From NCBI GenBank assembly GCA_029959285.1, contig JASCOE010000001.1:434001-498000 (forward strand): a stretch of 64,000 nucleotides of DNA, read 5' to 3'. Below are positions 1 to 64,000 of the stretch, in pieces (within the stretch, counting starts at the first letter, position 1; each line of letters opens with the position of its first letter). The notes under the pieces were generated by a model, which saw only the letters and a program-made list of their open reading frames with translations, made no database searches and was not told where the DNA came from. Both the position numbers and the translations under genes were made by a program. This DNA is from Flavobacteriaceae bacterium PS02337 (lineage in GTDB: Bacteria > Bacteroidota > Bacteroidia > Flavobacteriales > Flavobacteriaceae).

Positions 1-392
1 GTTAGTGTACTAGCTCCTCCGTTTGTTCCCAAAGAAAAAGCAGCACGCAAAGTTCCGCGACCATCAATTCCTGAATGTTCGTAAAAACGAGCATCTTCTG
101 TAGCAACCAAAGCATCTACCAAGTTTTTAGGTAAATCAGAATATTTTAATTGAGAACGATTGGTTTTGAAATATTTACCAATTACTACTCCATCCGAAGA
201 AATAATTTCTGTGGCAAGGTTAGAATCTGGATTTTCTAAGTCTTCAAACGAAGGCATAGAACCAAATAATCCCCATGAAGCAAATAAAAAGAAGGCTAAA
301 ATCCCTAGCAATGTGTAGGCAAAAACCCGCCAGAATTTCTTTTTATAGTAATTAATATCCTTATTTGATTGATTGTTTTTCTTAGCAGCCAT
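1..392 (-). CDS. Penicillin-binding protein 1A, N-terminal part (cut by window edge)
   Basis: Bifunctional peptidoglycan synthase that polymerises glycan strands and cross-links peptides at the outer face of the inner membrane. About 130 N-terminal residues are visible. They show a Lys/Asn-rich cytoplasmic start, one transmembrane segment (about residues 22-42, through FAYTLLGILAFFLFA), then the start of the family 51 transglycosylase domain with the motif ALVATEDARFYEHSGID, whose Glu is the catalytic glutamate of this fold. The reading frame is open to position 1, so the rest lies outside the window. The ATG is at 390-392, 10 bases after the gldH stop, so it is probably co-transcribed with gldH and ricT. 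The family is clear; the exact class (PBP1A versus PBP1C) rests on general similarity. Confidence 0.88.
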   Translation of the reverse strand, partial: MAAKKNNQSNKDINYYKKKFWRVFAYTLLGILAFFLFASWGLFGSMPSFEDLENPDSNLATEIISSDGVVIGKYFKTNRSQLKYSDLPKNLVDALVATEDARFYEHSGIDGRGTLRAAFSLGTNGGASTL

Positions 393-402
393 AACTATTT
401 AT

Positions 403-882
403 CTAATCTTTTTGTTCTATTCTAAAACCAACGTCTGTAATTCCTTCTAAAGCTTCAACACCTGGAATTTTTCCAGATTGTCTTACGGCTTGTTTAATGT
501 GGACTTTATATTTACCCGTAAACTTTACATCTTCTTTGTAATACAATTTACTTTCTTTGATGTCACTAAATCCGTCTCCTAATAAAGTTCCGTCTGGCGC
601 TGCCATTTGATATTGTAAAGTATCCACTTTTGTAAATCCGCTTGGCGTTTCAATAGCAACAATTAAAAACAAATTATTAAACGGATAATTGTTGTTGTCT
701 CTGATATTTACAAATAAATTGTACTTTTTTGTAGAATCTAAAACTGGCAGATCAAAAGTAACGATACTGTCTTTGTGCCAAGCACTTCCAACAGATTTAT
801 ATTCGTCGAATACTCTTTTTTTATCACAAGAAAAAAGAAGTATTGCAGCCAAAAGAAGAATTCCGCTATTTTTTATTCTCAT
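403..882 (-). CDS. gldH: Gliding motility lipoprotein GldH
   Basis: Lipoprotein required for gliding in Flavobacterium; known gldH mutants lose cell movement and surface adhesin function. The 159 residues start with a type II signal peptide and lipobox ending in LLFSC, putting the lipidated Cys at residue 19. The rest is one beta-rich domain with motifs typical of GldH (AAPDGTLLGDGFSDIKES, VGFRIEQ). Length fits the family. The start overlaps the end of ricT by 17 bases, and the stop is 10 bases before the PBP1A start. The ricT-gldH-PBP order agrees with what I recall from flavobacteria. Lipidated in the periplasm; the facing of the lipoprotein cannot be told from sequence. Confidence 0.93.
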   Translation of the reverse strand: MRIKNSGILLLAAILLFSCDKKRVFDEYKSVGSAWHKDSIVTFDLPVLDSTKKYNLFVNIRDNNNYPFNNLFLIVAIETPSGFTKVDTLQYQMAAPDGTLLGDGFSDIKESKLYYKEDVKFTGKYKVHIKQAVRQSGKIPGVEALEGITDVGFRIEQKD

Positions 883-2260
883 TTTTAGTAATAATTATTG
901 GTTTTCTAGGTTCAGCAGATTTATTTTCATTAGAATTTTGCTTGTTCGAATTATTGTTTTGTTTATTCGGATTCTGCTTGTTCTTTTGATTTTGCTTGTT
1001 TGGATTATTCTGCTTATTCTGCTGATTCGGATTTACTCCCGCAGGTTTGTTATTTCCTGCTGGTTTCGGATTGTTATTCACGTTTTTTTCCTGTTGCGGT
1101 TTCTGCGGAGTCACAACACCAGCTGGTTCAGCATTTTTACGTTTGCGATTTGGTTTTTTCTTTCTTTTTGGCTGATCGAAACGAGTTAAACTCTCTTGTC
1201 CCATCGCATTATTGAAGTCTTTTTCTGGTTCTGCAATTACTTCAACAGCAAAATCCTCTAAAGAAGAAACCTTATTTTTTTGTTTATTTTCGGCAATAAT
1301 TTCTTTTACCTGATCGATTTTAAGAACGTGCCAGTTTGCAAAATTATTCGTGTATGCAAACCACATTAATCCTTTAAAAATATCTTGTTTTTGGCAAACC
1401 GCATCTCCTTTTTCTGTTACTAATTTAGTATCATAATCTGGAAAATCTTTCAATGCGTCCATGTAAGTGTCTAACTCATAGTTCAAACAACATTTCAATT
1501 TTCCGCATTGTCCCGCTAATTTCTGCGGATTCAACGATAATTGCTGATAACGCGCCGCCGATGTATTGACACTTCTAAAATCGGTTAACCAAGTCGAACA
1601 GCAAAGTTCACGTCCGCAAGAACCAACTCCACCCAAACGAGCCGCTTCCTGACGGAAACCAACTTGTTTCATCTCCACTCTTGTGCTAAATTCTTTAGCA
1701 AAATCTTTAATCAACATTCTAAAATCGACACGATCATTTGCTGTGTAGTAAAATGTTGCTTTAGATCCGTCTCCTTGAAATTCGATATCAGAAATTTTCA
1801 TTTCTAATTTGTGCTGAATAGCCAATTCACGTGCACGAACCTTCATCGGTTCTTCGCGATCACGTGCTACAGACCAAATATCAATATCTTTTTGAGAAGC
1901 TTTTCTATAAATTTTCGGTACATCATTACTTTCGTAATTTGCTCCTTTTTTCTTCATTTGAATTCTTACCAATTCACCAGTAAGAGTCACAATTCCAATA
2001 TCATGTCCTGGCGAAGCAACAGTTGCTACAATATCGCCAATACTCAAAGTTAATTTCTCTGAATTTCTAAAAAATTCCTTACGACCGTTTTTAAAACGAA
2101 CCTCAACACAATCAAAAATCGCCTCTCCATTAGACGGACTCATGTTCGAAAGCCAGTCAAAAACCGTCAATTTATTGCAGCTATCGGTGCCGCAAGTCCC
2201 ATTATTTTTACAACCTTTTGGTGCGCCACCATCTGAGGTTGAACAACTTGTACATGCCAT
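866..2260 (-). CDS. RicT-family (PSP1 domain) protein with long disordered tail
   Basis: Homologue of RicT/YaaT, a PSP1-domain protein. In Bacillus it forms an iron-sulfur Ric complex that affects RNase Y cleavage; the role in Bacteroidota is unproven. Of 464 residues, about 30-350 form the PSP1 core with two Cys clusters, GVGSCGRELCCSTWL and GQCGKLKCCLNYELD, that match the conserved family cysteines. A further Cys-rich segment lies at the N-terminus (CTSCS, CGTDSC). From about residue 353 the protein becomes a low-complexity Lys/Asn/Gln/Pro tail with NKQN-like repeats, probably disordered. ATG at 2258-2260. A possible -7 element (TATCTTTA read on the minus strand) lies at 2316-2323. First gene of a likely ricT-gldH-PBP1A operon. 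Confidence 0.88.
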   Translation of the reverse strand: MACTSCSTSDGGAPKGCKNNGTCGTDSCNKLTVFDWLSNMSPSNGEAIFDCVEVRFKNGRKEFFRNSEKLTLSIGDIVATVASPGHDIGIVTLTGELVRIQMKKKGANYESNDVPKIYRKASQKDIDIWSVARDREEPMKVRARELAIQHKLEMKISDIEFQGDGSKATFYYTANDRVDFRMLIKDFAKEFSTRVEMKQVGFRQEAARLGGVGSCGRELCCSTWLTDFRSVNTSAARYQQLSLNPQKLAGQCGKLKCCLNYELDTYMDALKDFPDYDTKLVTEKGDAVCQKQDIFKGLMWFAYTNNFANWHVLKIDQVKEIIAENKQKNKVSSLEDFAVEVIAEPEKDFNNAMGQESLTRFDQPKRKKKPNRKRKNAEPAGVVTPQKPQQEKNVNNNPKPAGNNKPAGVNPNQQNKQNNPNKQNQKNKQNPNKQNNNSNKQNSNENKSAEPRKPIIITKNENKK

Positions 2261-2555
2261 AATTATATATGTAGTGCTGCCATAATGCAGCTTAAGTTCA
2301 TAAACGTTTGATCGGTAAAGATAGTATTTTTTTTATTTGGCTATTTATAGATTAATTCTAAAGGGTTGTTAAATAAAAAAATGTGTTTTTATGTAACCAA
2401 AAATTAGTTAAGAACATGAATTCTATTTAAAAATGATTTCTTAAAAAGATTGTCTTATTTTAATAATTTTATACCCTACAACAGTCATTTTCAAACTATA
2501 ATCATCTTTAAATTTACAAGTAAAAACGTCTTTAATCTTTTATAATTTAGAGATT
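2261..2555. other. Divergent intergenic region between ricT and the DUF2306 gene
   Basis: A 295-base AT-rich spacer that must hold promoters for both flanking genes. On the minus strand TATCTTTA at 2316-2323 is one base from the Bacteroidota -7 consensus TAnnTTTG and would give a leader of about 50 bases for ricT. On the plus strand I see only a weak TATAATTT before the DUF2306 start. No hairpin array, RNA gene or convincing small ORF is visible. Confidence 0.45.
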
Positions 2556-3167
2556 ATGAAAAAACTATCTGAAAAATTATTCATCTTACTTGCAATAATC
2601 ATTGGTTTGTACCCAATAATTTACTTTCTGATTGACAGGAAATTTGGTCTTTTACAAACAAAATCTGATGAACTTTTATCCAACTTTTGTTGGAATGCCG
2701 CTTTCTATTCACATATTATTCCTGGCGGAATAGCTTTGCTTGTTGGATGGATTCAATTTATTCCTAAACTAAGATCTAAAAACATCAATTTGCATCGGAA
2801 CATAGGAAAGCTATATGTTGTTGCTGTGTTAATAAGCTCTTTGTCCGGAATTTATATTGGACTTTTTGCAACTGGAGGAATTTGGTCTGCTACAGGTTTT
2901 ATTTCTCTTGCCTTAATTTGGTTTACATCAACATTTTTAGCCTATCTAACTATTAAAAAAGGTAAAATAAATGAACATCATAAAATGATGATTTATAGTT
3001 ATGCTGCTTGTTCTGCCGCAATTACTTTAAGAATCTGGCTTCCGTTATTAGTTTTGACACTCAAAGATTTTACAATTGCCTATAGAATAACTGCTTGGGT
3101 TTGCTGGATACCGAATATTATTTTTGGCTATTTTTTAGTTAAAAAATTAAACAGTAATAACACTTAA
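2556..3167 (+). CDS. DUF2306 family membrane protein
   Basis: Integral inner-membrane protein of unknown function, 203 residues. Several hydrophobic helices are visible, including residues about 8-26, 48-66, 88-108, 112-132, 147-170 and 178-196. Family-like features are the conserved HIIPGGIALLVGWIQFIPKLR segment, HRNIGKLYVVAVLIS and KINEHHKMMIYSYAA, with His residues near membrane edges. DUF2306 proteins resemble ferric-reductase or cytochrome b561-like His-containing membrane proteins, but binding of heme is not shown. It stands alone: divergent from ricT and 163 bases before the ankyrin genes. Confidence 0.85.
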   Translation: MKKLSEKLFILLAIIIGLYPIIYFLIDRKFGLLQTKSDELLSNFCWNAAFYSHIIPGGIALLVGWIQFIPKLRSKNINLHRNIGKLYVVAVLISSLSGIYIGLFATGGIWSATGFISLALIWFTSTFLAYLTIKKGKINEHHKMMIYSYAACSAAITLRIWLPLLVLTLKDFTIAYRITAWVCWIPNIIFGYFLVKKLNSNNT

Positions 3168-3330
3168 AATATACTTTCTGTCTATTTTATACTGTAAAAA
3201 GCTATTTTAAATTTTTATCCTGAAATATATTTCTCATTTTTATGTTTTATCTTACAGCATGGTTTGTAAAGTCAACAATTACGAGCTAAACTAGAATTAA
3301 AACTTATCATCATTTTTAAATATATTTCTA

Positions 3331-4512
3331 ATGCAAACACAAAACCAGATTGAAAGTTTCCTTTTTCAAGGAAAATTTGACGAGGCCAGAGAATGCCTAA
3401 ATAACGGAGAAAACTTTAACGATCAATATCTTAAAAACAACTTTTCTCAAATATCTGCCAAAATTATTGAAGCCAAAGAAATTGATTTCATCGAAAGACT
3501 AATAAAAGCTGGATTTATCGAAACTGATATTTACGAATTAGACAATTTTGACCAATCGATTTTTAGTTCTTTAACTCGATATTTAAAAGATGACGACGAA
3601 TCAATTGCTTTTTTCAAAGAATTAATGTCAAAAATGGACAATATTAACGACGAAATAAGCGATAAAACTTTACTTGGATATTTTTTTGAAAAAGGCACTT
3701 CACCAAAAATCATTAAAGTCCTGATTGATGATTTTGCAGCAAATACGCAGTATAAAAATAATGCTGGAGAAAATTTTATTTACTCAATTCTAAATACTTA
3801 TGGTTTAGAAACAGAAAAAGTAAAAGAATATATCACAATACTTTTAGAAAATGGTGTTGATATTAACGAGAAAAATATCGTCGGAACTACTCCGCTTTTG
3901 TGCGCTGTTAAAAGAAGTCGAAAAGAATTGATTTCATTTTTACTCGAAAACGGTGCCGATCCAAACGAAACCGACAACCTCAACAATACTGCTTATTATT
4001 ATGCTGTTGCCGAACAATTTTCTTTTGATATGTACGATGCTTTAGCAACAGTTTCTTCACCAGATTTTAATATTGTCAACAAAGACGGACGAACTTTATT
4101 GACTAATTTTATTAGTTCTGTTTCTGGTTCTCCGAGTGAAATTACTTTTTTAGAAAGATTATTAGCCGATGGCGCCGACGTAAATTTCTGTGCTCAATAT
4201 TACGGGCAGCCTAAATCGGGAATTGATTTTGTTGTAGAAAAAAAATCAGATATTCTGAAATCGGTTTTAGAAAATGTTTCTTTAGACGTGAATGAACAAG
4301 ACAATCAAGGAAATACGATTTTGCATAAAGTTTGTGCTTATAATGTGAATTATGATGCGGAAATGGCAAAAGAAACCTATCGAAAAGTAAAATTATTATT
4401 AGATCAAGGTGCCGACATTTCGATTACAAATGATAAAGATGAAACGGCATTAATGCTGGCTTCTGGCGATAACCTAAAAATAAAAACGGTTGAACTTTTA
4501 ATGAAACAATAA
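3331..4512 (+). CDS. Ankyrin-repeat protein A
   Basis: A 393-residue cytoplasmic protein with no signal peptide, first of five same-strand genes. Ankyrin units are clearest at about residues 165-215 (NEKNIVGTTPLLCAVKRSR, LLENGADPNETDNLNNTA), 250-290 (NKDGRTLLTNFISSV, LLADGADVNFC) and 325-390 (NEQDNQGNTILHKV, LLDQGADISITNDKDETALMLA). The first ~110 residues are helical and less repeat-like. Ankyrin repeats bind protein partners; no enzymatic domain is visible. The next gene begins 28 bases downstream. Function unknown; possible immunity or scaffold protein. Confidence 0.85.
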   Translation: MQTQNQIESFLFQGKFDEARECLNNGENFNDQYLKNNFSQISAKIIEAKEIDFIERLIKAGFIETDIYELDNFDQSIFSSLTRYLKDDDESIAFFKELMSKMDNINDEISDKTLLGYFFEKGTSPKIIKVLIDDFAANTQYKNNAGENFIYSILNTYGLETEKVKEYITILLENGVDINEKNIVGTTPLLCAVKRSRKELISFLLENGADPNETDNLNNTAYYYAVAEQFSFDMYDALATVSSPDFNIVNKDGRTLLTNFISSVSGSPSEITFLERLLADGADVNFCAQYYGQPKSGIDFVVEKKSDILKSVLENVSLDVNEQDNQGNTILHKVCAYNVNYDAEMAKETYRKVKLLLDQGADISITNDKDETALMLASGDNLKIKTVELLMKQ

Positions 4513-4540
4513 AAAATCATTTATTTAAAATACCACATCC

Positions 4541-5884
4541 ATGTCAATGTCATTTATAATTGCCTGTGAAAACGGGAACCGAAAAATAGCCGAATTATTA
4601 CTTCAAAATAAAGAAGTTGATGTAAAATATACCGATGAAAAAGGAAGAACAGCTTTGCATTATGCCGCTCACAGAGGATATTTAGATTTAGTTAAAATTT
4701 TATCTGAAGAAGGCGCAGATATTAATTACGAAGATCATCAAGGAGAAACTCCTTTGTTCTTCGCTTGTCTTCAAAAACAGAAGCAAACCGCTTTGTATCT
4801 TTTAGAAAATGGTGCAGAAATTACCAAAAATGATAAACTCGGAAACAGCCTTTTACATTTGGTAGTTCAGACCGCCCAAATAGATATTGCAACAAAGTTG
4901 CTTGAAGCAGGAATCGACGTTAATCTTCTGAATAACAATGGAGAAACACCTCTATTATTGGCTTCAGCTAAATTAAATCGTGAAATTATTCAGTTGCTTT
5001 TAGATAAAGGTGCCGATATAAATGCAACCGATAAACAAGGAAATACACCTTTGATTTATGCTTGTTACACTAAATCTATTCCGATGGTAACTTTACTTTT
5101 GGATAATGGCGCAGATATAAATCATGCAAACCATTCTGGTGAAAATGCACTTTTGATTGCGTGTTACGAAACCAACAGAATGCTTGCAAAATTATTAGTA
5201 GAAAGAGGTGCTGATGTTTTCACTTCAAATAATAATGGCTATTCTCCTATTTGGTACGCTTGCGCGAATAATCAAAAGGAAATTGTGTCTTTGTTTTTAG
5301 AAAACGGAGTCGATGTGAATTATAGTAAACCAGTCGCTAACGACACTTCTTCAATGAATGACTATTTGGACTGGATTGTGAGTGCTACAAATATTTCGAA
5401 CGAATCTAGCTTTACGCTCAACACTTCTTATAATTATGGCGGAGAAAGCCTTTTGCACGTTGCAACAAAAAAAGGAAACCTCAGTATGGTAAAATTATTA
5501 ATTGAAGCTGGCGCCAACATCAACATTCAAGACGAATCTGGAAACACGCCTTTGCACTATAGCGCAGCCAACGGAAAGAAAGATGTTGTAAAATATTTAC
5601 TTGACAACAAAGCCGATGCTTCAATCGTAAATGTGAAAGAACAAAAAGCTATCGATTATTCGAATGTAAAAGGTTTTAATGAAATTACTGAATTGATTTT
5701 GAAATATGCTCCGTCGGGAACAGTCGTAACGCCAATTCAGAAAGAAGAACCACAAAAATCAGATTCTGGAAATTCGATGGAAGGAAAGAAAAAAGCATTA
5801 TTAGATTTGAAAGAACTTCTAGATGCCGGAATTCTAACTTCGGAAGAATTTGAAACTGAAAAAACTAAAATTTTAAAAGGATAA
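4541..5884 (+). CDS. Ankyrin-repeat protein B with C-terminal SHOCT-like segment
   Basis: A 447-residue protein with about eleven ankyrin units in a nearly continuous array from residue 1 to about 390. TPLHYA-like and GADIN-like motifs recur every 33 residues, with a break at about residues 265-300 (a Ser/Asn/Thr-rich insertion). After a Pro/Gln/Lys linker the last ~35 residues (KKKALLDLKELLDAGILTSE, then EFETEKTKIL) match the SHOCT short C-terminal domain, thought to mediate oligomerisation. No signal peptide. It lies 28 bases after ankyrin protein A and 18 bases before a lipoprotein gene, so the set is probably one transcript. Confidence 0.87.
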   Translation: MSMSFIIACENGNRKIAELLLQNKEVDVKYTDEKGRTALHYAAHRGYLDLVKILSEEGADINYEDHQGETPLFFACLQKQKQTALYLLENGAEITKNDKLGNSLLHLVVQTAQIDIATKLLEAGIDVNLLNNNGETPLLLASAKLNREIIQLLLDKGADINATDKQGNTPLIYACYTKSIPMVTLLLDNGADINHANHSGENALLIACYETNRMLAKLLVERGADVFTSNNNGYSPIWYACANNQKEIVSLFLENGVDVNYSKPVANDTSSMNDYLDWIVSATNISNESSFTLNTSYNYGGESLLHVATKKGNLSMVKLLIEAGANINIQDESGNTPLHYSAANGKKDVVKYLLDNKADASIVNVKEQKAIDYSNVKGFNEITELILKYAPSGTVVTPIQKEEPQKSDSGNSMEGKKKALLDLKELLDAGILTSEEFETEKTKILKG

Positions 5885-5902
5885 ATAATAAACAACTTAA
5901 AG

Positions 5903-6445
5903 ATGAAAAATACCCTAAATAAATCCATTCTATTATTCGTATTAATCGCAACAAGCATAATTTCTACTTCTTGTAACAATCTTTCACCAGAAAAAACCTT
6001 TGAAATTGCTGCTTTAAATTCGAATCTATTATCTCGTTTTGGAAGTAAGGATATTAATTATAAGCTGGAATCTGAACCTCAAATTTATGATGAAACTCAA
6101 AAGAAAATGATTGCGTCTTCTTATTATGATTATTTTAAATTTGATATAGCCAACTTAGAAACTCAATTTAAAAAAATTAAAGAAATCAATGAAGACGATG
6201 ATAATAAAGAACTTCTTCAGGCATCAAAAGACTTGTTTTCTTATGCGATAGCAAAACAAAAAGAAGGTTATTTGCCAATTGCTAAACTGAAAGACGAAAA
6301 AGCTTCTCCGGAACAAATTCAAAAAGCAATTGCAGATTTTGATGCTTCAACTCTAAACGAAATTGAAGCCAAGTTTACCAAATTGATGAATGTTGCTAAA
6401 GTATATACTGAGAAGCATAACATCGACGCCAAATTTGGTATTTAA
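5903..6445 (+). CDS. Putative lipoprotein, helical, in the ankyrin operon
   Basis: A 180-residue protein with a type II signal peptide; the lipobox ends STSC, with Cys24 as the lipid site. The mature part is mostly amphipathic helix (residues about 60-175) rich in Lys, Glu and Asp. I do not recognise the family with certainty; it recalls DUF3829/YiiG-type helical lipoproteins, but no signature residue confirms this. It sits between two ankyrin genes (18 and 45 bases away), which suggests a shared role with the cytoplasmic ankyrin proteins across the inner membrane. Confidence 0.8.
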   Translation: MKNTLNKSILLFVLIATSIISTSCNNLSPEKTFEIAALNSNLLSRFGSKDINYKLESEPQIYDETQKKMIASSYYDYFKFDIANLETQFKKIKEINEDDDNKELLQASKDLFSYAIAKQKEGYLPIAKLKDEKASPEQIQKAIADFDASTLNEIEAKFTKLMNVAKVYTEKHNIDAKFGI

Positions 6446-6490
6446 AATCAGATTTCCTGATAAATGATTTTCTAAAAAGAAATAAAAATA

Positions 6491-7555
6491 ATGGCAAAGA
6501 AAAAGAAAACACTTCCAAAAAATTTTGATGAATTAATTGAGAAGAAAGATATTGAAGCTCTAAAAGCTGTATTTGAAACCTGCGAATTGGAGGCAAGAGG
6601 AGGTTACGGAAAAACGACAGCATTAAGCTTTTGGCATGTTCCCGATGAGCTTATAAATTGGCTAGTGCAAAATGGCGCAGATTTAGAAGCTGTTGATACT
6701 TATAATCGAACTGCATTACATCAAAACGCAATGATGCGTACTGGCAAGGTTTCAACTTTATTAGAACTCGGCGCAAACGTACATGCAAGAGACAATTATG
6801 GAGATACGCCTTTACATTTTGCTGCAGGAAGTGGTTTTAATACAGATGCCGTTACAAAACTGATTGAATATGGCGCAGATATCAATGCGTTGAATAACTA
6901 CAAGCAAACACCTTTAGAAAGAGCGTTGACTAGAGCAAGCAATATTGATCTTCCAAATTTGGCTGAGATATCAAAAATACTTTTAAAATCTGATATCGAA
7001 ATAACTCAAACCATGAAAGATTCTGTCATCCGAAGAGGAGAAGATTTTGAATTTCATCGAGAAAATTTCAATAAAGATTATTTAGAAGAAACAGACAATG
7101 CATTAAGTGAACTTTATAGAATGTATAATGTTCCGCCGGTAAAAAAACGCATTCTACACGATGGCGTATCGCCAATTTCTGTAACAGGAACAACTTGGCA
7201 AAAACAATATGAAGAACTATGGGAACTTTTAATACCATCTAAAGGCAGTTCAAAAACCGTACAAGGTGAAGTGGTGCGCATTGCTGGAAAAGTAAGAGAT
7301 GAGATTTATAGAAATGGCGGCGGAAATTGGAATATCGATTTTAAAAAAATGTTAGATGCTTTTTTTATCCATTTGTCTTCAAACAATTCACTTTCTGAAA
7401 ATGAACTTGCAAAAGCAGATTTAATTATAAAAGATATTCGCAAAAATGGAGACGGAGAAATCGATGAACTTAATTTTTTATGCGAACTCGCAACTAAATG
7501 GGTTCTTGCAAATACAACGCCCATTTTGCTAAATAAACCGAATTATAAAAGATAA
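6491..7555 (+). CDS. Ankyrin-repeat protein C with unknown C-terminal domain
   Basis: A 354-residue cytoplasmic protein. Residues about 35-160 carry four ankyrin units (LVQNGADLEAVDTYNRTALH, LLELGANVHARDNYGDTPLH, LIEYGADINALNNYKQTPLE). Residues about 165-354 are a separate domain: a helical linker, then GTTWQKQYEELWELLIPSKG, VQGEVVRIAGKVRDEIYRNG, GGNWNIDFKKML and a helical end. This C-terminal part is not a repeat and I cannot name it. ATG at 6491, 45 bases after the helical lipoprotein gene and 29 or 62 bases before the next lipoprotein, depending on its start. Confidence 0.84.
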   Translation: MAKKKKTLPKNFDELIEKKDIEALKAVFETCELEARGGYGKTTALSFWHVPDELINWLVQNGADLEAVDTYNRTALHQNAMMRTGKVSTLLELGANVHARDNYGDTPLHFAAGSGFNTDAVTKLIEYGADINALNNYKQTPLERALTRASNIDLPNLAEISKILLKSDIEITQTMKDSVIRRGEDFEFHRENFNKDYLEETDNALSELYRMYNVPPVKKRILHDGVSPISVTGTTWQKQYEELWELLIPSKGSSKTVQGEVVRIAGKVRDEIYRNGGGNWNIDFKKMLDAFFIHLSSNNSLSENELAKADLIIKDIRKNGDGEIDELNFLCELATKWVLANTTPILLNKPNYKR

Positions 7556-7617
7556 GATTATCAAATACTTTAAACGACACAAAAATGTTTGTTTTGATGA
7601 AATCTCAAAAAACTATC

Positions 7618-8370
7618 ATGATTAGAAACCTACTTTTTACAATCAGTATCTTAATTCTTATTGGATTTTCGAGTTGTAACAAAACCAAAGAAAAAGCCGA
7701 ATCTGCTCAGGTTTCAGAAATTCCAACTGTTCCAGAAGTTTTTGAAGAAGACACAGTTTCAATCGAAATAAAGAAAAAGCCTGAAGATTTTATTCCGAAA
7801 GGATATGTTCCTTTTGATACCATTAAAGGCGATTTTAATAAAGACGGACTGGAAGACTGCATATTAATTATTAAAGGAACGGATAAAAGCAAAATAATTC
7901 AGCATGAATATCGTGGAGAATTAGATCGAAATCGAAGAGGAATTATAGCATTATTAAACAAAAATAACGGTTACGAACTGGCTGTTAAAAATTACGACTG
8001 TTTTTCTTCTGAAAATGAAGAAGGCGGTGTTTATTACGCTCCAGAACTTGACTTTGAAATAAAAAACGGGAATTTATATATAAACTACGCTCACGGAAGA
8101 TACGGTTATTGGAATTATACTTTTAGATATCAAAATTCAGATTTTGAACTAATTGGTTACGATGCAAGCAGTAACCACGGGCCAATTGTCCTTACAGAAA
8201 CCAGCATTAACTTTCTGACTCGAAAAAAAATTGTAAATCACAATATCAACGAAAACACATATGATGCTGATGAAGTTTTTGAAAAAACAGAAAGCAAAAT
8301 CGGCAAAAACAAACTAATTAAATTATCTGAAATTAAAGATTTTGATGAATTTGAATTTTCAGAAGAATAA
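7618..8370 (+). CDS. Putative lipoprotein with FG-GAP-like segment
   Basis: I place the start at the ATG at 7618, because it gives a normal type II signal peptide (MIRNLLFTISILILIGFSSC, Cys20). The upstream in-frame ATG at 7585 would add 11 hydrophilic residues. The mature protein has a segment GDFNKDGLEDCILIIKG like the calcium-binding loops of FG-GAP/VCBS repeats. A Tyr-rich beta region follows (YINYAHGRYGYWNYTFRYQN). Proteins of this kind are common in Bacteroidota and lack a defined function. It is the last gene of the ankyrin cluster, followed by the hairpin at 8376-8413. Confidence 0.82.
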   Translation: MIRNLLFTISILILIGFSSCNKTKEKAESAQVSEIPTVPEVFEEDTVSIEIKKKPEDFIPKGYVPFDTIKGDFNKDGLEDCILIIKGTDKSKIIQHEYRGELDRNRRGIIALLNKNNGYELAVKNYDCFSSENEEGGVYYAPELDFEIKNGNLYINYAHGRYGYWNYTFRYQNSDFELIGYDASSNHGPIVLTETSINFLTRKKIVNHNINENTYDADEVFEKTESKIGKNKLIKLSEIKDFDEFEFSEE

Positions 8371-8375
8371 AATCA

Positions 8376-8413
8376 AAAAAACCTATTTTGTAATGTTACA
8401 AAATAGGTTTTTT
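8376..8413. terminator. Bidirectional intrinsic terminator
   Basis: Inverted repeat with an 18-bp perfect stem (AAAAAACCTATTTTGTAA and its complement) and a two-base loop at 8394-8395. A-run and T-run ends make it work on both strands. It separates the plus-strand ankyrin/lipoprotein operon from the convergent minus-strand ferredoxin gene. Confidence 0.9.
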
Positions 8414-8431
8414 AGTTTTGAAAATGTATTT

Positions 8432-8662
8432 CTAAGTCTCCTTAACGGTAATAATTTTTACTGGACAAGCTTTTGCCGCCAATTCACAGCTCTCAACAAT
8501 TGTATGATTAGTAGATTTTAAAGTAAAAAATCCTTTTGCATTTACAGAATGAATCAAAACTGATTTTCCGTCTTTTTTGGACATCTGAAAATGAACAGGA
8601 TCCATCTCAACGCAATAATTACAGCCGATGCATTTATCTCTTTGTAAAGTTACAATAACCAT
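8432..8662 (-). CDS. Small [4Fe-4S] ferredoxin
   Basis: A 76-residue electron carrier. The motif CIGCNYC (Cys11, 14, 17) and the distal ACP with Cys66 form one cubane-binding site; Cys59 is extra, and the usual second four-Cys set is not complete. So this is probably a one-cluster ferredoxin. Its ATG overlaps the TAA of trhP by one base (TAATG), indicating translational coupling. TrhP-type U32 enzymes depend on iron-sulfur chemistry, so this ferredoxin may be its electron donor; that is inference from position. Confidence 0.9.
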   Translation of the reverse strand: MVIVTLQRDKCIGCNYCVEMDPVHFQMSKKDGKSVLIHSVNAKGFFTLKSTNHTIVESCELAAKACPVKIITVKET

Positions 8663-9903
8663 TATGCCTCAACAATTTTATATAATTTGTCAGACATTCT
8701 GATTCTAAATGGTAATTTAAAACTACAATCATCACCTTTTGTTGCTTTTTGTCCAGCTACATCATTTACAAACATTTCATCGATAATCATTTCTTGAGCA
8801 CCTGTACTTGGTCCTGTTACCAAGATTTTATCTCCTATTTTAATATCGTAAGCTTCAATCTTAAATTGTCCGACTTCTGCTTTTGGAAAATAATGTATTC
8901 CTTTTCCAACATAAACCTTTTTCTGCGTTGCCGCTGATCCTGGAATATCGCTCCACTCGCCTAATTCTTGTCCCAAATAATATCCTGACCAGAATCCGCG
9001 ATTGTAAACGGTTTCTAAAGCTTTCATCCAAATTGCCGTTTTTTCTTTGGAAAAAGTGCCTTCGTAATATGCATCAATCGCTTCGCGATACGTTTTAGTT
9101 ACTGTTGCAACGTATTCTGGGGCACGGCCACGGCCTTCGATTTTTAAAACCTGAATTCCAGAATCGATAACCTGATCTAAGAAATCCAATGTGCATAAAT
9201 CTTTTGGCGACATCATGTATTCGTTATCCAATTCGATTTCGAAACCAGTTTCCTGATCGATAACGGTATATTTTTTTCGACAGTTTTGTTTGCAAGCGCC
9301 ACGATTTGCAGATGAATTATGAGAATGCAAACTCAAATAACATTTTCCCGAAACTGCCATACACAAAGCTCCGTGACCAAAAATTTCGATTTCAACTAAA
9401 TTTCCGTTTGGGCCTTTTATCTGTTCTTTTTCGATTTGGTCGGTGATATTTTTTACTTGACGTAAGCTCAATTCACGACTTAAAACCATTGTATCGGCAA
9501 ATAAGCTATAGAATTTTATAGTTTCAATATTCGTAATATTCAGCTGCGTTGAAATATGAACTTCCATTCCAGTTGATCTTGCCATAGCAATTACAGCCTG
9601 ATCTGAAGCAATTACAGCTGTAATGTTTGCCTCTTTAGCTTTTGTCAAAAGTGTTTTTACAACCGATAAATCGTGATCGTAAATAATGGTGTTTAAAGTA
9701 AGATAGCTTCGAACGTTTTTTGCTTCACAGCGATTGGCAATTTTTTTTAAATCGTCAATCGTAAAATTCACCGTTGAACGTGCACGCATATTAAGTTGTT
9801 CAACTCCAAAATATACAGAATCACAACCATTATCTAAGGCAGCCTGGAGAGACTCAAAATCTCCAGCTGGAGACATGAGTTCAATTGTATTGTTAATTGT
9901 CAT
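8662..9903 (-). CDS. trhP: U32 family tRNA uridine-34 hydroxylase TrhP-like
   Basis: Member of the U32 (collagenase-like) family. E. coli TrhP (YegQ) makes 5-hydroxyuridine at tRNA position 34 using prephenate, without oxygen. The start is ATG at 9901-9903; a TTG 18 bases upstream is less likely. The core holds MSPAGDFESLQAALDNGCDS near the start and the family Cys signature HGALCMAVSGKCYLS ... NRGACKQNCRKKY, whose four Cys probably bind the Fe-S cluster. The last ~80 residues are the U32 C-terminal beta domain, ending PFRIRMSDKLYKIV. It overlaps the ferredoxin gene. A ubiquinone-biosynthesis U32 role (UbiU/UbiV) is less likely, as the trhO neighbour supports tRNA hydroxylation. Confidence 0.87.
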   Translation of the reverse strand: MTINNTIELMSPAGDFESLQAALDNGCDSVYFGVEQLNMRARSTVNFTIDDLKKIANRCEAKNVRSYLTLNTIIYDHDLSVVKTLLTKAKEANITAVIASDQAVIAMARSTGMEVHISTQLNITNIETIKFYSLFADTMVLSRELSLRQVKNITDQIEKEQIKGPNGNLVEIEIFGHGALCMAVSGKCYLSLHSHNSSANRGACKQNCRKKYTVIDQETGFEIELDNEYMMSPKDLCTLDFLDQVIDSGIQVLKIEGRGRAPEYVATVTKTYREAIDAYYEGTFSKEKTAIWMKALETVYNRGFWSGYYLGQELGEWSDIPGSAATQKKVYVGKGIHYFPKAEVGQFKIEAYDIKIGDKILVTGPSTGAQEMIIDEMFVNDVAGQKATKGDDCSFKLPFRIRMSDKLYKIVEA

Positions 9904-10020
9904 TTTTGATTTATTATTCAAATGACAAAAATAATGTGGGTGTAGATTAGATTCCTATGATTTATATCATAGTTTATGTTTTATAAGCTATTTGTAAATC
10001 GTTACTCAATCTTTATAAAA

Positions 10021-10110
10021 CATAGCCCACGGTTTCAACCGTGGGTACACAATGTGAGTCTTCAACGTTACGTAACAATACGTTTCCCACGGTTGAAACC
10101 GTGGGCTATG
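10021..10110. repeat. BIME-like pair of REP palindromes
   Basis: Two perfect 25-bp inverted copies, at 10021-10045 and 10086-10110. Each contains its own hairpin: CCCACGGTT, two bases, AACCGTGGG (stems 10026-10034/10037-10045 and 10086-10094/10097-10105). The 40-base centre includes another small palindrome around ACGTTACGTAAC. Lying 32 bases from a REP-associated transposase gene, this is the expected substrate arrangement for that enzyme family. Confidence 0.88.
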
Positions 10111-10142
10111 CTTAAATATATTGTGGTATTTTTGTGGTGTCT

Positions 10143-10577
10143 TTACGGTGTATCTAATTCATGCAATTTTACAAATTCATCAAATTCTTGCTGCCCATTC
10201 TTTTTAAGATGATGTTGTTTTTGATTTCTAATATAATTATAAACAGCATCTAACTGAGATTCGCTTACTGCAAAAGCTGCGTAACCAGTTTGCCATGCGA
10301 ATTTTTCAGGAATTAAATTTACTCCATTTATACAATGATAAGATCCTCCTTTCACTTGGCGAATTACATCTGATAGAGATTTTTTAGGATTTAATAAAAA
10401 TAAAACATGTACATGGTCGGGCATTCCGTTAATGACTCTAACAGGGCAATCTAAGTCAATTAATTCATTGTGAATATAACCATACACGTTTTTCTCAATT
10501 GAAAAATCAATTAATTCTGTACGGTTTTTAGTTGCCCAAATTGCGTGAATCCATAATTTGGTAAAAGAATGTGACAT
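10143..10577 (-). CDS. REP-associated tyrosine transposase (IS200/IS605-like, RAYT)
   Basis: A 144-residue single-strand DNA transposase of the Y1 HUH class. The His-hydrophobic-His motif is at residues 55-57 (PDHVHVLF), and the catalytic Tyr is probably Tyr115 in YNYIRNQKQHH. Length is full for the family, with no frameshift, so the enzyme could be active. It is inserted in the trh locus between trhP and trhO, on the same strand. REP-type palindromes lie just beyond its 3-prime end. No IS605-type TnpB partner is present, which favours a domesticated RAYT over an autonomous insertion sequence. The start codon falls in a hairpin arm shared with the end of trhO (see 10576-10613). Confidence 0.92.
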   Translation of the reverse strand: MSHSFTKLWIHAIWATKNRTELIDFSIEKNVYGYIHNELIDLDCPVRVINGMPDHVHVLFLLNPKKSLSDVIRQVKGGSYHCINGVNLIPEKFAWQTGYAAFAVSESQLDAVYNYIRNQKQHHLKKNGQQEFDEFVKLHELDTP

Positions 10578-10613
10578 TGTAAATTAGGGTTTAAAAAACC
10601 GCTAATTTACAAT
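10576..10613 (-). promoter_or_regulatory. Hairpin joining the trhO end and the transposase start
   Basis: ATTGTAAATTAG at 10576-10587 is the exact reverse complement of CTAATTTACAAT at 10602-10613, with an extra short GG/CC and T/A pairing inside. Read on the minus strand, the first arm is the last codons and stop of trhO and the second arm runs into the ATG of the transposase (10575-10577). The RNA hairpin would end trhO and partly mask the transposase start. Confidence 0.6.
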
Positions 10614-11960
10614 TTTATACAATTTATCTGACAAACGTATACGAAATGGCACCTCAAAAGTAACCTTATCACCAATTTTAGCAGATTGAGTTTCTGCGCC
10701 ATCAACGATAAATTTGTTCAAAACCAATTCCTGTTCACCTGTTGTTGGTCCTGAAATAAGGATTTTATCGCCAATGTTTAATTCGTCATTTTCAATTGTA
10801 AACTGTCCAACTTGTGCTTTTACATAATAATGCTCGGCTTTTCCAAGAAGTACTTTTTTTACTTTTATTTTCTGACGAATATCCGCTGGCTTTTGTGCTG
10901 TCGCCAACGCAGTTTCTGGTAGTTCACCTGAGTGTTTAAATTTCAGATTTTCAGATTTTCCTTTTCTGAAGACCTTATTTCCAACTTGTTTTCCTGTTCT
11001 TAAACGAACCTGATCAACCAAAGGCATATGGATAATCTCTAAACATTCTGTAGAACAGCAGTTTTCCATTGCAGCTTTACAATCATCACATTGAATAAAC
11101 AACAAATGACAACCGTCGTTTTCGCAATTCGTGTGATTATCGCAAGGTTTTCCGCATTGGTGACATTGCGAAATAATATCATCTGTAATTCTTTCACCCA
11201 AACGATTATCAAATACGAAGTTTTTACCAATGAATTTGCTTTCTAAACCTTCTTCTTTAAGTTGTTTAGCATAATTGATAATTCCGCCTTCTAATTGAAA
11301 AACATTTTTAAAACCTTGGTGCTTAAAGTATGCACTTGCTTTTTCGCAACGAATTCCTCCAGTACAATACATTACCAGATTTTTGTCTTCTTTATGATCT
11401 TTAAGCTGATCATTGATAATTGGCAAACTTTCTCTAAATGTTTCAACATCTGGAGTAATCGCATTTTTAAAATGTCCAACTTCACTTTCGTAGTGATTTC
11501 TAAAATCTACCACAATTGTGTTTGGATCATCTAAAATTTCGTTGAATGCTGCGGCTTTCAAGTGAACGCCAATATTTGTTACATCAAAAGTTTCATCATT
11601 TAAACCGTCTGCAACGATTTTATGACGCACTTTGATCGTTAATTTTAAAAATGAATGGTCATCATGTTCTACAGCTTCGTTTAAACGAATGCCTTTCATG
11701 AAATCATAAACCTCAAGAGTTGCTCTAAAAGTTTCCAAATTTTCTTCAGGAATACTCATTTGAGCATTTATTCCTTCATTGGCAACATAAATTCGACCTA
11801 AAGCATCAAGCTTATTCCAGGCTACAAATAAATCGTCGCGAAATTTTTTGGGATCTTCAATTTTGGCATACGCATAGAAAGACAACGTAAGACGTTGTTT
11901 ACCTGCATCATCGATCATGACAGCTCTTTCTTCTGCGCTCAAAGTGTTGTACAGTTGCAT
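10602..11960 (-). CDS. trhO: tRNA uridine-34 hydroxylase TrhO (rhodanese family) with U32-type C-terminal extension
   Basis: Oxygen-dependent hydroxylase that makes 5-hydroxyuridine at tRNA position 34 (E. coli YceA/TrhO). Of 452 residues, about 1-110 are the acylphosphatase-like N-terminal domain and 130-240 the rhodanese domain with active-site loop VMYCTGGIRCEK (Cys199, with Cys205 nearby). About 262-310 hold a Cys-rich zinc-binding-like segment (CHQCGKPC, CDDC, CCSTEC). E. coli TrhO is about 350 residues; the extra 366-452 closely resembles the C-terminal domain of the neighbouring TrhP, sharing GQF.IE, IGDKIL, GP.TG and PFRIRLSDKLYKIV. ATG at 11958-11960. Confidence 0.92.
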   Translation of the reverse strand: MQLYNTLSAEERAVMIDDAGKQRLTLSFYAYAKIEDPKKFRDDLFVAWNKLDALGRIYVANEGINAQMSIPEENLETFRATLEVYDFMKGIRLNEAVEHDDHSFLKLTIKVRHKIVADGLNDETFDVTNIGVHLKAAAFNEILDDPNTIVVDFRNHYESEVGHFKNAITPDVETFRESLPIINDQLKDHKEDKNLVMYCTGGIRCEKASAYFKHQGFKNVFQLEGGIINYAKQLKEEGLESKFIGKNFVFDNRLGERITDDIISQCHQCGKPCDNHTNCENDGCHLLFIQCDDCKAAMENCCSTECLEIIHMPLVDQVRLRTGKQVGNKVFRKGKSENLKFKHSGELPETALATAQKPADIRQKIKVKKVLLGKAEHYYVKAQVGQFTIENDELNIGDKILISGPTTGEQELVLNKFIVDGAETQSAKIGDKVTFEVPFRIRLSDKLYKIVN

Positions 11961-12085
11961 GCTATAAACAGTTTTAAGTTAAGAATTATTTTTTTGAGGT
12001 GCAAAGGTAAAGAAAAAGGTTTTAAGTTGCAAAGGTTCTAAGTTACTGAGGTTTTCAGGTTTTTAAATGGTTTTAATAAAAACAG
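11961..12085. repeat. Word-repeat intergenic segment upstream of trhO
   Basis: This spacer carries short repeated words (TTTAAGTTGCAAAGG, TTCTAAGTTACTGAGG, TTTTCAGG) of the same style as the CTAAG-type elements at 20743, 24592 and 49425. On the far side of the terminator at 12086-12113, words such as TTTGTACC and TGTACCTTTGC recur before the brx stop. I could not define clear paired arms here. Confidence 0.4.
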
Positions 12086-12113
12086 AAAAGCACTATATTT
12101 CTATAGTGCTTTT
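12086..12113 (-). terminator. Intrinsic terminator after the bacilliredoxin gene
   Basis: Perfect 12-bp stem AAAAGCACTATA / TATAGTGCTTTT with a 4-base loop, followed on the minus strand by a T-rich stretch. It lies downstream of the gene ending at 12160 and before trhO. Confidence 0.82.
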
Positions 12114-12159
12114 TAAATCTTTGTACCGCTGTACCTTTGCTACTTTGTACCTAAACGAA

Positions 12160-12570
12160 TTAGCAGAATTCGTTAAACGCATCTTGCAAGTTCTCAGCAA
12201 TTAATTCAGCTGGACGCCCTTCGATGTGGTGACGCTCTAACATATGAACCAATTCTCCGTTTTTGAACAAAGCCATAGATGGCGATGATGGAGGAAAAGG
12301 AAACATGTGTTGTCTTGCAGCATCAACTGCTTCTTTGTCAACACCAGCAAAAACTGTAATAAGGTGATCTGGTTTTTTAGCTCCATCTAAACTCATTTTT
12401 GCTCCCGGACGTGCATTTCTTGCAGCGCACCCGCAAACAGAGTTTACAACAACTAAAGTGGTACCTTCTGCTTTGATAGCGTTCTCAACAGCTTCGGCAC
12501 TATGTAAATCTTGAAACCCAGCAGCTGTTAATTCAGCTTCCATTGGTTTTACCATATCTAGTGGATACAT
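12160..12570 (-). CDS. Bacilliredoxin BrxA/BrxB (YphP/YqiW) family protein
   Basis: A 136-residue thioredoxin-fold protein. In Firmicutes this family removes bacillithiol from protein thiols. The signature CGC active site is at Cys46-Gly-Cys48 within [16 protein letters not shown], and the C-terminal [23 protein letters not shown] matches the family. Bacteroidota that make bacillithiol carry homologues, so a de-bacillithiolation role is plausible; the bacillithiol genes themselves are not in this window. It is a single-gene unit: its own terminator is downstream and crtY ends 151 bases upstream. Confidence 0.92.
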
Positions 12571-12721
12571 ATTCTTGTCTTTTAAATTTTACTTTTGAGT
12601 TGCAAAGTTACAAAGTTTACTCGCAACTAGTTAATTTGAAGTATAAAGTTTTGTTATAGTTGTATTGATTTAGTTTAAAGTTAGAAAGCCATAAAGTCAA
12701 AAACCTATTTTCTATCTCGCT

Positions 12722-13885
12722 TCATTTGAAAATCACTCGAAATAAAGCTTTTAAAAACGGAATTTTAGGACATTTCAAAATCACTTTAAAATCTTCAACA
12801 ATGCTTGTTTCTTCATCTAAAAACTTAAAAATCAGCTTTGGATTTCCTTTTTTAAATAATGAAGAAAAAATAGAACTTCCCAATTCATTATGACGAAAAA
12901 GAATATCCAAAAGCAATAAATCGTAAAACCAAAATCTGTTTTTTCGATGAAAGTTTTTTAAGTTTAGTGAAGTATTATTTTGAAGAAATTCGACAAGTTT
13001 TGAAGATTTTTTATCTGAGTTTTTAAAAGTATAACCTGTACTCGCTTTTGTCCAACCGCCAGCAGTACCAATATTCAGAACTCTTTTTGTGTTTTTTTTC
13101 CAAAAAGGATAACATGTCATTGGAATACTTCCTTGCTCTTTTTCTATAATTTGATATTCGCTTACGCCGAGTTTATTTAGATAATTTTGAATTTCGCTTT
13201 CGTATTCTTCTTTCTGAAGAAGTTTTTCAGAAAACAACGTATATTCAACTAAAGCTTCTGTTTTTGAAGTTGGTAAAACATACATAAATCGTGTATTTCC
13301 TTTTTGCTCAACCGAAAAATCCATAAAAGTAGCTTTTTCAGAATCGAAAATTTCTGTTTCTGTTTTTACAAACCAACCTATAAAATGCTGTTGTAAAACA
13401 GGATATTTGGTTTGCCTTTCGGCGAAAGCCTTAGTGTAAATACTATTGAAAAGATAATTTGCAGTATATCGATTTTCTTCTGTTCCGACAAAAACGTGTG
13501 TTTCTAGTTCATTAATGTCGGTTACTTTTTCTTGTAAGAATATAACATTTGAATGTTTGGAAAATTCTTCAAAAACAAAATTATAAAAGTCAATTCCGCG
13601 AATTTGATTGTATTTATATGGATTTAAAGCCATTTCACGTTTAAAACGTTCATTGGCAAATAAAGCAAAATCCCATTTTTTAGAAACGATAGAGTTCCAC
13701 ACTAAATCTTCTTTTTCCCAAAAGCACCAAGTTCTGTCATTTGTTTTCTTTACATCCTGATCGAGAAGTAAAATAGATTTATCTGCAAATTTTCCAGACA
13801 CAATCATTTTATAAACTGTCATCAAAGATGCGAGTCCTGTTCCTGTAAAAATGTAATCGAAATGTTTGATTTGCGAAGAATTCAT
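12722..13885 (-). CDS. crtY: Lycopene beta-cyclase, CrtY type
   Basis: Flavoprotein that closes the beta-ionone rings of lycopene to give beta-carotene, the precursor of zeaxanthin-type yellow pigments. Visible are the N-terminal dinucleotide-binding motif in DYIFTGTGLASLMTVY, the DRTWCFW segment (RTWCFWE-type motif of CrtY) and GTAGGWTKASTGYTF near residue 280-295. About 387 residues, normal for the family. Start is ATG at 13883-13885 (a TTG six bases upstream gives the longer ORF). It begins 18 bases after the thioredoxin-like gene, so it seems to be the last gene of the metal/redox operon rather than part of a carotenoid cluster. Confidence 0.93.
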   Translation of the reverse strand: MNSSQIKHFDYIFTGTGLASLMTVYKMIVSGKFADKSILLLDQDVKKTNDRTWCFWEKEDLVWNSIVSKKWDFALFANERFKREMALNPYKYNQIRGIDFYNFVFEEFSKHSNVIFLQEKVTDINELETHVFVGTEENRYTANYLFNSIYTKAFAERQTKYPVLQQHFIGWFVKTETEIFDSEKATFMDFSVEQKGNTRFMYVLPTSKTEALVEYTLFSEKLLQKEEYESEIQNYLNKLGVSEYQIIEKEQGSIPMTCYPFWKKNTKRVLNIGTAGGWTKASTGYTFKNSDKKSSKLVEFLQNNTSLNLKNFHRKNRFWFYDLLLLDILFRHNELGSSIFSSLFKKGNPKLIFKFLDEETSIVEDFKVILKCPKIPFLKALFRVIFK

Positions 13886-13903
13886 TCTCAAAAATAAGAA
13901 AAT

Positions 13904-14368
13904 TTATTTTCCCAGATTTTCTAAAAGCACTTTAAAATCCTTTGGCGATAAATAGTTCGAATATTGAAAGATGATTTCATTTTCCTCATTCAAAACACAT
14001 AAAACGGGATAAGTAATTTGATTGTTTTGTGTTCCCAATTCCAAAGCAAGTTCGTGAACTCCGATATTATTTCCAGAAGGTTTGTATTTAAATATCTGAT
14101 TATTAAAAGTAATATCTCGTTTTTGTTCGGCATTAAAATCAATAAAATAAAATTCTGAATTTAGTTTTTGAATGATTTCCTGATTTTTAAAGGTCGTAGC
14201 TTTCATTCTTTGGCAAAACCGACACCAATCTGTATGAATGAAAACGATGATTTTTCGTTTTTGAATTTGCTGCAAACTGTCAATTTCTTCAAAAGAATGG
14301 CTTTTCAGCTGACAAAAACCTGTTGCTGAAATTCCGAAGAAGAAAATTAATAGAAATAGCTTTTTCAT
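13904..14368 (-). CDS. Secreted thioredoxin-like protein
   Basis: Periplasmic thioredoxin-fold protein, 154 residues from the ATG at 14366-14368. This start gives a clean signal peptide (MKKLFLLIFFFGISATGFCQ); the longer ORF from 14458 runs through a hairpin repeat and adds non-signal sequence. The active site is Cys49-Arg-Phe-Cys52 in IHTDWCRFCQRM, as in thiol-disulfide oxidoreductases of the DUF255/TlpA-like group. A conserved cis-Pro is likely in QITYPVLCVL. It lies between the TonB receptor and crtY, so it may reduce thiols of the Cys-bearing receptor plug; that is inference. Confidence 0.88.
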   Translation of the reverse strand: MKKLFLLIFFFGISATGFCQLKSHSFEEIDSLQQIQKRKIIVFIHTDWCRFCQRMKATTFKNQEIIQKLNSEFYFIDFNAEQKRDITFNNQIFKYKPSGNNIGVHELALELGTQNNQITYPVLCVLNEENEIIFQYSNYLSPKDFKVLLENLGK

Positions 14369-14412
14369 TGTTTTTTGTTTTTTTAGCCACAAATTATAAA
14401 TCTTACATATCC

Positions 14413-14436
14413 TAAACTGGACTGAAGTCCAGTTTA
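14413..14436. repeat. Perfect hairpin between the TonB receptor and thioredoxin genes
   Basis: TAAACTGGACT, two bases, AGTCCAGTTTA: an 11-bp perfect stem with a two-base loop. It resembles the REP-type mini-hairpins at 16879-16994 in form and could also limit read-through from the receptor gene. Confidence 0.7.
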
Positions 14437-14490
14437 ATCGTGAATTGGCATTTTTCAATTTACATTGTTATAAATCTGTGGCTCATAAAT

Positions 14491-16743
14491 TTATCTAAAA
14501 GTATATCGCAATCCCAAAAAACCACGAATCGTTTGGTTTTGTCCATAAACATAAGTCGTGTCAAAAGTTAATCCGTATGGATTTTCGGGTGTAACCAAAA
14601 CTTTTCCAGCCGAATCATATTGCACATTTTTATCAAAAGGATCATTTGTTCTCGAAATCAAAAACGGATTATTTTGTTTTGGTGTAAAGTTCAGCAGATT
14701 TTTGATTCCGCCGTAAACTTCAAAATCCTTCCATCCTGAATATGTAAATTGAATATTCTGAATACTATACCAAGGCGATTTCGGACTTCGCGGATCGGTT
14801 TCACTCAGCAAAGGCAAATTCATCGGACTGTACACATTTCCGGTATAATCCATAGATAAATTCCAAGGCTGAATTTTGTATGAAACGCTCCAAGTTCCTG
14901 TAAAATTTTCTGTTAGAAATGGTCGCTGTGAAATTCCGTTTTCGACGTTTTTATTGTCTAAAACCGTTGCTCCGACAATAAATTTCAATCCAGAAGGAAA
15001 ATTAAGATCAACATTCGTGCTGATTCCCTGACTTATAGCATAACCATCAATATTGTCGTAAATAATTTTATTAGGATCGGTTTCGTAATCTGAAATGATT
15101 TTATTGCTAAATCTAGTGTAAAAAGCCGTCGTTTCGATTCCCAGAAAAGTTCCGTTTCCGAAATTAATCTTTTGAATGTAATTCAAATTGACATTTATAG
15201 ATTGTTCTGGTTTCAAATCGTTTTTAATAATAACATCTCGCGAACCCGTTAACGCCGCGTGATCTTCGGTAAACAAATTCACAACTCTAAATCCAGTTCC
15301 AGCATTTAGTCTGAAAATTGTGTTTTCGTTTGCTTTAAATCGATATGCAAATCGCGGCGTAAAGATAGAACCGTGAATAGAATTATAATCGTAACGCATT
15401 CCCAACAAAACCTGACTTTTAGGAGAAAATGTTATTTCGTCTTGAACAAAAATTCCTGGAAGCCAAGTATTTTCGGCTTCTTTAGTTGCGGGCGTATTAT
15501 CATCATAATAAGTGTAACGGCTTGCAATTCCCGCCAGTAAATCGTTTCGTCCGATTTTTTTATCCCAAGTTAATTGTAAAAATCCAATTTTCTGATTCGC
15601 TATATAAGAAGTCGTTCCGTAACGGCTGTCTTGATAATGCACATTTCCAGAGAAAGAAAGCATTAATTTTTCTTCAAGAGGCAATTGATAACTTCCTATT
15701 AATTCGGCTCTTTTGGTATAAATACTTTCACCATAAATTTCGTCTCCGCCTCTGTATTTTTTTTCCCAACGAACGTCTCCGCCCCAACGATCTTCATACA
15801 TTCCGCGGACTGCAATCGTAAAAAGGCGATTGTTATTTCGCTGAAAACTCCATTTATTAAAAACCGAAATTCGTTCAGAAAGCGTTACATCCGTAAAATT
15901 ATCTTTGTCTTTATCGATAACTTGATCGTAATTGAAATAATTAATTCCTAAAAGCGAAATTGCTTTTTTTCCGACATTAAACTTTGTTCCTAAATCAAGA
16001 TTGCTTTCAAAATAAGAAGTCGTAAAATAATCGGCAGAAAAAGTCGGCGCGTTAGTTGGATTTTTAGTTATAATATTGATTAAACCGCCAACAGCTTCAC
16101 TTCCGTAAAGAGAAGAAGCTGGGCCTTTTACGATTTCGATTCGTTCAACCAAAGAATTCGGAATTCCAGACAAACCATAAACCGTCGAAAGACTGCTCAC
16201 AATTGGCATTCCGTCAATCATAACCAAAGTGTACGGACCTTCAAGTCCATTTATGTGAATGTCGCCCGTGTTACAAACCCCACAATTCAACTGCGGACGA
16301 ACTCCGTTTATGTTTTGAAGCGCATCGTAAATACTTGGCGTTGGGTTTTTCTTGAAGAAAGTAGGTGAATAAACCTCAACTGGAACGGCACTTTCTAATC
16401 TTTTTACCGGTTTTAAAGTTCCAGAAACTACCACTTCATTCAATTCGTTCTGATCTTCTTTTAGTTCAAAATCAAGAATCAAATTTTCATTTTCTAAAAC
16501 TGTAATCTTTTGTGTGATGTTTTTGAATCCGTTTGAGCTTACCGCGATTTTATAAGAACCGCTTGGAACATTTTCTAATTTATAAAAACCAAGCGAATCT
16601 GTTTGGGTTTTAAAATTTGTATTTAATAAACGAATGTTTATTTCCTGAAATGTTGGAACATCTGCCTCCACTTTTCCAGTAATATTTTGTGAATAGAAGT
16701 TTTTTGTTGAAAGTATTAATATTGTCAAAAATAAATATTTCAT
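14491..16743 (-). CDS. TonB-dependent outer-membrane receptor, probable metal/chelate uptake
   Basis: Outer-membrane barrel of about 750 residues. Order: signal peptide (MKYLFLTILILSTKNFYSQ), a carboxypeptidase-regulatory-like domain (about 20-105), a plug domain with EVVVSGTLKPVKRLESAVPV, NGVRPQLNCGVCNTGDIHIN and IVKGPASSLYGSEAVGG, then a 22-strand barrel ending GFLGLRYTFR. The two plug cysteines (CGVC) are unusual for a TonB receptor and hint at a metal ligand. Start: ATG at 16743 (or 16749). The TTG at 16767 falls inside a -7 promoter element and a palindrome, so it cannot be the start. The palindrome matches the one before the Nramp gene, which suggests DtxR-family control. Confidence 0.92.
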   Translation of the reverse strand: MKYLFLTILILSTKNFYSQNITGKVEADVPTFQEINIRLLNTNFKTQTDSLGFYKLENVPSGSYKIAVSSNGFKNITQKITVLENENLILDFELKEDQNELNEVVVSGTLKPVKRLESAVPVEVYSPTFFKKNPTPSIYDALQNINGVRPQLNCGVCNTGDIHINGLEGPYTLVMIDGMPIVSSLSTVYGLSGIPNSLVERIEIVKGPASSLYGSEAVGGLINIITKNPTNAPTFSADYFTTSYFESNLDLGTKFNVGKKAISLLGINYFNYDQVIDKDKDNFTDVTLSERISVFNKWSFQRNNNRLFTIAVRGMYEDRWGGDVRWEKKYRGGDEIYGESIYTKRAELIGSYQLPLEEKLMLSFSGNVHYQDSRYGTTSYIANQKIGFLQLTWDKKIGRNDLLAGIASRYTYYDDNTPATKEAENTWLPGIFVQDEITFSPKSQVLLGMRYDYNSIHGSIFTPRFAYRFKANENTIFRLNAGTGFRVVNLFTEDHAALTGSRDVIIKNDLKPEQSINVNLNYIQKINFGNGTFLGIETTAFYTRFSNKIISDYETDPNKIIYDNIDGYAISQGISTNVDLNFPSGLKFIVGATVLDNKNVENGISQRPFLTENFTGTWSVSYKIQPWNLSMDYTGNVYSPMNLPLLSETDPRSPKSPWYSIQNIQFTYSGWKDFEVYGGIKNLLNFTPKQNNPFLISRTNDPFDKNVQYDSAGKVLVTPENPYGLTFDTTYVYGQNQTIRGFLGLRYTFR

Positions 16744-16758
16744 TATCATAAAATTAAA

Positions 16759-16774
16759 TTTAGACAAATCTAAA
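16759..16774 (-). promoter_or_regulatory. Candidate DtxR-type operator overlapping the TonB receptor promoter
   Basis: TTTAGA-CAAA-TCTAAA, a palindrome with 6-bp arms, shares its arms with the perfect palindrome at 18801-18818. Read on the minus strand, TAGATTTG (16765-16772) is a perfect TAnnTTTG -7 element lying inside it, so a bound repressor would block RNA polymerase. The receptor ATG follows 16-22 bases later. Confidence 0.65.
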
Positions 16775-16878
16775 AATTAAATTTGACAAATAATTATTCT
16801 CGGTTTAAAATTTTTAAACTGATTTAATTCAAGATGTTAGATTTTTGATTTTTATAATCTTTAAGAAGTTGAATTGCG

Positions 16879-16994
16879 TCCAGCTTTAGCTGGATGAAAA
16901 ATGTAATTGCGAACAAAAGGGCTTTAGCCAAATTTATATGTTTGGCTAAAGCCCTTTAAAATTAAAATCTTAATCCCCTAGCTGAAGCTAGGGG
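16879..16994. repeat. Array of three REP-like hairpins
   Basis: Three perfect hairpins in 116 bases: TCCAGCT/AGCTGGA (16879-16894, 2-base loop), a 17-bp stem AAAGGGCTTTAGCCAAA with its complement (16916-16957, 8-base loop), and CCCCTAGCT/AGCTAGGGG (16975-16994, 2-base loop). All share a GCT...AGC core. They fill most of the 300-base gap between the disulfide reductase and the TonB receptor, and are of the kind moved by RAYT enzymes. Confidence 0.8.
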
Positions 16995-17051
16995 CTATTC
17001 AAACAAGATTTACCAAACCCTAAAACTTTTAAAAACCTGTAGAGTTAAAAA

Positions 17052-17957
17052 TTAAACATCCTCGTCAATAAGTTCTTTGTTTATTACCGCCCCTGCGAAA
17101 GAACCTGAAGAAACCGCAATTGCTACAGATCGCATTTGTGTTGTGCAATCTCCACTTGCGTAAGCGCCAACAATATTTGTCTTTTGCATCGCATCGACTT
17201 TTAATAAACCTTGTTCATTTATTTCGCAACCTAAATCTACTGGTAACGGGCAATGCTGTTCGAAAGGCGGTCTTGCATAAATGGCTTTTACATCAATTTT
17301 TTCTTTGTTTTTGAAAATGATATTTTGAATATAGCCTTCTTTATGGTCAAAAGAATCAATTTCTTCTTCAAAAATTGAAATGCCTTTTTTCTCTAAAACC
17401 TGAGTTTGTTCAAAACTCAATTCTGATTTTCCGTTGGTACACAATCTGAGATCTTTAGTCCAATTTGAAATCAGTTTTGCATATTCAAATCCCATTTCTC
17501 CATTGGCAATAATAGCCGTTTTTTCATTTTTAACTTCATAACCATGACAATACGGACAATGCAAAACCGAAATTCCCCAACAATCTGCAAAACCTTTAAT
17601 TTCTGGAATCAAATCTCTAACGCCTGTTGCGAACAATACTTTTCTTGATGTAAAAATTTCTCCAGATTCGGTTGTGATTTCAAAACCAGATTCGGTTTTA
17701 AGTGCTTTTACAGCAAGTCCGTTATAAAATTGAATTGTTTTATAAATAGCTACTTGGAGTTTGGCTTTCGCCGAAATAATTGCCGGCTTCTCCCCGTCTT
17801 GCGTGATAAAATTATGAGAATGCGGCGTTTGTCTGTTACAAGGCAAACCGCTGTCAATAACCAAAACCTGACGCAAAGAACGCCCCAAACTCATGGCAGC
17901 AGACAAACCGCTGTAGCTTCCGCCAATGATAATCACTTCAAAATTTTTCTGTTCCAT
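17052..17957 (-). CDS. Thioredoxin-reductase-like FAD/NAD(P) disulfide oxidoreductase
   Basis: A 301-residue flavoprotein with an N-terminal FAD-binding motif (IIIGGSYSGLSAAMSLGRSL, residues 9-28), a redox pair Cys134-Pro-Tyr-Cys137 in HCPYCHGYE, and the C-terminal FAD motif GAYASGDCTT. The overall plan is that of class II thioredoxin reductases. However, the second nucleotide-binding motif is degenerate (ANGEMGFEYAK in place of GGGDSA), so NADPH use is uncertain. It is 3 bases from the MerC-like gene and upstream of a thioredoxin-like gene, which suggests a redox role in the same metal-linked operon. Confidence 0.87.
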   Translation of the reverse strand: MEQKNFEVIIIGGSYSGLSAAMSLGRSLRQVLVIDSGLPCNRQTPHSHNFITQDGEKPAIISAKAKLQVAIYKTIQFYNGLAVKALKTESGFEITTESGEIFTSRKVLFATGVRDLIPEIKGFADCWGISVLHCPYCHGYEVKNEKTAIIANGEMGFEYAKLISNWTKDLRLCTNGKSELSFEQTQVLEKKGISIFEEEIDSFDHKEGYIQNIIFKNKEKIDVKAIYARPPFEQHCPLPVDLGCEINEQGLLKVDAMQKTNIVGAYASGDCTTQMRSVAIAVSSGSFAGAVINKELIDEDV

Positions 17958-17960
17958 ATC

Positions 17961-18314
17961 TTAATGATTTTGTTTTTTATGTAATTTGTAATTGATTAAA
18001 TGTCCGATAATCATTCCGATACCTCCGAAGTAAATCAAATCTAAATGAATATCGAATAGAATTTCACTTAAAACACTCATCCAAATCAGCGCCATCGAAA
18101 CAATCAAAATTGAAGAGACCAAAAGAGATGATTTTTTTATAATTTTGAGAATCGCAAATAAACCAATTGAAGCAAAAAGCAAATCTATAATCGGATTATG
18201 GCTTAATCCTAAAGGGAGGATCGTTAAAAGTGGAAAAATCAAACAATGAACCAGACAAATGGTTGCGCTTGAAATTCCTAAAATATCGTAAAAGGATGTG
18301 GTTATTTTCTTCAT
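17961..18314 (-). CDS. MerC-domain membrane protein
   Basis: A 117-residue protein with four predicted transmembrane helices. Residues 10-30 (DILGISSATICLVHCLIFPLL) carry a Cys-x4-Cys pair of the MerC type, first described in mercury transport. No mer genes surround it, so mercury resistance is unlikely. A role with another soft metal such as zinc is plausible given the divergent Fur-family gene. It heads the minus-strand operon, with a perfect -7 element TATATTTG (minus strand) at 18347-18354. Confidence 0.85.
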   Translation of the reverse strand: MKKITTSFYDILGISSATICLVHCLIFPLLTILPLGLSHNPIIDLLFASIGLFAILKIIKKSSLLVSSILIVSMALIWMSVLSEILFDIHLDLIYFGGIGMIIGHLINYKLHKKQNH

Positions 18315-18333
18315 TTCGTGTACATTTGCTTAA

Positions 18334-18384
18334 TGCAATTTAGTTGCAAATATAAACAATTTTATCAATTGCAACATTGTTGCG
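18334..18384. promoter_or_regulatory. merC/fur divergent promoter with two candidate Fur-family operators
   Basis: TGCAA-TTTAG-TTGCA (18334-18348) overlaps the merC -7 element (minus-strand TATATTTG, plus-strand CAAATATA at 18347-18354). GCAAC-ATT-GTTGC (18371-18383) lies 36 bases away and 23 bases before the Fur-family ATG. Both share GCAA(C/T)...(A/G)TTGC half-sites, as expected for self-regulation and merC control by a Fur-family dimer. Confidence 0.5.
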
Positions 18385-18406
18385 TTTAATTTTAGTGCTT
18401 TAAAAT

Positions 18407-18799
18407 ATGAAGACTACACGTAATACCGCAGCAAAAACAGCTGTTTTAGAAGTACTTGAGAAATCTAAGACCGCTCTTTCTCATACAGAAATTCAAAAAC
18501 AATTGAACGATTTATGTGATCGCGTTACCATTTACAGAATTTTAGATCGATTAATAAATGAAGATATTGTGCATAAAGTTTCAAATTTAGACGGAACTGT
18601 AAAGTATGCAAAATGCAATCATTCGCATCAGCGCGTTCACATTCACAACCATGCTCATTTCAGTTGCGAAAATTGTCATGAAATCACTTGTTTAGAAAAT
18701 GTAAAACCAAGTTATATTATGCCGCATAATTATAAAGTAAACGAGATTAATTTTACTTTGTCTGGATTATGTCCGAATTGTTTAAATTCTAACATTTAA
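18407..18799 (+). CDS. Fur-family transcriptional regulator
   Basis: A 130-residue repressor of the Fur/Zur superfamily. A winged helix covers about residues 5-70 (the recognition region includes DRVTIYRILDRLINEDIV). A His-rich segment HSHQRVHIHNHAHFSCENC follows, and two Cys pairs (Cys87/90 and Cys122/125) form the structural zinc site. Fe, Zn or peroxide sensing cannot be decided from sequence; the His-rich region and the MerC neighbour lean toward zinc (Zur-like). It is divergent from the merC operon with palindromes between them, and upstream of the Nramp gene. Confidence 0.9.
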   Translation: MKTTRNTAAKTAVLEVLEKSKTALSHTEIQKQLNDLCDRVTIYRILDRLINEDIVHKVSNLDGTVKYAKCNHSHQRVHIHNHAHFSCENCHEITCLENVKPSYIMPHNYKVNEINFTLSGLCPNCLNSNI

Positions 18800-18800
18800 C

Positions 18801-18818
18801 TTTTAGACTAGTCTAAAA
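18801..18818 (+). promoter_or_regulatory. Perfect 18-bp palindrome, candidate DtxR/MntR operator before Nramp
   Basis: TTTTAGACTAGTCTAAAA is an exact palindrome just upstream of a promoter (TTG at 18822-18824, then a perfect -7 TATATTTG at 18847-18854, 22 bases apart). A DtxR-family gene lies directly downstream of the Nramp gene, and a near-copy of the site overlaps the TonB receptor promoter at 16759-16774. Confidence 0.68.
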
Positions 18819-18873
18819 ATATTGTTTCGCGAATATAATTTTTCTCTATATTTGTGAAAACAATACTTTTACA

Positions 18874-20742
18874 ATGACTAAATCTTTAGAAGAAGTCCAC
18901 GAATCGGTTTCTACCGAAAACAAAAAAAAAGGTTTTAGAAAAATTTTAGCGTTCTTAGGTCCCGCATATCTTGTCAGCGTTGGATATATGGATCCAGGAA
19001 ACTGGGCAACAGATATTGCCGGCGGAAGCCAATTTGGTTACACTTTGGTTTGGGTTTTATTGATGAGTAACTTAATGGCTTTGCTTTTGCAAAGTTTAAG
19101 CGCTCGCCTCGGAATTGTAACACAACGTGATCTTGCGCAAGCTTCGAGAGAAACGTACTCTAAATACATCAACTACATTTTATATTTTTTAGCTGAAGTT
19201 GCAATTGCGGCCTGCGATCTAGCAGAAGTTCTCGGAATGGCAATTGGAATTAATCTTCTTTTCGGAGTTCCGTTACTGGAAGCTGTCTTAATTACCGTTT
19301 TAGACACCTTTTTACTCCTTTTCCTGATCAATAAAGGAATTCGTAAGATGGAAGCCTTCATTATTGCTTTAGTTGCTATTATTGGCTTTTCTTTCATTTT
19401 TGAAATGATTTTTGCCGAACCAGAAATGGGTAAAGTTCTAGCGGGACTTATTCCTTCAATTCCAAACTCGGCTGCACTTTATATTGCAATCGGAATTATT
19501 GGAGCAACTGTCATGCCGCACAATTTGTATTTACATTCCTCTTTAGTGCAAACCAGAAAATTCGATAGAACTCCAGCTGGGATCAAACAAGCTTTAAAAT
19601 ACAATTTAATCGATTCTACAATTGCTTTAAATCTTGCTTTCTTCGTAAATGCAGCAATTTTGATTCTTGCCGCTGCGACTTTCCATAAAAATGGAATGTT
19701 TGAAGTTGCAGAGATTCAAGATGCGCATCAATTTCTTGAGCCGCTTTTAGGAACAAAATGGGCGCCAATTTTATTTGCCGTTGCCTTAATTGCCGCGGGA
19801 CAAAGTTCAACTGTAACAGGAACTTTAGCTGGGCAAATTGTAATGGAAGGATATCTTCATTTTAGAATTCAACCTTGGGTTCGTAGAATTATAACGCGTT
19901 TAATTGCCATTATTCCTGCCGTAATTGTTATTTCTATTTATGGTGAGAGCGTAACGGGAAAACTATTAATCCTGAGTCAAGTTATTTTGAGTTTACAATT
20001 GGGCTTTGCGATTATCCCGTTAATTCACTTTGTGAGCGATAAATCAAAAATGAACGGATTTCATATTTCCAGAACCACTCAAGTTGTTTCTTGGATTATT
20101 GCTTCAATTATTGTTTCGCTAAATGCAAAATTGGTTTATGATGAAATCTCTTCTTGGCTTCAAAATTCAGACGAGCCCATTATACTTTGGCTTACTGTCG
20201 TTCCATTAGCTTTTGGGTTTTTAGGTTTACTGTTATATATTGTTTTGAAACCTTTTATAGCTAAAGTCAAATCAAAAACCTTAAATCATTCGCCTCACAA
20301 TTTAAACCTTCATTTTTCTCAAAAGAAAACTCAAGAAGTAAAAAACATTGCCATTTCTGTTGATTTTTCTAATGCAGATGAAGCTGCGCTTAACCATGCC
20401 TTCGAATTGGGCGGAATGGATGCTAAATATACCCTTATTCATATTGTTGAAACCGTTGGCGCATTAATGTATGGCGTTCATGTTCACGATCACGAAACTA
20501 CAATTGACGAAAAACTGCTTTTAGAATACAAGGAAATGCTTTCGGAACGAGGTTTCAATATCGAAACAGAGCTCGGTTTCGGAAAACCAAATAAAATAAT
20601 TCCAGAAATCATTAACACTGGTTCTTTCGACATTCTTGTTATGGGAACCCATGGCCATACTGGTTTAAAAGATATTCTTTTTGGTACAACCGTAGATAAA
20701 TTGAGACATAAAATTTCAATACCTTTGTTGATTGTTAAATAA
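18874..20742 (+). CDS. mntH: Nramp divalent metal transporter fused to a universal stress protein domain
   Basis: Proton-coupled importer of Mn2+ and Fe2+ in the inner membrane. Residues about 20-460 are the Nramp core, with DPGNW at 40-44 and MPHN at 214-217, the two metal-binding motifs. Residues about 485-622 are a UspA domain with the nucleotide-binding pattern GTHGHTGLKDILFGTTVDK near the end. Plain MntH proteins are about 410-450 residues, so the Usp domain is a real fusion that may sense ATP or stress. Its gene has a palindrome at the promoter and a DtxR regulator downstream, supporting manganese/iron-responsive control. Confidence 0.94.
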   Translation: MTKSLEEVHESVSTENKKKGFRKILAFLGPAYLVSVGYMDPGNWATDIAGGSQFGYTLVWVLLMSNLMALLLQSLSARLGIVTQRDLAQASRETYSKYINYILYFLAEVAIAACDLAEVLGMAIGINLLFGVPLLEAVLITVLDTFLLLFLINKGIRKMEAFIIALVAIIGFSFIFEMIFAEPEMGKVLAGLIPSIPNSAALYIAIGIIGATVMPHNLYLHSSLVQTRKFDRTPAGIKQALKYNLIDSTIALNLAFFVNAAILILAAATFHKNGMFEVAEIQDAHQFLEPLLGTKWAPILFAVALIAAGQSSTVTGTLAGQIVMEGYLHFRIQPWVRRIITRLIAIIPAVIVISIYGESVTGKLLILSQVILSLQLGFAIIPLIHFVSDKSKMNGFHISRTTQVVSWIIASIIVSLNAKLVYDEISSWLQNSDEPIILWLTVVPLAFGFLGLLLYIVLKPFIAKVKSKTLNHSPHNLNLHFSQKKTQEVKNIAISVDFSNADEAALNHAFELGGMDAKYTLIHIVETVGALMYGVHVHDHETTIDEKLLLEYKEMLSERGFNIETELGFGKPNKIIPEIINTGSFDILVMGTHGHTGLKDILFGTTVDKLRHKISIPLLIVK

Positions 20743-20847
20743 AAAGGTGCTGAGATGCTAAGCTACTAAGATTCTAAGGTTTTTTATAAAGCCTAAAAAG
20801 AAAAACTTAGAACCTTAGTAGCTTAGAACCTTAGTAGCTTAAAAAAA
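20743..20847. repeat. Palindromic word-repeat spacer (CTAAG type)
   Basis: Fills the whole gap between the Nramp stop and the DtxR start. Left arm words CTAAG/CTACTAAG/TTCTAAG (20757-20785) pair with CTTAGTAGCTTA at 20814-20825 and again at 20830-20841; TAAGCTACTAAG (20759-20770) is an exact complement of both. The right arm ends 6 bases before the DtxR ATG. Confidence 0.75.
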
Positions 20848-21501
20848 ATGACCTTTTCAGAAGAAAATTATCTAAAATCGATATATCACCTAACTGCTGC
20901 TTTAGAAACTGAAGTCAGCACAAATGCTATTGCGGAAATTATGGAAACGAAAGCTTCCTCTGTAACCGATATGCTTAAAAAGCTGGCAGATAAAGATTTA
21001 GTTAATTATAAAAAATACCAAGGCGTTTCTTTAACCGAAAATGGGAAATTGGCAGCCAAAATGATTGTTAGAAAACATCGTTTGTGGGAAGTTTTTTTGG
21101 TTGAAAAACTAAATTTTAGCTGGGATGAAGTTCACGATATTGCGGAACAATTGGAACACATCAAATCAGAACAATTGATTAACCGTTTGGACGATTTTCT
21201 GGGAAATCCTACTGAAGATCCGCACGGCGACCCAATTCCAGATGCGAATGGAAGAATTATTAAGATTGAAAAACACCTTTTATCTGAATTGGAAGAGAAC
21301 CAAACTGGAGTTTGTGTCGGTGTAAAAGATACTTCATCAGAATTCTTGAAATATCTAGACAAACAAGGAATTGCTTTAGGTTCAAAAATCGAATTTATCT
21401 CTAAAGAATCTTTCGATTTATCAGTAAAAATCAAAGTGAATGAAAGAGAATTGTCTATTTCGAATAAAATTGCTTCTAATTTGTTTGTGAAGTTGGTTTA
21501 G
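20848..21501 (+). CDS. DtxR/MntR-family metal-dependent regulator
   Basis: A 217-residue iron- or manganese-responsive repressor. Residues 1-70 are the winged helix (SENYLKSIYHLTAAL, TKASSVTDMLKKLADKDLV), 71-140 the metal-binding and dimerisation domain with HRLWEVFLVEKL, HDIAEQLEH and DPHGDPIP, and 145-217 a FeoA-like SH3 domain. It follows the Nramp gene on the same strand, separated only by a palindromic spacer. The palindromes at 18801-18818 and 16759-16774 are its best candidate operators. Mn versus Fe specificity is not clear from sequence. Confidence 0.92.
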   Translation: MTFSEENYLKSIYHLTAALETEVSTNAIAEIMETKASSVTDMLKKLADKDLVNYKKYQGVSLTENGKLAAKMIVRKHRLWEVFLVEKLNFSWDEVHDIAEQLEHIKSEQLINRLDDFLGNPTEDPHGDPIPDANGRIIKIEKHLLSELEENQTGVCVGVKDTSSEFLKYLDKQGIALGSKIEFISKESFDLSVKIKVNERELSISNKIASNLFVKLV

Positions 21502-21531
21502 TGAAGATTTTATTTTTTAAAACTCCTTAAT

Positions 21532-22230
21532 TTATCTTCCAGCTTCAACCCAAGGAATATTAAATAACCCTTTAAATACATAAATCGTTACATTCCCACC
21601 TACTTGCAATTCATTGTAGACATCTTTATCTATTGTCAATTTTATTTTTTCTGATTTTTTTTCTACTGATACAAATTCGATATCATATGATTTGATTCCT
21701 GTACTTTGAATACGTTTATGAATTACTGTTGAAGTAAAAATTTGAGGCTCTGATTTGTCAAAAACACAATTAAAACCTATAATTATACCAAAAGAATATA
21801 TGAATGAAAAAAGTAAAACTCTAAGTGTAGTTCTATATCTATTCTCAATTTCTAAATACGATCTATCACCAATAAAAAACATTCCTGAAAAAAGAATTGT
21901 TACTATAGCAACAAGAAACCACACATTAGAATAATCCGTTAGATTAAAATCAGAATACATCCTAAATGCAAAAACCACAGCAGGGAAAAAAACTGGAAGT
22001 GCATTCGGATTAGAACTATTTCTTTTTGCTTCTATTTTAATGACTCCATTTGATAGTCTTACAAGTAATATTCCAATAATTGGAATTAAAAGACTTGCTA
22101 TTAACATATAATTGTAATAGCCAGGAAATTTAAGAATCCAAATTACAATTAATACACTTATGTAATTTATGATTTTGGTAATTATACGTGCTTTTGTAAA
22201 AAATTTACTTTTTAAATCAACTAAATTCAT
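21532..22230 (-). CDS. Unknown membrane protein, short paralogue
   Basis: A 232-residue protein I do not recognise. The start is set at the ATG at 22228-22230 (MNLVDLKSKFF); the longer frame would overlap the upstream gene by over 100 bases. Six or so hydrophobic helices are followed by a soluble C-terminal end of about 65 residues. It is clearly paralogous to the C-terminal two thirds of the upstream gene: shared NCxFDKSEPxxF, DYSNxW, YNxLQVGxxVxxYxFKGxxxIPWV. The gap to the upstream gene is 7 bases, so they are one transcript and arose by tandem duplication. Confidence 0.75.
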   Translation of the reverse strand: MNLVDLKSKFFTKARIITKIINYISVLIVIWILKFPGYYNYMLIASLLIPIIGILLVRLSNGVIKIEAKRNSSNPNALPVFFPAVVFAFRMYSDFNLTDYSNVWFLVAIVTILFSGMFFIGDRSYLEIENRYRTTLRVLLFSFIYSFGIIIGFNCVFDKSEPQIFTSTVIHKRIQSTGIKSYDIEFVSVEKKSEKIKLTIDKDVYNELQVGGNVTIYVFKGLFNIPWVEAGR

Positions 22231-22237
22231 CTTAACA

Positions 22238-23479
22238 TTACCTTTTATAATCAACAACAATCCAAGGAATATCCAATCTCCCCTTAAAGCGATACACAGA
22301 AACTTTGTCACCAACTTGGAGGTTATTGTATAAATCAGAGTTAACTGAAACTTTTTCAACTTCAATTTTATTTCCCCAAGGAGATAATTTCAGATCGTAT
22401 GAAGTACTTTTACGTCCACCACTTATTGTCTTTTCAAGAACTTGTGATCCAAACATTTCAGGTTCTGATTTATCGAATGCACAATTAGTTGTTACAACAG
22501 CTCCGTATCCGTAAGCAAAAATAAAAACCGCAATACTTAAAATTGTAAAATATTCTTTTCCTTTTTGAAAAGATAATTCTTTATTGCCAATGATTAATAT
22601 TGCTGTCAAAACTACAGCAATTAGAATCGAAGGAAGCCATATATTGGAATAGTCATCAATCGAAAAATCTAAAATTGCACGTAAAGCCAATACAATTCCT
22701 GGAATTATTATAGCACCAATAGCAGATGGATATGCGCTTCCTTTTTCAGCATCAATTCTTATTAATCCCTTCCAGAATTTTATTACTGAAATAGTGATTA
22801 ATGGCAAAGCAATACATGCTATCAATTCATACTTGTAAGGCTTAGGAAAAAAGAACATCCAAACGGCTAAAACAATACCTGCTCCGTTTAATATATTCGC
22901 TGTTAAACGTGCGTTCTTTAATTTACCTTGCCTTTCTTCAATAGATAATCCAAAATCATTGTTTTTCAAAATCTCTTTCTCTTCATTTTGATACTTTTCT
23001 TGAGCCTCTTGATTTTTTTTCAAATCAAGATTTTCAATACTTGAAGTCAATTGGAATTTTAAATCATCTATATTTTCTATTAAATTACTAATTGTAATAT
23101 CCTTTTTGTTATAAGATTCTTTCGAAAGAACACCTATATACTTTACTACAGATCGTGGTATTACAACATCATTAAAGCCTTTAATTTCTTCAAATTTTAA
23201 TTCTCGTTTACCCAATAAACTAATTGAAATTATCGATTCACCTGTAATAATTATTTTTCTTTTCTTAGTAGATAATATTGCCATTATCATAAAAGCAATC
23301 ATTACAATAAACAGCATTGGCAGCCACAAACCCGGCATAGATGCATGCATTTGTTCAGTAATTGCATTAAAAGGAGGAAGTATAAGAGCAATTGTCAATC
23401 CACCATAAAGCACCATCACAAGTGATGTTAAAATATAAATTAATATTCTTAATCCTTTTCTGACTCTGTATTCTTTCAT
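22238..23479 (-). CDS. Unknown membrane protein, long paralogue
   Basis: A 413-residue protein of unknown function. Two N-terminal transmembrane helices (about 10-32 and 48-68) precede a soluble beta/coiled region with EEIKGFNDVVIPR and an acidic coiled-coil-like stretch (about 130-190). Further helices follow from about 190 to 330, then a soluble end. From about residue 190 it matches the shorter paralogue downstream. The N-terminal region resembles PH-like domains placed after two helices in other Bacteroidota proteins, but no motif settles it. Confidence 0.75.
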   Translation of the reverse strand: MKEYRVRKGLRILIYILTSLVMVLYGGLTIALILPPFNAITEQMHASMPGLWLPMLFIVMIAFMIMAILSTKKRKIIITGESIISISLLGKRELKFEEIKGFNDVVIPRSVVKYIGVLSKESYNKKDITISNLIENIDDLKFQLTSSIENLDLKKNQEAQEKYQNEEKEILKNNDFGLSIEERQGKLKNARLTANILNGAGIVLAVWMFFFPKPYKYELIACIALPLITISVIKFWKGLIRIDAEKGSAYPSAIGAIIIPGIVLALRAILDFSIDDYSNIWLPSILIAVVLTAILIIGNKELSFQKGKEYFTILSIAVFIFAYGYGAVVTTNCAFDKSEPEMFGSQVLEKTISGGRKSTSYDLKLSPWGNKIEVEKVSVNSDLYNNLQVGDKVSVYRFKGRLDIPWIVVDYKR

Positions 23480-23573
23480 TTTAAAAACACTTTAAATTTT
23501 TGCAAAAATATTGCTGTTTAAAATGCTTAAATGCCTGTAACCGATTTAATACTATTAAAAAAAGACAAAAAAG

Positions 23574-23604
23574 AACCCGTAAAACTATTTTAGAATTACG
23601 GGTT
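23574..23604 (-). terminator. Intrinsic terminator after the 23639-24160 gene
   Basis: AACCCGTAA (23574-23582) pairs with TTACGGGTT (23596-23604). On the minus strand the hairpin is followed by a long T-rich run, matching termination of the upstream secreted-protein gene. Confidence 0.75.
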
Positions 23605-23638
23605 GAAATTTTATTTGACTAAAAAGATTATTTTTTAT

Positions 23639-24160
23639 TTAGTCTTTTATGCTATAAAGTATCTTTTGAAAATCTCCTTTAAACTTGTCTTTATTTTCCT
23701 TTGAAGACCAAGAGAAAACTTTATAAAATGCTTTCGGAGTTTCTGCGATTCCAATTAAATAATAAATTTCCATATTGGCTTCTTTATCAAAAAGAACAAC
23801 ATCTGTTTCTAGAAAATTAGTTTCATTGATTTTTTTTGAAACTGTAGAACTCATCGATTTTTTCTCTTCTTCTTTTAGAAAATCTTTCATAAAGTCGTCA
23901 TTAAACTCATTTATAGAATTATAATTTAATTCAACCAAACGTAAATCTTCTTTTAAATCATAAATAATGAATCCATAAACCTCTTTTACTTCGCTTTTAT
24001 ATTCAATTGCAGAGTCTCCATTTAGTCCGACAGTTTTATTCATATAATCTGGAAGACTTACATTAAAAGTATGACCGGCTTTGAATTCTTTCATTTTTGT
24101 TTGAGCAGAAATCGTTGCTGTAGTTAAAGCGATTATAAAAAGAGTAATTATTTTATTCAT
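23639..24160 (-). CDS. Secreted protein of unknown function
   Basis: A 173-residue protein with a signal peptide (MNKIITLFIIALTTATISAQ) and a beta-alpha domain that starts FKAGHTFNVSLPDYM and ends FKGDFQKILYSIKD. This pattern is like small PsbP/DUF-type periplasmic proteins in which an N-terminal sheet precedes a final helix, but I do not recognise the family. It is 32 bases downstream of the 24193-24591 gene, so co-transcription is likely, and it is followed by a terminator. Confidence 0.75.
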   Translation of the reverse strand: MNKIITLFIIALTTATISAQTKMKEFKAGHTFNVSLPDYMNKTVGLNGDSAIEYKSEVKEVYGFIIYDLKEDLRLVELNYNSINEFNDDFMKDFLKEEEKKSMSSTVSKKINETNFLETDVVLFDKEANMEIYYLIGIAETPKAFYKVFSWSSKENKDKFKGDFQKILYSIKD

Positions 24161-24192
24161 ATAAGTTTCATTATTAATGGTTAAATCTTTAT

Positions 24193-24591
24193 TTATACAA
24201 TTCCCTTCTCAATCATTTCTAACATTACTGGAGAAGCATTTTTAAAAGTTGGCGGTTGTTCTATAATACTTCCCGCGTTCTTTTTATTTACTTTGAAAGT
24301 AAGATCATTTTCTGTTGTAAAAAGCAAAGCCGTCAAAAACGGATTTTTAATATAAGTTCCTAAAACTAATAAAGCTTCCTCTAAAGTATGAATACTTTCA
24401 ATTTCTTCAGTTTTATAACGCGTTGTTAGTGAAATCGAAAACGTATTGTCTTCATTCAAAACTAGTCTGAAATAGATATTTTTAATTTCTGTATCGCCCA
24501 TCGTTTTGGCCAAAGTTAGTTTTGCGAAAGTTCCTGCTTGAATACTTTCTTTAACTCGTTCACAAAAAAGGGCAAATATTGGTTCGTACAT
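24193..24591 (-). CDS. Conserved hypothetical cytoplasmic protein
   Basis: A 132-residue soluble protein with no signal peptide or membrane helix. It has alternating sheet and helix (TKLTLAKT-like start, IYFRLVLNEDNTFSISLTTRY, LLFTTENDLTFKVNKK) and ends PVMLEMIEKGIV. I do not recognise it. The start ATG (24589-24591) lies directly after the word-repeat spacer at 24592-24774, and the next gene follows after 32 bases. Confidence 0.68.
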   Translation of the reverse strand: MYEPIFALFCERVKESIQAGTFAKLTLAKTMGDTEIKNIYFRLVLNEDNTFSISLTTRYKTEEIESIHTLEEALLVLGTYIKNPFLTALLFTTENDLTFKVNKKNAGSIIEQPPTFKNASPVMLEMIEKGIV

Positions 24592-24774
24592 TTTTTTTTA
24601 AGATTCTAAGTTGCTGAGATACTAAGGTTCTAAGTTTTTAAAACCTTTGTCTATAATATTTAACCGCAAAGGTCGCAAAGATTTACGCAATGTTCGCTAA
24701 GATTTTTATTTTCTTTGTGTGCTTTGCGTAATCCCTTGCTCCCGATAGCTATCGGGATTGCGGTTAAAAAAAAA
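24592..24774. repeat. Composite palindromic spacer (CTAAG words, CGCAAAG words, GATAGCTATC core)
   Basis: Fills the gap between the enoyl-CoA hydratase stop and the next start. From 24600 it shows CTAAG words. TTTAACCGCAA near 24658 pairs with TTGCGGTTAAA near 24758; inside lie CGCAAAGGTCGCAAAG words and their complement GCTTTGCG (24721-24728). At the inner right is the perfect 18-bp palindrome TCCCGATAGCTATCGGGA (24740-24757). The CGCAAAG part reappears at 56870-56900. Confidence 0.72.
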
Positions 24775-25557
24775 TTATTTTCCTGTAAATTCGGCTTTAC
24801 GTTTTTCTAAAAAAGCTGTTGTTCCTTCTTTAAAATCGGCAGTTCCGAAGCATTTTCCGAATGATTTTATTTCGACATCAAAACCATTTTTACCGTCAGT
24901 AAAATTAGCATTGATTGCTTTTATTGCTTTTGCGATAGCGAAAGGAGCATTTTTAATGATTTTTTGAGCAATTACATTTGTAAAAGATAAAAGTTCGGCT
25001 TGCGACACAACGTGATTTACCAAACCGTATTGTTTGGCTTCTTCTGCAGAAATCATTGCTGCTGTCATAATCATTTCCATCGCACGGCCTTTTCCGACTA
25101 ATTGCGGTAAACGTTGCGTTCCTCCGTAACCTGGAATTAATCCTAAAGTAACTTCTGGAAGTCCCATTTTTGCATTATCAGAAGCAATTCTAAAATGACA
25201 AGCCATTGCCAATTCTAATCCGCCGCCAAGAGCAAAACCGTTGATTGCAGCAATAACCGGCTTTTTAAGTCCTTCAATAAAATCAAAAAGAGATTCTTGT
25301 CCTTCGGCAGCCAATTGTGCGCCTTCTATAATAGTATAATTTGCAAATTCTGAAATATCAGCTCCAGCTACAAATGCTTTTTCTCCGCTTCCTGTCAAAA
25401 TAATAACACGGACATCATCATTTTTACCTAATATTTTAATCGCTTTACTCAAATCGCTAATTGTCGCTTTATTGAGCGCATTCAATTTTGTCGGTCTGTT
25501 TATCGTAATAGTCGCGATATTTTCTTCAATAGAAATTAAAATATTTTCGTAGTTCAT
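24775..25557 (-). CDS. Enoyl-CoA hydratase/isomerase (crotonase) family protein
   Basis: A 260-residue crotonase-fold enzyme, probably hydrating enoyl-CoA in fatty acid or amino acid breakdown. The start is ATG at 25555-25557; the longer frame overlaps the kinase gene. Visible are the oxyanion-hole segments KAFVAGADISEF and INGFALGGGLELAMACH, and the two catalytic acid positions in GLPEVTLGLIPGYGGTQRL, matching true enoyl-CoA hydratases. It is 10 bases downstream of the histidine kinase gene, an unusual pairing. Confidence 0.93.
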   Translation of the reverse strand: MNYENILISIEENIATITINRPTKLNALNKATISDLSKAIKILGKNDDVRVIILTGSGEKAFVAGADISEFANYTIIEGAQLAAEGQESLFDFIEGLKKPVIAAINGFALGGGLELAMACHFRIASDNAKMGLPEVTLGLIPGYGGTQRLPQLVGKGRAMEMIMTAAMISAEEAKQYGLVNHVVSQAELLSFTNVIAQKIIKNAPFAIAKAIKAINANFTDGKNGFDVEIKSFGKCFGTADFKEGTTAFLEKRKAEFTGK

Positions 25558-25567
25558 GACGGTTTTT

Positions 25568-27037
25568 TTATGAGTTGGTAATAGGTAAAGAAACTGTAAA
25601 AGTGGTTTCTTTTCCGTAAGTTGACTCAAAGGTAATTGTTCCTTTGTAATTTTCGATAATGTTTTTTATAATTCCTAAACCAAGTCCCATACCGCTGGTT
25701 TTGGTTGTAAATTTTGGTTCGAAAATTCTGCCTATATCTTGTTTTTGAATTCCAATTCCGTTGTCTTTTACAGCGATTTCAACATTATTGTTTCGTCTTT
25801 TCACCGTAACCACAATCGATTTTTGAAATTGACTTTCGGGAATTGCTTGTGTAGCATTTTTAACCAAATTTGTAATCACACGAATCAATTGCGTTCGATC
25901 CATTTTCGAAATAATTTCTTCTTCGTCACTTTCGAAAGAGATATATTCTTCGTTGAAAATATCCAAAGCCAATTCGACAACCTCAACTACATTCAACGTT
26001 TCATTTTGTTGTGCCGGCATTGAAGCAAAGTTCGAAAATGCCGAAGCAACTGCTGTCATCGTATCAATTTGCTGAATTAAAGTTTCGGAGTAATCATTCA
26101 TTTTTTGCTTTACATCTGGAGCTGAAGGATCAAACTTTCGTTGAAAACTCTGAACCGTTAATCGCATCGGCGTAAGCGGATTTTTAATTTCGTGCGCGAC
26201 TTGTTTTGCCATTTCGCGCCAAGCTTCTTCACGTTCGCTTTGCGCTAATTTAATCGCACTTGTTTCGAGTTTTTCTACCATTCCGTTATAAGCTTTTATC
26301 AAGAAATTGACTTCTTTACTATTGGCTTCTAAAACAATTTTCTCGTTTTTCTGATCCAAATTGGTTTCTTCTAAACGATCTGAAATGGTTTTTAATGATT
26401 TTGTAATATAAGTTGAAAGGAAATATGCCAGCGCGAAAGCCACAATCAACATAAAAGAATAAACCTGACTTAAACGAATCAGGAAAGTATTCAACTCGTT
26501 ATCGTAATAACCGTCGTCTTCTAAATAAGGAAGATTTAAAACGCCGAGCGGTTTAAATTTTTCGTCTTTTATTAAACTATAAGAAGAACGATTTTTAACT
26601 CCGTCAATGGTTTTAATGTCTACAAATCGTTTTTCGATGGAAGAACGAACTAATTTTAAAATATATTCTGGAATTGGCGGAGGCGCTTTGTCAACGGCAA
26701 AAGACTCTTTGGAAGATTTCAGCAGTTTCCCGTCAAGACTATAAATATTGATTTCAATTTTATGAATCTGCGCTAATTCGTGAATTTTATCTTTAAAAAT
26801 TAAATCTAAATTTCCCGTCTTAAGCGGATAAGTTGTCGTTGAAAGAACATAGTTAATGTGTTCTTTTACGGCATTTTCTTTTCGTTCTAAACGTTCTTGA
26901 TGGTATTCTTTTGCTTCCGTCTTAAACTGAATAATCGAAATGGAAGCCAATAAAAAAGATGCTACAACAATCAATACAATCATCGACAGGAAAATCCTGG
27001 TTCGAAGTGAAAGCATTGTCATTTTGATGTTCAGCAT
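25568..27037 (-). CDS. NtrY-like sensor histidine kinase
   Basis: A 489-residue membrane kinase. Two transmembrane helices (about 14-36 and 190-210) frame a periplasmic sensor region of about 150 residues, then a HAMP-type linker. The HisKA motif is EMAKQVAHEIKNPLTPMRLT, with phospho-acceptor His282. The ATPase domain has the N box NLVKNATQAI, DNGIGI and the G box MGLGLGI. The HEIKNPLTPM form is typical of NtrY-class kinases. No response regulator is adjacent: hemJ is upstream and the crotonase gene is downstream, so it is an orphan. Confidence 0.92.
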   Translation of the reverse strand: MLNIKMTMLSLRTRIFLSMIVLIVVASFLLASISIIQFKTEAKEYHQERLERKENAVKEHINYVLSTTTYPLKTGNLDLIFKDKIHELAQIHKIEINIYSLDGKLLKSSKESFAVDKAPPPIPEYILKLVRSSIEKRFVDIKTIDGVKNRSSYSLIKDEKFKPLGVLNLPYLEDDGYYDNELNTFLIRLSQVYSFMLIVAFALAYFLSTYITKSLKTISDRLEETNLDQKNEKIVLEANSKEVNFLIKAYNGMVEKLETSAIKLAQSEREEAWREMAKQVAHEIKNPLTPMRLTVQSFQRKFDPSAPDVKQKMNDYSETLIQQIDTMTAVASAFSNFASMPAQQNETLNVVEVVELALDIFNEEYISFESDEEEIISKMDRTQLIRVITNLVKNATQAIPESQFQKSIVVTVKRRNNNVEIAVKDNGIGIQKQDIGRIFEPKFTTKTSGMGLGLGIIKNIIENYKGTITFESTYGKETTFTVSLPITNS

Positions 27038-27112
27038 AATTTTTAGTTTACAGTCGCAGTCACAGTTTTCAGTGTCAGAGTCGAAACTGTGACTGTAAAC
27101 TGCGACTGAATA
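27038..27112. repeat. Palindromic word-repeat spacer (CAGTCGCAG type)
   Basis: Fills the gap between the hemJ stop and the kinase start. TTTACAGTCGCAGTCACAGTT (from 27047) pairs imperfectly with AACTGTGACTGTAAACTGCG (27085-27104) and the following ACTG. The same words build the unrelated locus at 36306-36373. The arm nearest the kinase begins 9 bases before its ATG. Confidence 0.75.
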
Positions 27113-27661
27113 CTATTTTTTTTCTCGTATACGTTTGTAAAAACGGAATCCTAGCATAATTAAAACCGAAAACAATACAATTCCGATTACGCCGAAAATC
27201 CAGTTGATGGCACTTTTTAAAACTACTAAAAAAACAACCGCAAACAAAATAATCGTTGCACCTTCATTCCATAAACGCATAAAATTATTGGAATATTTTA
27301 CCTCATCATTTTGCAATTGTTTAAAAATCTGATGGCATTTTCCGTGATATAAATACAAAAGGAAAACGAAGCATAACTTTACATGCATCCACGACATTTT
27401 GATCCAAACACTTCCTGCATCGGTAAAAAGCAACATCCAAAAAGCAAAAATACTTGCCAAAACCGCCGACGGCCATGTAATAATGTACCACAAACGATAG
27501 GCCATTATTTTGTATTGCGCCTGAAGAATTTCTTTTTCTGGCGAAGGTTTTTCATTGGCTTCAATTTGATACACAAACAAACGCACAATATAAAACAAAC
27601 CTGCAAACCAAGTGATGACAAAAATAAGATGCAGTGATTTTAGATAGTTATAATATTCCAT
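27113..27661 (-). CDS. hemJ: HemJ-type protoporphyrinogen IX oxidase (CopD family)
   Basis: Four-to-five-helix membrane protein, 182 residues, of the HemJ/UPF0093 group that oxidises protoporphyrinogen IX to protoporphyrin IX. The N-terminal SLHLIFVITWFAGLFYIVRLF carries the conserved His near residue 11, and MSWMHVKLCFVFLLYLYHGKC carries the second conserved His and Lys. It lies directly after hemH on the same strand, and no hemG or hemY is in the window, which supports the heme role over copper transport. A word-repeat spacer separates it from hemH. Confidence 0.88.
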   Translation of the reverse strand: MEYYNYLKSLHLIFVITWFAGLFYIVRLFVYQIEANEKPSPEKEILQAQYKIMAYRLWYIITWPSAVLASIFAFWMLLFTDAGSVWIKMSWMHVKLCFVFLLYLYHGKCHQIFKQLQNDEVKYSNNFMRLWNEGATIILFAVVFLVVLKSAINWIFGVIGIVLFSVLIMLGFRFYKRIREKK

Positions 27662-27746
27662 TATTATTTTGTTTCAGGTTTCAGGTTTCAGGTTTCAAGT
27701 TAATCAACTTTAAGAAAAACTTGAAACTTTAAACCTGAAACAAATT
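27662..27746. repeat. Palindromic word-repeat spacer (GTTTCAG type)
   Basis: Fills the hemH-hemJ gap. GTTTCAG is repeated in tandem from 27671, ending in TTTCAAGTT (to 27701). It pairs with AACTTGAAAC (27718-27727) and CCTGAAAC (27734-27741). The 18-mer GAAACTTTAAACCTGAAA (27723-27740) occurs again at 56932-56949. The element starts 9 bases before the hemJ ATG and ends 5 bases from the hemH stop. Confidence 0.78.
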
Positions 27747-28760
27747 TTATTTCGCCCAATCGTTAATCCAATTAGAAACAGTTTGACACCACTCATCATC
27801 ATCATTTAAACATGGAACTGCCAAGAACTCTTCACCACCTTTTGCTTCAAAATCTTCTTTGGCGCGCATCGCGATTTCTTCCAGAGTTTCTAAACAATCT
27901 GAAACGAAAGCTGGCGTAACAACGGCTAATTTCTTGATTCCTTTGGCTGGCATGTTATCAATTTCAACATCTGTATAAGGTTCCAACCATTTATCTCCCG
28001 CTAAACGCGATTGAAAAGTCAAACTGTATTTATCTTCTGGAAGTCCTAATAACTTAACAACTTGTTTTGTTGTTTCATAACATTGATGACGATAGCAAAA
28101 ATCGTGCGCCGCAGATGGCGTGTTGCAACAAGAACCGTCAATTTTACAATGCGATTTAGTAACATCAGTTTTGCGAATATGACGCTCTGGTATTCCGTGA
28201 TACGAAAACAATAAGTGATCGTAATCAAATCCAACTAAATGTTTCTGAATGGAATCTGCCAGATTTTTAATGTAATCTGGTTTGTTATAAAATGCCGGAA
28301 CATCTGTAAACTTCATGTTTGGGAATTTCTTCTTACGAATTTCTTCTGCTTTCACCAAAATAGTCAAAGTTGAAGCCATTGCATATTGCGGATATAAAGG
28401 AAAAAGCATTACATCTGTAACTCCTTTATCGCTCAATTCTTGAAGTCCTTTTTCGATTGTCATACTTCCGTAACGCATTGCCAAAGAAACTGGAACGTTT
28501 ACAAGAGGCTGCACTTTTTTCTGCATTCTTTCTGAAAGCACAACTAATGGAGAGCCTTCATCCCACCAAATTTTCGCGTAAGCGTGTGCTGATTCTTCTG
28601 GTCTTTTTCTTAAAATAATTCCACGAACTAATAATGCTCTCAACAAATACGGAACGTCGATCACGTATTTATCCATTAAAAATTCATCTAAATAAGGTTT
28701 AACATCTTTTGGAGTTGGACTTTCTGGAGATCCAAGATTTACTAATAATACGCCTTTCAT
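27747..28760 (-). CDS. hemH: Ferrochelatase
   Basis: Inserts Fe2+ into protoporphyrin IX to make heme b. The 337 residues start KGVLLVNLGSPESPTPKDVK, as in ferrochelatases. The active-site His is in LLFSYHGIPERHI, and the conserved acidic end is LETLEEIAMRAKEDF. A Cys-rich stretch SHCKIDGSCCNTP and FCYRHQCYETTK resembles cysteine ligands reported in iron-sulfur-containing ferrochelatases, but a cluster is not proven. It precedes hemJ on the same strand, giving the last two heme steps in one transcript. Confidence 0.95.
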   Translation of the reverse strand: MKGVLLVNLGSPESPTPKDVKPYLDEFLMDKYVIDVPYLLRALLVRGIILRKRPEESAHAYAKIWWDEGSPLVVLSERMQKKVQPLVNVPVSLAMRYGSMTIEKGLQELSDKGVTDVMLFPLYPQYAMASTLTILVKAEEIRKKKFPNMKFTDVPAFYNKPDYIKNLADSIQKHLVGFDYDHLLFSYHGIPERHIRKTDVTKSHCKIDGSCCNTPSAAHDFCYRHQCYETTKQVVKLLGLPEDKYSLTFQSRLAGDKWLEPYTDVEIDNMPAKGIKKLAVVTPAFVSDCLETLEEIAMRAKEDFEAKGGEEFLAVPCLNDDDEWCQTVSNWINDWAK

Positions 28761-28971
28761 TATTGTTTTTTTGCTTTAAGCTTTTTTTGTTTTTAAAAAT
28801 TTCGTCAAAAGTAGAACTTGCTGCTTTTTAGAAATATGATAATTATTACTTTTTAATTATTGTGGAATATTTAAAATTGATTCTAGTTATACGAGAAATT
28901 TTTCACGCAGATTTACACAGATTAAAGCAGATTTTATTTGATTAATTCGTGAATTTGTGGCGAAAAAAAAA
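28761..28971. repeat. Intergenic region with CAGATT-word repeat after the AraC gene
   Basis: Between the AraC-type gene and hemH, both on the minus strand. Near 28890-28965 the words CGCAGATT, CACAGATT and AGCAGATT recur at about 10-base spacing, followed by AATTCGTGAATTTGTGGCG. This is a word-repeat spacer of the same general style as those listed at 20743-36373, with a less regular palindrome. No clear promoter for hemH was identified. Confidence 0.5.
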
Positions 28972-29838
28972 TTAAACATTCGCATTTATCGACATCAAAT
29001 ATTTTTTTGGAGTTGTGGCGAACTTTTTCTTGAACGCCGCGATGAAATGACTTCCGGTGCTATAACCAATTTTCAATCCAACTTCGTTTACATTATAAGA
29101 ACCGCTGTCTAATAGTTTTCTCGCAAAATCCATTTTGTAATCGAAAAGGAAACCGTAAACCGTATCGCCGTAAATTTGTTTGAAACCCATTTTTAGTTTC
29201 TTCAAATTTAAACCAATTTCATCTGCCAATTCTTGTAATCCTGGCGGTTCGGCCATATTCGCGATAATGATTTCTTTGGCTTTTCGGATTTTTAGAACGT
29301 TATCTTCATCGATTAAAAATGGACATTGTTCTGCATTTGGATCTTCGGTTCTGTTGAAATACAAACTCAATAATTCGTATCCTTTTCCTTTATAGTAAAG
29401 GTTTTTTATAGATGGATGAAGATTGTAATGAAACAATTGACTCAAAACAATCGCCATTGACGGACTAATATTTCCTTCGTTATAATACTTTTTATCTTTA
29501 TTGTCTGCACTCAAAAAAGTGATATAATCGGCTTCCGCAGAAAATAACGCGTGAAATTTCTTGATAGAAACGATTACAGAAATAACCCAAGAATTTGGTG
29601 CCAACTCAAGATTAAGTGGCAATTCTTTCTGCGGATTATACAAAAGCAGTGATTTTTCTTCTTTCAAATCTAAAGCATAATTCCCTTGATTAAAGAGAAG
29701 TTTGGCATTGCCTTTTAGTCCAAAGTGAAACTGTATCAGTCCCGTACCAATTTCATGCTGCGCAACAAAAGGTTCCAGACTATCGTTTTGAAACCTGATT
29801 AGCGTAAACTCATCTTCGATTTTTATTTCTTCCTCCAT
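28972..29838 (-). CDS. AraC-family transcriptional regulator
   Basis: A 288-residue regulator from the ATG at 29836-29838 (the longer form would use TTG). The N-terminal ~180 residues are a sensor domain without a recognised ligand signature. The C-terminal AraC domain has two helix-turn-helix units: LQELADEIGLNLKKLKMGFK and VNEVGLKIGYSTGSHFIAAFKKKF, ending TPKKYL. A perfect minus-strand -7 element TAATTTTG is at 29901-29908. It sits between hemH and the globin-lipoprotein/hemA genes, so control of heme genes is an attractive but untested idea. Confidence 0.92.
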   Translation of the reverse strand: MEEEIKIEDEFTLIRFQNDSLEPFVAQHEIGTGLIQFHFGLKGNAKLLFNQGNYALDLKEEKSLLLYNPQKELPLNLELAPNSWVISVIVSIKKFHALFSAEADYITFLSADNKDKKYYNEGNISPSMAIVLSQLFHYNLHPSIKNLYYKGKGYELLSLYFNRTEDPNAEQCPFLIDEDNVLKIRKAKEIIIANMAEPPGLQELADEIGLNLKKLKMGFKQIYGDTVYGFLFDYKMDFARKLLDSGSYNVNEVGLKIGYSTGSHFIAAFKKKFATTPKKYLMSINANV

Positions 29839-30288
29839 CTTTTGATTTACTTTATTCAAGTTATTATTTCATTTTTTAAGAAACGAATAATTTGACCTTT
29901 CAAAATTAAATCTTTTTGATGGTTTATCGTTTACTTGCTTCTAAATTTATAAATTCTTTATTGTTTTTGACTTTCTAAACCAATAATTTCTAGACCGCAT
30001 CTTCCAAAATTACTCCAATTTTAAAGCGTTTATTTCTATAAATAACCATTTGATTTTAAAGATAATAACTCCAAATTATCATTAAAACACAAATTAGATC
30101 AGCTTAATTGAAGGGTCAATTTATTTTTTCATCACATTTTTTACTCTTTTCAGCACTATTCTATTGAATTCCAGTCGACAAGTATTTAAATCAATTCTAA
30201 ACTAACGAATTGTCACTTTTTAACAAAACCTACATTAGAAAGTGCTCGTAAGTATCAAAAAAACTTAACTAATTTTTAAGATACCACT
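29839..30288. other. Long divergent intergenic region
   Basis: 450 bases between the AraC gene and the 30289 gene. I can support only the AraC -7 element (plus-strand CAAAATTA, 29901-29908). The remainder is AT-rich, with no convincing ORF, hairpin array or RNA gene. The promoter of the 30289-31325 pair must lie here, but I see no perfect TAnnTTTG close to its start. Confidence 0.5.
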
Positions 30289-30723
30289 ATGCAAATTAAC
30301 AAAACAATAAAAAAAGTACTTAGGGCAACAATGATAACTTTTGCTCTATTTTTTGCCATTCTCGTTTTCCACATTATTACTGCAAAACCAGCAGTTTACG
30401 AAAGTCCAAATTTACAAGTAAGCAGAATTGACTTTAAAGAAAACATCGATTCTGCTGCTGCCAAAAAAATATGTGCCGACTTAAGATCTATTAAAGGATT
30501 AACTTCTGATTCTATAATTGTAAAAAGAAATGTTGTGGTTTATTTCCACAATAACAAAATCACCGATTCTAAAAAAGTATATGACGAATTGATGACTAAG
30601 GGCAACTATACCGCAGAGCGTTACATTTTGCCTGCAAACTTAGCAAGCAAAGAAGTTTGTCCTGTAGACCAAAATAGCTTTAGCTATAAAATGTCTCAAA
30701 AAATAAATCGTTTTTTTAATTAA
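30289..30723 (+). CDS. Unknown single-pass membrane protein next to the globin lipoprotein
   Basis: 144 residues. One transmembrane helix at about 14-34, then a soluble domain (about 45-125) whose order of strands and helices, with KENIDSAAAKKICADLRSIK and KKVYDELMTKGNYTAERYIL, is reminiscent of the HMA ferredoxin-like fold. The CxxC metal motif of true HMA domains is absent; Cys are at CADL and VCPVD only. The family is unknown to me. It ends 17 bases before the globin-like lipoprotein gene, so the two probably act together at the membrane. Confidence 0.72.
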   Translation: MQINKTIKKVLRATMITFALFFAILVFHIITAKPAVYESPNLQVSRIDFKENIDSAAAKKICADLRSIKGLTSDSIIVKRNVVVYFHNNKITDSKKVYDELMTKGNYTAERYILPANLASKEVCPVDQNSFSYKMSQKINRFFN

Positions 30724-30740
30724 CCTTTAAATATTTTACA

Positions 30741-31325
30741 ATGAAAAATTTTTCAAAGATTACACTTAGTGTATTAATTGCTGCATCGGCAACATTAGCT
30801 TCTTGCAGTAATGATGATGACAAACCAGCAGAAAAAGGCACTATTTATGCTAGATTAGGAGGAACTACAATGGTTTCTGACCCAGATAATTCAGGACAAA
30901 TGATTGAAAAAGGTCGTTTGAGCTTCCGTAAAGTGGTAAACTCAACTATCGGATTAATTGTTGCAGATATTCAATCAAATGCATCAGGTAATTTACAAGC
31001 ACATTTTGCTCCGCTTTTGGCAGAAACTGGTAACACTCAAGCAACTAATATTGCAAAATTATCAGACAATTTAACTGATTTTTTCTCTTTTAATACAGGA
31101 GGAACTAATGCAGTAAATACTTATTCTGGTCTAAATATGGTTGCTGCTCACGATCCTGCAAAAAACCCTCGCATGGGAACAAAAGCAAGTACTGCAGATT
31201 ATACAAAATTTGAAGGTTATGTTGGTGCTGCTGCAAATGCAAACGGTGTTGCTTCTAACACAGAACTTTACACAGATATCGTTGCGGTTTTAGAATCGTT
31301 GAGAACTCCAATTGTTCAGAAATAA
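30741..31325 (+). CDS. Lipoprotein with truncated-hemoglobin-like domain
   Basis: A 194-residue protein with lipobox TLASC (Cys22). The mature part aligns with group I truncated hemoglobins: TIYARLGG matches the family opening, and NIAKLSDNLTDFFSF matches helix E. Also matching are TYSGLNMVAAHDPA, with the proximal His137, DYTKFEGYVGAAANANGV for helices F-G, and VLESLRTPIV for helix H. There are extra residues around helix A-B and after the proximal His. A lipid-anchored globin is unusual, since most are cytoplasmic. Neighbouring heme genes support heme binding. Ends with a strong terminator. Confidence 0.8.
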   Translation: MKNFSKITLSVLIAASATLASCSNDDDKPAEKGTIYARLGGTTMVSDPDNSGQMIEKGRLSFRKVVNSTIGLIVADIQSNASGNLQAHFAPLLAETGNTQATNIAKLSDNLTDFFSFNTGGTNAVNTYSGLNMVAAHDPAKNPRMGTKASTADYTKFEGYVGAAANANGVASNTELYTDIVAVLESLRTPIVQK

Positions 31326-31338
31326 TATCTTTTCTTTT

Positions 31339-31374
31339 AAGCGCTATTTTAAGAAATTTAAAATAGCGCTTTTT
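31339..31374 (+). terminator. Intrinsic terminator of the globin-lipoprotein gene
   Basis: AAGCGCTATTTTAA (31339-31352) and TTAAAATAGCGCTT (31358-31371) form a 14-bp perfect stem with a 5-base loop, followed by a T run. It isolates the globin gene pair from hemA. Confidence 0.88.
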
Positions 31375-31686
31375 ATTCAATATAATTATTTGTGCTAAAA
31401 TAACGCCAGTCTAAAAATTAAATAATTTCGAAAATCTTATAATTTAATTTTGAACTCATAGCGATATTTTTTTTTGAAATTTTTTTAGTGATTTGTTCTT
31501 GGTTATTTAGAACCACTCTAAACAAAACATTTCAAACGACTTGATTTTACTGAAAAAGTACTGATTTCTACCCAAATAGGCCTACTAATAATTAAAAAAA
31601 CATACAGCGACATAAAAAGTACTTTTAGCGTTATTTTTATCGATGGTATAGTAATAATTTTGTTGCACTTTTATGAAAGTGAATTT
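31375..31686 (+). promoter_or_regulatory. hemA upstream region and promoter
   Basis: A perfect -7 element TAATTTTG is at 31655-31662, 24 bases before the hemA ATG. AAAAAGTACT occurs at 31553-31562 and again at 31614-31623, where it forms the 12-bp palindrome AAAAGTACTTTT. These could be activator sites, for example for the nearby AraC regulator. No RNA gene is seen in the remaining AT-rich sequence. Confidence 0.55.
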
Positions 31687-32937
31687 ATGGAAAACAATAA
31701 CGTACCGAAACACCTTTATTTTTATTCAGTTGGTCTGAGTTATAAAAAAGCTGATGCTGAGGTCAGAGGTCAATTTAGTTTGGATGCTGTTGCGAAAACT
31801 CGCTTACTGGAACAAGCTAAAAATGATGGAATAGAAAGTTTAATAGTTACTTCAACTTGCAACAGAACCGAAATTTACGGTTTTGCTGAACATCCTTTTC
31901 AATTAATAAAATTGATTTGCGATAACAGTAATGGTTCTGTTGATGCCTTTCAAAAAGTGGGTTTTGTTTACAAAAATCAAGAAGCAATCAATCATTTATT
32001 TCGCGTAGGAACTGGTTTAGACAGTCAGATTTTGGGCGATTTTGAAATTATATCTCAAATTAAAACCTCTTTTGCACATTCAAAATCAATGGGTTTAGCC
32101 AACGCTTTTATGGAAAGATTGGTGAATGCTGTAATTCAGGCGAGCAAAAGAATTAAAACAGAAACAGAAATTAGTTCTGGAGCGACTTCAGTTTCTTTTG
32201 CATCAGTTCAGTACATTCTTAAAAATGTAGAAGATATCAGCAATAAAAATATTTTGCTTTTCGGAACTGGAAAAATTGGAAGAAATACTTGTGAAAATTT
32301 AGTAAAACATACTAAAAACGAACACATTACTTTAATCAACAGAACTAAAGATAAAGCGGAGAAATTAGCTGGAAAATTAAATCTGATTGTTAAAGATTAT
32401 TCTGAATTACATTTAGAACTTCAAAAAGCTGATGTTGTGGTTGTAGCAACCGGCGCCCAAAATCCAACGGTTGATAAAGCAATTTTGAATCTTAAAAAAC
32501 CTTTATTGATTCTGGATTTATCTATTCCGAAAAACGTTCATGAAAATGTTGAGGAATTAGAAGGTGTAACTTTAATTCACATGGATTATTTGTCTCAATT
32601 GACAGATGAAACTTTAGAAAACAGAAAATTACACATTCCAGCTGCAGAAGCAATTATAGAAGATATAAAAGAGGAATTTCTTATTTGGATGAAAGGCCGA
32701 AAATTTGCGCCAACCATCAATGCTTTAAAAGACAAATTGAATGCTATAAAAGTTTCTGAATTGGATTTTCAAAGCAAAAAAATTGCCGATTTTAATGAAG
32801 CGCAAGCAGAAATAATCAGCAATAGAATCATTCAAAAAATCACTACACATTTTGCCAATCATTTAAAAGACGACGACACCATGGTCGATGAAAGCATCGA
32901 ATGGATCGAAAAAGTCTTCAAAATAAAAGCATCTTAG
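31687..32937 (+). CDS. hemA: Glutamyl-tRNA reductase
   Basis: First committed step of C5 heme synthesis: reduces glutamyl-tRNA to glutamate-1-semialdehyde with NADPH. About 416 residues from the ATG at 31687. The longer TTG-started form would begin within the -7 element. The catalytic Cys lies in VTSTCNRTEIYGF; the NADPH-binding motif is LLFGTGKIGRNTCENL; the C-terminal dimerisation helices end FKIKAS. The enzyme needs hemL for 5-aminolevulinate, and hemL is not in this window. First gene of the hemA-(GxxExxY)-hemC-hemD-hemE-(unknown)-hemF run. Confidence 0.96.
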   Translation: MENNNVPKHLYFYSVGLSYKKADAEVRGQFSLDAVAKTRLLEQAKNDGIESLIVTSTCNRTEIYGFAEHPFQLIKLICDNSNGSVDAFQKVGFVYKNQEAINHLFRVGTGLDSQILGDFEIISQIKTSFAHSKSMGLANAFMERLVNAVIQASKRIKTETEISSGATSVSFASVQYILKNVEDISNKNILLFGTGKIGRNTCENLVKHTKNEHITLINRTKDKAEKLAGKLNLIVKDYSELHLELQKADVVVVATGAQNPTVDKAILNLKKPLLILDLSIPKNVHENVEELEGVTLIHMDYLSQLTDETLENRKLHIPAAEAIIEDIKEEFLIWMKGRKFAPTINALKDKLNAIKVSELDFQSKKIADFNEAQAEIISNRIIQKITTHFANHLKDDDTMVDESIEWIEKVFKIKAS

Positions 32938-33093
32938 TTTTTAATTTAAACCATTAAGATATTAAGGAAATTAAGACCAATCTTTGTCAAGAGAATTAAG
33001 TCACGCTGCAACACAAAGCTTAATAATCTTAAAATTCGACACAAAAAGCTTAATTCTCTTAATGCCCTTAATGGTAAAAAACAAAAAAGTTCT
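32938..33093. repeat. Palindromic word-repeat spacer (ATTAAG type), copy 1
   Basis: Fills the hemA-GxxExxY gap. AAACCATTAAGATATTAAG (32948-32966) pairs with the CTTAATTCTCTTAATGCC and CTTAATGGT words ending at 33075. The 15-mer CAATCTTTGTCAAGA (32978-32992) is the exact reverse complement of 33544-33558 in copy 2. Confidence 0.78.
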
Positions 33094-33498
33094 ATGACAA
33101 AAAAAGAGGTTACACAATTAGCTTATGAAATTACGGGTTTGGCTATTAAAGTGCATAAAGCTTTGGGACCAGGACTTTTAGAAAGCATATATGAGAGGTG
33201 CCTTAAATATGAATTAGAACGAAACGGATATGATGTAAAACAACAATTAGTTGTCAAAATTGATTATTACGATCTTGAATTTGAATCTGATTTAAGAATA
33301 GATTTACTTGTTAATGATTGTGTAGTTGTTGAATTAAAAGCGATAGAAAATATATTGCCAATTCACGAAGCGCAATTATTGACTTATATGAAATTATTAC
33401 AAAGACCTCAAGGCTTATTGATAAATTTCAACACAACGAACATAACAAAATCAATGAAACCTCTTGTAAACGATCACTTTGCAAGACTAATTGATTAA
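33094..33498 (+). CDS. GxxExxY family protein inserted in the heme operon
   Basis: A 134-residue protein of the GxxExxY family, named for its motif, here Gly27-Leu-Leu-Glu30-Ser-Ile-Tyr33 (GPGLLESIYERCL). The region DLRIDLLVNDCVVVELKAIE has the Asp...Glu-x-Lys layout of a PD-(D/E)XK nuclease-like core. The biochemical role is not established. It splits hemA from hemC and is flanked by two related palindromic spacers, which suggests late insertion as a cassette. No frameshift is present. Confidence 0.87.
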   Translation: MTKKEVTQLAYEITGLAIKVHKALGPGLLESIYERCLKYELERNGYDVKQQLVVKIDYYDLEFESDLRIDLLVNDCVVVELKAIENILPIHEAQLLTYMKLLQRPQGLLINFNTTNITKSMKPLVNDHFARLID

Positions 33499-33598
33499 TA
33501 AAATATTAAACCATTAAGATATTAAGAAAGTTAGGCTTAATTTTCTTGACAAAGATTGACTTAATTCTCTTAATGCCTTAATGGTAACATAAAAAAAC
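33499..33598. repeat. Palindromic word-repeat spacer (ATTAAG type), copy 2
   Basis: Fills the GxxExxY-hemC gap. It shares AAACCATTAAGATATTAAG (33508-33526) and the right-arm words CTTAATTCTCTTAATGCC and TTAATGGTAA with copy 1 at 32938, but its middle part (TCTTGACAAAGATTG, 33544-33558) is inverted. It ends about 11 bases before the hemC ATG. Confidence 0.78.
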
Positions 33599-34522
33599 AT
33601 GACTGAAAAAACAATCAGAATTGGAACGCGCGATAGCGAATTAGCACTTTGGCAAGCACATAATGTCGAGAAAAAACTAAATGATTTAGGTTATAAAACC
33701 TCAATTGTTGCCGTAAAATCTCAAGGCGATATTATTCTTGATAAACCTCTTTATGAATTAGGAATTACTGGAATTTTCACTAAAACGCTAGACATCGCAA
33801 TGATCAATGGCGATATTGATATTGCGGTACATTCTATGAAAGATGTTCCAACGGCTTTACCTAAAGGAATTGTTCAGGCGGCTGTTTTATCAAGAGCAAA
33901 TGTTCTGGATATTTTAGTTCATAAAGGAAATCCTGATTTTGCGAATCCAAGTACAATTGCGACCGGAAGTTTACGTCGTCAGGCGCAATGGTTTAATAAA
34001 TATCCAAATCATACCGTTGTTGATTTACGTGGAAATGTAAACACGCGCATGCAAAAATTACAAGACAATAATTGGGACGGTGCTGTTTTTGCTGCTGCAG
34101 GTTTGGAACGAATTAACTTAAAACCAGAAAATTATATCAATTTAGATTGGATGATTCCCGCGCCGGCACAAGGTGCAATGCTTGTTGTGGCAATGGAAAA
34201 TGACAATTATACTTTGGATGCACTTTCGCAGTTGAATGATATTGAAACTGAAATTTGTACTTACATCGAACGTCAGTTTTTAAGAACCCTTGAAGGTGGA
34301 TGTACTGCGCCGATTGGATCTTTGGTAACTTATAATGAAGATGAAGATACGCTACATTTTCAAGGTGTTTTGCTTTCTATCGACGGAAAACAGAAACTGG
34401 AAATCAACAAAACGGTTGATATTTCAGAATGGAAAAAATTAGGTTACAATTCAGCTCAAGAAATTTTGAATAATGGCGGAACTGAATTGATGCAGCAAAT
34501 CAAAGAATCTTTGAAGAAATAA
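33599..34522 (+). CDS. hemC: Hydroxymethylbilane synthase
   Basis: Joins four porphobilinogen units into hydroxymethylbilane. 307 residues; begins KTIRIGTRDSELALWQAHNV. Catalytic Asp is in AVHSMKDVPTALP, substrate-binding Arg in TGSLRRQAQW and DLRGNVNTRMQK, and the dipyrromethane cofactor Cys in LEGGCTAPIGS. Its stop overlaps the hemD start by one base (TAATG), so translation is coupled. Confidence 0.96.
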   Translation: MTEKTIRIGTRDSELALWQAHNVEKKLNDLGYKTSIVAVKSQGDIILDKPLYELGITGIFTKTLDIAMINGDIDIAVHSMKDVPTALPKGIVQAAVLSRANVLDILVHKGNPDFANPSTIATGSLRRQAQWFNKYPNHTVVDLRGNVNTRMQKLQDNNWDGAVFAAAGLERINLKPENYINLDWMIPAPAQGAMLVVAMENDNYTLDALSQLNDIETEICTYIERQFLRTLEGGCTAPIGSLVTYNEDEDTLHFQGVLLSIDGKQKLEINKTVDISEWKKLGYNSAQEILNNGGTELMQQIKESLKK

Positions 34523-35187
34523 TGGCAAATCCGATTCAGATATTATCTACTAAAATATTATCTCCTCTTCATAAAGAAGAGTTGACAAAAGTTGGCATCG
34601 ATGTAATCGAAGCTGATTTCATTAAAACCGAAAACAAAACTTTCGAACTTAAAAACCTCAACGAAAGTTTAATTTTCACCAGTCAAAATGCCGTTCATAG
34701 CGTTTTAGCAAATCCAAAATCGGAAGAGCTTAAAAGCAAAAATGTGTATTGCGTCGGGTTAAAAACTAAGATTCTTTTATCTGAAAACGGATTTAATGTT
34801 GTGGCTTATACTGGTTACGCTTCAGATCTTGCTGAAATTATTACTTTAATTTATGGAAATGAAAGTTTTACTTTTTTCAGCGGAAATTTAAGAAGAGAAA
34901 CTTTGCCAGAATCTTTAAAAGAAGCTGGAATAAAATTCAATGAAATCCAAGTTTACGAAACAACGTTGCAACCTCAAAAAATAAAAGCAAATCCAGAGGC
35001 AATATTATTTTTTAGTCCATCTGGAGTTAATAGCTATTTGAGAGACAACGCAATAAACAAACAAGTTTGTTTCTGCATTGGAGATACAACAGCTGAAGCT
35101 TTATTAAAAGTCACAAAAAATATTATCATCGCAGATCAGCCCACAATCGAAGACGTGATCGAAGATGTAATTAACGAATATAAGTAA
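34522..35187 (+). CDS. hemD: Uroporphyrinogen-III synthase
   Basis: Closes and inverts the D ring of hydroxymethylbilane. 221 residues in two Rossmann-like halves. The family is poorly conserved in sequence; visible here are LIFTSQNAVHSVL, NVYCVGLKTKILL, IQVYETTLQPQ and ILFFSPSGVNSYL, the usual landmarks. One-base overlap with hemC and position between hemC and hemE make the call firm. Confidence 0.92.
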   Translation: MANPIQILSTKILSPLHKEELTKVGIDVIEADFIKTENKTFELKNLNESLIFTSQNAVHSVLANPKSEELKSKNVYCVGLKTKILLSENGFNVVAYTGYASDLAEIITLIYGNESFTFFSGNLRRETLPESLKEAGIKFNEIQVYETTLQPQKIKANPEAILFFSPSGVNSYLRDNAINKQVCFCIGDTTAEALLKVTKNIIIADQPTIEDVIEDVINEYK

Positions 35188-35279
35188 GCAATACGCTATA
35201 GGCAGTAAGCCATAAGCAAATAAATTATTGACAAAAACAGCTTAAAGCCTAAAGCTTAAAGCCTAAAGCAAAAAAACAA
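35188..35279. repeat. Palindromic word-repeat spacer (TTAAAGC type)
   Basis: Fills the hemD-hemE gap. Right side: two tandem 14-mers TTAAAGCCTAAAGC (35242-35255 and 35256-35269). Left side: GCTATAGGCAGTAAGC around 35194-35210, an imperfect complement. It ends 10 bases before the hemE ATG. Confidence 0.7.
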
Positions 35280-36305
35280 ATGTTAAAAAACGACTTATTC
35301 TTAAGAGCACTAAAAGGAGAAACTGTTCAACGTCCGCCAGTATGGATGATGCGTCAAGCAGGAAGATATTTACCTGAATTTAGAGAACTTCGTGATAAAT
35401 ATGATTTCTTTACACGTTGCGAAACTCCAGAATTAGCTGCTGAAATTACTGTACAGCCGATTCGTAGAATTGCTCCAGATGCAGCGATTTTATTTTCAGA
35501 TATTTTGGTAGTGCCTCGCGCAATGGGAATTCACGTTGAATTGAAAGACAATTTAGGTCCAATTATTCCAAATCCGATTCGTTCTTTAGCAGACGTTCAC
35601 AAAGTTTTTGTTCCAGATGTAAATGAAACTTTAGGTTACGTTTTTGATGCTGTAAAATTGACAAAAGAAATGTTGAACGACGAAGTACCATTAATTGGTT
35701 TTGCTGGTTCGCCTTGGACAATTTTCTGTTATGCTGTTGAAGGAAAAGGTTCTAAAAGTTTTGATACTGCAAAAGGTTTCTGCTTTTCTAACCCAGCTGC
35801 GGCGCATACGTTATTACAAAAAATTACAGATACTACTATTTTATACTTAAAAGAAAAAGTAAAATCGGGAGTAAATGCAGTTCAGATTTTTGATTCTTGG
35901 GGAGGAATGCTTTCTCCTGTTGATTATCAAGAATTTTCATGGAAATACATCAACCAAATTGTTGACGCTTTAGCTGATATTACGCCAGTTATTGTTTTCG
36001 GAAAAGGTTGCTGGTTCGCACTTGGCGAAATGGGTAAAAGTAAAGCTTCTGCGTTAGGAGTAGATTGGACTTGTTCGGCTAGAAATGCGCGTTATTTATC
36101 TGGCGGAAACATTACTTTACAAGGAAATTTTGATCCATCAAGATTGCTTTCTCCAATTCCAACTATCAAGAAAATGGTTCACGAAATGATCGATGAGTTC
36201 GGAAAAGACAAATATATCGTAAATTTAGGTCACGGAATTTTACCTAATATACCTGTAGATCACGCAAAAGCGTTTATTGACGCGGTGAAGGAATACGGGA
36301 ATTAG
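35280..36305 (+). CDS. hemE: Uroporphyrinogen decarboxylase
   Basis: Removes four carboxyl groups to give coproporphyrinogen III. 341 residues, starting with the signature [20 protein letters not shown]. Also visible: [14 protein letters not shown] with the catalytic Asp, [31 protein letters not shown] and [16 protein letters not shown]. Cytoplasmic. In the heme operon between hemD and a small unknown gene. Confidence 0.97.
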
Positions 36306-36373
36306 TCTTTAGTTTTCAGTCGCAGTTTTCAGATTTTACTGCGACTGAAAACTGCGACTGAAAACTAAAAAAC
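36306..36373. repeat. Palindromic word-repeat spacer with perfect 25-bp arms (CAGTCGCAG type)
   Basis: Fills the hemE-unknown gene gap. The arms at 36308-36332 and 36345-36369 are exact reverse complements over 25 bases, each made of TTTTCAGTCGCAG words, with a 12-base loop. The left arm begins 2 bases after the hemE stop and the right arm ends 4 bases before the next ATG. The words match those at 27038-27112. Confidence 0.88.
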
Positions 36374-36754
36374 ATGCTCAACAAAGGTTTACGAGATGAA
36401 GAAAAAATAAGAATTGATAACGTTCTCAAAACGTTACAAACTCTTATTTATGTGCCTTATCCTTTAAGTCATTTACAAAAATCTGATATTGAAAATCAAT
36501 TAAAAGAATTCGGATTAAATACTGAAAGTTTAATTGAATATTCAAATGAAGATTTAATCTCTTTGCTAATTCGCCTTCATTTTGATTGGGAACAATTAGA
36601 GCAATTTGCTGATATTTTAATAGAATTTTCAAAAGAAGAAAACCATAGTTTTGAAGAAAAAGCTTTGGCACTTTACCAATATATTCAACAGGAAAGCAAG
36701 GTTTTTTCTTTTGGAATAAATTCTAAAATTGCTTCGGCGAAAGCCAAAAAATAA
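36374..36754 (+). CDS. Unknown small helical protein between hemE and hemF
   Basis: 126 residues, cytoplasmic, nearly all helical and acidic (DFWEQLEQFADILIEF-like heptads), with no Cys and no motif I recognise. The middle part, NEDLISLLIRLHFDWEQLEQ, looks the most ordered. It is 5 bases before hemF and after hemE on the same strand, so it is co-translated with heme enzymes. It may be a partner protein or simply a hitch-hiker. Confidence 0.75.
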   Translation: MLNKGLRDEEKIRIDNVLKTLQTLIYVPYPLSHLQKSDIENQLKEFGLNTESLIEYSNEDLISLLIRLHFDWEQLEQFADILIEFSKEENHSFEEKALALYQYIQQESKVFSFGINSKIASAKAKK

Positions 36755-36759
36755 TTACA

Positions 36760-37662
36760 ATGAAAGACAAATTTTACGCATACATACAACAATTACAAGA
36801 TCAAATCTGCGCTGGATTAGAAGCTGTTGACGGAACTGCAAAATTCCGTGAAGATCTTTGGAAACGTCCTGAAGGCGGAGGCGGAAGAACACGTGTTATT
36901 GAAAATGGAGCAGTTTTCGAAAAAGGCGGTGTAAACATTTCTGCTGTTCACGGAAAACTTCCAGAGACAATGCAAAAAATGTTCAATGTTGGCGAAGCAG
37001 ATTTCTTTGCCTGCGGATTAAGTTTGGTTTTACACCCAAAAAATCCAATGACACCAACAGTTCATGCTAATTGGCGTTATTTTGAAATGTATGACGAAAC
37101 TGGAAAAGTAATCGAACAATGGTTTGGTGGCGGACAAGATTTAACGCCTTATTATTTGTTTGAAGAAGATGCAAAACACTTTCACCAAACTTGTAAAACG
37201 GCTTGCGATAAACATAATCCAGATTTTTATCCAAAATATAAAAAACAATGCGATTCTTATTTTTGGAATGCACATCGAAATGAAGCCCGCGGTTTAGGCG
37301 GTTTATTCTTCGATTATTGCAAAGCAAATGAAACAATGTCAATGGAAAATTGGTACGATTTTGTAACCGAAGTCGGAAATAGTTTCCTTGAAGCTTACGT
37401 TCCAATTGTAGAAAGAAGAAAAAATCTTTCTTATACACCAGAACAAAAAACTTGGCAAGAAATCCGTCGTGGACGTTATGTTGAGTTTAATTTGGTTCAT
37501 GACAAAGGAACTTTATTCGGCTTAAAAACAAACGGAAGAATTGAAAGTATTTTAATGAGTTTGCCTCCGCACGTACAATGGGTTTATGATCATCATCCAG
37601 AAGTAGGAAGTGAAGAGGAGAAATTGATAAATGTATTGCAAAATCCGATTGATTGGATTTAG
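36760..37662 (+). CDS. hemF: Oxygen-dependent coproporphyrinogen III oxidase
   Basis: Oxidatively decarboxylates coproporphyrinogen III using O2. 300 residues with the family motifs EGGGGRTRVIENGAVFEKGG, HANWRYFEM, WFGGGQDLTPYY and the C-terminal GRYVEFNLVHDKGTLFGLKT. Presence of hemF rather than hemN in this operon fits aerobic life. Ends before a candidate terminator. Confidence 0.97.
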   Translation: MKDKFYAYIQQLQDQICAGLEAVDGTAKFREDLWKRPEGGGGRTRVIENGAVFEKGGVNISAVHGKLPETMQKMFNVGEADFFACGLSLVLHPKNPMTPTVHANWRYFEMYDETGKVIEQWFGGGQDLTPYYLFEEDAKHFHQTCKTACDKHNPDFYPKYKKQCDSYFWNAHRNEARGLGGLFFDYCKANETMSMENWYDFVTEVGNSFLEAYVPIVERRKNLSYTPEQKTWQEIRRGRYVEFNLVHDKGTLFGLKTNGRIESILMSLPPHVQWVYDHHPEVGSEEEKLINVLQNPIDWI

Positions 37663-37818
37663 TCTAAAAAATTTATTCAACAGATAGAAACATAGATTTA
37701 AAGATATATCTTAGGGGTGATTTTAGAAAATCATAATTTTTTCACATAATACTATGTGAAATATTTTGAATGAAATGTCTTTTAAAATTATATAAAACCA
37801 TGTTTCTATGTGTTTAAA
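37663..37818. repeat. Palindromic word-repeat spacer (AGAAACATAG type) with inner hairpins
   Basis: Between hemF and the DUF4421-like gene. GATAGAAACATAG (about 37684-37696) pairs with CATGTTTCTATGTG (37799-37812), the latter spanning the ATG of the next gene. Inside are TGATTTT-AG-AAAATCA (37718-37733, followed by T-rich sequence, a candidate terminator for the heme operon) and TTCACATA-ATAC-TATGTGAA (37741-37760). Confidence 0.65.
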
Positions 37819-38746
37819 ACTGATTTACATAGCGTTTTTTGCCAGTATTCTTGGTTGTTTTGCCCAAAACGATTCTCTGCGAAATCCGTATTTCAAATCA
37901 TATAATGATAAAATTACCGCAAGTATTTATTATCTGGACACTTCTAATAGTTTTGAAATTGCATCTGACAATCAAGATCCAAAAATATTTCTTAACCTAA
38001 TTCCGAATCGAAGAGAACAGATTGGTTTTAATTTAAATTATAAAATCATTGATGTTTCAATTGGTTTTGCGCCAAAATTCCTTGGCGAAAATAAAGGCGA
38101 TTCCAACTCGAAACACTTTAATTTCAATACTCGCTTTTACTATAAAAAATGGATGCAGTCTTTTACCTTTATCAATCAAAAAGGGTTTTATGTCAGCGAT
38201 CACAATATAACAGCGCAACTTCCGCAAATGCGAACCACAAAAATCGGTGGATCGACGGCTTACATTTTTAATGATAAATTCTCTTTTAAAACTTTGGTGA
38301 GTCAGAACGAATGGCAAACTAAAAGTTCGGGAAGTTTTATTCCTTCATTTTCATTTTATTACACCAATTTAGACTTAAATACTCCCGATTCTTCGCCTGG
38401 AGATATTTATGTTTTTACTTTGGCTCCCGCTTATTTTTACAACTTTGTAATCAGCGATCGGGTTTTGATTGGCGCCGGAATTGCTCTCGGAGCCGGAATA
38501 AATGATATTGATGGCGATAGTTCTGCTTTGTATCAAGCAGATTTCAATTTAAAACTGGCTTACAATAAAGATCGCTTTTTTGCTTTTGCCACGCTCAATA
38601 CCGTAAGTTTTGCGCAAGATGATAAAGTTGACCCACGATTGAATGACAATATTGCCACTGTAAAGCTTTCTGTTGGGTATAGGTTTGATCCTCCGAAGAA
38701 AGTAAAAGAAGTCTATGACAAAGTAAATGAGAAAGTTGGCTTATAA
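37808..38746 (+). CDS. DUF4421-like outer-membrane protein
   Basis: A 312-residue secreted beta-barrel-like protein. The signal peptide is LKLIYIAFFASILGCFAQ. It then has many Tyr/Phe-rich alternating strands (FNFNTRFYYKKWMQSFTFI, FLGENKGDSNSKHFNF, SVGYRFDPPKK). Features match DUF4421 proteins of Bacteroidota; function unknown. The ATG lies inside the arm of the preceding palindromic spacer. Followed by a clear terminator. Confidence 0.8.
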   Translation: MCLKLIYIAFFASILGCFAQNDSLRNPYFKSYNDKITASIYYLDTSNSFEIASDNQDPKIFLNLIPNRREQIGFNLNYKIIDVSIGFAPKFLGENKGDSNSKHFNFNTRFYYKKWMQSFTFINQKGFYVSDHNITAQLPQMRTTKIGGSTAYIFNDKFSFKTLVSQNEWQTKSSGSFIPSFSFYYTNLDLNTPDSSPGDIYVFTLAPAYFYNFVISDRVLIGAGIALGAGINDIDGDSSALYQADFNLKLAYNKDRFFAFATLNTVSFAQDDKVDPRLNDNIATVKLSVGYRFDPPKKVKEVYDKVNEKVGL

Positions 38747-38777
38747 GAAATTCTAAACCTCATCGCGATAAGCAGAA

Positions 38778-38813
38778 AAAAATCCCTGAATCGTATTGTT
38801 TCAGGGATTTTTA
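38778..38813. terminator. Bidirectional terminator
   Basis: AAATCCCTGAA (around 38780-38790) pairs with TTTCAGGGATTT (38799-38810), loop of about 8 bases, A and T runs on both sides. Lies between the convergent 37808 and 38832 genes. Confidence 0.85.
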
Positions 38814-38831
38814 ATTTTAGAATATTTCAAT

Positions 38832-40682
38832 TTATTTTGAAGTCATTTCGTCGGCCAAATCTAAGGTCTGCAAAATGATGTTTTTATCTGATTTGAAAGA
38901 GTTTAATTTGAAAACAAATTTCAATTTATTATCAATTAACTTTTTAGCCGATTCTATAGAAATATCAGAAAACTGAGTTGAAATTTTAGTCATTCGATCT
39001 AATTCTGAATCTTTTGCGTTTTTCCCAAATGCTTGTATGGTTTGCGCAATATTCATTTTTCCAAAAATAGAATTTTTGCCTAAATCTTTCTTTGTTTCTT
39101 TAACGAAAGTTCCTTTTCCTGCAGAAAAATAATCTTTTGTATTGGCAACGATTACAACATCTTTTTCTTTCAAAATAAAAATATCTCCATATTCTTGTGT
39201 CGCCGCAATAGTAAATGAATTTCCGTTTTGAGTCAATAGTTTTTTACGAACGCCCAATTGCAATAGTTTATCTCCAAATGTCGGGTGCGTCGACGTGAAA
39301 ATGACAGCAAACAACGGAATTTGTTTCTTCACTTTTTCTTCCGTTATTTTTTCTTCAAAATTCTCATCGTAATCGTATTTTTTAGTCATAACCTCAACTT
39401 CTTTCATTCCATACAAAAAAGCGCTCAAATCGCCATCAAATAGTTTTGCAGTGGCTTCTTCATCAACAATTGTAGAAACTAAATCTGTAATTACGCTAAT
39501 ATCTTCTTTTACAAATTTTGGATTTTGAAATAAATCTGTCATTAAAGACGGGAAATTTTCCAATGCCGCTTTTGTATTAATGTGATAAGATATATAACCC
39601 AAAGGCTTTTGAGTTGGGAAATAATTGAAAATATTTTTATTGATTTTTCTATCACTAATTTTGCTTACCACGCCAGCAATTTGATCTGAATATTCTACAA
39701 TTTCTTCAATTCTAGCATTATCATTATCAAAATAAAAATCAACATTGATTCCTTTTATAAAATTCCCAAAGTTTTTCTGCATTGGCAAAAACTTATCGTA
39801 ACCGCCTAAAGCTGCCAACGGATAATTATACATCGAATACAAACTAGAAAATGCTCCGCCGTAATCAACCCACGTAGAAATATCTGCGGCTTCATTTATT
39901 TTAGAAAAGCTTGGCGCTGTAAATCCGTTTTCAAATAATGCTTTTATAATCGCGTTTTGTTTTTCGGCTAATTTTTTATCAAATTCTGCTTGTTCCAAAG
40001 TATATAATTCATACGGATTTCCATCGTATAGAGAATCCGAATGCACAGAATCTGTTGCAAATATTTCGTTTCCAATCACTTCCTCTTCAAGTACTTTTGA
40101 CGAATTCGGCTTTGTAGGATCTCCATATATTCGTTTCGTTTCAACATTTACGGCCTCTTCTATAGATTCTGCAACTGCGGTAGAATCTGCAACATCAACT
40201 TGTGTAAAATCATAAGGTTTTGCCAGAAGTTTTTTCGTTAACTCAAATATTACCAAATAATTATCATTCCATGCCAATGATCTTTTCGCTCCTTTTGGTG
40301 TAAAAACAGTATATTTTCCAAGATCTTGAATTGGATTATTAGTTCCATTTGCGCCTTGTTTCTCTATTAAATATTGTTTAACAGCTTCTTTATTTTTAAT
40401 CGGAATCGTAATTTGATAAAACGGAACGCTGTCTAAGAAATTTCCGTGAATGGTTATTTTTTGATCCAATTTAATAATAGAAGTATATTTCCTCAGGTCA
40501 AAATCAGGTTTTTTACTACTATATTTTGTGATAATCGGATGATTTAAAACCTCATCGATACCTACTTTTTTAGAAAGCTGGTTTCCATTAAATTGTACAA
40601 AATAATCGTATTTGTTCGGAGCAATTTGTCCAAAAGTCAAGTACGTGGCGAATAATAAAAATAAAGTGTAAAAATGCTTCAT
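38832..40682 (-). CDS. Large secreted protein of unknown function
   Basis: 616 residues with a signal peptide (MKHFYTLFLLFATYLTFGQ). Mixed alpha/beta, no Cys motif, with repeated KYDYF and YTSIIK-type strand segments, an acidic/Ser stretch at about 165-220 and a helical end. It recalls DUF4836-type Bacteroidota proteins, but I would not insist on that. It begins 2 bases after the lipoprotein gene at 40685-41317, so the pair is co-transcribed. Confidence 0.75.
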   Translation of the reverse strand: MKHFYTLFLLFATYLTFGQIAPNKYDYFVQFNGNQLSKKVGIDEVLNHPIITKYSSKKPDFDLRKYTSIIKLDQKITIHGNFLDSVPFYQITIPIKNKEAVKQYLIEKQGANGTNNPIQDLGKYTVFTPKGAKRSLAWNDNYLVIFELTKKLLAKPYDFTQVDVADSTAVAESIEEAVNVETKRIYGDPTKPNSSKVLEEEVIGNEIFATDSVHSDSLYDGNPYELYTLEQAEFDKKLAEKQNAIIKALFENGFTAPSFSKINEAADISTWVDYGGAFSSLYSMYNYPLAALGGYDKFLPMQKNFGNFIKGINVDFYFDNDNARIEEIVEYSDQIAGVVSKISDRKINKNIFNYFPTQKPLGYISYHINTKAALENFPSLMTDLFQNPKFVKEDISVITDLVSTIVDEEATAKLFDGDLSAFLYGMKEVEVMTKKYDYDENFEEKITEEKVKKQIPLFAVIFTSTHPTFGDKLLQLGVRKKLLTQNGNSFTIAATQEYGDIFILKEKDVVIVANTKDYFSAGKGTFVKETKKDLGKNSIFGKMNIAQTIQAFGKNAKDSELDRMTKISTQFSDISIESAKKLIDNKLKFVFKLNSFKSDKNIILQTLDLADEMTSK

Positions 40683-40684
40683 GG

Positions 40685-41317
40685 TTATGGCGTTAGTTGG
40701 ATGGTATTATTCATTAAAGTCGATTTTTTAAAAACGCTGTACATACTTTGTTTTAAAAAAACCGTCTTTTTGTTTTTAGAAATTTTACTGTTTGTGTTGT
40801 CGACTGACAAAATATCTTTATCGAAAGTATAAATAGAAATGATATTCGCTTCTTCGAGATCTTTCTTTTTCTTGGGGTCGTTTACGACTTTTTCTGGAAT
40901 AGGATACGATGCGATTCTTACGAAAGTTTTGCCGCTTCCGCTAAAGTGAATCTGATCGCGCTGATTGTTTATCGTATTTACTACGGCATTTAATGCTTTC
41001 AGATTGGCATAATTGAGTTTGATAATGAAGACGTAATTATCAAAATCTGTTTTGGTGCTTACGTTTGAAATTCCGTTAATCTTTAAAGCTTTTTCCTTAA
41101 AGTCATTTAGTTTTGTGGTAATTTCTTGTTCGTTCGGAATTTTTACGCCGTCAACTTCTTCGAGCCAAATGGCAGATTTTGTTTTAAACCAAGATTTAGA
41201 AAAATCTACAATTAAAGTATATTCACCACTTTGATCGTCGTGATGTTTGATTCTTTCTGTAATCTCAAAACAACTCGTTAAGAGCAGACAGCAAAATAAA
41301 GCGAGAATTTTCTTCAT
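40685..41317 (-). CDS. Lipoprotein of unknown function, paired with the downstream secreted protein
   Basis: 210 residues, lipobox LLLTSC (Cys16). The mature part has a long sheet-helix domain with SGEYTLIVDFSKSWF and FDNYVFIIKLNYANLKAL, then a polar C-terminal region. No family recognised. The gap to the next gene is 2 bases, which implies the two products work together, perhaps as an anchored partner of a periplasmic protein. Confidence 0.75.
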   Translation of the reverse strand: MKKILALFCCLLLTSCFEITERIKHHDDQSGEYTLIVDFSKSWFKTKSAIWLEEVDGVKIPNEQEITTKLNDFKEKALKINGISNVSTKTDFDNYVFIIKLNYANLKALNAVVNTINNQRDQIHFSGSGKTFVRIASYPIPEKVVNDPKKKKDLEEANIISIYTFDKDILSVDNTNSKISKNKKTVFLKQSMYSVFKKSTLMNNTIQLTP

Positions 41318-41404
41318 TAGACAAATTTAGATGGAAATATTTTAAAAACCATTATTTGTATAAAATGTTCGAATTCGCGTTATATGATTTTATGCGTTAG
41401 CCAA

Positions 41405-41935
41405 CTAAATCTTTAAATTTTCAACCAATTCAATAAAATCATTTCTCCAGCTAAACTGTTTGGCATAATCTAGACAACTGTTATCAAAATTATCTTTTTG
41501 GCTGTAATCTGCTCCGTGTTTTATTAAAAACTCAAATACTGGTTTTAAATCTTGGGTTGTCAATTTGTTTACAGAAATTAAATATTTCATCGGGATTGCT
41601 CCATATTTATCTCTAGCGTTGATTTCTATACCATTTTTTATTAGTAAATCCGTCGCTTTTATTAAATATTCAACTTCTGGTCTAAAATTGCAGAAATACA
41701 AAAAGTGCAAAGCATTTCGTTTATCTTTCGTAGAAACAAAATTTACATCAATTTTTTGTGAAAGTAAAAACTCTATTATTTTTAGTTTTTCCTTCCAATT
41801 TTTATCTCTACAAACTGCTAAACATAGCAAATTCATACCTGTATACTTATCAATCTCATCAACTTTCTTGTAGTGTTTTTTGAAATCTTCAAATGTTCCT
41901 TCTCTTGCTGCATCAAACACATCTACTATTCTCAT
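41405..41935 (-). CDS. Small ankyrin-repeat protein
   Basis: 176 residues from the ATG at 41933-41935 (MRIVDVFDAAREGTFEDFKK). A perfect minus-strand -7 element TAGATTTG (41981-41988) lies between this ATG and the upstream TTG/ATG, so the longer form is unlikely. Ankyrin units: LCLAVCRDKNWKEKLKIIEF, NALHFLYFCNFRPEVEYLIK, INARDKYGAIPMKYLIS and HGADYSQKDNFDNSCLDYAK. Cytoplasmic. Not near the cluster at 3331-7555, and its start differs. Function unknown. Confidence 0.82.
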   Translation of the reverse strand: MRIVDVFDAAREGTFEDFKKHYKKVDEIDKYTGMNLLCLAVCRDKNWKEKLKIIEFLLSQKIDVNFVSTKDKRNALHFLYFCNFRPEVEYLIKATDLLIKNGIEINARDKYGAIPMKYLISVNKLTTQDLKPVFEFLIKHGADYSQKDNFDNSCLDYAKQFSWRNDFIELVENLKI

Positions 41936-41980
41936 ATTGCCTGTATTATATAAATAATTTAAGTTTTTTCTTATGTTTTG

Positions 41981-41988
41981 CAAATCTA
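41981..41988 (-). promoter_or_regulatory. -7 promoter element of the small ankyrin gene
   Basis: Minus-strand TAGATTTG, a perfect TAnnTTTG, 46 bases before the ATG at 41935; it argues against the longer start codon further upstream. Confidence 0.6.
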
Positions 41989-42075
41989 CTTCAAATAAAA
42001 ACATCAAACCAAATTTTTAGATAATATTAACTCATTCTACAATACCCTAAACGCCTTATTCTGTTCCTTTTTCTT

Positions 42076-42083
42076 TAACTTTG
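42076..42083 (+). promoter_or_regulatory. -7 promoter element of hemB
   Basis: Perfect TAACTTTG, 131 bases before the hemB ATG. Downstream, ATCTAAG/ATCTAAA/GTCTAAA/ATCTAAA words (42180-42209) form a one-armed word repeat that ends about 5 bases before the ATG. Confidence 0.55.
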
Positions 42084-42213
42084 CGCCACTCATTAAAAGA
42101 TTATATATCTTCAAAAAATAAAAAACAATTGCACTTTAGAAATAGATTCTCAGTCTGATTTCAAAGAAATCAACCAAAAAATCTAAGATCTAAAGTCTAA
42201 AATCTAAAATTAT

Positions 42214-43206
42214 ATGTTTCCACTACAAAGAAACCGTCGTTTGAGAACCAATGAATCTATTCGTTCTTTAGTTCGCGAAACCAGTTTGAGTCCACAAGAT
42301 TTTATGCTTCCTATGTTTGTTGCAGAAGGAAAAGATGTAAAATCGGCTATTCCTTCGATGCCAGGAATTTATCGTCATTCTTTAGATAACACAATAAAAG
42401 AAGTAAAAGAAGCTTGGGATTTAGGAATTAGAGCGGTGAATATTTATGTAAAAGTATCGGAAAATTTAAAAGATAATAAAGGAACTGAAGCGTGGAATAA
42501 AGACGGTTTAATGCAACAAACCATCCGTGCGATTAAAGATGCCGTTCCGGAAATGATTGTTATGCCAGACGTTGCTTTAGATCCGTATTCTATTTACGGT
42601 CACGACGGAATTATCGAAAAAGGTCAGGTAATAAATGACGCAACGGTTGATGCTTTAACTCTTATGAGCTTAAGTCACGCAGAAGCTGGAGCAGATTTTG
42701 TTGCACCAAGCGACATGATGGACGGAAGAGTTTTGAAAATTAGACAAGCTTTAGAACAAAACGGAAATCATAATGTTGGAATTATGAGTTACAGCGCAAA
42801 ATATGCTTCTGCATTTTACGGACCTTTCCGCGATGCTTTAGATTCTGCTCCTGTTGATTCTCAAAATATTCCAAAAGATAAAAAAACTTATCAAATGGAT
42901 TATGCCAATCGAATTGAAGGAATTCGTGAAGCTTTATTAGATGTTGAAGAAGGTGCAGATATTGTTATGGTAAAACCAGGAATTGCTTATTTGGATATTG
43001 TTCGCGAAATAAAAGACAAAGTTCATGTTCCTGTTTCGGTTTATCAGGTTTCTGGAGAATATGCAATGGTAAAAGCAGCTGCAGAGCGCGGATGGCTGGA
43101 TCATGACAAAATTATGATAGAGCAACTTTATTGCATTAAGCGTGCGGGCGCCAGTATTATCACGACTTACTTCGCAAAAGAAGCTGCAGCTTTATTAAAT
43201 AAATAA
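42214..43206 (+). CDS. hemB: Delta-aminolevulinic acid dehydratase (porphobilinogen synthase)
   Basis: Condenses two 5-aminolevulinate molecules to porphobilinogen. 330 residues. Both Schiff-base lysines are visible, in MSYSAKYASAFYGPFRDA and IVMVKPGIAYLDI. The metal-site segment PDVALDPYSIYGHDG lacks the three-Cys zinc set and so resembles the Mg2+-type enzymes. It is 1 base from the cytochrome c lipoprotein gene and separated from the rest of the heme operon by about 4 kb. Confidence 0.97.
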   Translation: MFPLQRNRRLRTNESIRSLVRETSLSPQDFMLPMFVAEGKDVKSAIPSMPGIYRHSLDNTIKEVKEAWDLGIRAVNIYVKVSENLKDNKGTEAWNKDGLMQQTIRAIKDAVPEMIVMPDVALDPYSIYGHDGIIEKGQVINDATVDALTLMSLSHAEAGADFVAPSDMMDGRVLKIRQALEQNGNHNVGIMSYSAKYASAFYGPFRDALDSAPVDSQNIPKDKKTYQMDYANRIEGIREALLDVEEGADIVMVKPGIAYLDIVREIKDKVHVPVSVYQVSGEYAMVKAAAERGWLDHDKIMIEQLYCIKRAGASIITTYFAKEAAALLNK

Positions 43207-43207
43207 A

Positions 43208-43606
43208 ATGAAAAAGGTTTTATTTTTATCTGCTGTTTTAGCTTTTGCTTCGTGCAAAAAAGAAGGTTCTGAAACTACAAATACAACAACAGAAACTATT
43301 TCTGAAGACGAATCGGCGAAAGCCAAAACTCCACAAGAATTAGGAAAAGAACTTTTTGAAGGAACTGGAAATTGTTTTGCATGTCATCAGCCTGATCAAA
43401 AAGTAATTGGACCAAGCATTAAAGAAATTGCCAAGATTTATAAAGACAAAAATGGCGATATCGTAACTTTCTTAAAAGGAAATGCTGAACCAATTGTAGA
43501 TCCGAGTCAGTTTGCGGTTATGAAAACCAATTTTGCCATTACACAGGCAATGTCTGATGAAGAATTAAAAGCAATTGAAACTTATATTTATAGTCATTTG
43601 AAATAA
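43208..43606 (+). CDS. Mono-heme c-type cytochrome lipoprotein
   Basis: 132 residues. Lipobox FASC (Cys16), an acidic Thr/Glu-rich linker of about 20 residues, then a class I cytochrome domain. The heme-binding motif is CFACH (Cys56, Cys59, His60), and the axial Met is probably Met105 in FAVMKTNF. Membrane-anchored electron carrier, likely to a cytochrome oxidase. Only one base separates it from hemB, so heme supply and a heme user share one transcript. Confidence 0.92.
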   Translation: MKKVLFLSAVLAFASCKKEGSETTNTTTETISEDESAKAKTPQELGKELFEGTGNCFACHQPDQKVIGPSIKEIAKIYKDKNGDIVTFLKGNAEPIVDPSQFAVMKTNFAITQAMSDEELKAIETYIYSHLK

Positions 43607-43612
43607 TAGCTT

Positions 43613-43787
43613 ATGTTCCATAGGAACATTTGGTCGGTAGAAAATTATGTTATAATCCATTTACGTTCCGTAGGAACGTTTGATTTGATATAAATTTCAA
43701 CGGTCTAACATATCAAACGTTCCTACGGAACGTAAATAAATGTTTTCGTCATTATTTTTTCTACCGACGAAACATTCCTACGGAATG
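43613..43787. repeat. Nested-palindrome element, about 175 bp, copy 1
   Basis: Four small hairpins: TGTTCCATAGGAACA (43613-43627), ACGTTCCGTAGGAACGT (43662-43678), ACGTTCCTACGGAACGT (43716-43732) and CATTCCTACGGAATG (43772-43786). The outer pair carries GTCGGTAGA/TCTACCGAC as terminal inverted repeats, and the inner pair is inverted over about 25 bases. A relative of the same length is at 55896-56070. Confidence 0.85.
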
Positions 43788-43845
43788 ATAACTGGGAATA
43801 ATAAACTGATATCTCAAGTTTAAAAAATGAATAAAATTGTAAAGT

Positions 43846-43885
43846 AAAAGGGCGGTTCCGAAATTCGAAACCGCCCTTTTTTTAT
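43846..43885. terminator. Bidirectional terminator
   Basis: AAAAGGGCGGTT (43846-43857) with AACCGCCCTTTT (43869-43880) and a T run, between the cytochrome and M13 peptidase genes, which converge. Confidence 0.9.
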
Positions 43886-43897
43886 TATTAAAATTTA

Positions 43898-45955
43898 TTA
43901 CCAGATTTTAACTCGTTTTTCTGGTTCAACGTACATTTTGTCCCCTTTCTTAATATCGAAAGCTTTGTAGAAAGCATCAATATTTTGAATTGGCACGTAA
44001 GCTCTGTACATTCCAGGCGAGTGCGGATCTGTTTTTACTTGATTTTTAATTGCTTCGTCTCTCGTTTTAGTTCTCCAAACTGTAGCCCAAGAAATAAAGA
44101 AACGTTGATCAGGAGTTAATCCGTCAATTAAGCCTGGATTTCCTTTTTCTTTCAAGTATAATTGTAAACCGTCGTAAGCAGCGTTAATTCCACCTAAATC
44201 TCCGATGTTTTCACCTAAAGTAAAATTACCGTCAACGTGAACTCCTGGCAATGGCTCAAGCGCACTGTATTGATTGGCTAAAGCTGTACCTAAAGTTGTA
44301 AATTGTTTTAAATCTTCTTCTGTCCACCAATCAACTAAATTTCCATCAGCATTGTAACGAGCACCAGAATCATCAAATCCGTGAGAAATCTCGTGTCCGA
44401 TTACTGCTCCGATTCCACCATAATTAACCGCTTCGTCAGCTTGGTAATTGTAGAAAGGCGGTTGTAAGATTGCTGCTGGAAATACAATTTCATTGTAAGA
44501 CGGATTGTAATAAGCATTTACCGTTTGCGGAGACATATGCCATTCTGTTTTATCAACAGGTTTAGACAATTTATCGATGCTTTTCTTGAAGTTCCATCTT
44601 GATACGTTTTTAGTATTTTCAAAATAGCTTCCTCCTTCTGCAACACTTTTAATTTCAAGCGCTGAATAATCTTTCCATTTATCAGGATATCCAACTTTAA
44701 TGGTAATTTTATTTAGCTTTTCAATTGCTTTTACCTTTGTATCTTTAGACATCCAGCTCAAATTGTTGATACGATTTTGATAAGCTGTAATTACATTATG
44801 AATCATGTCAACGGCTTTTGTTTTAGCTTCAGCAGGAAAAACTTTCTCCACATAAAGTTTTCCAAGCGCCTCACCAACAGTTCCGTTTACTACATTTAGC
44901 GCTCTTTCTTCAGCAGGAAGCTGTTTAATTGCGCCTCTTAATGTTTTGCTGTAAAAATCAAAATTAGCCTGATCAAGATCAGTTGTTAATAGGCTAGCTG
45001 CACTATTTAGCAAATCCCATTTAAGGTATTCTTTCCATTGTGCGACTTTGTTTTCTTTAAAAACAGTTTCTAAAGCTGTCATATATTTAGGCTCAGAAAC
45101 AATTACTGTATCTAATTTTGTAATTCCTAAACCAGCAAAAAATTCGTTCCATTTAATAGACGGAGTCAATTTCTGAATTTCAGCAATTGTCATTGGGTTG
45201 TATTGCAAACGGCTATCTCTTCTTTCAACTCTGTTAAATCTTGGTTTAGACAATTCTGTTTCTAAAGCTAAAATTTCGGCAGCGCTTTGTTTTGCTTTTG
45301 CTGGAGATTCTCCAATAAACTGAAGCATTCTTGCAACGTGCAATTCATATTTAGCGCGTTTTTCTTTAGAATCTTTATCGTCTGAAGTGTAATAATCTTT
45401 ATCTGAAAGTCCAAGACCGCTTGGCGCAAGGTTTACAGAATTCTTAGAACTGTTTTTATCATCGGCACCAATGTAAATTCCAAAAAAGCCAGAACCGCCT
45501 TCTTTTTCCATTTCGACTAAATATTTCTGAACATCAGCAACATTTTTAATCGCATCGATTTTTTTCAAATACGGTTTTAAAGGTTCAATTCCCCTTTTAT
45601 TTCTTCCGATAGAATCTAAATACGTGTTGAATAAGTTAACCGCTTTTCCCTGATCTGTATTCGATTTGTATTTTGGGTTTTTAGAAGCGTCTTTCAAAAC
45701 CGCCATTACATCTTTGTCAGTTCTTTTAATCAGTTCATTAAAACTTCCCCAAGTTGTACGGTCGCTCGGAATTTCTGTTTTATCCAGCCATGTTCCGTTT
45801 ACATATTTGAAAAAATCCTGACTTGGGCTGATTTTCGTATCCATATAAGATACATTGATACCTGGTTCTTTTGGAGCATTTTGTGCTTGAACTGCCGTTA
45901 TCGAAAACATTGCAGATATTACACCAAACACAGGTTTAGCAAATTGTTTCTTCAT
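43898..45955 (-). CDS. M13 family zinc metallopeptidase (neprilysin/PepO-like)
   Basis: 685-residue secreted endopeptidase. Signal peptide through about residue 24. The N-terminal M13 domain is followed by the zinc site GHEISHGFDD (HExxH) and the downstream ligand in ENIGDLGGINAAYDGLQ (ExxxD). The NAYYNPSYNEIVFPAAILQ substrate-binding segment is present, and the C-terminus is VKIW as in neprilysins. Degrades short peptides, probably in the periplasm. A perfect minus-strand -7 element TATGTTTG is at 45982-45989. Confidence 0.95.
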   Translation of the reverse strand: MKKQFAKPVFGVISAMFSITAVQAQNAPKEPGINVSYMDTKISPSQDFFKYVNGTWLDKTEIPSDRTTWGSFNELIKRTDKDVMAVLKDASKNPKYKSNTDQGKAVNLFNTYLDSIGRNKRGIEPLKPYLKKIDAIKNVADVQKYLVEMEKEGGSGFFGIYIGADDKNSSKNSVNLAPSGLGLSDKDYYTSDDKDSKEKRAKYELHVARMLQFIGESPAKAKQSAAEILALETELSKPRFNRVERRDSRLQYNPMTIAEIQKLTPSIKWNEFFAGLGITKLDTVIVSEPKYMTALETVFKENKVAQWKEYLKWDLLNSAASLLTTDLDQANFDFYSKTLRGAIKQLPAEERALNVVNGTVGEALGKLYVEKVFPAEAKTKAVDMIHNVITAYQNRINNLSWMSKDTKVKAIEKLNKITIKVGYPDKWKDYSALEIKSVAEGGSYFENTKNVSRWNFKKSIDKLSKPVDKTEWHMSPQTVNAYYNPSYNEIVFPAAILQPPFYNYQADEAVNYGGIGAVIGHEISHGFDDSGARYNADGNLVDWWTEEDLKQFTTLGTALANQYSALEPLPGVHVDGNFTLGENIGDLGGINAAYDGLQLYLKEKGNPGLIDGLTPDQRFFISWATVWRTKTRDEAIKNQVKTDPHSPGMYRAYVPIQNIDAFYKAFDIKKGDKMYVEPEKRVKIW

Positions 45956-45981
45956 AAAAAGTTATAGTTTAAGGGAAAATA

Positions 45982-45989
45982 CAAACATA
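45982..45989 (-). promoter_or_regulatory. -7 promoter element of the M13 peptidase gene
   Basis: Minus-strand TATGTTTG (plus-strand CAAACATA), perfect TAnnTTTG, 27 bases before the ATG at 45955. A -33 partner at the usual distance is not clear. Confidence 0.6.
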
Positions 45990-46158
45990 TTGTTATTATT
46001 TCAAAAATTGTGTTAAAATTCTAACTGTAAAACCTAAAAGACGAATAAATTTCACAAATTAGAATTCAAAACTATTTCATTAGTTGCAAAGTCATTCTAA
46101 AAGTTACAAAAGCCTGTTAAAAATATTTTACATTAAAGTTTTTAAAATCTGCTTTTTG

Positions 46159-46166
46159 TATTTTTG
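46159..46166 (+). promoter_or_regulatory. -7 promoter element of the SCO gene
   Basis: Perfect TATTTTTG. It includes the TTG that starts the longest ORF, so translation must begin at the ATG at 46182. Confidence 0.65.
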
Positions 46167-46181
46167 CGCCAAATTATTTTT

Positions 46182-46847
46182 ATGAAATCGCTTTTATACA
46201 AATACCGTAAATTCTTTATTGTTTTAATAGTATTTTCGGCTGTTACGATATCTTTGTTTTACTCGGCTTTAAAACCTAAAAAAACACTTCCAATTTACAA
46301 TCCTTCTGACGTAAATCCTGAATTGGTAGATAGTACCATTCAATATAAAAGCAAATACCACACGATTGCCGATTTTTCTTTTGTAAATCAAAATGGCGAT
46401 ACGATTACACAAAAAAATTACGAAGGAAAAATCTATGTTGCCGATTTCTTCTTTACCACTTGCGGATCGATTTGTCCAAAAATGTCAACAAATTTGGTTG
46501 ATGTTCAAAAAGCAGTTTTAAACAATCCGAAAGTAATGTTGCTTTCTCACACCGTTTTTCCAGAAGTTGACAGCGTTTCTGTTTTAAAAGCGTATGCAAT
46601 TAAATACGGAGTTGTAGACAGCAAATGGAATTTGGTTACGGGCGATAAAAAAGAAATCTACACGATGGCCAGAAAATCATATTTGGCGGTTAAGTTAGGA
46701 AGACCAGATCAACTTTATGATATGGTTCATACAGAGAATTTTGTTTTGGTCGATCAAAAACGCCGCGTTAGAGGTTTTTATGACGGAACAAATAAAGAAG
46801 ACATCAAACGTCTTTTAGAAGACATCGATTTTCTTTCTAAAGAGTAA
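46182..46847 (+). CDS. SCO1/SenC family copper chaperone-like protein
   Basis: 221-residue membrane-anchored thioredoxin-fold protein that helps build the CuA site of cytochrome oxidase. N-terminal helix (about 9-28); redox/copper motif TTCGSICPKM (Cys-x3-Cys); distal conserved His in DMVHTENFVLVD. The start at 46182 is chosen because the upstream TTG lies within the -7 element. Fits with the heme and cytochrome genes upstream. Not in an obvious operon. Confidence 0.93.
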   Translation: MKSLLYKYRKFFIVLIVFSAVTISLFYSALKPKKTLPIYNPSDVNPELVDSTIQYKSKYHTIADFSFVNQNGDTITQKNYEGKIYVADFFFTTCGSICPKMSTNLVDVQKAVLNNPKVMLLSHTVFPEVDSVSVLKAYAIKYGVVDSKWNLVTGDKKEIYTMARKSYLAVKLGRPDQLYDMVHTENFVLVDQKRRVRGFYDGTNKEDIKRLLEDIDFLSKE

Positions 46848-46896
46848 AATCCCTTATTTTTAGAAAGTTTTAGCATTTGTCGAAGTGTTAAATGCC

Positions 46897-46925
46897 TTGA
46901 AATAAAGAATAATTGCCTACTTTTG
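46897..46925 (+). promoter_or_regulatory. Promoter of the feo operon
   Basis: TTG (46897-46899), 18 bases, then perfect -7 TACTTTTG (46918-46925). This is the best -33/-7 pair in the window. The feoA TTG start is 26 bases downstream. Two TCTAAAT words lie directly after it. Confidence 0.65.
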
Positions 46926-46950
46926 CAATCTAAATTCAATCTAAATAAGC

Positions 46951-47190
46951 TTGCAAAATACAATACACACTCTGAAAAAAGGCGAAAAAGCCATTATCAA
47001 AGATTTTGATATCGATCTTATTCCACTTAAATTATTAGAAATGGGTTGTCTGCCTGGCAGCTTAGTTGAATTGTTGCAAGTTGCACCTTTTGGCGATCCG
47101 TTATATTTAGACATTAATGGCTCGCATGTTGCAATTCGTATTGAAACAGCTCGTGAAATTGAAGTTGAACTTATCAAAAGCAATTTATAA
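46951..47190 (+). CDS. feoA: FeoA family protein (TTG start)
   Basis: 79-residue SH3-like cytoplasmic regulator of the ferrous-iron transporter FeoB. Typical features: LKKGEKAIIKDF, LLEMGCLPGSLVELL and APFGDPLYLDINGSHVAIR. The start is TTG at 46951: an in-frame TAA lies at 46942-46944 and no ATG precedes the conserved core. The stop overlaps the feoB ATG (TAATG), so the pair is translationally coupled. Confidence 0.92.
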   Translation: MQNTIHTLKKGEKAIIKDFDIDLIPLKLLEMGCLPGSLVELLQVAPFGDPLYLDINGSHVAIRIETAREIEVELIKSNL

Positions 47191-49289
47191 TGAGCGTTCA
47201 GAATATCAATGTTGCCCTTATCGGAAATCCAAATACCGGAAAAACTTCTGTTTTCAATCAACTAACAGGTCTTAATCAGCAAGTTGGAAATTACCCTGGA
47301 ATTACGGTTGAGAAAAAAATGGGATTCTGCAAATTGCCCAATAATGTAAAAGCCAATATTTTAGATTTACCAGGAACTTACAGTTTGAACGCTAGTTCGA
47401 TGGACGAAAGTGTGGTTATTGAACTTTTATTGAATAAAAACGACAAACTTTATCCAGACGTTGCTGTTGTTGTAACAGATGTTGAAAATCTAAAAAGAAA
47501 TTTACTGATTTACACTCAAATAAAAGACCTTGAAATTCCGACGATTTTGGTTATAAACATGTCAGATCGTATGGAACGAAAAGGAATTTCGTTGGATATT
47601 CCTTATTTAGAAGAAAAACTAAAAACTAAAATTGCATTAGTAAGTTCACGAAAAGGTTTAGGAATTAATGACTTAAAAGAATTAATTGTTTCTTATAAAT
47701 CACTTCCGCACGAACCTTGTTTGAATGCTTCTGTAATTGATCCTGAATATTTTGAAAAGTTAAAACATGCTTTTCCAAACCAATTAATGTACAAATTGTG
47801 GCTGGTTATTACTCAAGATGTCAATTTTTCGAACTTAGATAGAAATGAAGTTCGAGGCACTTTTACCAAATCACATTCAGAATTAAAACGTCTTCAGCAA
47901 AAAGAAACCATCAAAAGATATCAATTTATAAATGATGTTTTAAAAGGCGGTTTAAAAGTTGATGCTTCGATGGCAAAAGATATTCGTGCCAAATTAGACC
48001 GCGTTTTAACGCACAAAGTTTTCGGTTACGTTATTTTCTTTGCTATTTTATTTTTGATTTTCCAATCGATTTTCAGCTGGTCAACCATTCCGATGGATTT
48101 CATTGACAGCACTTTTGCTTCTTTAAGCAGTTGGGCATCTGAAGAATTGCCAAGCGGTATTTTGACCGATTTACTTTCGCAGGGAATTATTCCAGGAATT
48201 GGCGGTGTCATTATTTTCATTCCGCAAATTGCTTTCTTGTTTTTATTCATTTCGATTTTGGAAGAAAGTGGTTATATGAGTCGTGTTGTATTTTTAATGG
48301 ATAAAATTATGCGCAGATTCGGACTTTCTGGAAAAAGCGTCGTGCCATTAATTTCAGGAACAGCTTGTGCGATTCCGGCAATTATGGCAACCAGAAATAT
48401 TGAAAACTGGAAAGAACGTTTGATTACGATTTTAGTAACTCCATTTACAACTTGTTCTGCAAGATTACCCGTTTATGCGATTATTATTTCGCTCGTAGTG
48501 CCGAGTAAACGTGTTTTTGGTTTTTTAAATGTTCAAGGATTAACGTTAATGGCATTGTATGTTTTAGGATTTTTTGCTGCGATTTTATCTGCTTATATTT
48601 TAAATAAAGTTCTAAAATTGGAATCTAAAACGTATTTCGTGGTTGAAATGCCAAGTTATAAAATGCCACTTTTCAAAAACGTCGGAATTAATGTGGTTGA
48701 AAAAACAAAAGCATTTATTGTTGGAGCAGGAAAAATCATTTTGGCGATTTCTATTATTTTATGGTTTTTAGCTTCATACGGTCCAGGAAAAGAATTTAAT
48801 GACGCCGAAAATATTGTAAAAGAAAGATTTGCCAACACAACTTTAGACGAAACTCAATTTGAAAACGAAGTTAACTCTCAAAAATTAGAAAATTCATATA
48901 TCGGATTAATGGGAAGAGCAATCGAGCCAGCAATTCAACCTTTAGGTTACGACTGGAAAATCGGAATAGCTTTAATTAGTTCGTTTGCAGCACGTGAAGT
49001 TTTTGTTGGAACTTTGGCAACCATTTACAGTGTCGGAGATTCTGATAATGAATCAACTATAAAAAGTAAAATGCGCGCAGAAATTCGCCCAGATACTGGT
49101 AAAAAAGTATTTGACTTTGCAACAGGAATTTCGTTATTGTTATTTTATGCTTTTGCCATGCAATGCGCCAGTACATTGGCAATTACCAAAAAAGAAACCA
49201 ATTCATGGAAATGGCCTGCAATGCAGTTAGTCTTCATGAGCGGATTGGCTTATTTTGCTGCATTAATTGCCTATCAACTTTTAAAATAA
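47190..49289 (+). CDS. feoB: Ferrous iron transporter FeoB
   Basis: 699-residue Fe2+ importer with an N-terminal G domain: G1 GNPNTGKTSVFNQLTG, G3 DLPGTYS, G4 NMSD, then a GDI-like helical region. The membrane part has two Gate motifs (GFFAAILSAYILNKVLK region and VPLISGTACAIPAIMATR). The C-terminal half includes VSGTLATIYS-like AAREVFVGTLATIYSVGD. Acts with FeoA and the small Cys protein downstream. Confidence 0.97.
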   Translation: MSVQNINVALIGNPNTGKTSVFNQLTGLNQQVGNYPGITVEKKMGFCKLPNNVKANILDLPGTYSLNASSMDESVVIELLLNKNDKLYPDVAVVVTDVENLKRNLLIYTQIKDLEIPTILVINMSDRMERKGISLDIPYLEEKLKTKIALVSSRKGLGINDLKELIVSYKSLPHEPCLNASVIDPEYFEKLKHAFPNQLMYKLWLVITQDVNFSNLDRNEVRGTFTKSHSELKRLQQKETIKRYQFINDVLKGGLKVDASMAKDIRAKLDRVLTHKVFGYVIFFAILFLIFQSIFSWSTIPMDFIDSTFASLSSWASEELPSGILTDLLSQGIIPGIGGVIIFIPQIAFLFLFISILEESGYMSRVVFLMDKIMRRFGLSGKSVVPLISGTACAIPAIMATRNIENWKERLITILVTPFTTCSARLPVYAIIISLVVPSKRVFGFLNVQGLTLMALYVLGFFAAILSAYILNKVLKLESKTYFVVEMPSYKMPLFKNVGINVVEKTKAFIVGAGKIILAISIILWFLASYGPGKEFNDAENIVKERFANTTLDETQFENEVNSQKLENSYIGLMGRAIEPAIQPLGYDWKIGIALISSFAAREVFVGTLATIYSVGDSDNESTIKSKMRAEIRPDTGKKVFDFATGISLLLFYAFAMQCASTLAITKKETNSWKWPAMQLVFMSGLAYFAALIAYQLLK

Positions 49290-49295
49290 AAAGTT

Positions 49296-49421
49296 ATGTT
49301 TCAAGAAATTATAGCCTTTACAATACTTGGTTTAGCAGTTGCTTTCCTAATTAAAAAGTTCTTTTTCAAATCAAAAAAGAAAAAAGACTGCGGGAACGGG
49401 ACTGATTGTGGATGTAGTTAG
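49296..49421 (+). CDS. FeoB-associated small Cys-rich membrane protein
   Basis: 41 residues, ATG at 49296, 6 bases after feoB. One transmembrane helix (FQEIIAFTILGLAVAFLI), a basic stretch KKFFFKSKKKKK, and a C-terminal Cys tail DCGNGTDCGCS. This matches the FeoB-associated Cys-rich proteins that take the place of FeoC in Bacteroidota; a role in iron handling at the cytoplasmic mouth is inferred. Confidence 0.85.
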   Translation: MFQEIIAFTILGLAVAFLIKKFFFKSKKKKDCGNGTDCGCS

Positions 49422-49624
49422 TTTTAAGGTTCTGAGATGCTAAGATTCTAAGCTACTAAGATTTAAAAATTAATGTTTATTACATAAACATTAATATATA
49501 CCAATAAATAAAAGCCCCAACGGGGCTTTTGTGTTTTTTTTCGTAAAACTATATTCTATAAATATTTAGCTCCGCTGGAGCATTTTCAAATCCAATACTG
49601 AAAACTGAGACTGAGACTGAAAAC
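49422..49624. other. Intergenic region after the feo operon
   Basis: Contains a one-armed CTAAG word repeat (49425-49465), the terminator at 49510-49530, a mini-hairpin GCTCC-GCT-GGAGC (49569-49581) and an ACTGAGACTGAGACTGAAAA word run just before the HD-gene stop (about 49600-49622). Confidence 0.6.
49510..49530. terminator. Terminator of the feo operon
   Basis: AAAAGCCCC-AAC-GGGGCTTTT, 9-bp stem, followed by T-rich sequence on the plus strand. Confidence 0.88.
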
Positions 49625-50278
49625 TTATTTCACCCCTTCCCACTCTGCATAAAACTGAGCAAGGAAAGTTTCCATAAAACGATGTCTTTCAGCTGCAATT
49701 TCTTTTCCTTTCGCAGTATTCATTTTATCTTTCAAAAGTAGAAGCTTTTCGTAAAAGTGATTAATGGTTGGAGCATTATTCTTTTTATACTCCTCTTTTG
49801 TCATATTCGTAATTGGTGCAATTTCAGGATTGTGTAAAGCTCTGTTTTTAAATCCGCCATAATTAAAAGCTCTCGCAACTCCAATTGCTCCAATTGCATC
49901 CAAACGATCGGCATCTTGTACAATATCCAATTCGACAGAAGAGAACTTCTTTTCGAAATTTCCGCCTTTATAAGAGATATTTTCAATGATATTGACAACA
50001 TGAGCAATTATCTCCTCAGAAACATTTTGAGCTTCTAAAAACGCTCGTGCTGTTTTTGGACCAATAGTTTCATCTCCGTTATGAAATTTACTATCTGCAA
50101 TGTCGTGTAATAAAGCTCCCAATTGTACAATTGTAATATCACAATCGGTATCTTTTGCAATCAAAAGGGCATTTTTATAAACGCGTTCAATATGAAACCA
50201 ATCGTGTCCGCCTTCGGCATCGTTTAGTTTTTCTTTTACAAAAGAGATTGTTTTATTAATTAATTCTGAAGTGCTCAT
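49625..50278 (-). CDS. HD-domain metal-dependent hydrolase (YedJ-like)
   Basis: 217-residue cytoplasmic phosphohydrolase of the HD superfamily. Metal ligands: His in GGHDWFHIERVY, the HD pair in LLHDIADSKFH, and a distal Asp in DIVQDADRLDAIGAIG. The length and the RAFNYGGFKNRALHNP segment match the YedJ/YpgQ group, which can act on nucleotides. Substrate unknown. Monocistronic-looking. Confidence 0.93.
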   Translation of the reverse strand: MSTSELINKTISFVKEKLNDAEGGHDWFHIERVYKNALLIAKDTDCDITIVQLGALLHDIADSKFHNGDETIGPKTARAFLEAQNVSEEIIAHVVNIIENISYKGGNFEKKFSSVELDIVQDADRLDAIGAIGVARAFNYGGFKNRALHNPEIAPITNMTKEEYKKNNAPTINHFYEKLLLLKDKMNTAKGKEIAAERHRFMETFLAQFYAEWEGVK

Positions 50279-50311
50279 AAAAATGCTTTTTAATTATATT
50301 TTATAAAAAAA

Positions 50312-50350
50312 TGTTGATTGTCAAAGATTTAAAGCCTTCAACAATCAACA
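50312..50350 (-). terminator. Minus-strand terminator after the desaturase gene
   Basis: TGTTGATTGT (50312-50321) and ACAATCAACA (50341-50350), 10-bp perfect stem with a 19-base loop, followed on the minus strand by a T-rich run. Confidence 0.65.
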
Positions 50351-50447
50351 AATATTTTTTTCCATTACAATATCAAAATTCAATTGCAATATCAATTTTA
50401 AATCTGAAATTCGGTTTTACAATAATCTAAAATCAGAAATCTAAAAT

Positions 50448-51440
50448 TTACAATCTAGCTGGTTCAACCCATTTAAAGATGTGTGATTCTTGTGGAATTA
50501 CAATTCTTTCAGAGATTTTAGCCATACGAGCTGGTAATTTCATTAAATAATCACGTGCTTTTTCTGCTTCGTCAGTCAAATTAGAAATTTTATCAATTTC
50601 CCATTTGTTTATTAATTTCTGCATAATTTCAACGTAATCTGTTGCTGTATACACTCCAATACGTTGTGCAGAGTCTGAGAATTGCTCAAAAGCCGTACTT
50701 ATTTTTTGTCCAGATTCTCTCAAGAAGTGAGCCGGCATAACGATTTTTTGTTTCATCATGTATTGAAACGCCAACATCATTTCGCTTGGATCAACTTGGA
50801 AAATTCTAGTTACAAATTCGCTATATGCGTGGTGATGACGCATCTCGTCTCCGGCGATCATTTTACACATTTTAGACAACTTATTATCGCCAAATTTCTT
50901 TGCAATTTGCGATACTCTGTTGTGAGAAACATACGTTGCTAATTCCTGAAAACTTGTGTAAACAAAGTTTTTGTACGGATCAGAACCAGTTCCAATATCA
51001 AAACCGTCGTTGATTAAATGCTGTGTTGTCATTTCGATTTCACGCATATTCACACGACCAGACAAATACAAGTATTTATTCAAAAGATCTCCGTGGCGGT
51101 TTTCTTCTCCGGTCCATTGACGGATCCATTTAGACCAACCGTTTCCACCATTTTCAACTTGATTGATTCCTTCTACATCCATCAACCAAGACTCATATGT
51201 AGGCAAAGCTTCTTCTGTGATGGTATCACCAACAAGCGTAACCCAGAAATCATATGGAAGTTCTTTAGCAATTTCGCGTAATTCTTTTACCTCTTCAAAG
51301 AAATTTTCTCCTTCAGAATTAGGTAAAAAATCAGACGGCTGCCAAATTTTTTCCACTGGAATTAAATACTGTTCAACGAAGCTATCCACGTTTTTTTCCA
51401 AAAACTGCATTACTTCTAATCTAATGTTTTTTATAGACAT
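50448..51440 (-). CDS. Acyl-ACP desaturase
   Basis: 330-residue soluble diiron enzyme that puts a double bond into acyl-ACP, giving unsaturated membrane lipids. Diiron ligands are in GEENRHGDLLN (about 111-120) and AGDEMRHHHAYSE (about 197-207), with further Glu in SFQELATYVSHN. The size matches plant-like delta-9 and bacterial DesA-type acyl-ACP desaturases. It lies 45 bases from plsC on the same strand, giving a lipid-synthesis pair. Confidence 0.94.
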   Translation of the reverse strand: MSIKNIRLEVMQFLEKNVDSFVEQYLIPVEKIWQPSDFLPNSEGENFFEEVKELREIAKELPYDFWVTLVGDTITEEALPTYESWLMDVEGINQVENGGNGWSKWIRQWTGEENRHGDLLNKYLYLSGRVNMREIEMTTQHLINDGFDIGTGSDPYKNFVYTSFQELATYVSHNRVSQIAKKFGDNKLSKMCKMIAGDEMRHHHAYSEFVTRIFQVDPSEMMLAFQYMMKQKIVMPAHFLRESGQKISTAFEQFSDSAQRIGVYTATDYVEIMQKLINKWEIDKISNLTDEAEKARDYLMKLPARMAKISERIVIPQESHIFKWVEPARL

Positions 51441-51485
51441 TACTTATTATAGATTTGGGTTTTACATTTTAGCTCGGACTAAAAC

Positions 51486-52232
51486 TTAAACCTGTTTATA
51501 CTCATTTATTCCTTCTTTAACCGCTTTTTCAGTAATCTCCATCAGCTCTTCAAATTTGTAATCTTTGACAGCCAAAGCTGGATGAGCTGTAAATTTCAGG
51601 TGATTTCCTAAACCAACAGGAAAAAAACCAAATTTTACCATTTTCCAAGAATTATTAATACTCACCGGTACAACATACGCAGATGGTGCATATTTGCATA
51701 AAATCTTTAAACCGCTTTGAGCGAATTCTTTTGGTTTTCCTGTCTTACTTCTTGTTCCTTCTGGGAAGATAACGGCAGATCTTGTGTTTTTTTCGATATA
51801 TTCAGACAAGCCTTTGATAACTGGTATCGCTTGTTTAGGGTCTTTTCGGTCAATCAAGACAGATCCTCCGTATTTCAAATTAAAAGAAACACTCGGAATT
51901 CCGCTGCCTAATTCCTTCTTACTTACAAATTTACAATGAAAACGTCTAAAGTACCAAATCATTGCCACGATATCGTACATACTTTGATGATTGGCAACAA
52001 AAATAATCGGAACTCCTTGCGGAATCGTCTCTCTATTTTCGATTGTATATCTAGTTCCAACAAGATTGGTACATCTTAAAAGGAAAAAATTTAAATAATC
52101 AACACTTTTTTTGTGAGCTTGGTAACCAAAAACATTTAAACAAATCCATTGAATTGGATGAAAAACAGCCAAACACAAACCAAATAATAAATAGTAAATT
52201 ACCGATATTGGATAAGATATAATTTTTTCCAT
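51486..52232 (-). CDS. plsC: 1-acyl-sn-glycerol-3-phosphate acyltransferase
   Basis: 248-residue membrane enzyme that converts lysophosphatidate to phosphatidate. N-terminal helix (about 6-28). Motif I is NHQSMYD (Asn81-His82...Asp87), motif III is FPEGTRS (about 156-162), and VLIDR is motif II. The downstream desaturase gene fits phospholipid synthesis. A perfect minus-strand -7 element TACTTTTG lies at 52251-52258. Confidence 0.94.
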   Translation of the reverse strand: MEKIISYPISVIYYLLFGLCLAVFHPIQWICLNVFGYQAHKKSVDYLNFFLLRCTNLVGTRYTIENRETIPQGVPIIFVANHQSMYDIVAMIWYFRRFHCKFVSKKELGSGIPSVSFNLKYGGSVLIDRKDPKQAIPVIKGLSEYIEKNTRSAVIFPEGTRSKTGKPKEFAQSGLKILCKYAPSAYVVPVSINNSWKMVKFGFFPVGLGNHLKFTAHPALAVKDYKFEELMEITEKAVKEGINEYKQV

Positions 52233-52250
52233 GCTTCAAAAATTAATGCG

Positions 52251-52258
52251 CAAAAGTA
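52251..52258 (-). promoter_or_regulatory. -7 promoter element of plsC
   Basis: Minus-strand TACTTTTG (plus-strand CAAAAGTA), a perfect TAnnTTTG, 19 bases before the plsC ATG. Part of a divergent promoter region shared with rnpA. Confidence 0.6.
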
Positions 52259-52318
52259 GTAAATATATTTTTAGACTTATTAAAATTGAAAACAATAACC
52301 GATTTTCTGGTTTAATTG

Positions 52319-52326
52319 TACCTTTG
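52319..52326 (+). promoter_or_regulatory. -7 promoter element of rnpA
   Basis: Perfect TACCTTTG, 32 bases before the rnpA ATG. The usual rpmH gene is not upstream, so rnpA has its own promoter here. Confidence 0.6.
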
Positions 52327-52357
52327 TACTAAAATTTGCAAATTTTTTCTGAATTAA

Positions 52358-52762
52358 ATGAACTTCACTTACCCTAAAAACGAGCGTTTAAAAAGCAAAA
52401 CCATTATTGGATTATTATTTTCTGACGGTAAATCGGTTTCTAAATATCCGCTTCGTTTGGTTTTCCGTCAAGCGGAAGAAAATTCAGAAGAAGGAACAAA
52501 AGTGGGCGTTTCGGTTTCTAAGAAATACTTCAAGAAAGCTGTTGATCGCAATTACTTCAAAAGAGTTTTGAGAGAAACGTACCGTTTAAACAAACATTTG
52601 CTTTTGGATAATCTCGATCAAAATTATTCGATAATGCTTTTTTATCAGACCAAAGACCGATTATCTTATGAAGAAATCAATACCAAAATGATTCAATTGT
52701 TTGAGAAATTTTCACTTCAAATCAACAAAACTCCAGATTCTGAACAGAAAACTGAATCGTAA
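52358..52762 (+). CDS. rnpA: Ribonuclease P protein component
   Basis: 134-residue basic protein that binds RNase P RNA and helps cut tRNA 5-prime leaders. Family signature RNYFKRVLRETYR at about 64-76 and KVGVSVSKKYFKKAVDRNYF. It is not next to rpmH or dnaA as in many bacteria, but that is normal in this phylum. The following DUF4349 gene is on the same strand after about 70 bases. Confidence 0.96.
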   Translation: MNFTYPKNERLKSKTIIGLLFSDGKSVSKYPLRLVFRQAEENSEEGTKVGVSVSKKYFKKAVDRNYFKRVLRETYRLNKHLLLDNLDQNYSIMLFYQTKDRLSYEEINTKMIQLFEKFSLQINKTPDSEQKTES

Positions 52763-52832
52763 ATTTCAAAACGTAAGATTAATAATCAAATTAGACAAAA
52801 AAATCGTAGTTTTAGATCTAAATTGAAACTTT

Positions 52833-53684
52833 ATGCGACATATTTTCTTTTTATCTTTTTTGCTTTTAATTCTTTCTGGTTGCAATAAAGCTGATGCTTC
52901 AGCTGAAAACATTGTTATTTCATCAGTAAAAATGCCTGCAAATGCAGAAAATGTCGCTTATGATAAAAGTCCAAGTCCGAACGATGCCCCGCCACCTCCA
53001 CCGCCTCCTAAAGTAGATGAAAAAATAGAGCAAAAAATTATTAAAGAAGCAACTTTAAAATTTGAAACCGATAATTTAGAAAATTCTTTCAGTCAAATTC
53101 AAAAAGCTGTTGCCAATAGTAAAGCCAGAATCATAAACGATTCTGAGGGAAAAGATTTTGCAACTGTTTTTAGAAATCTGACCATAAAAATACCAAGTCA
53201 AAATTTTGACCGTTTTATAAGTGATATTTCTAAAGGTGTTTCTTATTTTGAAGTTAAAACCATTTCAGCTCAAGATGTTACAGAACAATATATTGATCTT
53301 ACTTCAAGATTAAAAACCAAGAAAAAGCTAGAAGAACGTTACCTTGAAATTCTAAAAAAAGCGAATAAAGTAAGTGAGATTTTAGAAATTGAAGAACAAA
53401 TTTCTGCTATTCGTGAAGAAATCGAATCCAAAGAAGGTCAACTGAAATATCTGGAAAGCCGAGTTTCTGAAAGCACGGTTACAATTGAATTTTACAAAAC
53501 AATCCCTGAAAAAGAAGGCGTAAAAATATCTTACGGTTCAAAACTTTGGAGCGCAATTGAATCTGGATTCTATACTTTATCCGATTTATTGATTTCACTA
53601 TTAAGTGCTTGGCCTTTTGTAATTTTGTTTGTTGTATTTGCCTATTTTATTAGAAAAAGATTAAAAAGAAGAAAAAAAGAATAA
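52833..53684 (+). CDS. DUF4349 domain lipoprotein
   Basis: 283 residues. Lipobox LILSGC (Cys17), a Pro-rich linker with seven or more consecutive Pro (about residues 50-57), then the DUF4349 domain: ATLKFETDNLENSFSQIQKA, TYYEVKTISAQDVTEQYIDL-like segment and a coiled coil (about 160-205). A C-terminal membrane helix (about 250-272) ends in a basic tail. Function unknown. It is 2 bases from the S41 peptidase gene, so likely one transcript. Confidence 0.9.
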   Translation: MRHIFFLSFLLLILSGCNKADASAENIVISSVKMPANAENVAYDKSPSPNDAPPPPPPPKVDEKIEQKIIKEATLKFETDNLENSFSQIQKAVANSKARIINDSEGKDFATVFRNLTIKIPSQNFDRFISDISKGVSYFEVKTISAQDVTEQYIDLTSRLKTKKKLEERYLEILKKANKVSEILEIEEQISAIREEIESKEGQLKYLESRVSESTVTIEFYKTIPEKEGVKISYGSKLWSAIESGFYTLSDLLISLLSAWPFVILFVVFAYFIRKRLKRRKKE

Positions 53685-53686
53685 TC

Positions 53687-55324
53687 ATGTATCCGTATTT
53701 CAAAAAGAAATTTATTATACCTGTCGCTGCTGCGGGAATGTTGTTTGTTGGAACCAGTTTTAAAGAAGATTTTTTTGAAATTGCCAAACAGATCGAAATT
53801 TTTACAACTTTGTTTAAAGCTGTAAATACCAATTATGTAGACGAAACGAATCCGGGTGATTTGATGGACAAAGCCATTAAAAGCATGTTGGGAAGTTTAG
53901 ATCCTTATACGGTTTATTTTAATGAACAAGATGTAGTTAACTTCAAAATCAATAATACTGGAGAATATACCGGAATTGGCGCTTTAATTTCTAGAAAAAA
54001 AGACCGTTTAGTTGTTCGCGAACCTTATAAAAATTATCCAGCCGATAAAGCGGGATTAAAAGCGGGTGATGAAATTATTCAAATTGGTGACGTTTTGATT
54101 GCTGATTTTAAAGACGATGCATCTCAATTATTAAAAGGGACAAAAAACACTAAAATCAACATTAAATATCTGCGTCAGGGAAAACCTTTTACAACGGTTT
54201 TGGTTTTGGATGAAATCGATATTAAGTCCGTTCCTTTTTACGGAAAAATTGATGATAAAACAGGTTATATTGTTTTGGCGCATTTTAGCAGAAAAGCTTC
54301 AAATGAAGTAAAAGAAGCGCTAGAAAAACTAAAAGCTGATGGTGCAACTCAAATTGTTTTGGATTTAAGAGGAAATCCTGGAGGTTTATTAAACGAAGCA
54401 ATTGACATTTGCAATTTATTTGTTCCGAAGAATGAAGTAATTGTAACGACTAAATCGAGAATCGAAAAACATAATAATACTTATAAAACACAAAAAGAAC
54501 CTGTTGACACTCAAATTCCGCTTGCGATTTTGGTGAATGGAAGAAGTGCTTCGGCTTCTGAAATTGTTTCGGGCGCTTTGCAAGATTTGGATCGCGCGGT
54601 TGTTTTAGGAAGCAGAAGTTTCGGAAAAGGTTTGGTGCAGCGTTCTGTTGATTTGACTTATGGAACTCAGCTAAAAGTAACGATTTCAAGATATTATACA
54701 CCTTCAGGAAGATGTATTCAAGCTTTAGATTATGCGCATAAAGATAAAAATGGAATTGCACAGAAAACCGATGCGAAAAATTTTAATGCTTTCAAAACCA
54801 GAAAAGGAAGAACGGTTTATGACGGCGGAGGAGTTTTACCAGATATTGAACTGGAAGAAACTAAAACGAGCCCGATTGCTACGGCTTTAATTAAAAACGA
54901 TGGTGTTTTTGATTATGCAACGACATATTATTACAAGAATCCAAATTTGGGAGATAAGATTCCAACAATTTCAGATGCAGATTATGCGGCTTTCAAACAA
55001 TATTTGAAAACCAATAAAATTTCTTTTGACACCGAAACAGAAGTGGCTTTGAGAAATACTTTAGCTGCAGCTAAAAATGAAAAAATTGATGAAACTATTG
55101 CTCCAGAATATCAGCAATTATTGGCTGCTTTAGAAAAAAGCGAAAGCACTTTATTGGACAAAAACCAAAAAGAAATTAAAAATATGATTCAAGAAGAATT
55201 GATTAAAAGATATCAATATCAAGAAGGTTTGTATCAGTTTTATATTAAAAACAATTCGGAAATTAAAAGAGCTGTTAGTGTATTAAATAACCAAACAGAA
55301 TATAAAACGATTTTAAAAATGTAA
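53687..55324 (+). CDS. S41 family C-terminal processing peptidase
   Basis: 545-residue periplasmic serine protease. N-terminal membrane anchor/signal (about 8-24), PDZ domain (about 85-165: YTGIGALISRKKDRLVVREP, KAGDEIIQIGD), then the S41 core. The catalytic Ser is in NGRSASASEIVSGALQD and the Lys in GSRSFGKGLVQ, a Ser-Lys dyad. A C-terminal extension of about 130 residues follows. Resembles CtpA/Prc. Co-transcribed with the DUF4349 lipoprotein. Confidence 0.95.
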   Translation: MYPYFKKKFIIPVAAAGMLFVGTSFKEDFFEIAKQIEIFTTLFKAVNTNYVDETNPGDLMDKAIKSMLGSLDPYTVYFNEQDVVNFKINNTGEYTGIGALISRKKDRLVVREPYKNYPADKAGLKAGDEIIQIGDVLIADFKDDASQLLKGTKNTKINIKYLRQGKPFTTVLVLDEIDIKSVPFYGKIDDKTGYIVLAHFSRKASNEVKEALEKLKADGATQIVLDLRGNPGGLLNEAIDICNLFVPKNEVIVTTKSRIEKHNNTYKTQKEPVDTQIPLAILVNGRSASASEIVSGALQDLDRAVVLGSRSFGKGLVQRSVDLTYGTQLKVTISRYYTPSGRCIQALDYAHKDKNGIAQKTDAKNFNAFKTRKGRTVYDGGGVLPDIELEETKTSPIATALIKNDGVFDYATTYYYKNPNLGDKIPTISDADYAAFKQYLKTNKISFDTETEVALRNTLAAAKNEKIDETIAPEYQQLLAALEKSESTLLDKNQKEIKNMIQEELIKRYQYQEGLYQFYIKNNSEIKRAVSVLNNQTEYKTILKM

Positions 55325-55362
55325 AAAGAAGCCCGCTAGAAAATAACTAGCGGGCTTCTTTT
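55324..55362. terminator. Strong bidirectional terminator
   Basis: AAAAGAAGCCCGCTAG (55324-55339) and CTAGCGGGCTTCTTTT (55347-55362), 16-bp perfect stem with a 7-base loop. Between the convergent S41 and GNAT genes. Confidence 0.93.
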
Positions 55363-55380
55363 AATAGTAAATTTGAAAAA

Positions 55381-55830
55381 TTATATATCTCGAATCATCT
55401 CAATATGTTCAATATCATCTTCTAAATACATTTCGCTTGTTTGCACAAAACCGTGACTTTCGTAGAATTTCTTCAAATACAATTGTGCTCCAATTGTGAT
55501 TTTATCTTTTCCGAAGTTTGATTTAATTTCAGCAATTGCTTCTCGCATTAAATCATGTCCCCATTTTCTATCTCGGAAATTTTCGTCAACAACAACTCTT
55601 CCGATTGAAGCGTTATCGAAACTAATTCCTGCATCGAACAAACGAGAATAGGCAACAATTTTGCCTTCGTACTCGCCAATTAGATGTAAAGCTTTCTTGT
55701 CTTTGCCATCAAGATCTAAATAAACGCAATTTTGCTCTACTACAAAGATTTCACTTCTAAGTTTAAGCAAATCGTATAACTCATGAACAGTTAATGCCTC
55801 AAAAGGCTTTATTTTCCATTTTAATTCCAT
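55381..55830 (-). CDS. ElaA-like GNAT acetyltransferase
   Basis: 149 residues from the ATG at 55828-55830; the longer frame would use GTG. Acetyl-CoA-binding region IGRVVVDENFRDRKWGHDLM matches GNAT motif A (R-x-x-G-x-G/A variant), with FVVEQNCVYLDLDGKDKKAL near the start as in ElaA. Substrate unknown. Followed upstream by the 175-bp palindromic element. Confidence 0.9.
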   Translation of the reverse strand: MELKWKIKPFEALTVHELYDLLKLRSEIFVVEQNCVYLDLDGKDKKALHLIGEYEGKIVAYSRLFDAGISFDNASIGRVVVDENFRDRKWGHDLMREAIAEIKSNFGKDKITIGAQLYLKKFYESHGFVQTSEMYLEDDIEHIEMIRDI

Positions 55831-55895
55831 TCTTCTTGTTTTTGCCACAAAGGCAATAAGGCGCTAAGTTATTATTTTATGATTTAACGATGTTT

Positions 55896-56070
55896 ATATT
55901 CCGTAGGAATATTTCGTCGGTAGAATTATAATATTGATTTCCGTTGTGTCCTGTAGGTACACTTGTTTTTATGGAAATAAAACATCCGTTCATTAATCAA
56001 AAGTTTCTACGGAACGTACAATACTGGATACGAATTTTGATTCTACCGACGAGACATTCCTCTGGAATGT
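55896..56070. repeat. Nested-palindrome element, about 175 bp, copy 2
   Basis: ATATTCCGTAGGAATAT (55896-55912) at one end and CATTCCTCTGGAATG (56055-56069) at the other, with CGTCGGTAGA/TCTACCGACG terminal inverted repeats. Inner hairpin remnants include TTTCTACGGAACGT. Same ends and length as copy 1 at 43613-43787, but more diverged inside. Confidence 0.8.
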
Positions 56071-56089
56071 GTTGTTTTCTTTTAATGAA

Positions 56090-56121
56090 AAATCCCAATT
56101 ACAAAACTGCAATCGGGATTT
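56090..56121 (-). terminator. Terminator of the DUF1579 lipoprotein gene
   Basis: AAATCCCAATT pairs with AATCGGGATTT (one mismatch), loop about 10 bases, T run on the minus strand. Lies 25 bases beyond the gene stop at 56146. Confidence 0.7.
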
Positions 56122-56145
56122 GAATTTCTTATAAAAAACAAAATA

Positions 56146-56787
56146 TTATTTTTTTGTCATTACAATTTCCATGCTTTTATATTCTGAACCGTTTTTTACA
56201 TCGTACATTTCCATTTTTCTTGTTTTTGGATCAACAATCGTATACACTTCTCGATAAGGCGTTTTTTTACCATTTACCGGATTTACCATTTCTCCTTTAA
56301 ATTCCATACTTTTTTTGCTTTCATCATATTTTCCCATCGCGACCATCATTCCCGTTCCCATATTGTCTATAAAAGTTGTGGTATATTCTTCGCTGGCGTT
56401 GTTGTAGGCTAAAGTGCTTTTTCCTTCAAAAGGCTGTCCCATCATGGTTCCTTTATAATCGGACTCTTGATAACGTCCGCCTAAAATCATTCTGATTACA
56501 GCGACTGATGTTGCTTTTTCTGGTTTTCCATTGGCTTCAGACCAAAAAGTCATATCGCAGTTCCAAGTTCCAACTTCGTCTGCCATCATTTTATGCGGAT
56601 TTCCCGGAGTTGCATATTCTTGCCAAGCTTTCATTTGTGTCGCAGAATCTACTGGTTCTTCGATAAGTGGCTCTTCAGTTTTAACGGCAACAGAATCGGC
56701 TGCAGTTGCTACTTCGGTCTTTACTTCTTTTTTACAGGAAATAAAACACAATGTTATTAGGGCTAATGCGGTGGTTACTTTTTTCAT
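56146..56787 (-). CDS. DUF1579 domain lipoprotein
   Basis: 213 residues. Lipobox LCFISC (Cys18), acidic linker, then DUF1579: GTWNCDMTFWSEANGKPEKA, RMILGGRYQESDYKGTMMGQ, FEGKSTLAYNN, TTFIDNMGTGMMVAMGKYD. The family occurs in many bacteria without known function. The last of the two co-directional lipoprotein genes in this stretch. Confidence 0.9.
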   Translation of the reverse strand: MKKVTTALALITLCFISCKKEVKTEVATAADSVAVKTEEPLIEEPVDSATQMKAWQEYATPGNPHKMMADEVGTWNCDMTFWSEANGKPEKATSVAVIRMILGGRYQESDYKGTMMGQPFEGKSTLAYNNASEEYTTTFIDNMGTGMMVAMGKYDESKKSMEFKGEMVNPVNGKKTPYREVYTIVDPKTRKMEMYDVKNGSEYKSMEIVMTKK

Positions 56788-56958
56788 AACTATTTGTTTT
56801 AATGTTTGTTATGAATAAAGTTACGGATTTTTTTGTTTCAAGTTTAAGGTTATACATACTTCTATTTAACCGCAAAGTTCGCAAAGAATTACGCGAGGAA
56901 CGCTATTTCTATTCTGATGAATTTGAAACATGAAACTTTAAACCTGAAATAAAATTTA
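56788..56958. repeat. Palindromic word-repeat spacer (GTTTCAAG plus CGCAAAG types)
   Basis: TTGTTTCAAGTTTAAGGTT (56833-56851) pairs with the GAAACATGAAACTTTAAACC segment (56924-56943 onward). GAAACTTTAAACCTGAAA (56932-56949) is identical to 27723-27740. In between, AACCGCAAAGTTCGCAAAG (56868-56886) repeats the words at 24592-24774. Confidence 0.68.
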
Positions 56959-57927
56959 TTATCGTTTGTCGATTTTGACTGTTTTGATGATTGCTTCTAA
57001 TTCTAACATTAGATCTCTTTCTTGATGTGAAGGCGAATAACAAAATCCTTCAATCACTAAAACTCTATTGAAGGTTTCGTCTAAAATGGCGTAATTAATA
57101 AAAGGTCCGGTCATAAAATCATTTTTTAATTCCCATGTTCCTTTTGTTTCATACGCCTCTTTGTTGTCTAATTTTACTTTTGAAAAATAAGGCGCGTATG
57201 CTTCGCTGGTAATCATTTGCGTATTCAATTCGCGTCCTTGAATATATTTTCCAACAGAATCGCGCATTTTTACAATAGCGTTTATGACATCTTTTTTCTT
57301 CTTGAAATTTCGAAGTGGAATTTGATACAGCAGTAAACTTGTATTTCCGCTAATGATTTCTTTCTTCAGCCAAATAAATTTCTTCTTGTGAAGCATATAT
57401 TCATATCCTGTTGGAATTTGAATATTAATATGAAATTTATTTTTTATAATGGCTTTGTTAAGTAAAGAAGTGCTATTGTCTTCTTGAATTTTTTTAATCT
57501 CTGCGTCGTGAATTTCTTTTATGATTTCGGCAGAATTTAATTCGATACTGCAAATCAAATCATCGACAGATTTGCCGTAGATTCGGAATGTATTATGAGG
57601 TAAAGCTTTATTTCGAATGATTTCGAATTTATCGACTGGTGCTTTTTTAACTACAATAATGCTTCGGCTATCGGTAACGAAACCTTCTAATAATCTCGCA
57701 GGATATTGATTGATGGTAAAAAGCGGTTCTTCTTGTGTAAGTCCAAGAACTGGCGAAGCAAATTTATTTCGAATACTATCTCCCACTTCTCCATACCACA
57801 ATTGATCATCAATAATGACCGATATGGTATTGGTTTTTCCAGAAACGGTTTCATTCTGCTTCTCACCTTTAAAGCATGAAACCAAAGAAAATGAAAGTAA
57901 TAGCAATAAAAAATGGGTTTTATTCAT
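56959..57927 (-). CDS. DUF4837 lipoprotein
   Basis: 322 residues. Lipobox SLVSC (Cys18). The mature part contains the DUF4837 features ISVIIDDQLWYGEVGDSIR, FASPVLGLTQEEPLFTINQY and SRSIIVVKKAPVD, ending LMLELEAIIKTVKIDK. Bacteroidota-specific, function unknown. It begins 47 bases after the LysM transglycosylase gene, on the same strand; a shared envelope role is possible. Confidence 0.88.
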   Translation of the reverse strand: MNKTHFLLLLLSFSLVSCFKGEKQNETVSGKTNTISVIIDDQLWYGEVGDSIRNKFASPVLGLTQEEPLFTINQYPARLLEGFVTDSRSIIVVKKAPVDKFEIIRNKALPHNTFRIYGKSVDDLICSIELNSAEIIKEIHDAEIKKIQEDNSTSLLNKAIIKNKFHINIQIPTGYEYMLHKKKFIWLKKEIISGNTSLLLYQIPLRNFKKKKDVINAIVKMRDSVGKYIQGRELNTQMITSEAYAPYFSKVKLDNKEAYETKGTWELKNDFMTGPFINYAILDETFNRVLVIEGFCYSPSHQERDLMLELEAIIKTVKIDKR

Positions 57928-57974
57928 TTTTTTAATTTATGAAATAAAACCCAAATTTAAATAAGATTTTTCTA

Positions 57975-59789
57975 TTATCCGTTTATTTTAAGTTTCATTC
58001 CGGGTTTAATATCTTCATCTTTAATACCATTCCATTTTTTAATATCTGAAATTGTTACTCCAGGATATTTTTTTGAAATACTGTATAAAGAGTCTCCTTT
58101 TTTAACGTAATAATCTTCACCAACGTTTTTAGAAATTGCTTTTTTCTTAAATGAATCAACCGAGTTTGATGCAATTGCTGTTGTAACAGGCTCTTCAATA
58201 ACTATTGCTGCTTTAGAAATAATGATTGTTTTTCCTAAACCAATATTGTTTGAAGTTAAATTATTAAGTTCTTTTAGCTCCGCAATAGTCGTACCGAATT
58301 TCTTTGCAATGCTGCCTAAATTATCTCCAGCAACTACAACATAGTCCATATCAACAGCTCCCGACTTTGATTTTTCGTCAGCAGATGCAATGGCTTCTTC
58401 TCTTTTATCAATAACTGGTGTAGATTTAACAGGAGTTACTTCGTCAGTTTTAATTTTTAAACTTCTTCCAATCGCAACTGAATTCGTTTTTAGATTATTC
58501 CACTTTTTAAGTTCTGCTGTACTCACATTATATTTAGATGCAATTGCGCCTAAATTATCTCCTTTTCTAACTTTATAAAATTCGAAATCATTGTTTTCGA
58601 TAGTTGCTGGTTTTGCAACTGCAGGTTTTACTTTCGGAGCATATTTTACCGCTAATCTTGATGAAGTAGATTTCATTTCAGAATCATATTTCACATAAGC
58701 GTAAATTTGCGTTTCGTTAGATACAAAAGTTGCTATTTTATCTTTTGGAAGTCTAATAAAATGCTGTTCTTCTTGATAAAAAGGAACAACTCCCATTTTA
58801 TAAGATGGATTTAAAAGCTGAATTTGAGATTGCGGCATGTCTAATAAATCGGCAATCTGTTTGAAAGACATTTGATTTTTGATTGCAACAGTATCGGTTT
58901 CAAAGTTTTTAACCACTGCTCTTTCTGGGTTAATTCCGTGTTCTTTATGATATTCAAAAAGATACATTGTTGCTAAGAAAGCTGGAACATAACCTTGAGT
59001 TTCTTTTGGAAGATAATTACGAATGTCCCAGTATTTTGTTTTTCCGCCAGAGCGACGAATTGCTTTAGTAACATTTCCTGGTCCTGAATTGTAAGATGCT
59101 AAAACCAGTTCCCAGTCACCAAAAATATTGTACATTTTGGTCATGTATTCTGAACATGCGGCTGTAGCTTTAAGAGGATCGCTTCTTTCATCAATATATG
59201 AATCAATTTTTAAAGCGTATTGTTTTCCGGTTCCGTACATAAACTGCCAAAGTCCCGTGGCGCCCATTTTAGAAACTGCTTTAGGATTTAAAGCAGATTC
59301 TACAACGGCTAAATATTTTATTTCCAATGGAACGTTTTGTTTGGCAAAAGCGTCCTCAAAGATTGGGAAATAATATTCTGATAAAGCCATTAATCGAGAA
59401 AACGATTTTTTCCGGTTCTTAAGAAATGACTTTATTATATTTTCTAAACCTTGATTGTATTCTATCTCAAAAGGCGATTTCTGATTCATTGCCACTAAAC
59501 GCTGTTTTAGCAATTCGGTCGGCAGTTCTTCATCGACAGTAACATCCTTGTTGATGGTTTGAATGTCTTTTGTTAAATCGTCGTAGATGTCGAGACTTAC
59601 TAATTCATTCATCCATAAACTATCTACTTTTGTAGCTAGATTGTCTTTTTTGAATGTGCTTTTAATAGAATCTAAATACGACAACTTAATGTCTTGCTTT
59701 ATTTCTTTTGGAAATTCGGCAGATTCCTGCGCGAACATCGACATTGAGAACAAAGCTGTAACCACTAAGGATATTTTCTTTACAATCAT
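57975..59789 (-). CDS. Lytic transglycosylase with three LysM domains (MltD-like)
   Basis: 604 residues. Signal peptide (about 1-20). SLT domain at about 140-260: AVVESALNPKAVSKMGATG with the catalytic Glu, LWQFMYGTGKQY and LASYNSGPGNVTKAIRRSGG. Three LysM peptidoglycan-binding modules follow, at about 405-450, 480-525 and 560-604 (KVRKGDNLGAIASKYNVS, VVAGDNLGSIAKKFGTT, YVKKGDSLYSISKKYPG). Cuts glycan strands for wall turnover. Perfect -7 TAGATTTG at 59844-59851 (minus). Confidence 0.94.
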   Translation of the reverse strand: MIVKKISLVVTALFSMSMFAQESAEFPKEIKQDIKLSYLDSIKSTFKKDNLATKVDSLWMNELVSLDIYDDLTKDIQTINKDVTVDEELPTELLKQRLVAMNQKSPFEIEYNQGLENIIKSFLKNRKKSFSRLMALSEYYFPIFEDAFAKQNVPLEIKYLAVVESALNPKAVSKMGATGLWQFMYGTGKQYALKIDSYIDERSDPLKATAACSEYMTKMYNIFGDWELVLASYNSGPGNVTKAIRRSGGKTKYWDIRNYLPKETQGYVPAFLATMYLFEYHKEHGINPERAVVKNFETDTVAIKNQMSFKQIADLLDMPQSQIQLLNPSYKMGVVPFYQEEQHFIRLPKDKIATFVSNETQIYAYVKYDSEMKSTSSRLAVKYAPKVKPAVAKPATIENNDFEFYKVRKGDNLGAIASKYNVSTAELKKWNNLKTNSVAIGRSLKIKTDEVTPVKSTPVIDKREEAIASADEKSKSGAVDMDYVVVAGDNLGSIAKKFGTTIAELKELNNLTSNNIGLGKTIIISKAAIVIEEPVTTAIASNSVDSFKKKAISKNVGEDYYVKKGDSLYSISKKYPGVTISDIKKWNGIKDEDIKPGMKLKING

Positions 59790-59843
59790 ATAACATTATT
59801 TTAAAATTCTGTAATTCAAATAATTACAAGAACTGTATTTTTG

Positions 59844-59851
59844 CAAATCTA
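59844..59851 (-). promoter_or_regulatory. -7 promoter element of the LysM transglycosylase gene
   Basis: Minus-strand TAGATTTG (plus-strand CAAATCTA), a perfect TAnnTTTG, 55 bases before the ATG at 59789. Confidence 0.6.
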
Positions 59852-59899
59852 AGCCCTTTATTGAAGAAAAGTGTTTAAAAAAATGTTAATTGTGATATT

Positions 59900-61087
59900 T
59901 TAGTCTAAAATCGCAGCGATTCCAGGTAAAATTCTTCCTTCTAACATCTCTAGCATTGCCCCACCACCAGTAGAAACATAGCTCATTTTGTCTTCAAATC
60001 CGAACTGTTTAACTGCTGCAACAGAATCTCCACCTCCAACTAATGAAAATGCTCCATTTTCTGTAGCTTCAGCAATAAAATCTCCTAATGCAATAGTTCC
60101 TTTAGAGAAAGTTTCCATTTCAAAAACTCCTAATGGACCATTCCAAAGAATCGTTTTAGACTCCAAAATTACTTTTTTGAAGTTTTCTAATGATTTTGGA
60201 CCTGCATCTAAACCTTGCCATCCGTCAGGAATTGCAGTTACGTCTACAACCTGAGTATTTGCAGTGTTTGAGAAATCGTCAGCAGCAATAACATCAACAG
60301 GAATATGAACTTGAACGTTTTTCTCTTTTGCTAATCTTAAAATTTCAAGAGCTAAATCTAATTTATCATCTTCGCAGATAGACTCACCGATTTTTCCGCC
60401 TTGCGCTTTAATGAAAGTAAATGTCATTCCTCCACCAATAATCATGTGATCTACTTTATCTAAGATATTTTCGATAACCGTAATTTTAGAAGAAACTTTA
60501 GAACCTCCAAGAACAGCTGTTACAGGTTTTTCACTGTTTTTAAGCACTTTATTTAAACTCTCAATTTCTTTTGCTAATAATGTTCCAAAAGTTTTATCGT
60601 TTGGAAAAAATTGTGCGATAATTGTAGTAGATGCGTGCGCTCTATGAGCCGTACCAAAAGCATCGTTTACATAAATATCTCCAAGAGAAGCTAATTCTTT
60701 CGCGAAAGCAACATCTCCAGCTTCTTCTTCTGCGTGAAAACGTAAATTTTCTAATAAAAGAACTTCGCCTGGTTTTAAATCTTTTGCTGCTGTTTGAGCT
60801 GGTTCTCCAACACAGTTTTCAGCAAATTTTACTGGAACTCCTAAAATATCAGAAGCCGTTTTTAAAATATGTTTTAGAGAATATTTCTCTTCTGCTCCTT
60901 TTGGTCTGCCTAAATGTGACATTAAGATCACGCTTCCACCTTGTGCTAAAATTGCATCAATAGTTGGTTTTGCAGCTTCAATACGTGTTGTGTCTGTTAC
61001 GTTAAAATTTTCATCCAACGGCACGTTGAAGTCAACACGGATAATTGCTTTTTTATTTTTAAAATCGAAATCGTTTAAAGTTTTCAT
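59900..61087 (-). CDS. pgk: Phosphoglycerate kinase
   Basis: 395-residue glycolytic enzyme that makes ATP from 1,3-bisphosphoglycerate. N-terminal substrate motif [19 protein letters not shown], the Arg-rich [25 protein letters not shown], hinge helix, nucleotide-binding [15 protein letters not shown] and the C-terminal [13 protein letters not shown]. Cytoplasmic, full length. Perfect minus-strand -7 TATATTTG at 61122-61129, with possible -33 TTTG (61154-61157). Confidence 0.97.
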
Positions 61088-61121
61088 CTGCTATTTTTTT
61101 TATAATTTTTTGAAAGAATAA

Positions 61122-61129
61122 CAAATATA
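61122..61129 (-). promoter_or_regulatory. -7 promoter element of pgk
   Basis: Minus-strand TATATTTG (plus-strand CAAATATA), perfect consensus, 35 bases before the pgk ATG. A minus-strand TTTG at 61154-61157 is a possible -33 element, 24 bases away. Confidence 0.62.
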
Positions 61130-61246
61130 GAACTTTTACAGTACTCTAAATTTCAAAAAAGCAAAAATAATCCATCAATAAAAACGAAAACGTTGTAAAT
61201 TATGAAAATAAACAAATTAATTCTTAAAAATGATAAAATTGTTTGT

Positions 61247-62227
61247 TTAATCGTGAACTGGACTTTGTGTACAAGGACAGTTACTGATAGATTGCAAGAA
61301 ATCGAATCCGATTGTAATCGAGTGCGTTCCTGAATTATAGCTCCCTAATCCGTTAAACATTAATTGATATGAATAAGCAAAATAGAATTTCGATTTCATA
61401 AATCCTGCCATAGGTCCCGCTGCCAATGGTTTTGGGAATTGGTCATTTAAGAAACGATACGAAACTCCAATCCAATAATAATCTTCATAACGGTTGTAAC
61501 GTCTGTATTTGAAGTTGAAATCGGTTGTAGAACGTCCGTCACTTGCAAAATACTGTAAGAATACAGATGGTTCGTATTCGATACGTCTATTTTCTCCGTC
61601 TTTAAAAGTAAATCCAGAATAAACCTGAAAGTTTGAAAGCAAAGATGGCTCGTTTGTTCTTTCCTTAGTTAAGTTTTTCTTTAAGATGTTGTTAGCATTA
61701 AAACTCAAATAAAACCCTTTATAACGGTACAAAGCACTTACATCAAAGTTATTATTTGAAGTTTGGCGATTATCTGTTACTGAAGGATCTATACCTGTTC
61801 CGGGACCATTTACATCTCCAGTAAAATTACCTGTTTCTAAACGAAAACTATTAAAGTTATACGAGATACCAAACGATAGATATTGTTCTGAATAATAATC
61901 TAAGATAAGGTGGTGCGCAAAGGAAACTTTAGCTCCTGTTTGTCTAGTATTTCCGTTGCTGTCATTGTACAAAGACAAACCAACACCTGAACGGTCTAAA
62001 ACACGAAAATCGGCATACAATGATTGGTTATCTGGTGCGTCTTTAATTCCGACCCACTGCGTAAGACCGTTGGCTCTAATACGAAGATTATCTCCAATAC
62101 CGGCGTAAGCAGGTGAAAGAATAAAAGGGTTATCAGCCAAATACTGAGTAAACACTGGTAGGTTTAACTCTTGGCTGTAACTTGTTGTTACAGCCATGAG
62201 TACTAAGGATAAAATAAACTTTTTCAT
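61247..62227 (-). CDS. sprF: PorP/SprF family type IX secretion protein
   Basis: 326 residues from the ATG at 62225-62227, which gives a clean signal peptide (MKKFILSLVLMAVTTSYSQ); the longer ORF reads into the intergenic gap. The mature protein is an outer-membrane beta-barrel of the PorP/SprF family: LNLPVFTQYLADNPFILSPA, SPAYAGIGDNLRIRAN, and Tyr/Phe-rich strands with SHSITIGFDFL near the end. SprF assists secretion of SprB-type adhesins in F. johnsoniae. It follows the SprB-like gene by 43 bases, matching the sprB-sprF order. Confidence 0.91.
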   Translation of the reverse strand: MKKFILSLVLMAVTTSYSQELNLPVFTQYLADNPFILSPAYAGIGDNLRIRANGLTQWVGIKDAPDNQSLYADFRVLDRSGVGLSLYNDSNGNTRQTGAKVSFAHHLILDYYSEQYLSFGISYNFNSFRLETGNFTGDVNGPGTGIDPSVTDNRQTSNNNFDVSALYRYKGFYLSFNANNILKKNLTKERTNEPSLLSNFQVYSGFTFKDGENRRIEYEPSVFLQYFASDGRSTTDFNFKYRRYNRYEDYYWIGVSYRFLNDQFPKPLAAGPMAGFMKSKFYFAYSYQLMFNGLGSYNSGTHSITIGFDFLQSISNCPCTQSPVHD

Positions 62228-62270
62228 TGTAATAATTTTTTTAGATAACATCATTGGGGCTATAATTTTG

Positions 62271-64000
62271 TTATCTGTATAAAGTGAAATGTCCAACAAA
62301 CTCTCTATTATCTTTCGGATCATTTAGTTTAAGAACATACCAGTAATCTCCTGTTGGTAATTCATTTCCATTGTATTTACCGTCCCATTCTTGACCTACG
62401 TGGTATTTCGCTACTGCTCTACCGTATCTGTCGAAAATGTCAAACGTTAATTCTTTGTATGCTAATGCACCACAACCAGGACCAATTGTTGTATTTGAAC
62501 CTGCACCGTTTGGTGTGAAGTAGTTTGGCATACAGAAGTCATAGAAAATACCATGAACAATTATTGTTGCCTCACAACCATTTTTATCTCTTACAATTAC
62601 TGGATAATCACCAGTTTTATAAATTCTATAAGTGTTAGATGATGAGAATGGTTCTCCGTTGAAACTGTACTCGTAAGGTGCAATTCCTCCAGAAGCTTTC
62701 ACTTCAAGAACGTTGATATTCTTACTTGCATCTGTTACATCTACTAAACCAACTTCTGCAACAGCATTAATTGTAAATGGTACAGTTTCTTTTGTACAAC
62801 CGTTAGTATGTCTAGTAGTTATAAAGTGAGATCCGGCAGCCACATTTGTAAAGATGTTACTTGGTTGGAATGTACCATTGTCAAGAGCATAATCTACATC
62901 TGCAGAGTTTGTGTTAGAAGCATCAATCGTTACTACAACCATATTGGCTTGAGCATTATTAATACAGTCATACGTTACCTCAGCAGTTGGATTAAGAATA
63001 ACGGCTTTATCCATGATTACCTCAACCATTGTTGTACAACTAGCGTCTTTAACATAAACGTTATGTATACCTCCTTTAAGACCAGTAAAATCATGTCTTG
63101 TACCATTATTTAATGGAACATAAGTACCGTTCTCGTTATCAAGACTAATGCTGTAAGGTGGTCTTCCTCCAGAAACTTCTATTGTAAATGCTCCATCCTT
63201 ATCTCCATCACAAATTTCTTGTAAGATCGGCCCAACTATTTTACCTTCTAAAACATTTGGTTCTTTGATCTCACGCTCTATTATAATGAAACATGAATTT
63301 TCATCTTGAACAATGATTGTATAAGTTCCTGGTGATAAACGATCAAAAACAGATTTATCATCAAACTGACCTAAGTTTGGAGAAATTGCATATTTGATTA
63401 TTCCTGTTCCTCCACTTGCTGCAATAGCAATTTTACCATCATTTGCACCAAAACATGTTGCATCTGTTACTGTTGGTATTGCAGATAATTCTGTACTTGG
63501 TTCGTCTATTGTGATTGTAGCTGAATCGTATTGGCAATCTCCACTATCAACGCGAACTACATAAACTCCTTTAGGAAGTAAATCAAAATATCCTTCTGAT
63601 TGTGCTGGTCTAACAATAGCTCCAGTATCGCTCAATAAAGTATATGAATAGTTTCCTAAACCACCAGTAGCGGTTGCGTCTATAACTGCAGTTGCACTTC
63701 CTTTACAATAAACTTCTGCATTAGTTAAATCTAATTCTAGATCTAATGGCATTAATGGATTTATTGTAACGTTGTTTGAAATGTTTCCTACACATCCTTT
63801 AGAATCTCTAACATAATACTGATGATCTCCTAATGCTACTGAGAATGTAATTGATGTAGCAAAAGAACCTGCAACGGTTGTAAATGCTTGATCAGTACTA
63901 TATTCATATGGTCCACCAGCTCCACCTTGCGCACTTAATGTTAAAGTCGCATCTGTTTTACAAGTTACACCAGTTTCTAGAACTAATAAAGATTCAACTT
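62271..64000 (-). CDS. sprB: SprB-like gliding adhesin, C-terminal part (cut by window edge)
   Basis: About 576 C-terminal residues of a much larger surface protein; the frame is open through position 64000. Repeats of about 70-100 residues with GTGIIKYAISPN, GGRPPYSISLDNENGTYVPL and GGIAPYEYSFNGEPFSSSNT, each an Ig-like SprB repeat (GG-x-PYxYS-type motif). The last ~85 residues are a type B T9SS sorting domain (FCMPNYFTPNGAGSNTTIGP, ELTFDIFDRYGRAVAKYH, WDGKYNGNELPTGDYWYVLK, VGHFTLYR). The symbol rests on the sprF neighbour; other SprB-like adhesins exist in these genomes. Confidence 0.86.
   Translation of the reverse strand, partial: VESLLVLETGVTCKTDATLTLSAQGGAGGPYEYSTDQAFTTVAGSFATSITFSVALGDHQYYVRDSKGCVGNISNNVTINPLMPLDLELDLTNAEVYCKGSATAVIDATATGGLGNYSYTLLSDTGAIVRPAQSEGYFDLLPKGVYVVRVDSGDCQYDSATITIDEPSTELSAIPTVTDATCFGANDGKIAIAASGGTGIIKYAISPNLGQFDDKSVFDRLSPGTYTIIVQDENSCFIIIEREIKEPNVLEGKIVGPILQEICDGDKDGAFTIEVSGGRPPYSISLDNENGTYVPLNNGTRHDFTGLKGGIHNVYVKDASCTTMVEVIMDKAVILNPTAEVTYDCINNAQANMVVVTIDASNTNSADVDYALDNGTFQPSNIFTNVAAGSHFITTRHTNGCTKETVPFTINAVAEVGLVDVTDASKNINVLEVKASGGIAPYEYSFNGEPFSSSNTYRIYKTGDYPVIVRDKNGCEATIIVHGIFYDFCMPNYFTPNGAGSNTTIGPGCGALAYKELTFDIFDRYGRAVAKYHVGQEWDGKYNGNELPTGDYWYVLKLNDPKDNREFVGHFTLYR

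Follow-up and report, generated by a model that had tools for sequence, protein, structure and literature searches.

The window, by which we mean the whole stretch of 64,000 nucleotides of Flavobacteriaceae bacterium PS02337 that was analysed, carries hem genes together with ten intergenic gaps that an earlier note had described as filled by imperfect palindromes built from repeated words. We scored the palindrome of each of these ten gaps against 500 dinucleotide shuffles (Table 1), and the description held for most of them: six gaps beat 500 of 500 shuffles, including the one reported with perfect 25-bp arms, which are indeed present, a seventh stands out by its folding and its repeated words, two are modest, and one is near chance. 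In the compound gap at 24592 the palindrome score is not significant because the CTAAG arm adjoins the CGCAAAG palindrome. The best word periods are 7 to 16 in the significant gaps, and the palindromes end in complementary arms able to form a stem, with the words, judged by eye, being tandem with small variations and the arms drifting in register.

Table 1. Features of the window, with palindrome scores compared with 500 shuffles and word periodicity with 200.
Feature	Positions	Strand	Evidence
CTAAG word palindrome, ORF-less	20744..20840	+	score 52, z 9.8, 0/500
Compound gap: lone CTAAG arm and CGCAAAG word palindrome (about 24660-24768)	24592..24774	-	fold z -6.9; periodicity 0/200; palindrome score 97/500
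CAGTCGCAG word palindrome, ORF-less	27044..27112	-	z 5.6, 0/500
GTTTCAG word palindrome, ORF-less	27668..27744	-	z 7.1, 0/500
ATTAAG word palindrome, upstream of GxxExxY gene	32938..33087	+	z 4.8, 0/500
GxxExxY protein gene (PD-(D/E)XK nuclease superfamily), between hemA and hemC	33094..33498	+	TIGR04256 137 bits; PF13366 131.5 bits
ATTAAG word palindrome, downstream of GxxExxY gene	33510..33585	+	z 5.3, 0/500
TTAAAGC (AAAGCC) word palindrome, hemD-hemE	35192..35258	+	z 2.7, 9/500; word periodicity 0/200
CAGTCGCAG word palindrome, ORF-less, after hemE	36308..36369	+	z 9.8, 0/500; perfect 25-bp arms
AGAAACATAG palindrome after hemF, weak, doubtful	37686..37807	+	z 2.3, 16/500; periodicity not significant (64/200)
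Nested GTTTCAG / CGCAAAG palindrome, moderate	56831..56954	-	z 3.0, 6/500; periodicity 13/200

The earlier note overlooked that the GxxExxY gene between two of its gaps is a coding copy. This gene has a dN/dS of 0.038 (23 orthologues), and D70, E80 and K82 are conserved in 95% of 59 GxxExxY proteins. Judging from its sequence, it is the coding cargo of a cassette, with a predicted nuclease-like product, although its position between two complete palindromes, and not inside one loop, counts against the cassette reading. A GxxExxY gene that adjoins a CRISPR-type reverse transcriptase is mentioned in an extract of PMC8934634.

Word arms around two protein families

Inverted word arms surround the genes of two loop proteins, the nuclease-like GxxExxY protein (PF13366) and a four-helix-bundle protein (PF05635, the 23S rRNA intervening-sequence protein), and on this likeness the palindromes of the window look like gene-less copies of an element resembling the rRNA intervening sequences (IVSs). 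Because strict per-locus shuffles are weak for short arms, we compared the median arm score of true flank pairs with that of swapped pairs. Within the genus, true pairs reached 19 vs. 11 for swapped pairs at 29 GxxExxY loci and 18 vs. 11 at 30 four-helix loci, and across the phylum, in sets where some loci come from the window's own genus or family, 15 vs. 10 at 29 GxxExxY loci and 14.5 vs. 9 at 28 four-helix loci (p 2.9e-7 to 1.6e-9 over the four sets). Scores of at least 16 were found at 59% (GxxExxY) and 70% (four-helix) of the genus loci and at 48% and 39% of the respective phylum loci, compared with 12.5% of 546 control genes of 90-220 aa from hem loci, a control that mixes both strands and includes the GxxExxY genes of those loci. 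The strict shuffle tests were passed by 19/29, 19/30 and 16/29 loci, which counts against the cassette reading. A scan of 1135 genes placed inverted arms around 20 of 23 GxxExxY genes vs. 78 of 1112 other genes, with four-helix genes going unrecognised in it (0 by phmmer) and one match, own-genome 189900, being a four-helix gene (PF05635, 50 bits).

Both families are widespread in the genus (PF13366 in 50 and PF05635 in 60 of 61 genomes), and the genome of the window contains five PF13366 and seven PF05635 matches, from which seven stretches were examined along with the window. Its four-helix coding copies carry the words CAGTCGCAG, CTAAG, GTTGATGG, TTAATCG and GATTTTTGATTAACG, and its GxxExxY coding copies carry CGCAAAG and ATTAAG; the best ORF-less matches have 12 to 24 ten-mers in common with six of these. 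Gaps without an ORF that match a coding copy are in clear excess over shuffled arms only for CAGTCGCAG (11 vs. 2.5) and CGCAAAG (7 vs. 1.9), and GTTTCAG, TTAAAGC and AGAAACATAG had no coding copy among the own-genome stretches examined. As for the window itself, the CTAAG gap at 20744 has 7 ten-mers in common with the four-helix coding copy at G000:C55:171502, and the gap after hemE has 18 in common with the flanks of the four-helix gene at G000:C55:74533, while the GxxExxY gene at G000:C52:38284 has CGCAAAG words in its flanks, whose resemblance to the gap at 24592 was judged by eye. Word family also tracks the four-helix protein tree, with 9 changes vs. a shuffled mean of 25.5 (0/200 as low), in a test where 36 of 47 rows are distinct, near-copies alone make labels cluster, and three CAAAG-labelled rows (L157, L163 and L178) carry other words by eye. 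Word and state labels, here and below, are regular-expression calls.

These observations bear on replication slippage with hairpin-templated correction, by which palindromes would arise anew at each gap with no mobile element involved and with the loop genes as bystanders. The slight variation of the tandem words and the drifting register of the arms would suit such a process, as would the Nostoc trnL P6b stems, which differ by 7-nt units according to an extract of PMC4476775. We nevertheless regard it as unlikely, given that the same word families turn up repeatedly, at different sites and in different genomes (allowing at most two mismatches, AAAGCC is present in 6 of 21 genomes and CTTTG in 8), and that the words track loop-protein clades and flank two specific protein families.

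Turnover of stop-to-start slots among relatives

In up to 77 Flavobacterium species, the orthologous stop-to-start slots contain unrelated cassettes, cassettes with a gene, REP/RAYT elements or just a short gap. The hemA-hemC slot of 77 species contains ATATAAG in 36, ATTAAG with a GxxExxY gene in 23, ORF-less ATTAAG in 7, a short gap in 10 and something else in 1, with the ATTAAG family of the 32938 site being present in 30 relatives, 23 of them with the gene. The state of this slot is linked to the flanking coding sequence, and therefore ordinary recombination or descent explains much there; in the two remaining hem slots, species that share a state are, overall, slightly closer to one another (p 0.004 and 0.028). 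An AAAGCC cassette family occupies the hemD-hemE slot in 23 of 77 relatives, and some species have a REP or a single unpaired arm there instead; for the CTTTG single-arm state, no partner arm was found in the hemD stretch examined at three loci. The contents of the NdpA slot ignore the host-gene tree (23 changes vs. 24.6 when shuffled, 43/200 as low), this being a quick tree that includes a row, L254, with a misread upstream gene. The slot label CAGTCGCAG needs only three CAGT/ACTG, so that a gap with an inserted gene may carry the wrong label, as L087 does, the label REP_RAYT likewise needing only a REP.

Neither a transposition event nor a target duplication was seen in the slots compared across species, where whole gaps differ, and this counts against the cassette reading. 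Relatives do carry unrelated sequence at the same gaps, but what stands there is mostly another palindrome or repeat, and the outcome that the earlier note had counted against itself was unrelated sequence with no palindrome. Its idea of a family of mobile spacers is supported by these data, given that the cassettes of orthologous gaps are interchangeable and that coding copies, with a gene in the loop, occur in the word families.

Placement and RNA-level explanations

Placement was measured in 222 palindromes from same-strand gaps of 464 kb of the contig and of loci from 80 relatives, the sample comprising every palindrome outside the REP patterns, orthologues included (121 clusters). The median distance is 4 nt from stop codon to arm and 10 nt from arm to start codon, and the palindrome makes up 86% of the gap, so that the closeness of the arms to stop and start codons, first remarked in the window, is general. 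The related proposal that the hairpins sit where ribosomes load is right as to position only: the stem stops at that median of 10 nt before the start codon and an A-rich stretch stays free.

Such tight placement is what would be expected if selection on mRNA structure maintained the hairpins as regulatory RNAs or insulators, which would keep cistrons apart, make transcripts more stable or prevent translational coupling. Some arms also show strong conservation between species (the AAAGCC 3' arm in hemD-hemE), and secondary structure tunes initiation in F. johnsoniae, as stated in an extract of PMC6847099. On the mRNA strand, however, G-U mispairs are not in excess over A-C mispairs (268 vs. 404 in the 222 palindromes, 152 vs. 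193 with one per cluster, and 81 vs. 92 in 61 coding copies), orthologous slots hold a palindrome, a REP, a single arm or a short gap, and their contents show no host-tree clustering at the NdpA and hemD-hemE slots. Selection at the RNA level was rejected on the negative G-U test, and the insulators, which the earlier note had offered as a second possibility, are left unsupported, also by the REP or unpaired arm of some hemD-hemE slots; we give them a small chance.

It is very improbable that the word arms are REP/BIME elements mobilised by RAYT (Y1) transposases. REPs with RAYT genes do share some slots with the word cassettes, a RAYT and REPs are present in the window itself, and both kinds of element are extragenic palindromes. 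Nevertheless, REPs are short fixed palindromes with a Y1 transposase, and the RAYT-type genes examined (PF01797) are flanked by REPs such as CCTGCAAGGTTTTCAAAACCTTGTAGG or GCTCCAGCGGAGC without word arms, which instead flank PF05635 and PF13366 genes; on this ground RAYT was rejected as the mover of the word arms. Intrinsic transcription terminators are hardly credible, in spite of ordinary terminators inside some loops and of the many palindromic gaps in convergent pairs (20/41), given that the 8 nt past the stem are 60% A and 18% T and that at least 5 T stand there in only 3 of 190 word palindromes (those of the 222 with at least 5 nt after the stem). A known RNA family was also rejected, no match to Rfam in the window attaining the gathering score.

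Counting REPs and terminators, the palindromic gaps in the 464 kb comprise 39/187 same-strand and 4/48 divergent gaps besides the convergent ones just given, which lay outside the same-strand coverage of the earlier note.

A proposed hairpin cassette

Our preferred reading, to which we assign a probability of roughly 0.6, is that the window gaps hold exchangeable, IVS-like hairpin cassettes whose loop is either empty or codes for one of two small proteins. The anatomy of the cassettes, the words common to coding and ORF-less copies within one genome, the link between word family and protein clade and the turnover of whole cassettes are all directly observed. A cassette would typically pair an arm of tandem 6-11-bp words with a second arm in reverse complement, around a loop that is gene-less in most copies and otherwise codes for the four-helix-bundle protein of the 23S rRNA IVS family or the GxxExxY PD-(D/E)XK nuclease-like protein; sitting between a stop codon and the next start, it would interrupt no reading frame and keep clear of the A-rich start leader. 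The loop protein may help its own cassette family to spread, the nuclease-like one by nicking or cutting in a homing style and the helical one by binding the hairpin, and loops may later lose their gene. By analogy with rRNA IVSs, the transcribed stem could be cut by RNase III, and insertion would therefore do little harm to the operon.

Relation to known elements and other phyla

An extract of PMC4990558 describes rRNA IVSs as having a stem formed by complementary arms, an S23p ORF and a sporadic distribution. The window cassettes have the same stem of complementary arms, coding copies of CAGTCGCAG, CTAAG and other word families in this genome carry a PF05635 (S23p/IVP) ORF, and in Azospirillum a four-helix gene lies inside the 23S rRNA (RF02541, LSU) between CAGAGGACGG word arms that are like the intergenic ones (arm score 10 from the first ATG, inside the arm, and 27 after the start was moved downstream by hand). 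In contrast to the IVSs, the window cassettes lie between protein genes and not in a 23S or 16S rRNA helix, most of them have no ORF and the coding one carries GxxExxY, a second protein family, and the arms are tandem words of many families.

Cyanobacterial STRRs, usually 7-bp repeats that form hairpins between genes and whose function is not known according to an extract of PMC2670836, appear, by description, to resemble the cassettes as hairpin-forming tandem words between genes; in Nostoc trnL the P6b stem words are TDNGATT or NNTGAGT with shifts of the repeated motif (PMC4476775, in part). They differ in that the extracts of both papers tie no protein to them, and in that the window words are 6-11 nt long and of many families. 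Cyanobacterial four-helix genes lie between arms similar to those of the window, which suggests, as far as sequence likeness goes, that STRRs and window cassettes may form one class. The TAACTGA heptamer of Beggiatoaceae, Cyanobacteria and some Bacteroidetes stands in arrays a few nt before start codons, according to an extract of PMC4679880, recalling the word arrays just upstream of starts in the single-arm CTTTG state, but it is one word, and in the genome described 169 of its sets are direct and a single one is inverted, whereas the window-gap words, by eye, are other words and inverted.

In 15 plasmid records, 13 of them from outside Bacteroidota, the flank signal is weaker (median 11 true vs. 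8 swapped, p 4.7e-5; 5/15 pass a 70-nt shuffle test), and in Pseudanabaena, Fusobacteria and Persicobacter the words of both flanks point the same way, which counts against the cassette reading. The design recurs in Bacteroidota (p below 1e-6) and to some extent in other phyla, and a single case lies within a 23S rRNA gene.

More tentatively, and with odds well below even, rRNA IVSs, cyanobacterial STRR hairpins and Bacteroidota word palindromes might be one cross-phylum class of selfish hairpin cassettes, with the four-helix-bundle and GxxExxY proteins as mobility proteins, the word family as a recognition code for each protein lineage, and stop-to-start slots as common docking sites where cassettes pass from species to species, taking little flanking DNA along. 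We found no paper linking word palindromes to PF05635 or PF13366 proteins in the portions of the literature consulted, and a search with the word strings returned no relevant one. If true, the cassette reading would provide a place in the genome and a testable role for two common orphan protein families, extend IVSs from rRNA genes to ordinary operons, account for the presence of such genes within CRISPR, fatty-acid and haem operons, in which they readily pass for components of the pathway, offer an explanation for STRR-type hairpins, and mean that the spaces inside conserved operons are exchangeable between species almost independently of the adjoining genes.

The names of the four-helix-bundle and GxxExxY families state no function. 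Two four-helix proteins were compared with the Avd protein of diversity-generating retroelements, and both gave a weak bAvd match (PF22296, E about 5e-7, below cut-off).

Word palindromes in stop-to-start slots

The earlier note described imperfect palindromes, with arms of tandem words, filling at least ten same-strand gaps almost end to end. This held for most of the ten named: in six (window starts 20743, 27038, 27662, 32938, 33499 and 36306) none of 500 dinucleotide shuffles was as good, while gaps 35188 and 56788 were modest, 37663 was near chance, and 24592 was compound, being strong solely by folding and word periodicity. The best 80 named loci retrieved with one window protein were nearly all from Flavobacterium, and these loci (at most 20 kb each), with 464 kb of the genome's own contig, gave 315 palindromes from same-strand gaps. 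The 222 of them with no match to a REP pattern (extragenic palindromes paired with a Y1 transposase, RAYT) do run from stop to start, beginning at a median of 4 nt past the stop codon and ending 10 nt short of the start codon. Palindromic gaps were rare between divergent genes (4/48), compared with 39/187 same-strand and 20/41 convergent gaps. The richest stretch of the window is the haem operon, with genes assigned by Pfam. In four gaps of contig C11 (274112, 376128, 427081 and 430363), an ordinary terminator-like hairpin lies inside the loop of the word palindrome. The window also holds REP-like elements, and its Y1 gene with the neighbouring CCCACGGTTTCAACCGTGGG repeats is apparently a RAYT with its own REPs.

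Features of the window and coding copies elsewhere in the same genome
Feature	Location	Strand	Remarks
Window	C11:434001-498000		part of a 5.70-Mb genome
Y1 transposase gene	window 10143-10577	-	PF01797, 84 bits; adjoins inverted CCCACGGTTTCAACCGTGGG REP pair, 10018-10113
REP-like inverted repeat	window 16916-16957		AAAGGGCTTTAGCCAAA, perfect 17 bp
Haem operon	window, hemA at 31660		hemA, GxxExxY gene (33094), hemC, hemD, hemE, 36374, hemF; Pfam
GxxExxY gene	window 33094-33498		between two ATTAAG palindromes; TIGR04256, PF13366
REP-like cluster	window 43607-43897		GTTCCGTAGGAACG repeats, convergent gap
Four-helix gene	C55:74533		CAGTCGCAG arms; flanks have 18 ten-mers in common with window gap 36306
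Four-helix gene	C55:171502		CTAAG arms; ten-mers in common: 7 with window gap 20743, 16 with C11:376128
Four-helix gene	C11:223900		PF05635; GATTTTTGATTAACG arms; 24 ten-mers in common with ORF-less gap C11:121839
Two more four-helix genes			GTTGATGG arms and TTAATCG arms; best matches 13 and 17 ten-mers
GxxExxY gene	C52:38284		CGCAAAG/CGCTAAG arms; best match 12 ten-mers
Seventh coding copy	C11:526668		arms partial

Loop genes sit between the arms

Some cassettes carry a gene in the loop, either a nuclease-like GxxExxY gene or a four-helix-bundle gene of the type found in 23S rRNA intervening sequences (IVSs). In a scan of the 1135 genes with usable flanks out of 1915 called, inverted arms surrounded 20 of 23 GxxExxY genes vs 78 of 1112 others. 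Sixty of these 78 were listed and classified by eye as 34 RAYT or Y1-type genes, 15 hemE, 6 orthologues of gene 27113 (one of which, at the single locus read, L077, stands between two GTTTCAG palindromes) and 5 others, including a four-helix gene. For a flank test, PF13366 and PF05635 genes were sampled from the genus and the phylum, and most loci read had the usual layout, with a word array in the 5' flank and its reverse complement in the 3' flank, reaching the next gene. Median inverted-arm scores for true vs swapped flanks were 19 vs 11 for GxxExxY (29 loci) and 18 vs 11 for four-helix genes (30 loci) in the genus, and 15 vs 10 (29 loci) and 14.5 vs 9 (28 loci), respectively, in the phylum (p <1e-6 in each). 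A score of 16 was reached by 39-70% of the loci in the loop-gene sets vs 12.5% of 546 hem-locus genes of 90-220 aa. The strict per-locus shuffle test was passed by 19/29 GxxExxY and 19/30 four-helix loci of the genus and 16/29 GxxExxY loci of the phylum, and with 130-nt flanks by 19/29, 19/30 and 21/29. At the hemC slot, purifying selection on the GxxExxY gene is strong (dN/dS 0.038, with 0.033 for hemC in the same taxa), and the nuclease signature D70, E80 and K82 is conserved in 95% of 59 GxxExxY proteins; selection is less strong on four-helix genes (0.145 in 7 CTAAG and 0.102 in 8 CAAAG sequences).

The arms and the loop gene travel together. The slot upstream of a nucleoid-associated protein gene, which we take to be NdpA, was compared in 40 genomes. 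Some had a four-helix gene with CTAAG words and some had one with CAAAG, and a further four-helix lineage came with GTTTAAA. In the rest the slot contained an ORF-less palindrome (at least two additional families), a four-helix gene that was frameshifted or decayed, or a gap that was short or of another kind. On the four-helix tree (47 rows, from this slot and other sites), the word label needs 9 changes, vs a shuffled mean of 25.5 (0/200 as low), while on a quick tree of the upstream host gene the slot state needs 23, vs 24.6 (43/200 as low). Genome G068 has CTAAG there and G064, G072 and G006 have CAAAG, with the downstream protein 99% identical over its first 200 residues.

Seven coding copies beyond the window were read in the same genome (table). 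Their word sharing with ORF-less copies is weak as counts, and the case rests mainly on the best matches: shuffled arms gave 1.4-3.5 gaps with at least three common ten-mers, a level clearly exceeded only by CAGTCGCAG (11) and CGCAAAG (7), and non-palindromic gaps match too, at 2-12 of 182 per word family.

Turnover at orthologous slots

When the same gaps were compared in relatives, as the earlier note had proposed, the contents of three hem slots differed among 77 species, with states labelled by sequence pattern. The hemD-hemE slot held REPs in 27, the window's own AAAGCC palindrome family in 23, a single CTTTG arm in 23 and others in 4; the hemE-36374 slot held CAGTCGCAG in 31, REPs with or without a RAYT gene in 31, GTTGATG in 12 and others in 3; and the hemA-hemC slot held ATATAAG in 36, ATTAAG with a GxxExxY gene in 23, ATTAAG without the gene in 7, short gaps in 10 and one other. 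In loci L033 and L028 (5.8% apart over hemC-hemF) hemD is identical over its final 18 nt and hemE over its opening bases, with unrelated cassettes in between; exact borders of this kind recur in some close pairs, and in others the borders differ at a few bases. The CTTTG arm (e.g., in L022, L029 and L097) is unpaired and lies immediately 5' of the hemE start codon, resembling the TAACTGA arrays that precede start codons. Between hemE and the 36374 orthologue, where word palindromes lie in other species, CCTGCAAGGTTTTCAAAACCTTGTAGG-type REPs are present in several relatives (L020 and L055 among them), often with a RAYT gene, and in L020 a CAGTCGCAG arm persists beside them.

The state changes required on a hemC+hemE tree were counted against shuffled states. 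The hemA-hemC slot needs 28 vs a mean of 35.8 (0/200 as low) and therefore keeps signal, while hemD-hemE needs 40 (38.6) and hemE-36374 needs 33 (35.0; 53/200 as low). At hemD-hemE the fraction of unlike-state pairs was flat across divergence bins (0.80, 0.64, 0.71, 0.67 and 0.74 for 10, 39, 469, 1178 and 1154 pairs). Linkage of state to the adjacent 150 nt on either side was absent at hemD-hemE (p 0.60 and 0.53) and at hemE-36374 (p 0.20 and 0.27) in 76 taxa, with weak linkage in the nearest 30 nt on one side of each (p 0.018 and 0.010). Two results speak against a completely free swap: like-state species were on the whole slightly closer at both slots (p 0.004 and 0.028), and a stretch of hemD 450-600 nt away was linked. 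At hemA-hemC linkage was strong, with same-state pairs 4% apart in the last 30 nt vs 19%, and it falls off with distance, the pattern of ordinary recombination or descent. Taken together, the tree and linkage results show that the hemA-hemC slot behaves like a normal allele and the other two like nearly free-standing cassettes. Copies within a slot nonetheless resemble one another: among 22 taxa, every position but one of the AAAGCC 3' arm at hemD-hemE reaches 90% conservation or more. Its exact 24-mer occurs there in the window's genome, which has six further copies with one or two mismatches, and in G004 at a position fitting that slot; descent within the slot is not proved by this, because exact copies lie elsewhere in G004 (two) and G012 (one).

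RNA or DNA, and the simplest account

The earlier note also offered these hairpins as possible RNA insulators, and selection on an mRNA hairpin would favour G-U over A-C mispairs on the mRNA strand. No such G-U excess was found in the 222 palindromes (268 vs 404 A-C), with one palindrome per cluster (152 vs 193) or in 61 coding copies (81 vs 92). This speaks against an insulator role, and the remaining causes are DNA-level or mutational ones. The A-C mispairs of the 222 palindromes mostly have A in the 5' arm (259/404).

What was observed here in cassette anatomy, shared words, linked cargo and turnover is most simply read as an IVS-like class of cassettes that dock in stop-to-start slots and may or may not contain a loop gene. 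The loop proteins would move the cassettes, ORF-less copies would arise by loss of the loop gene, and RNase III would process the stem. According to passages of PMC4990558, RNase III excises the stem-loop of rRNA IVSs, for which horizontal transfer is described. Among the papers listed, no title, abstract opening or passage connected genes for GxxExxY or four-helix-bundle proteins with word palindromes between genes, in a coverage mostly outside subscription journals. The nearest elements in those papers are STRR hairpins, whose function is given as unknown (PMC2670836), the 7-nt words of the Nostoc trnL stem, which show repeated shifts (PMC4476775), TAACTGA repeats (PMC4679880) and TnpA-REP genes from Bacteroidetes that have atypical flanking structures (PMC6006769).

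Occurrence beyond Flavobacterium

Fifteen plasmid records, 13 of them from outside Bacteroidota, gave a pooled median score of 11 vs 8 for swapped flanks (p 4.7e-5). Five passed a 70-nt shuffle test (Bernardetia, Geminocystis, Picosynechococcus, Stanieria and Calothrix brevissima); Sphingomonas, Nostoc, Aulosira and Treponema had one arm or short arms; Gemmatirosa had an entire palindrome at one side of the loop gene; and at the Calothrix PCC 7716 locus no arms were visible by eye. Fusobacteria (L212), Persicobacter (L214) and Pseudanabaena (L215) had same-direction words on both sides, which could be the same design built as a direct repeat, or something different. On the Sphingomonas plasmid (L211) fabD and fabG enclose the GxxExxY gene, and there is a word arm on its upstream side only. 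Four-helix genes lie between cas10 and cmr3 on the Picosynechococcus plasmid (L220) and between cas6 and cas4 on that of Pseudanabaena (L215), where they could be passengers instead of Cas accessory genes. In Azospirillum lipoferum, the LSU rRNA (RF02541, 1506 bits) contains a four-helix gene between CAGAGGACGG-type word arms, which scored 27 with the gene start shifted downstream by hand.
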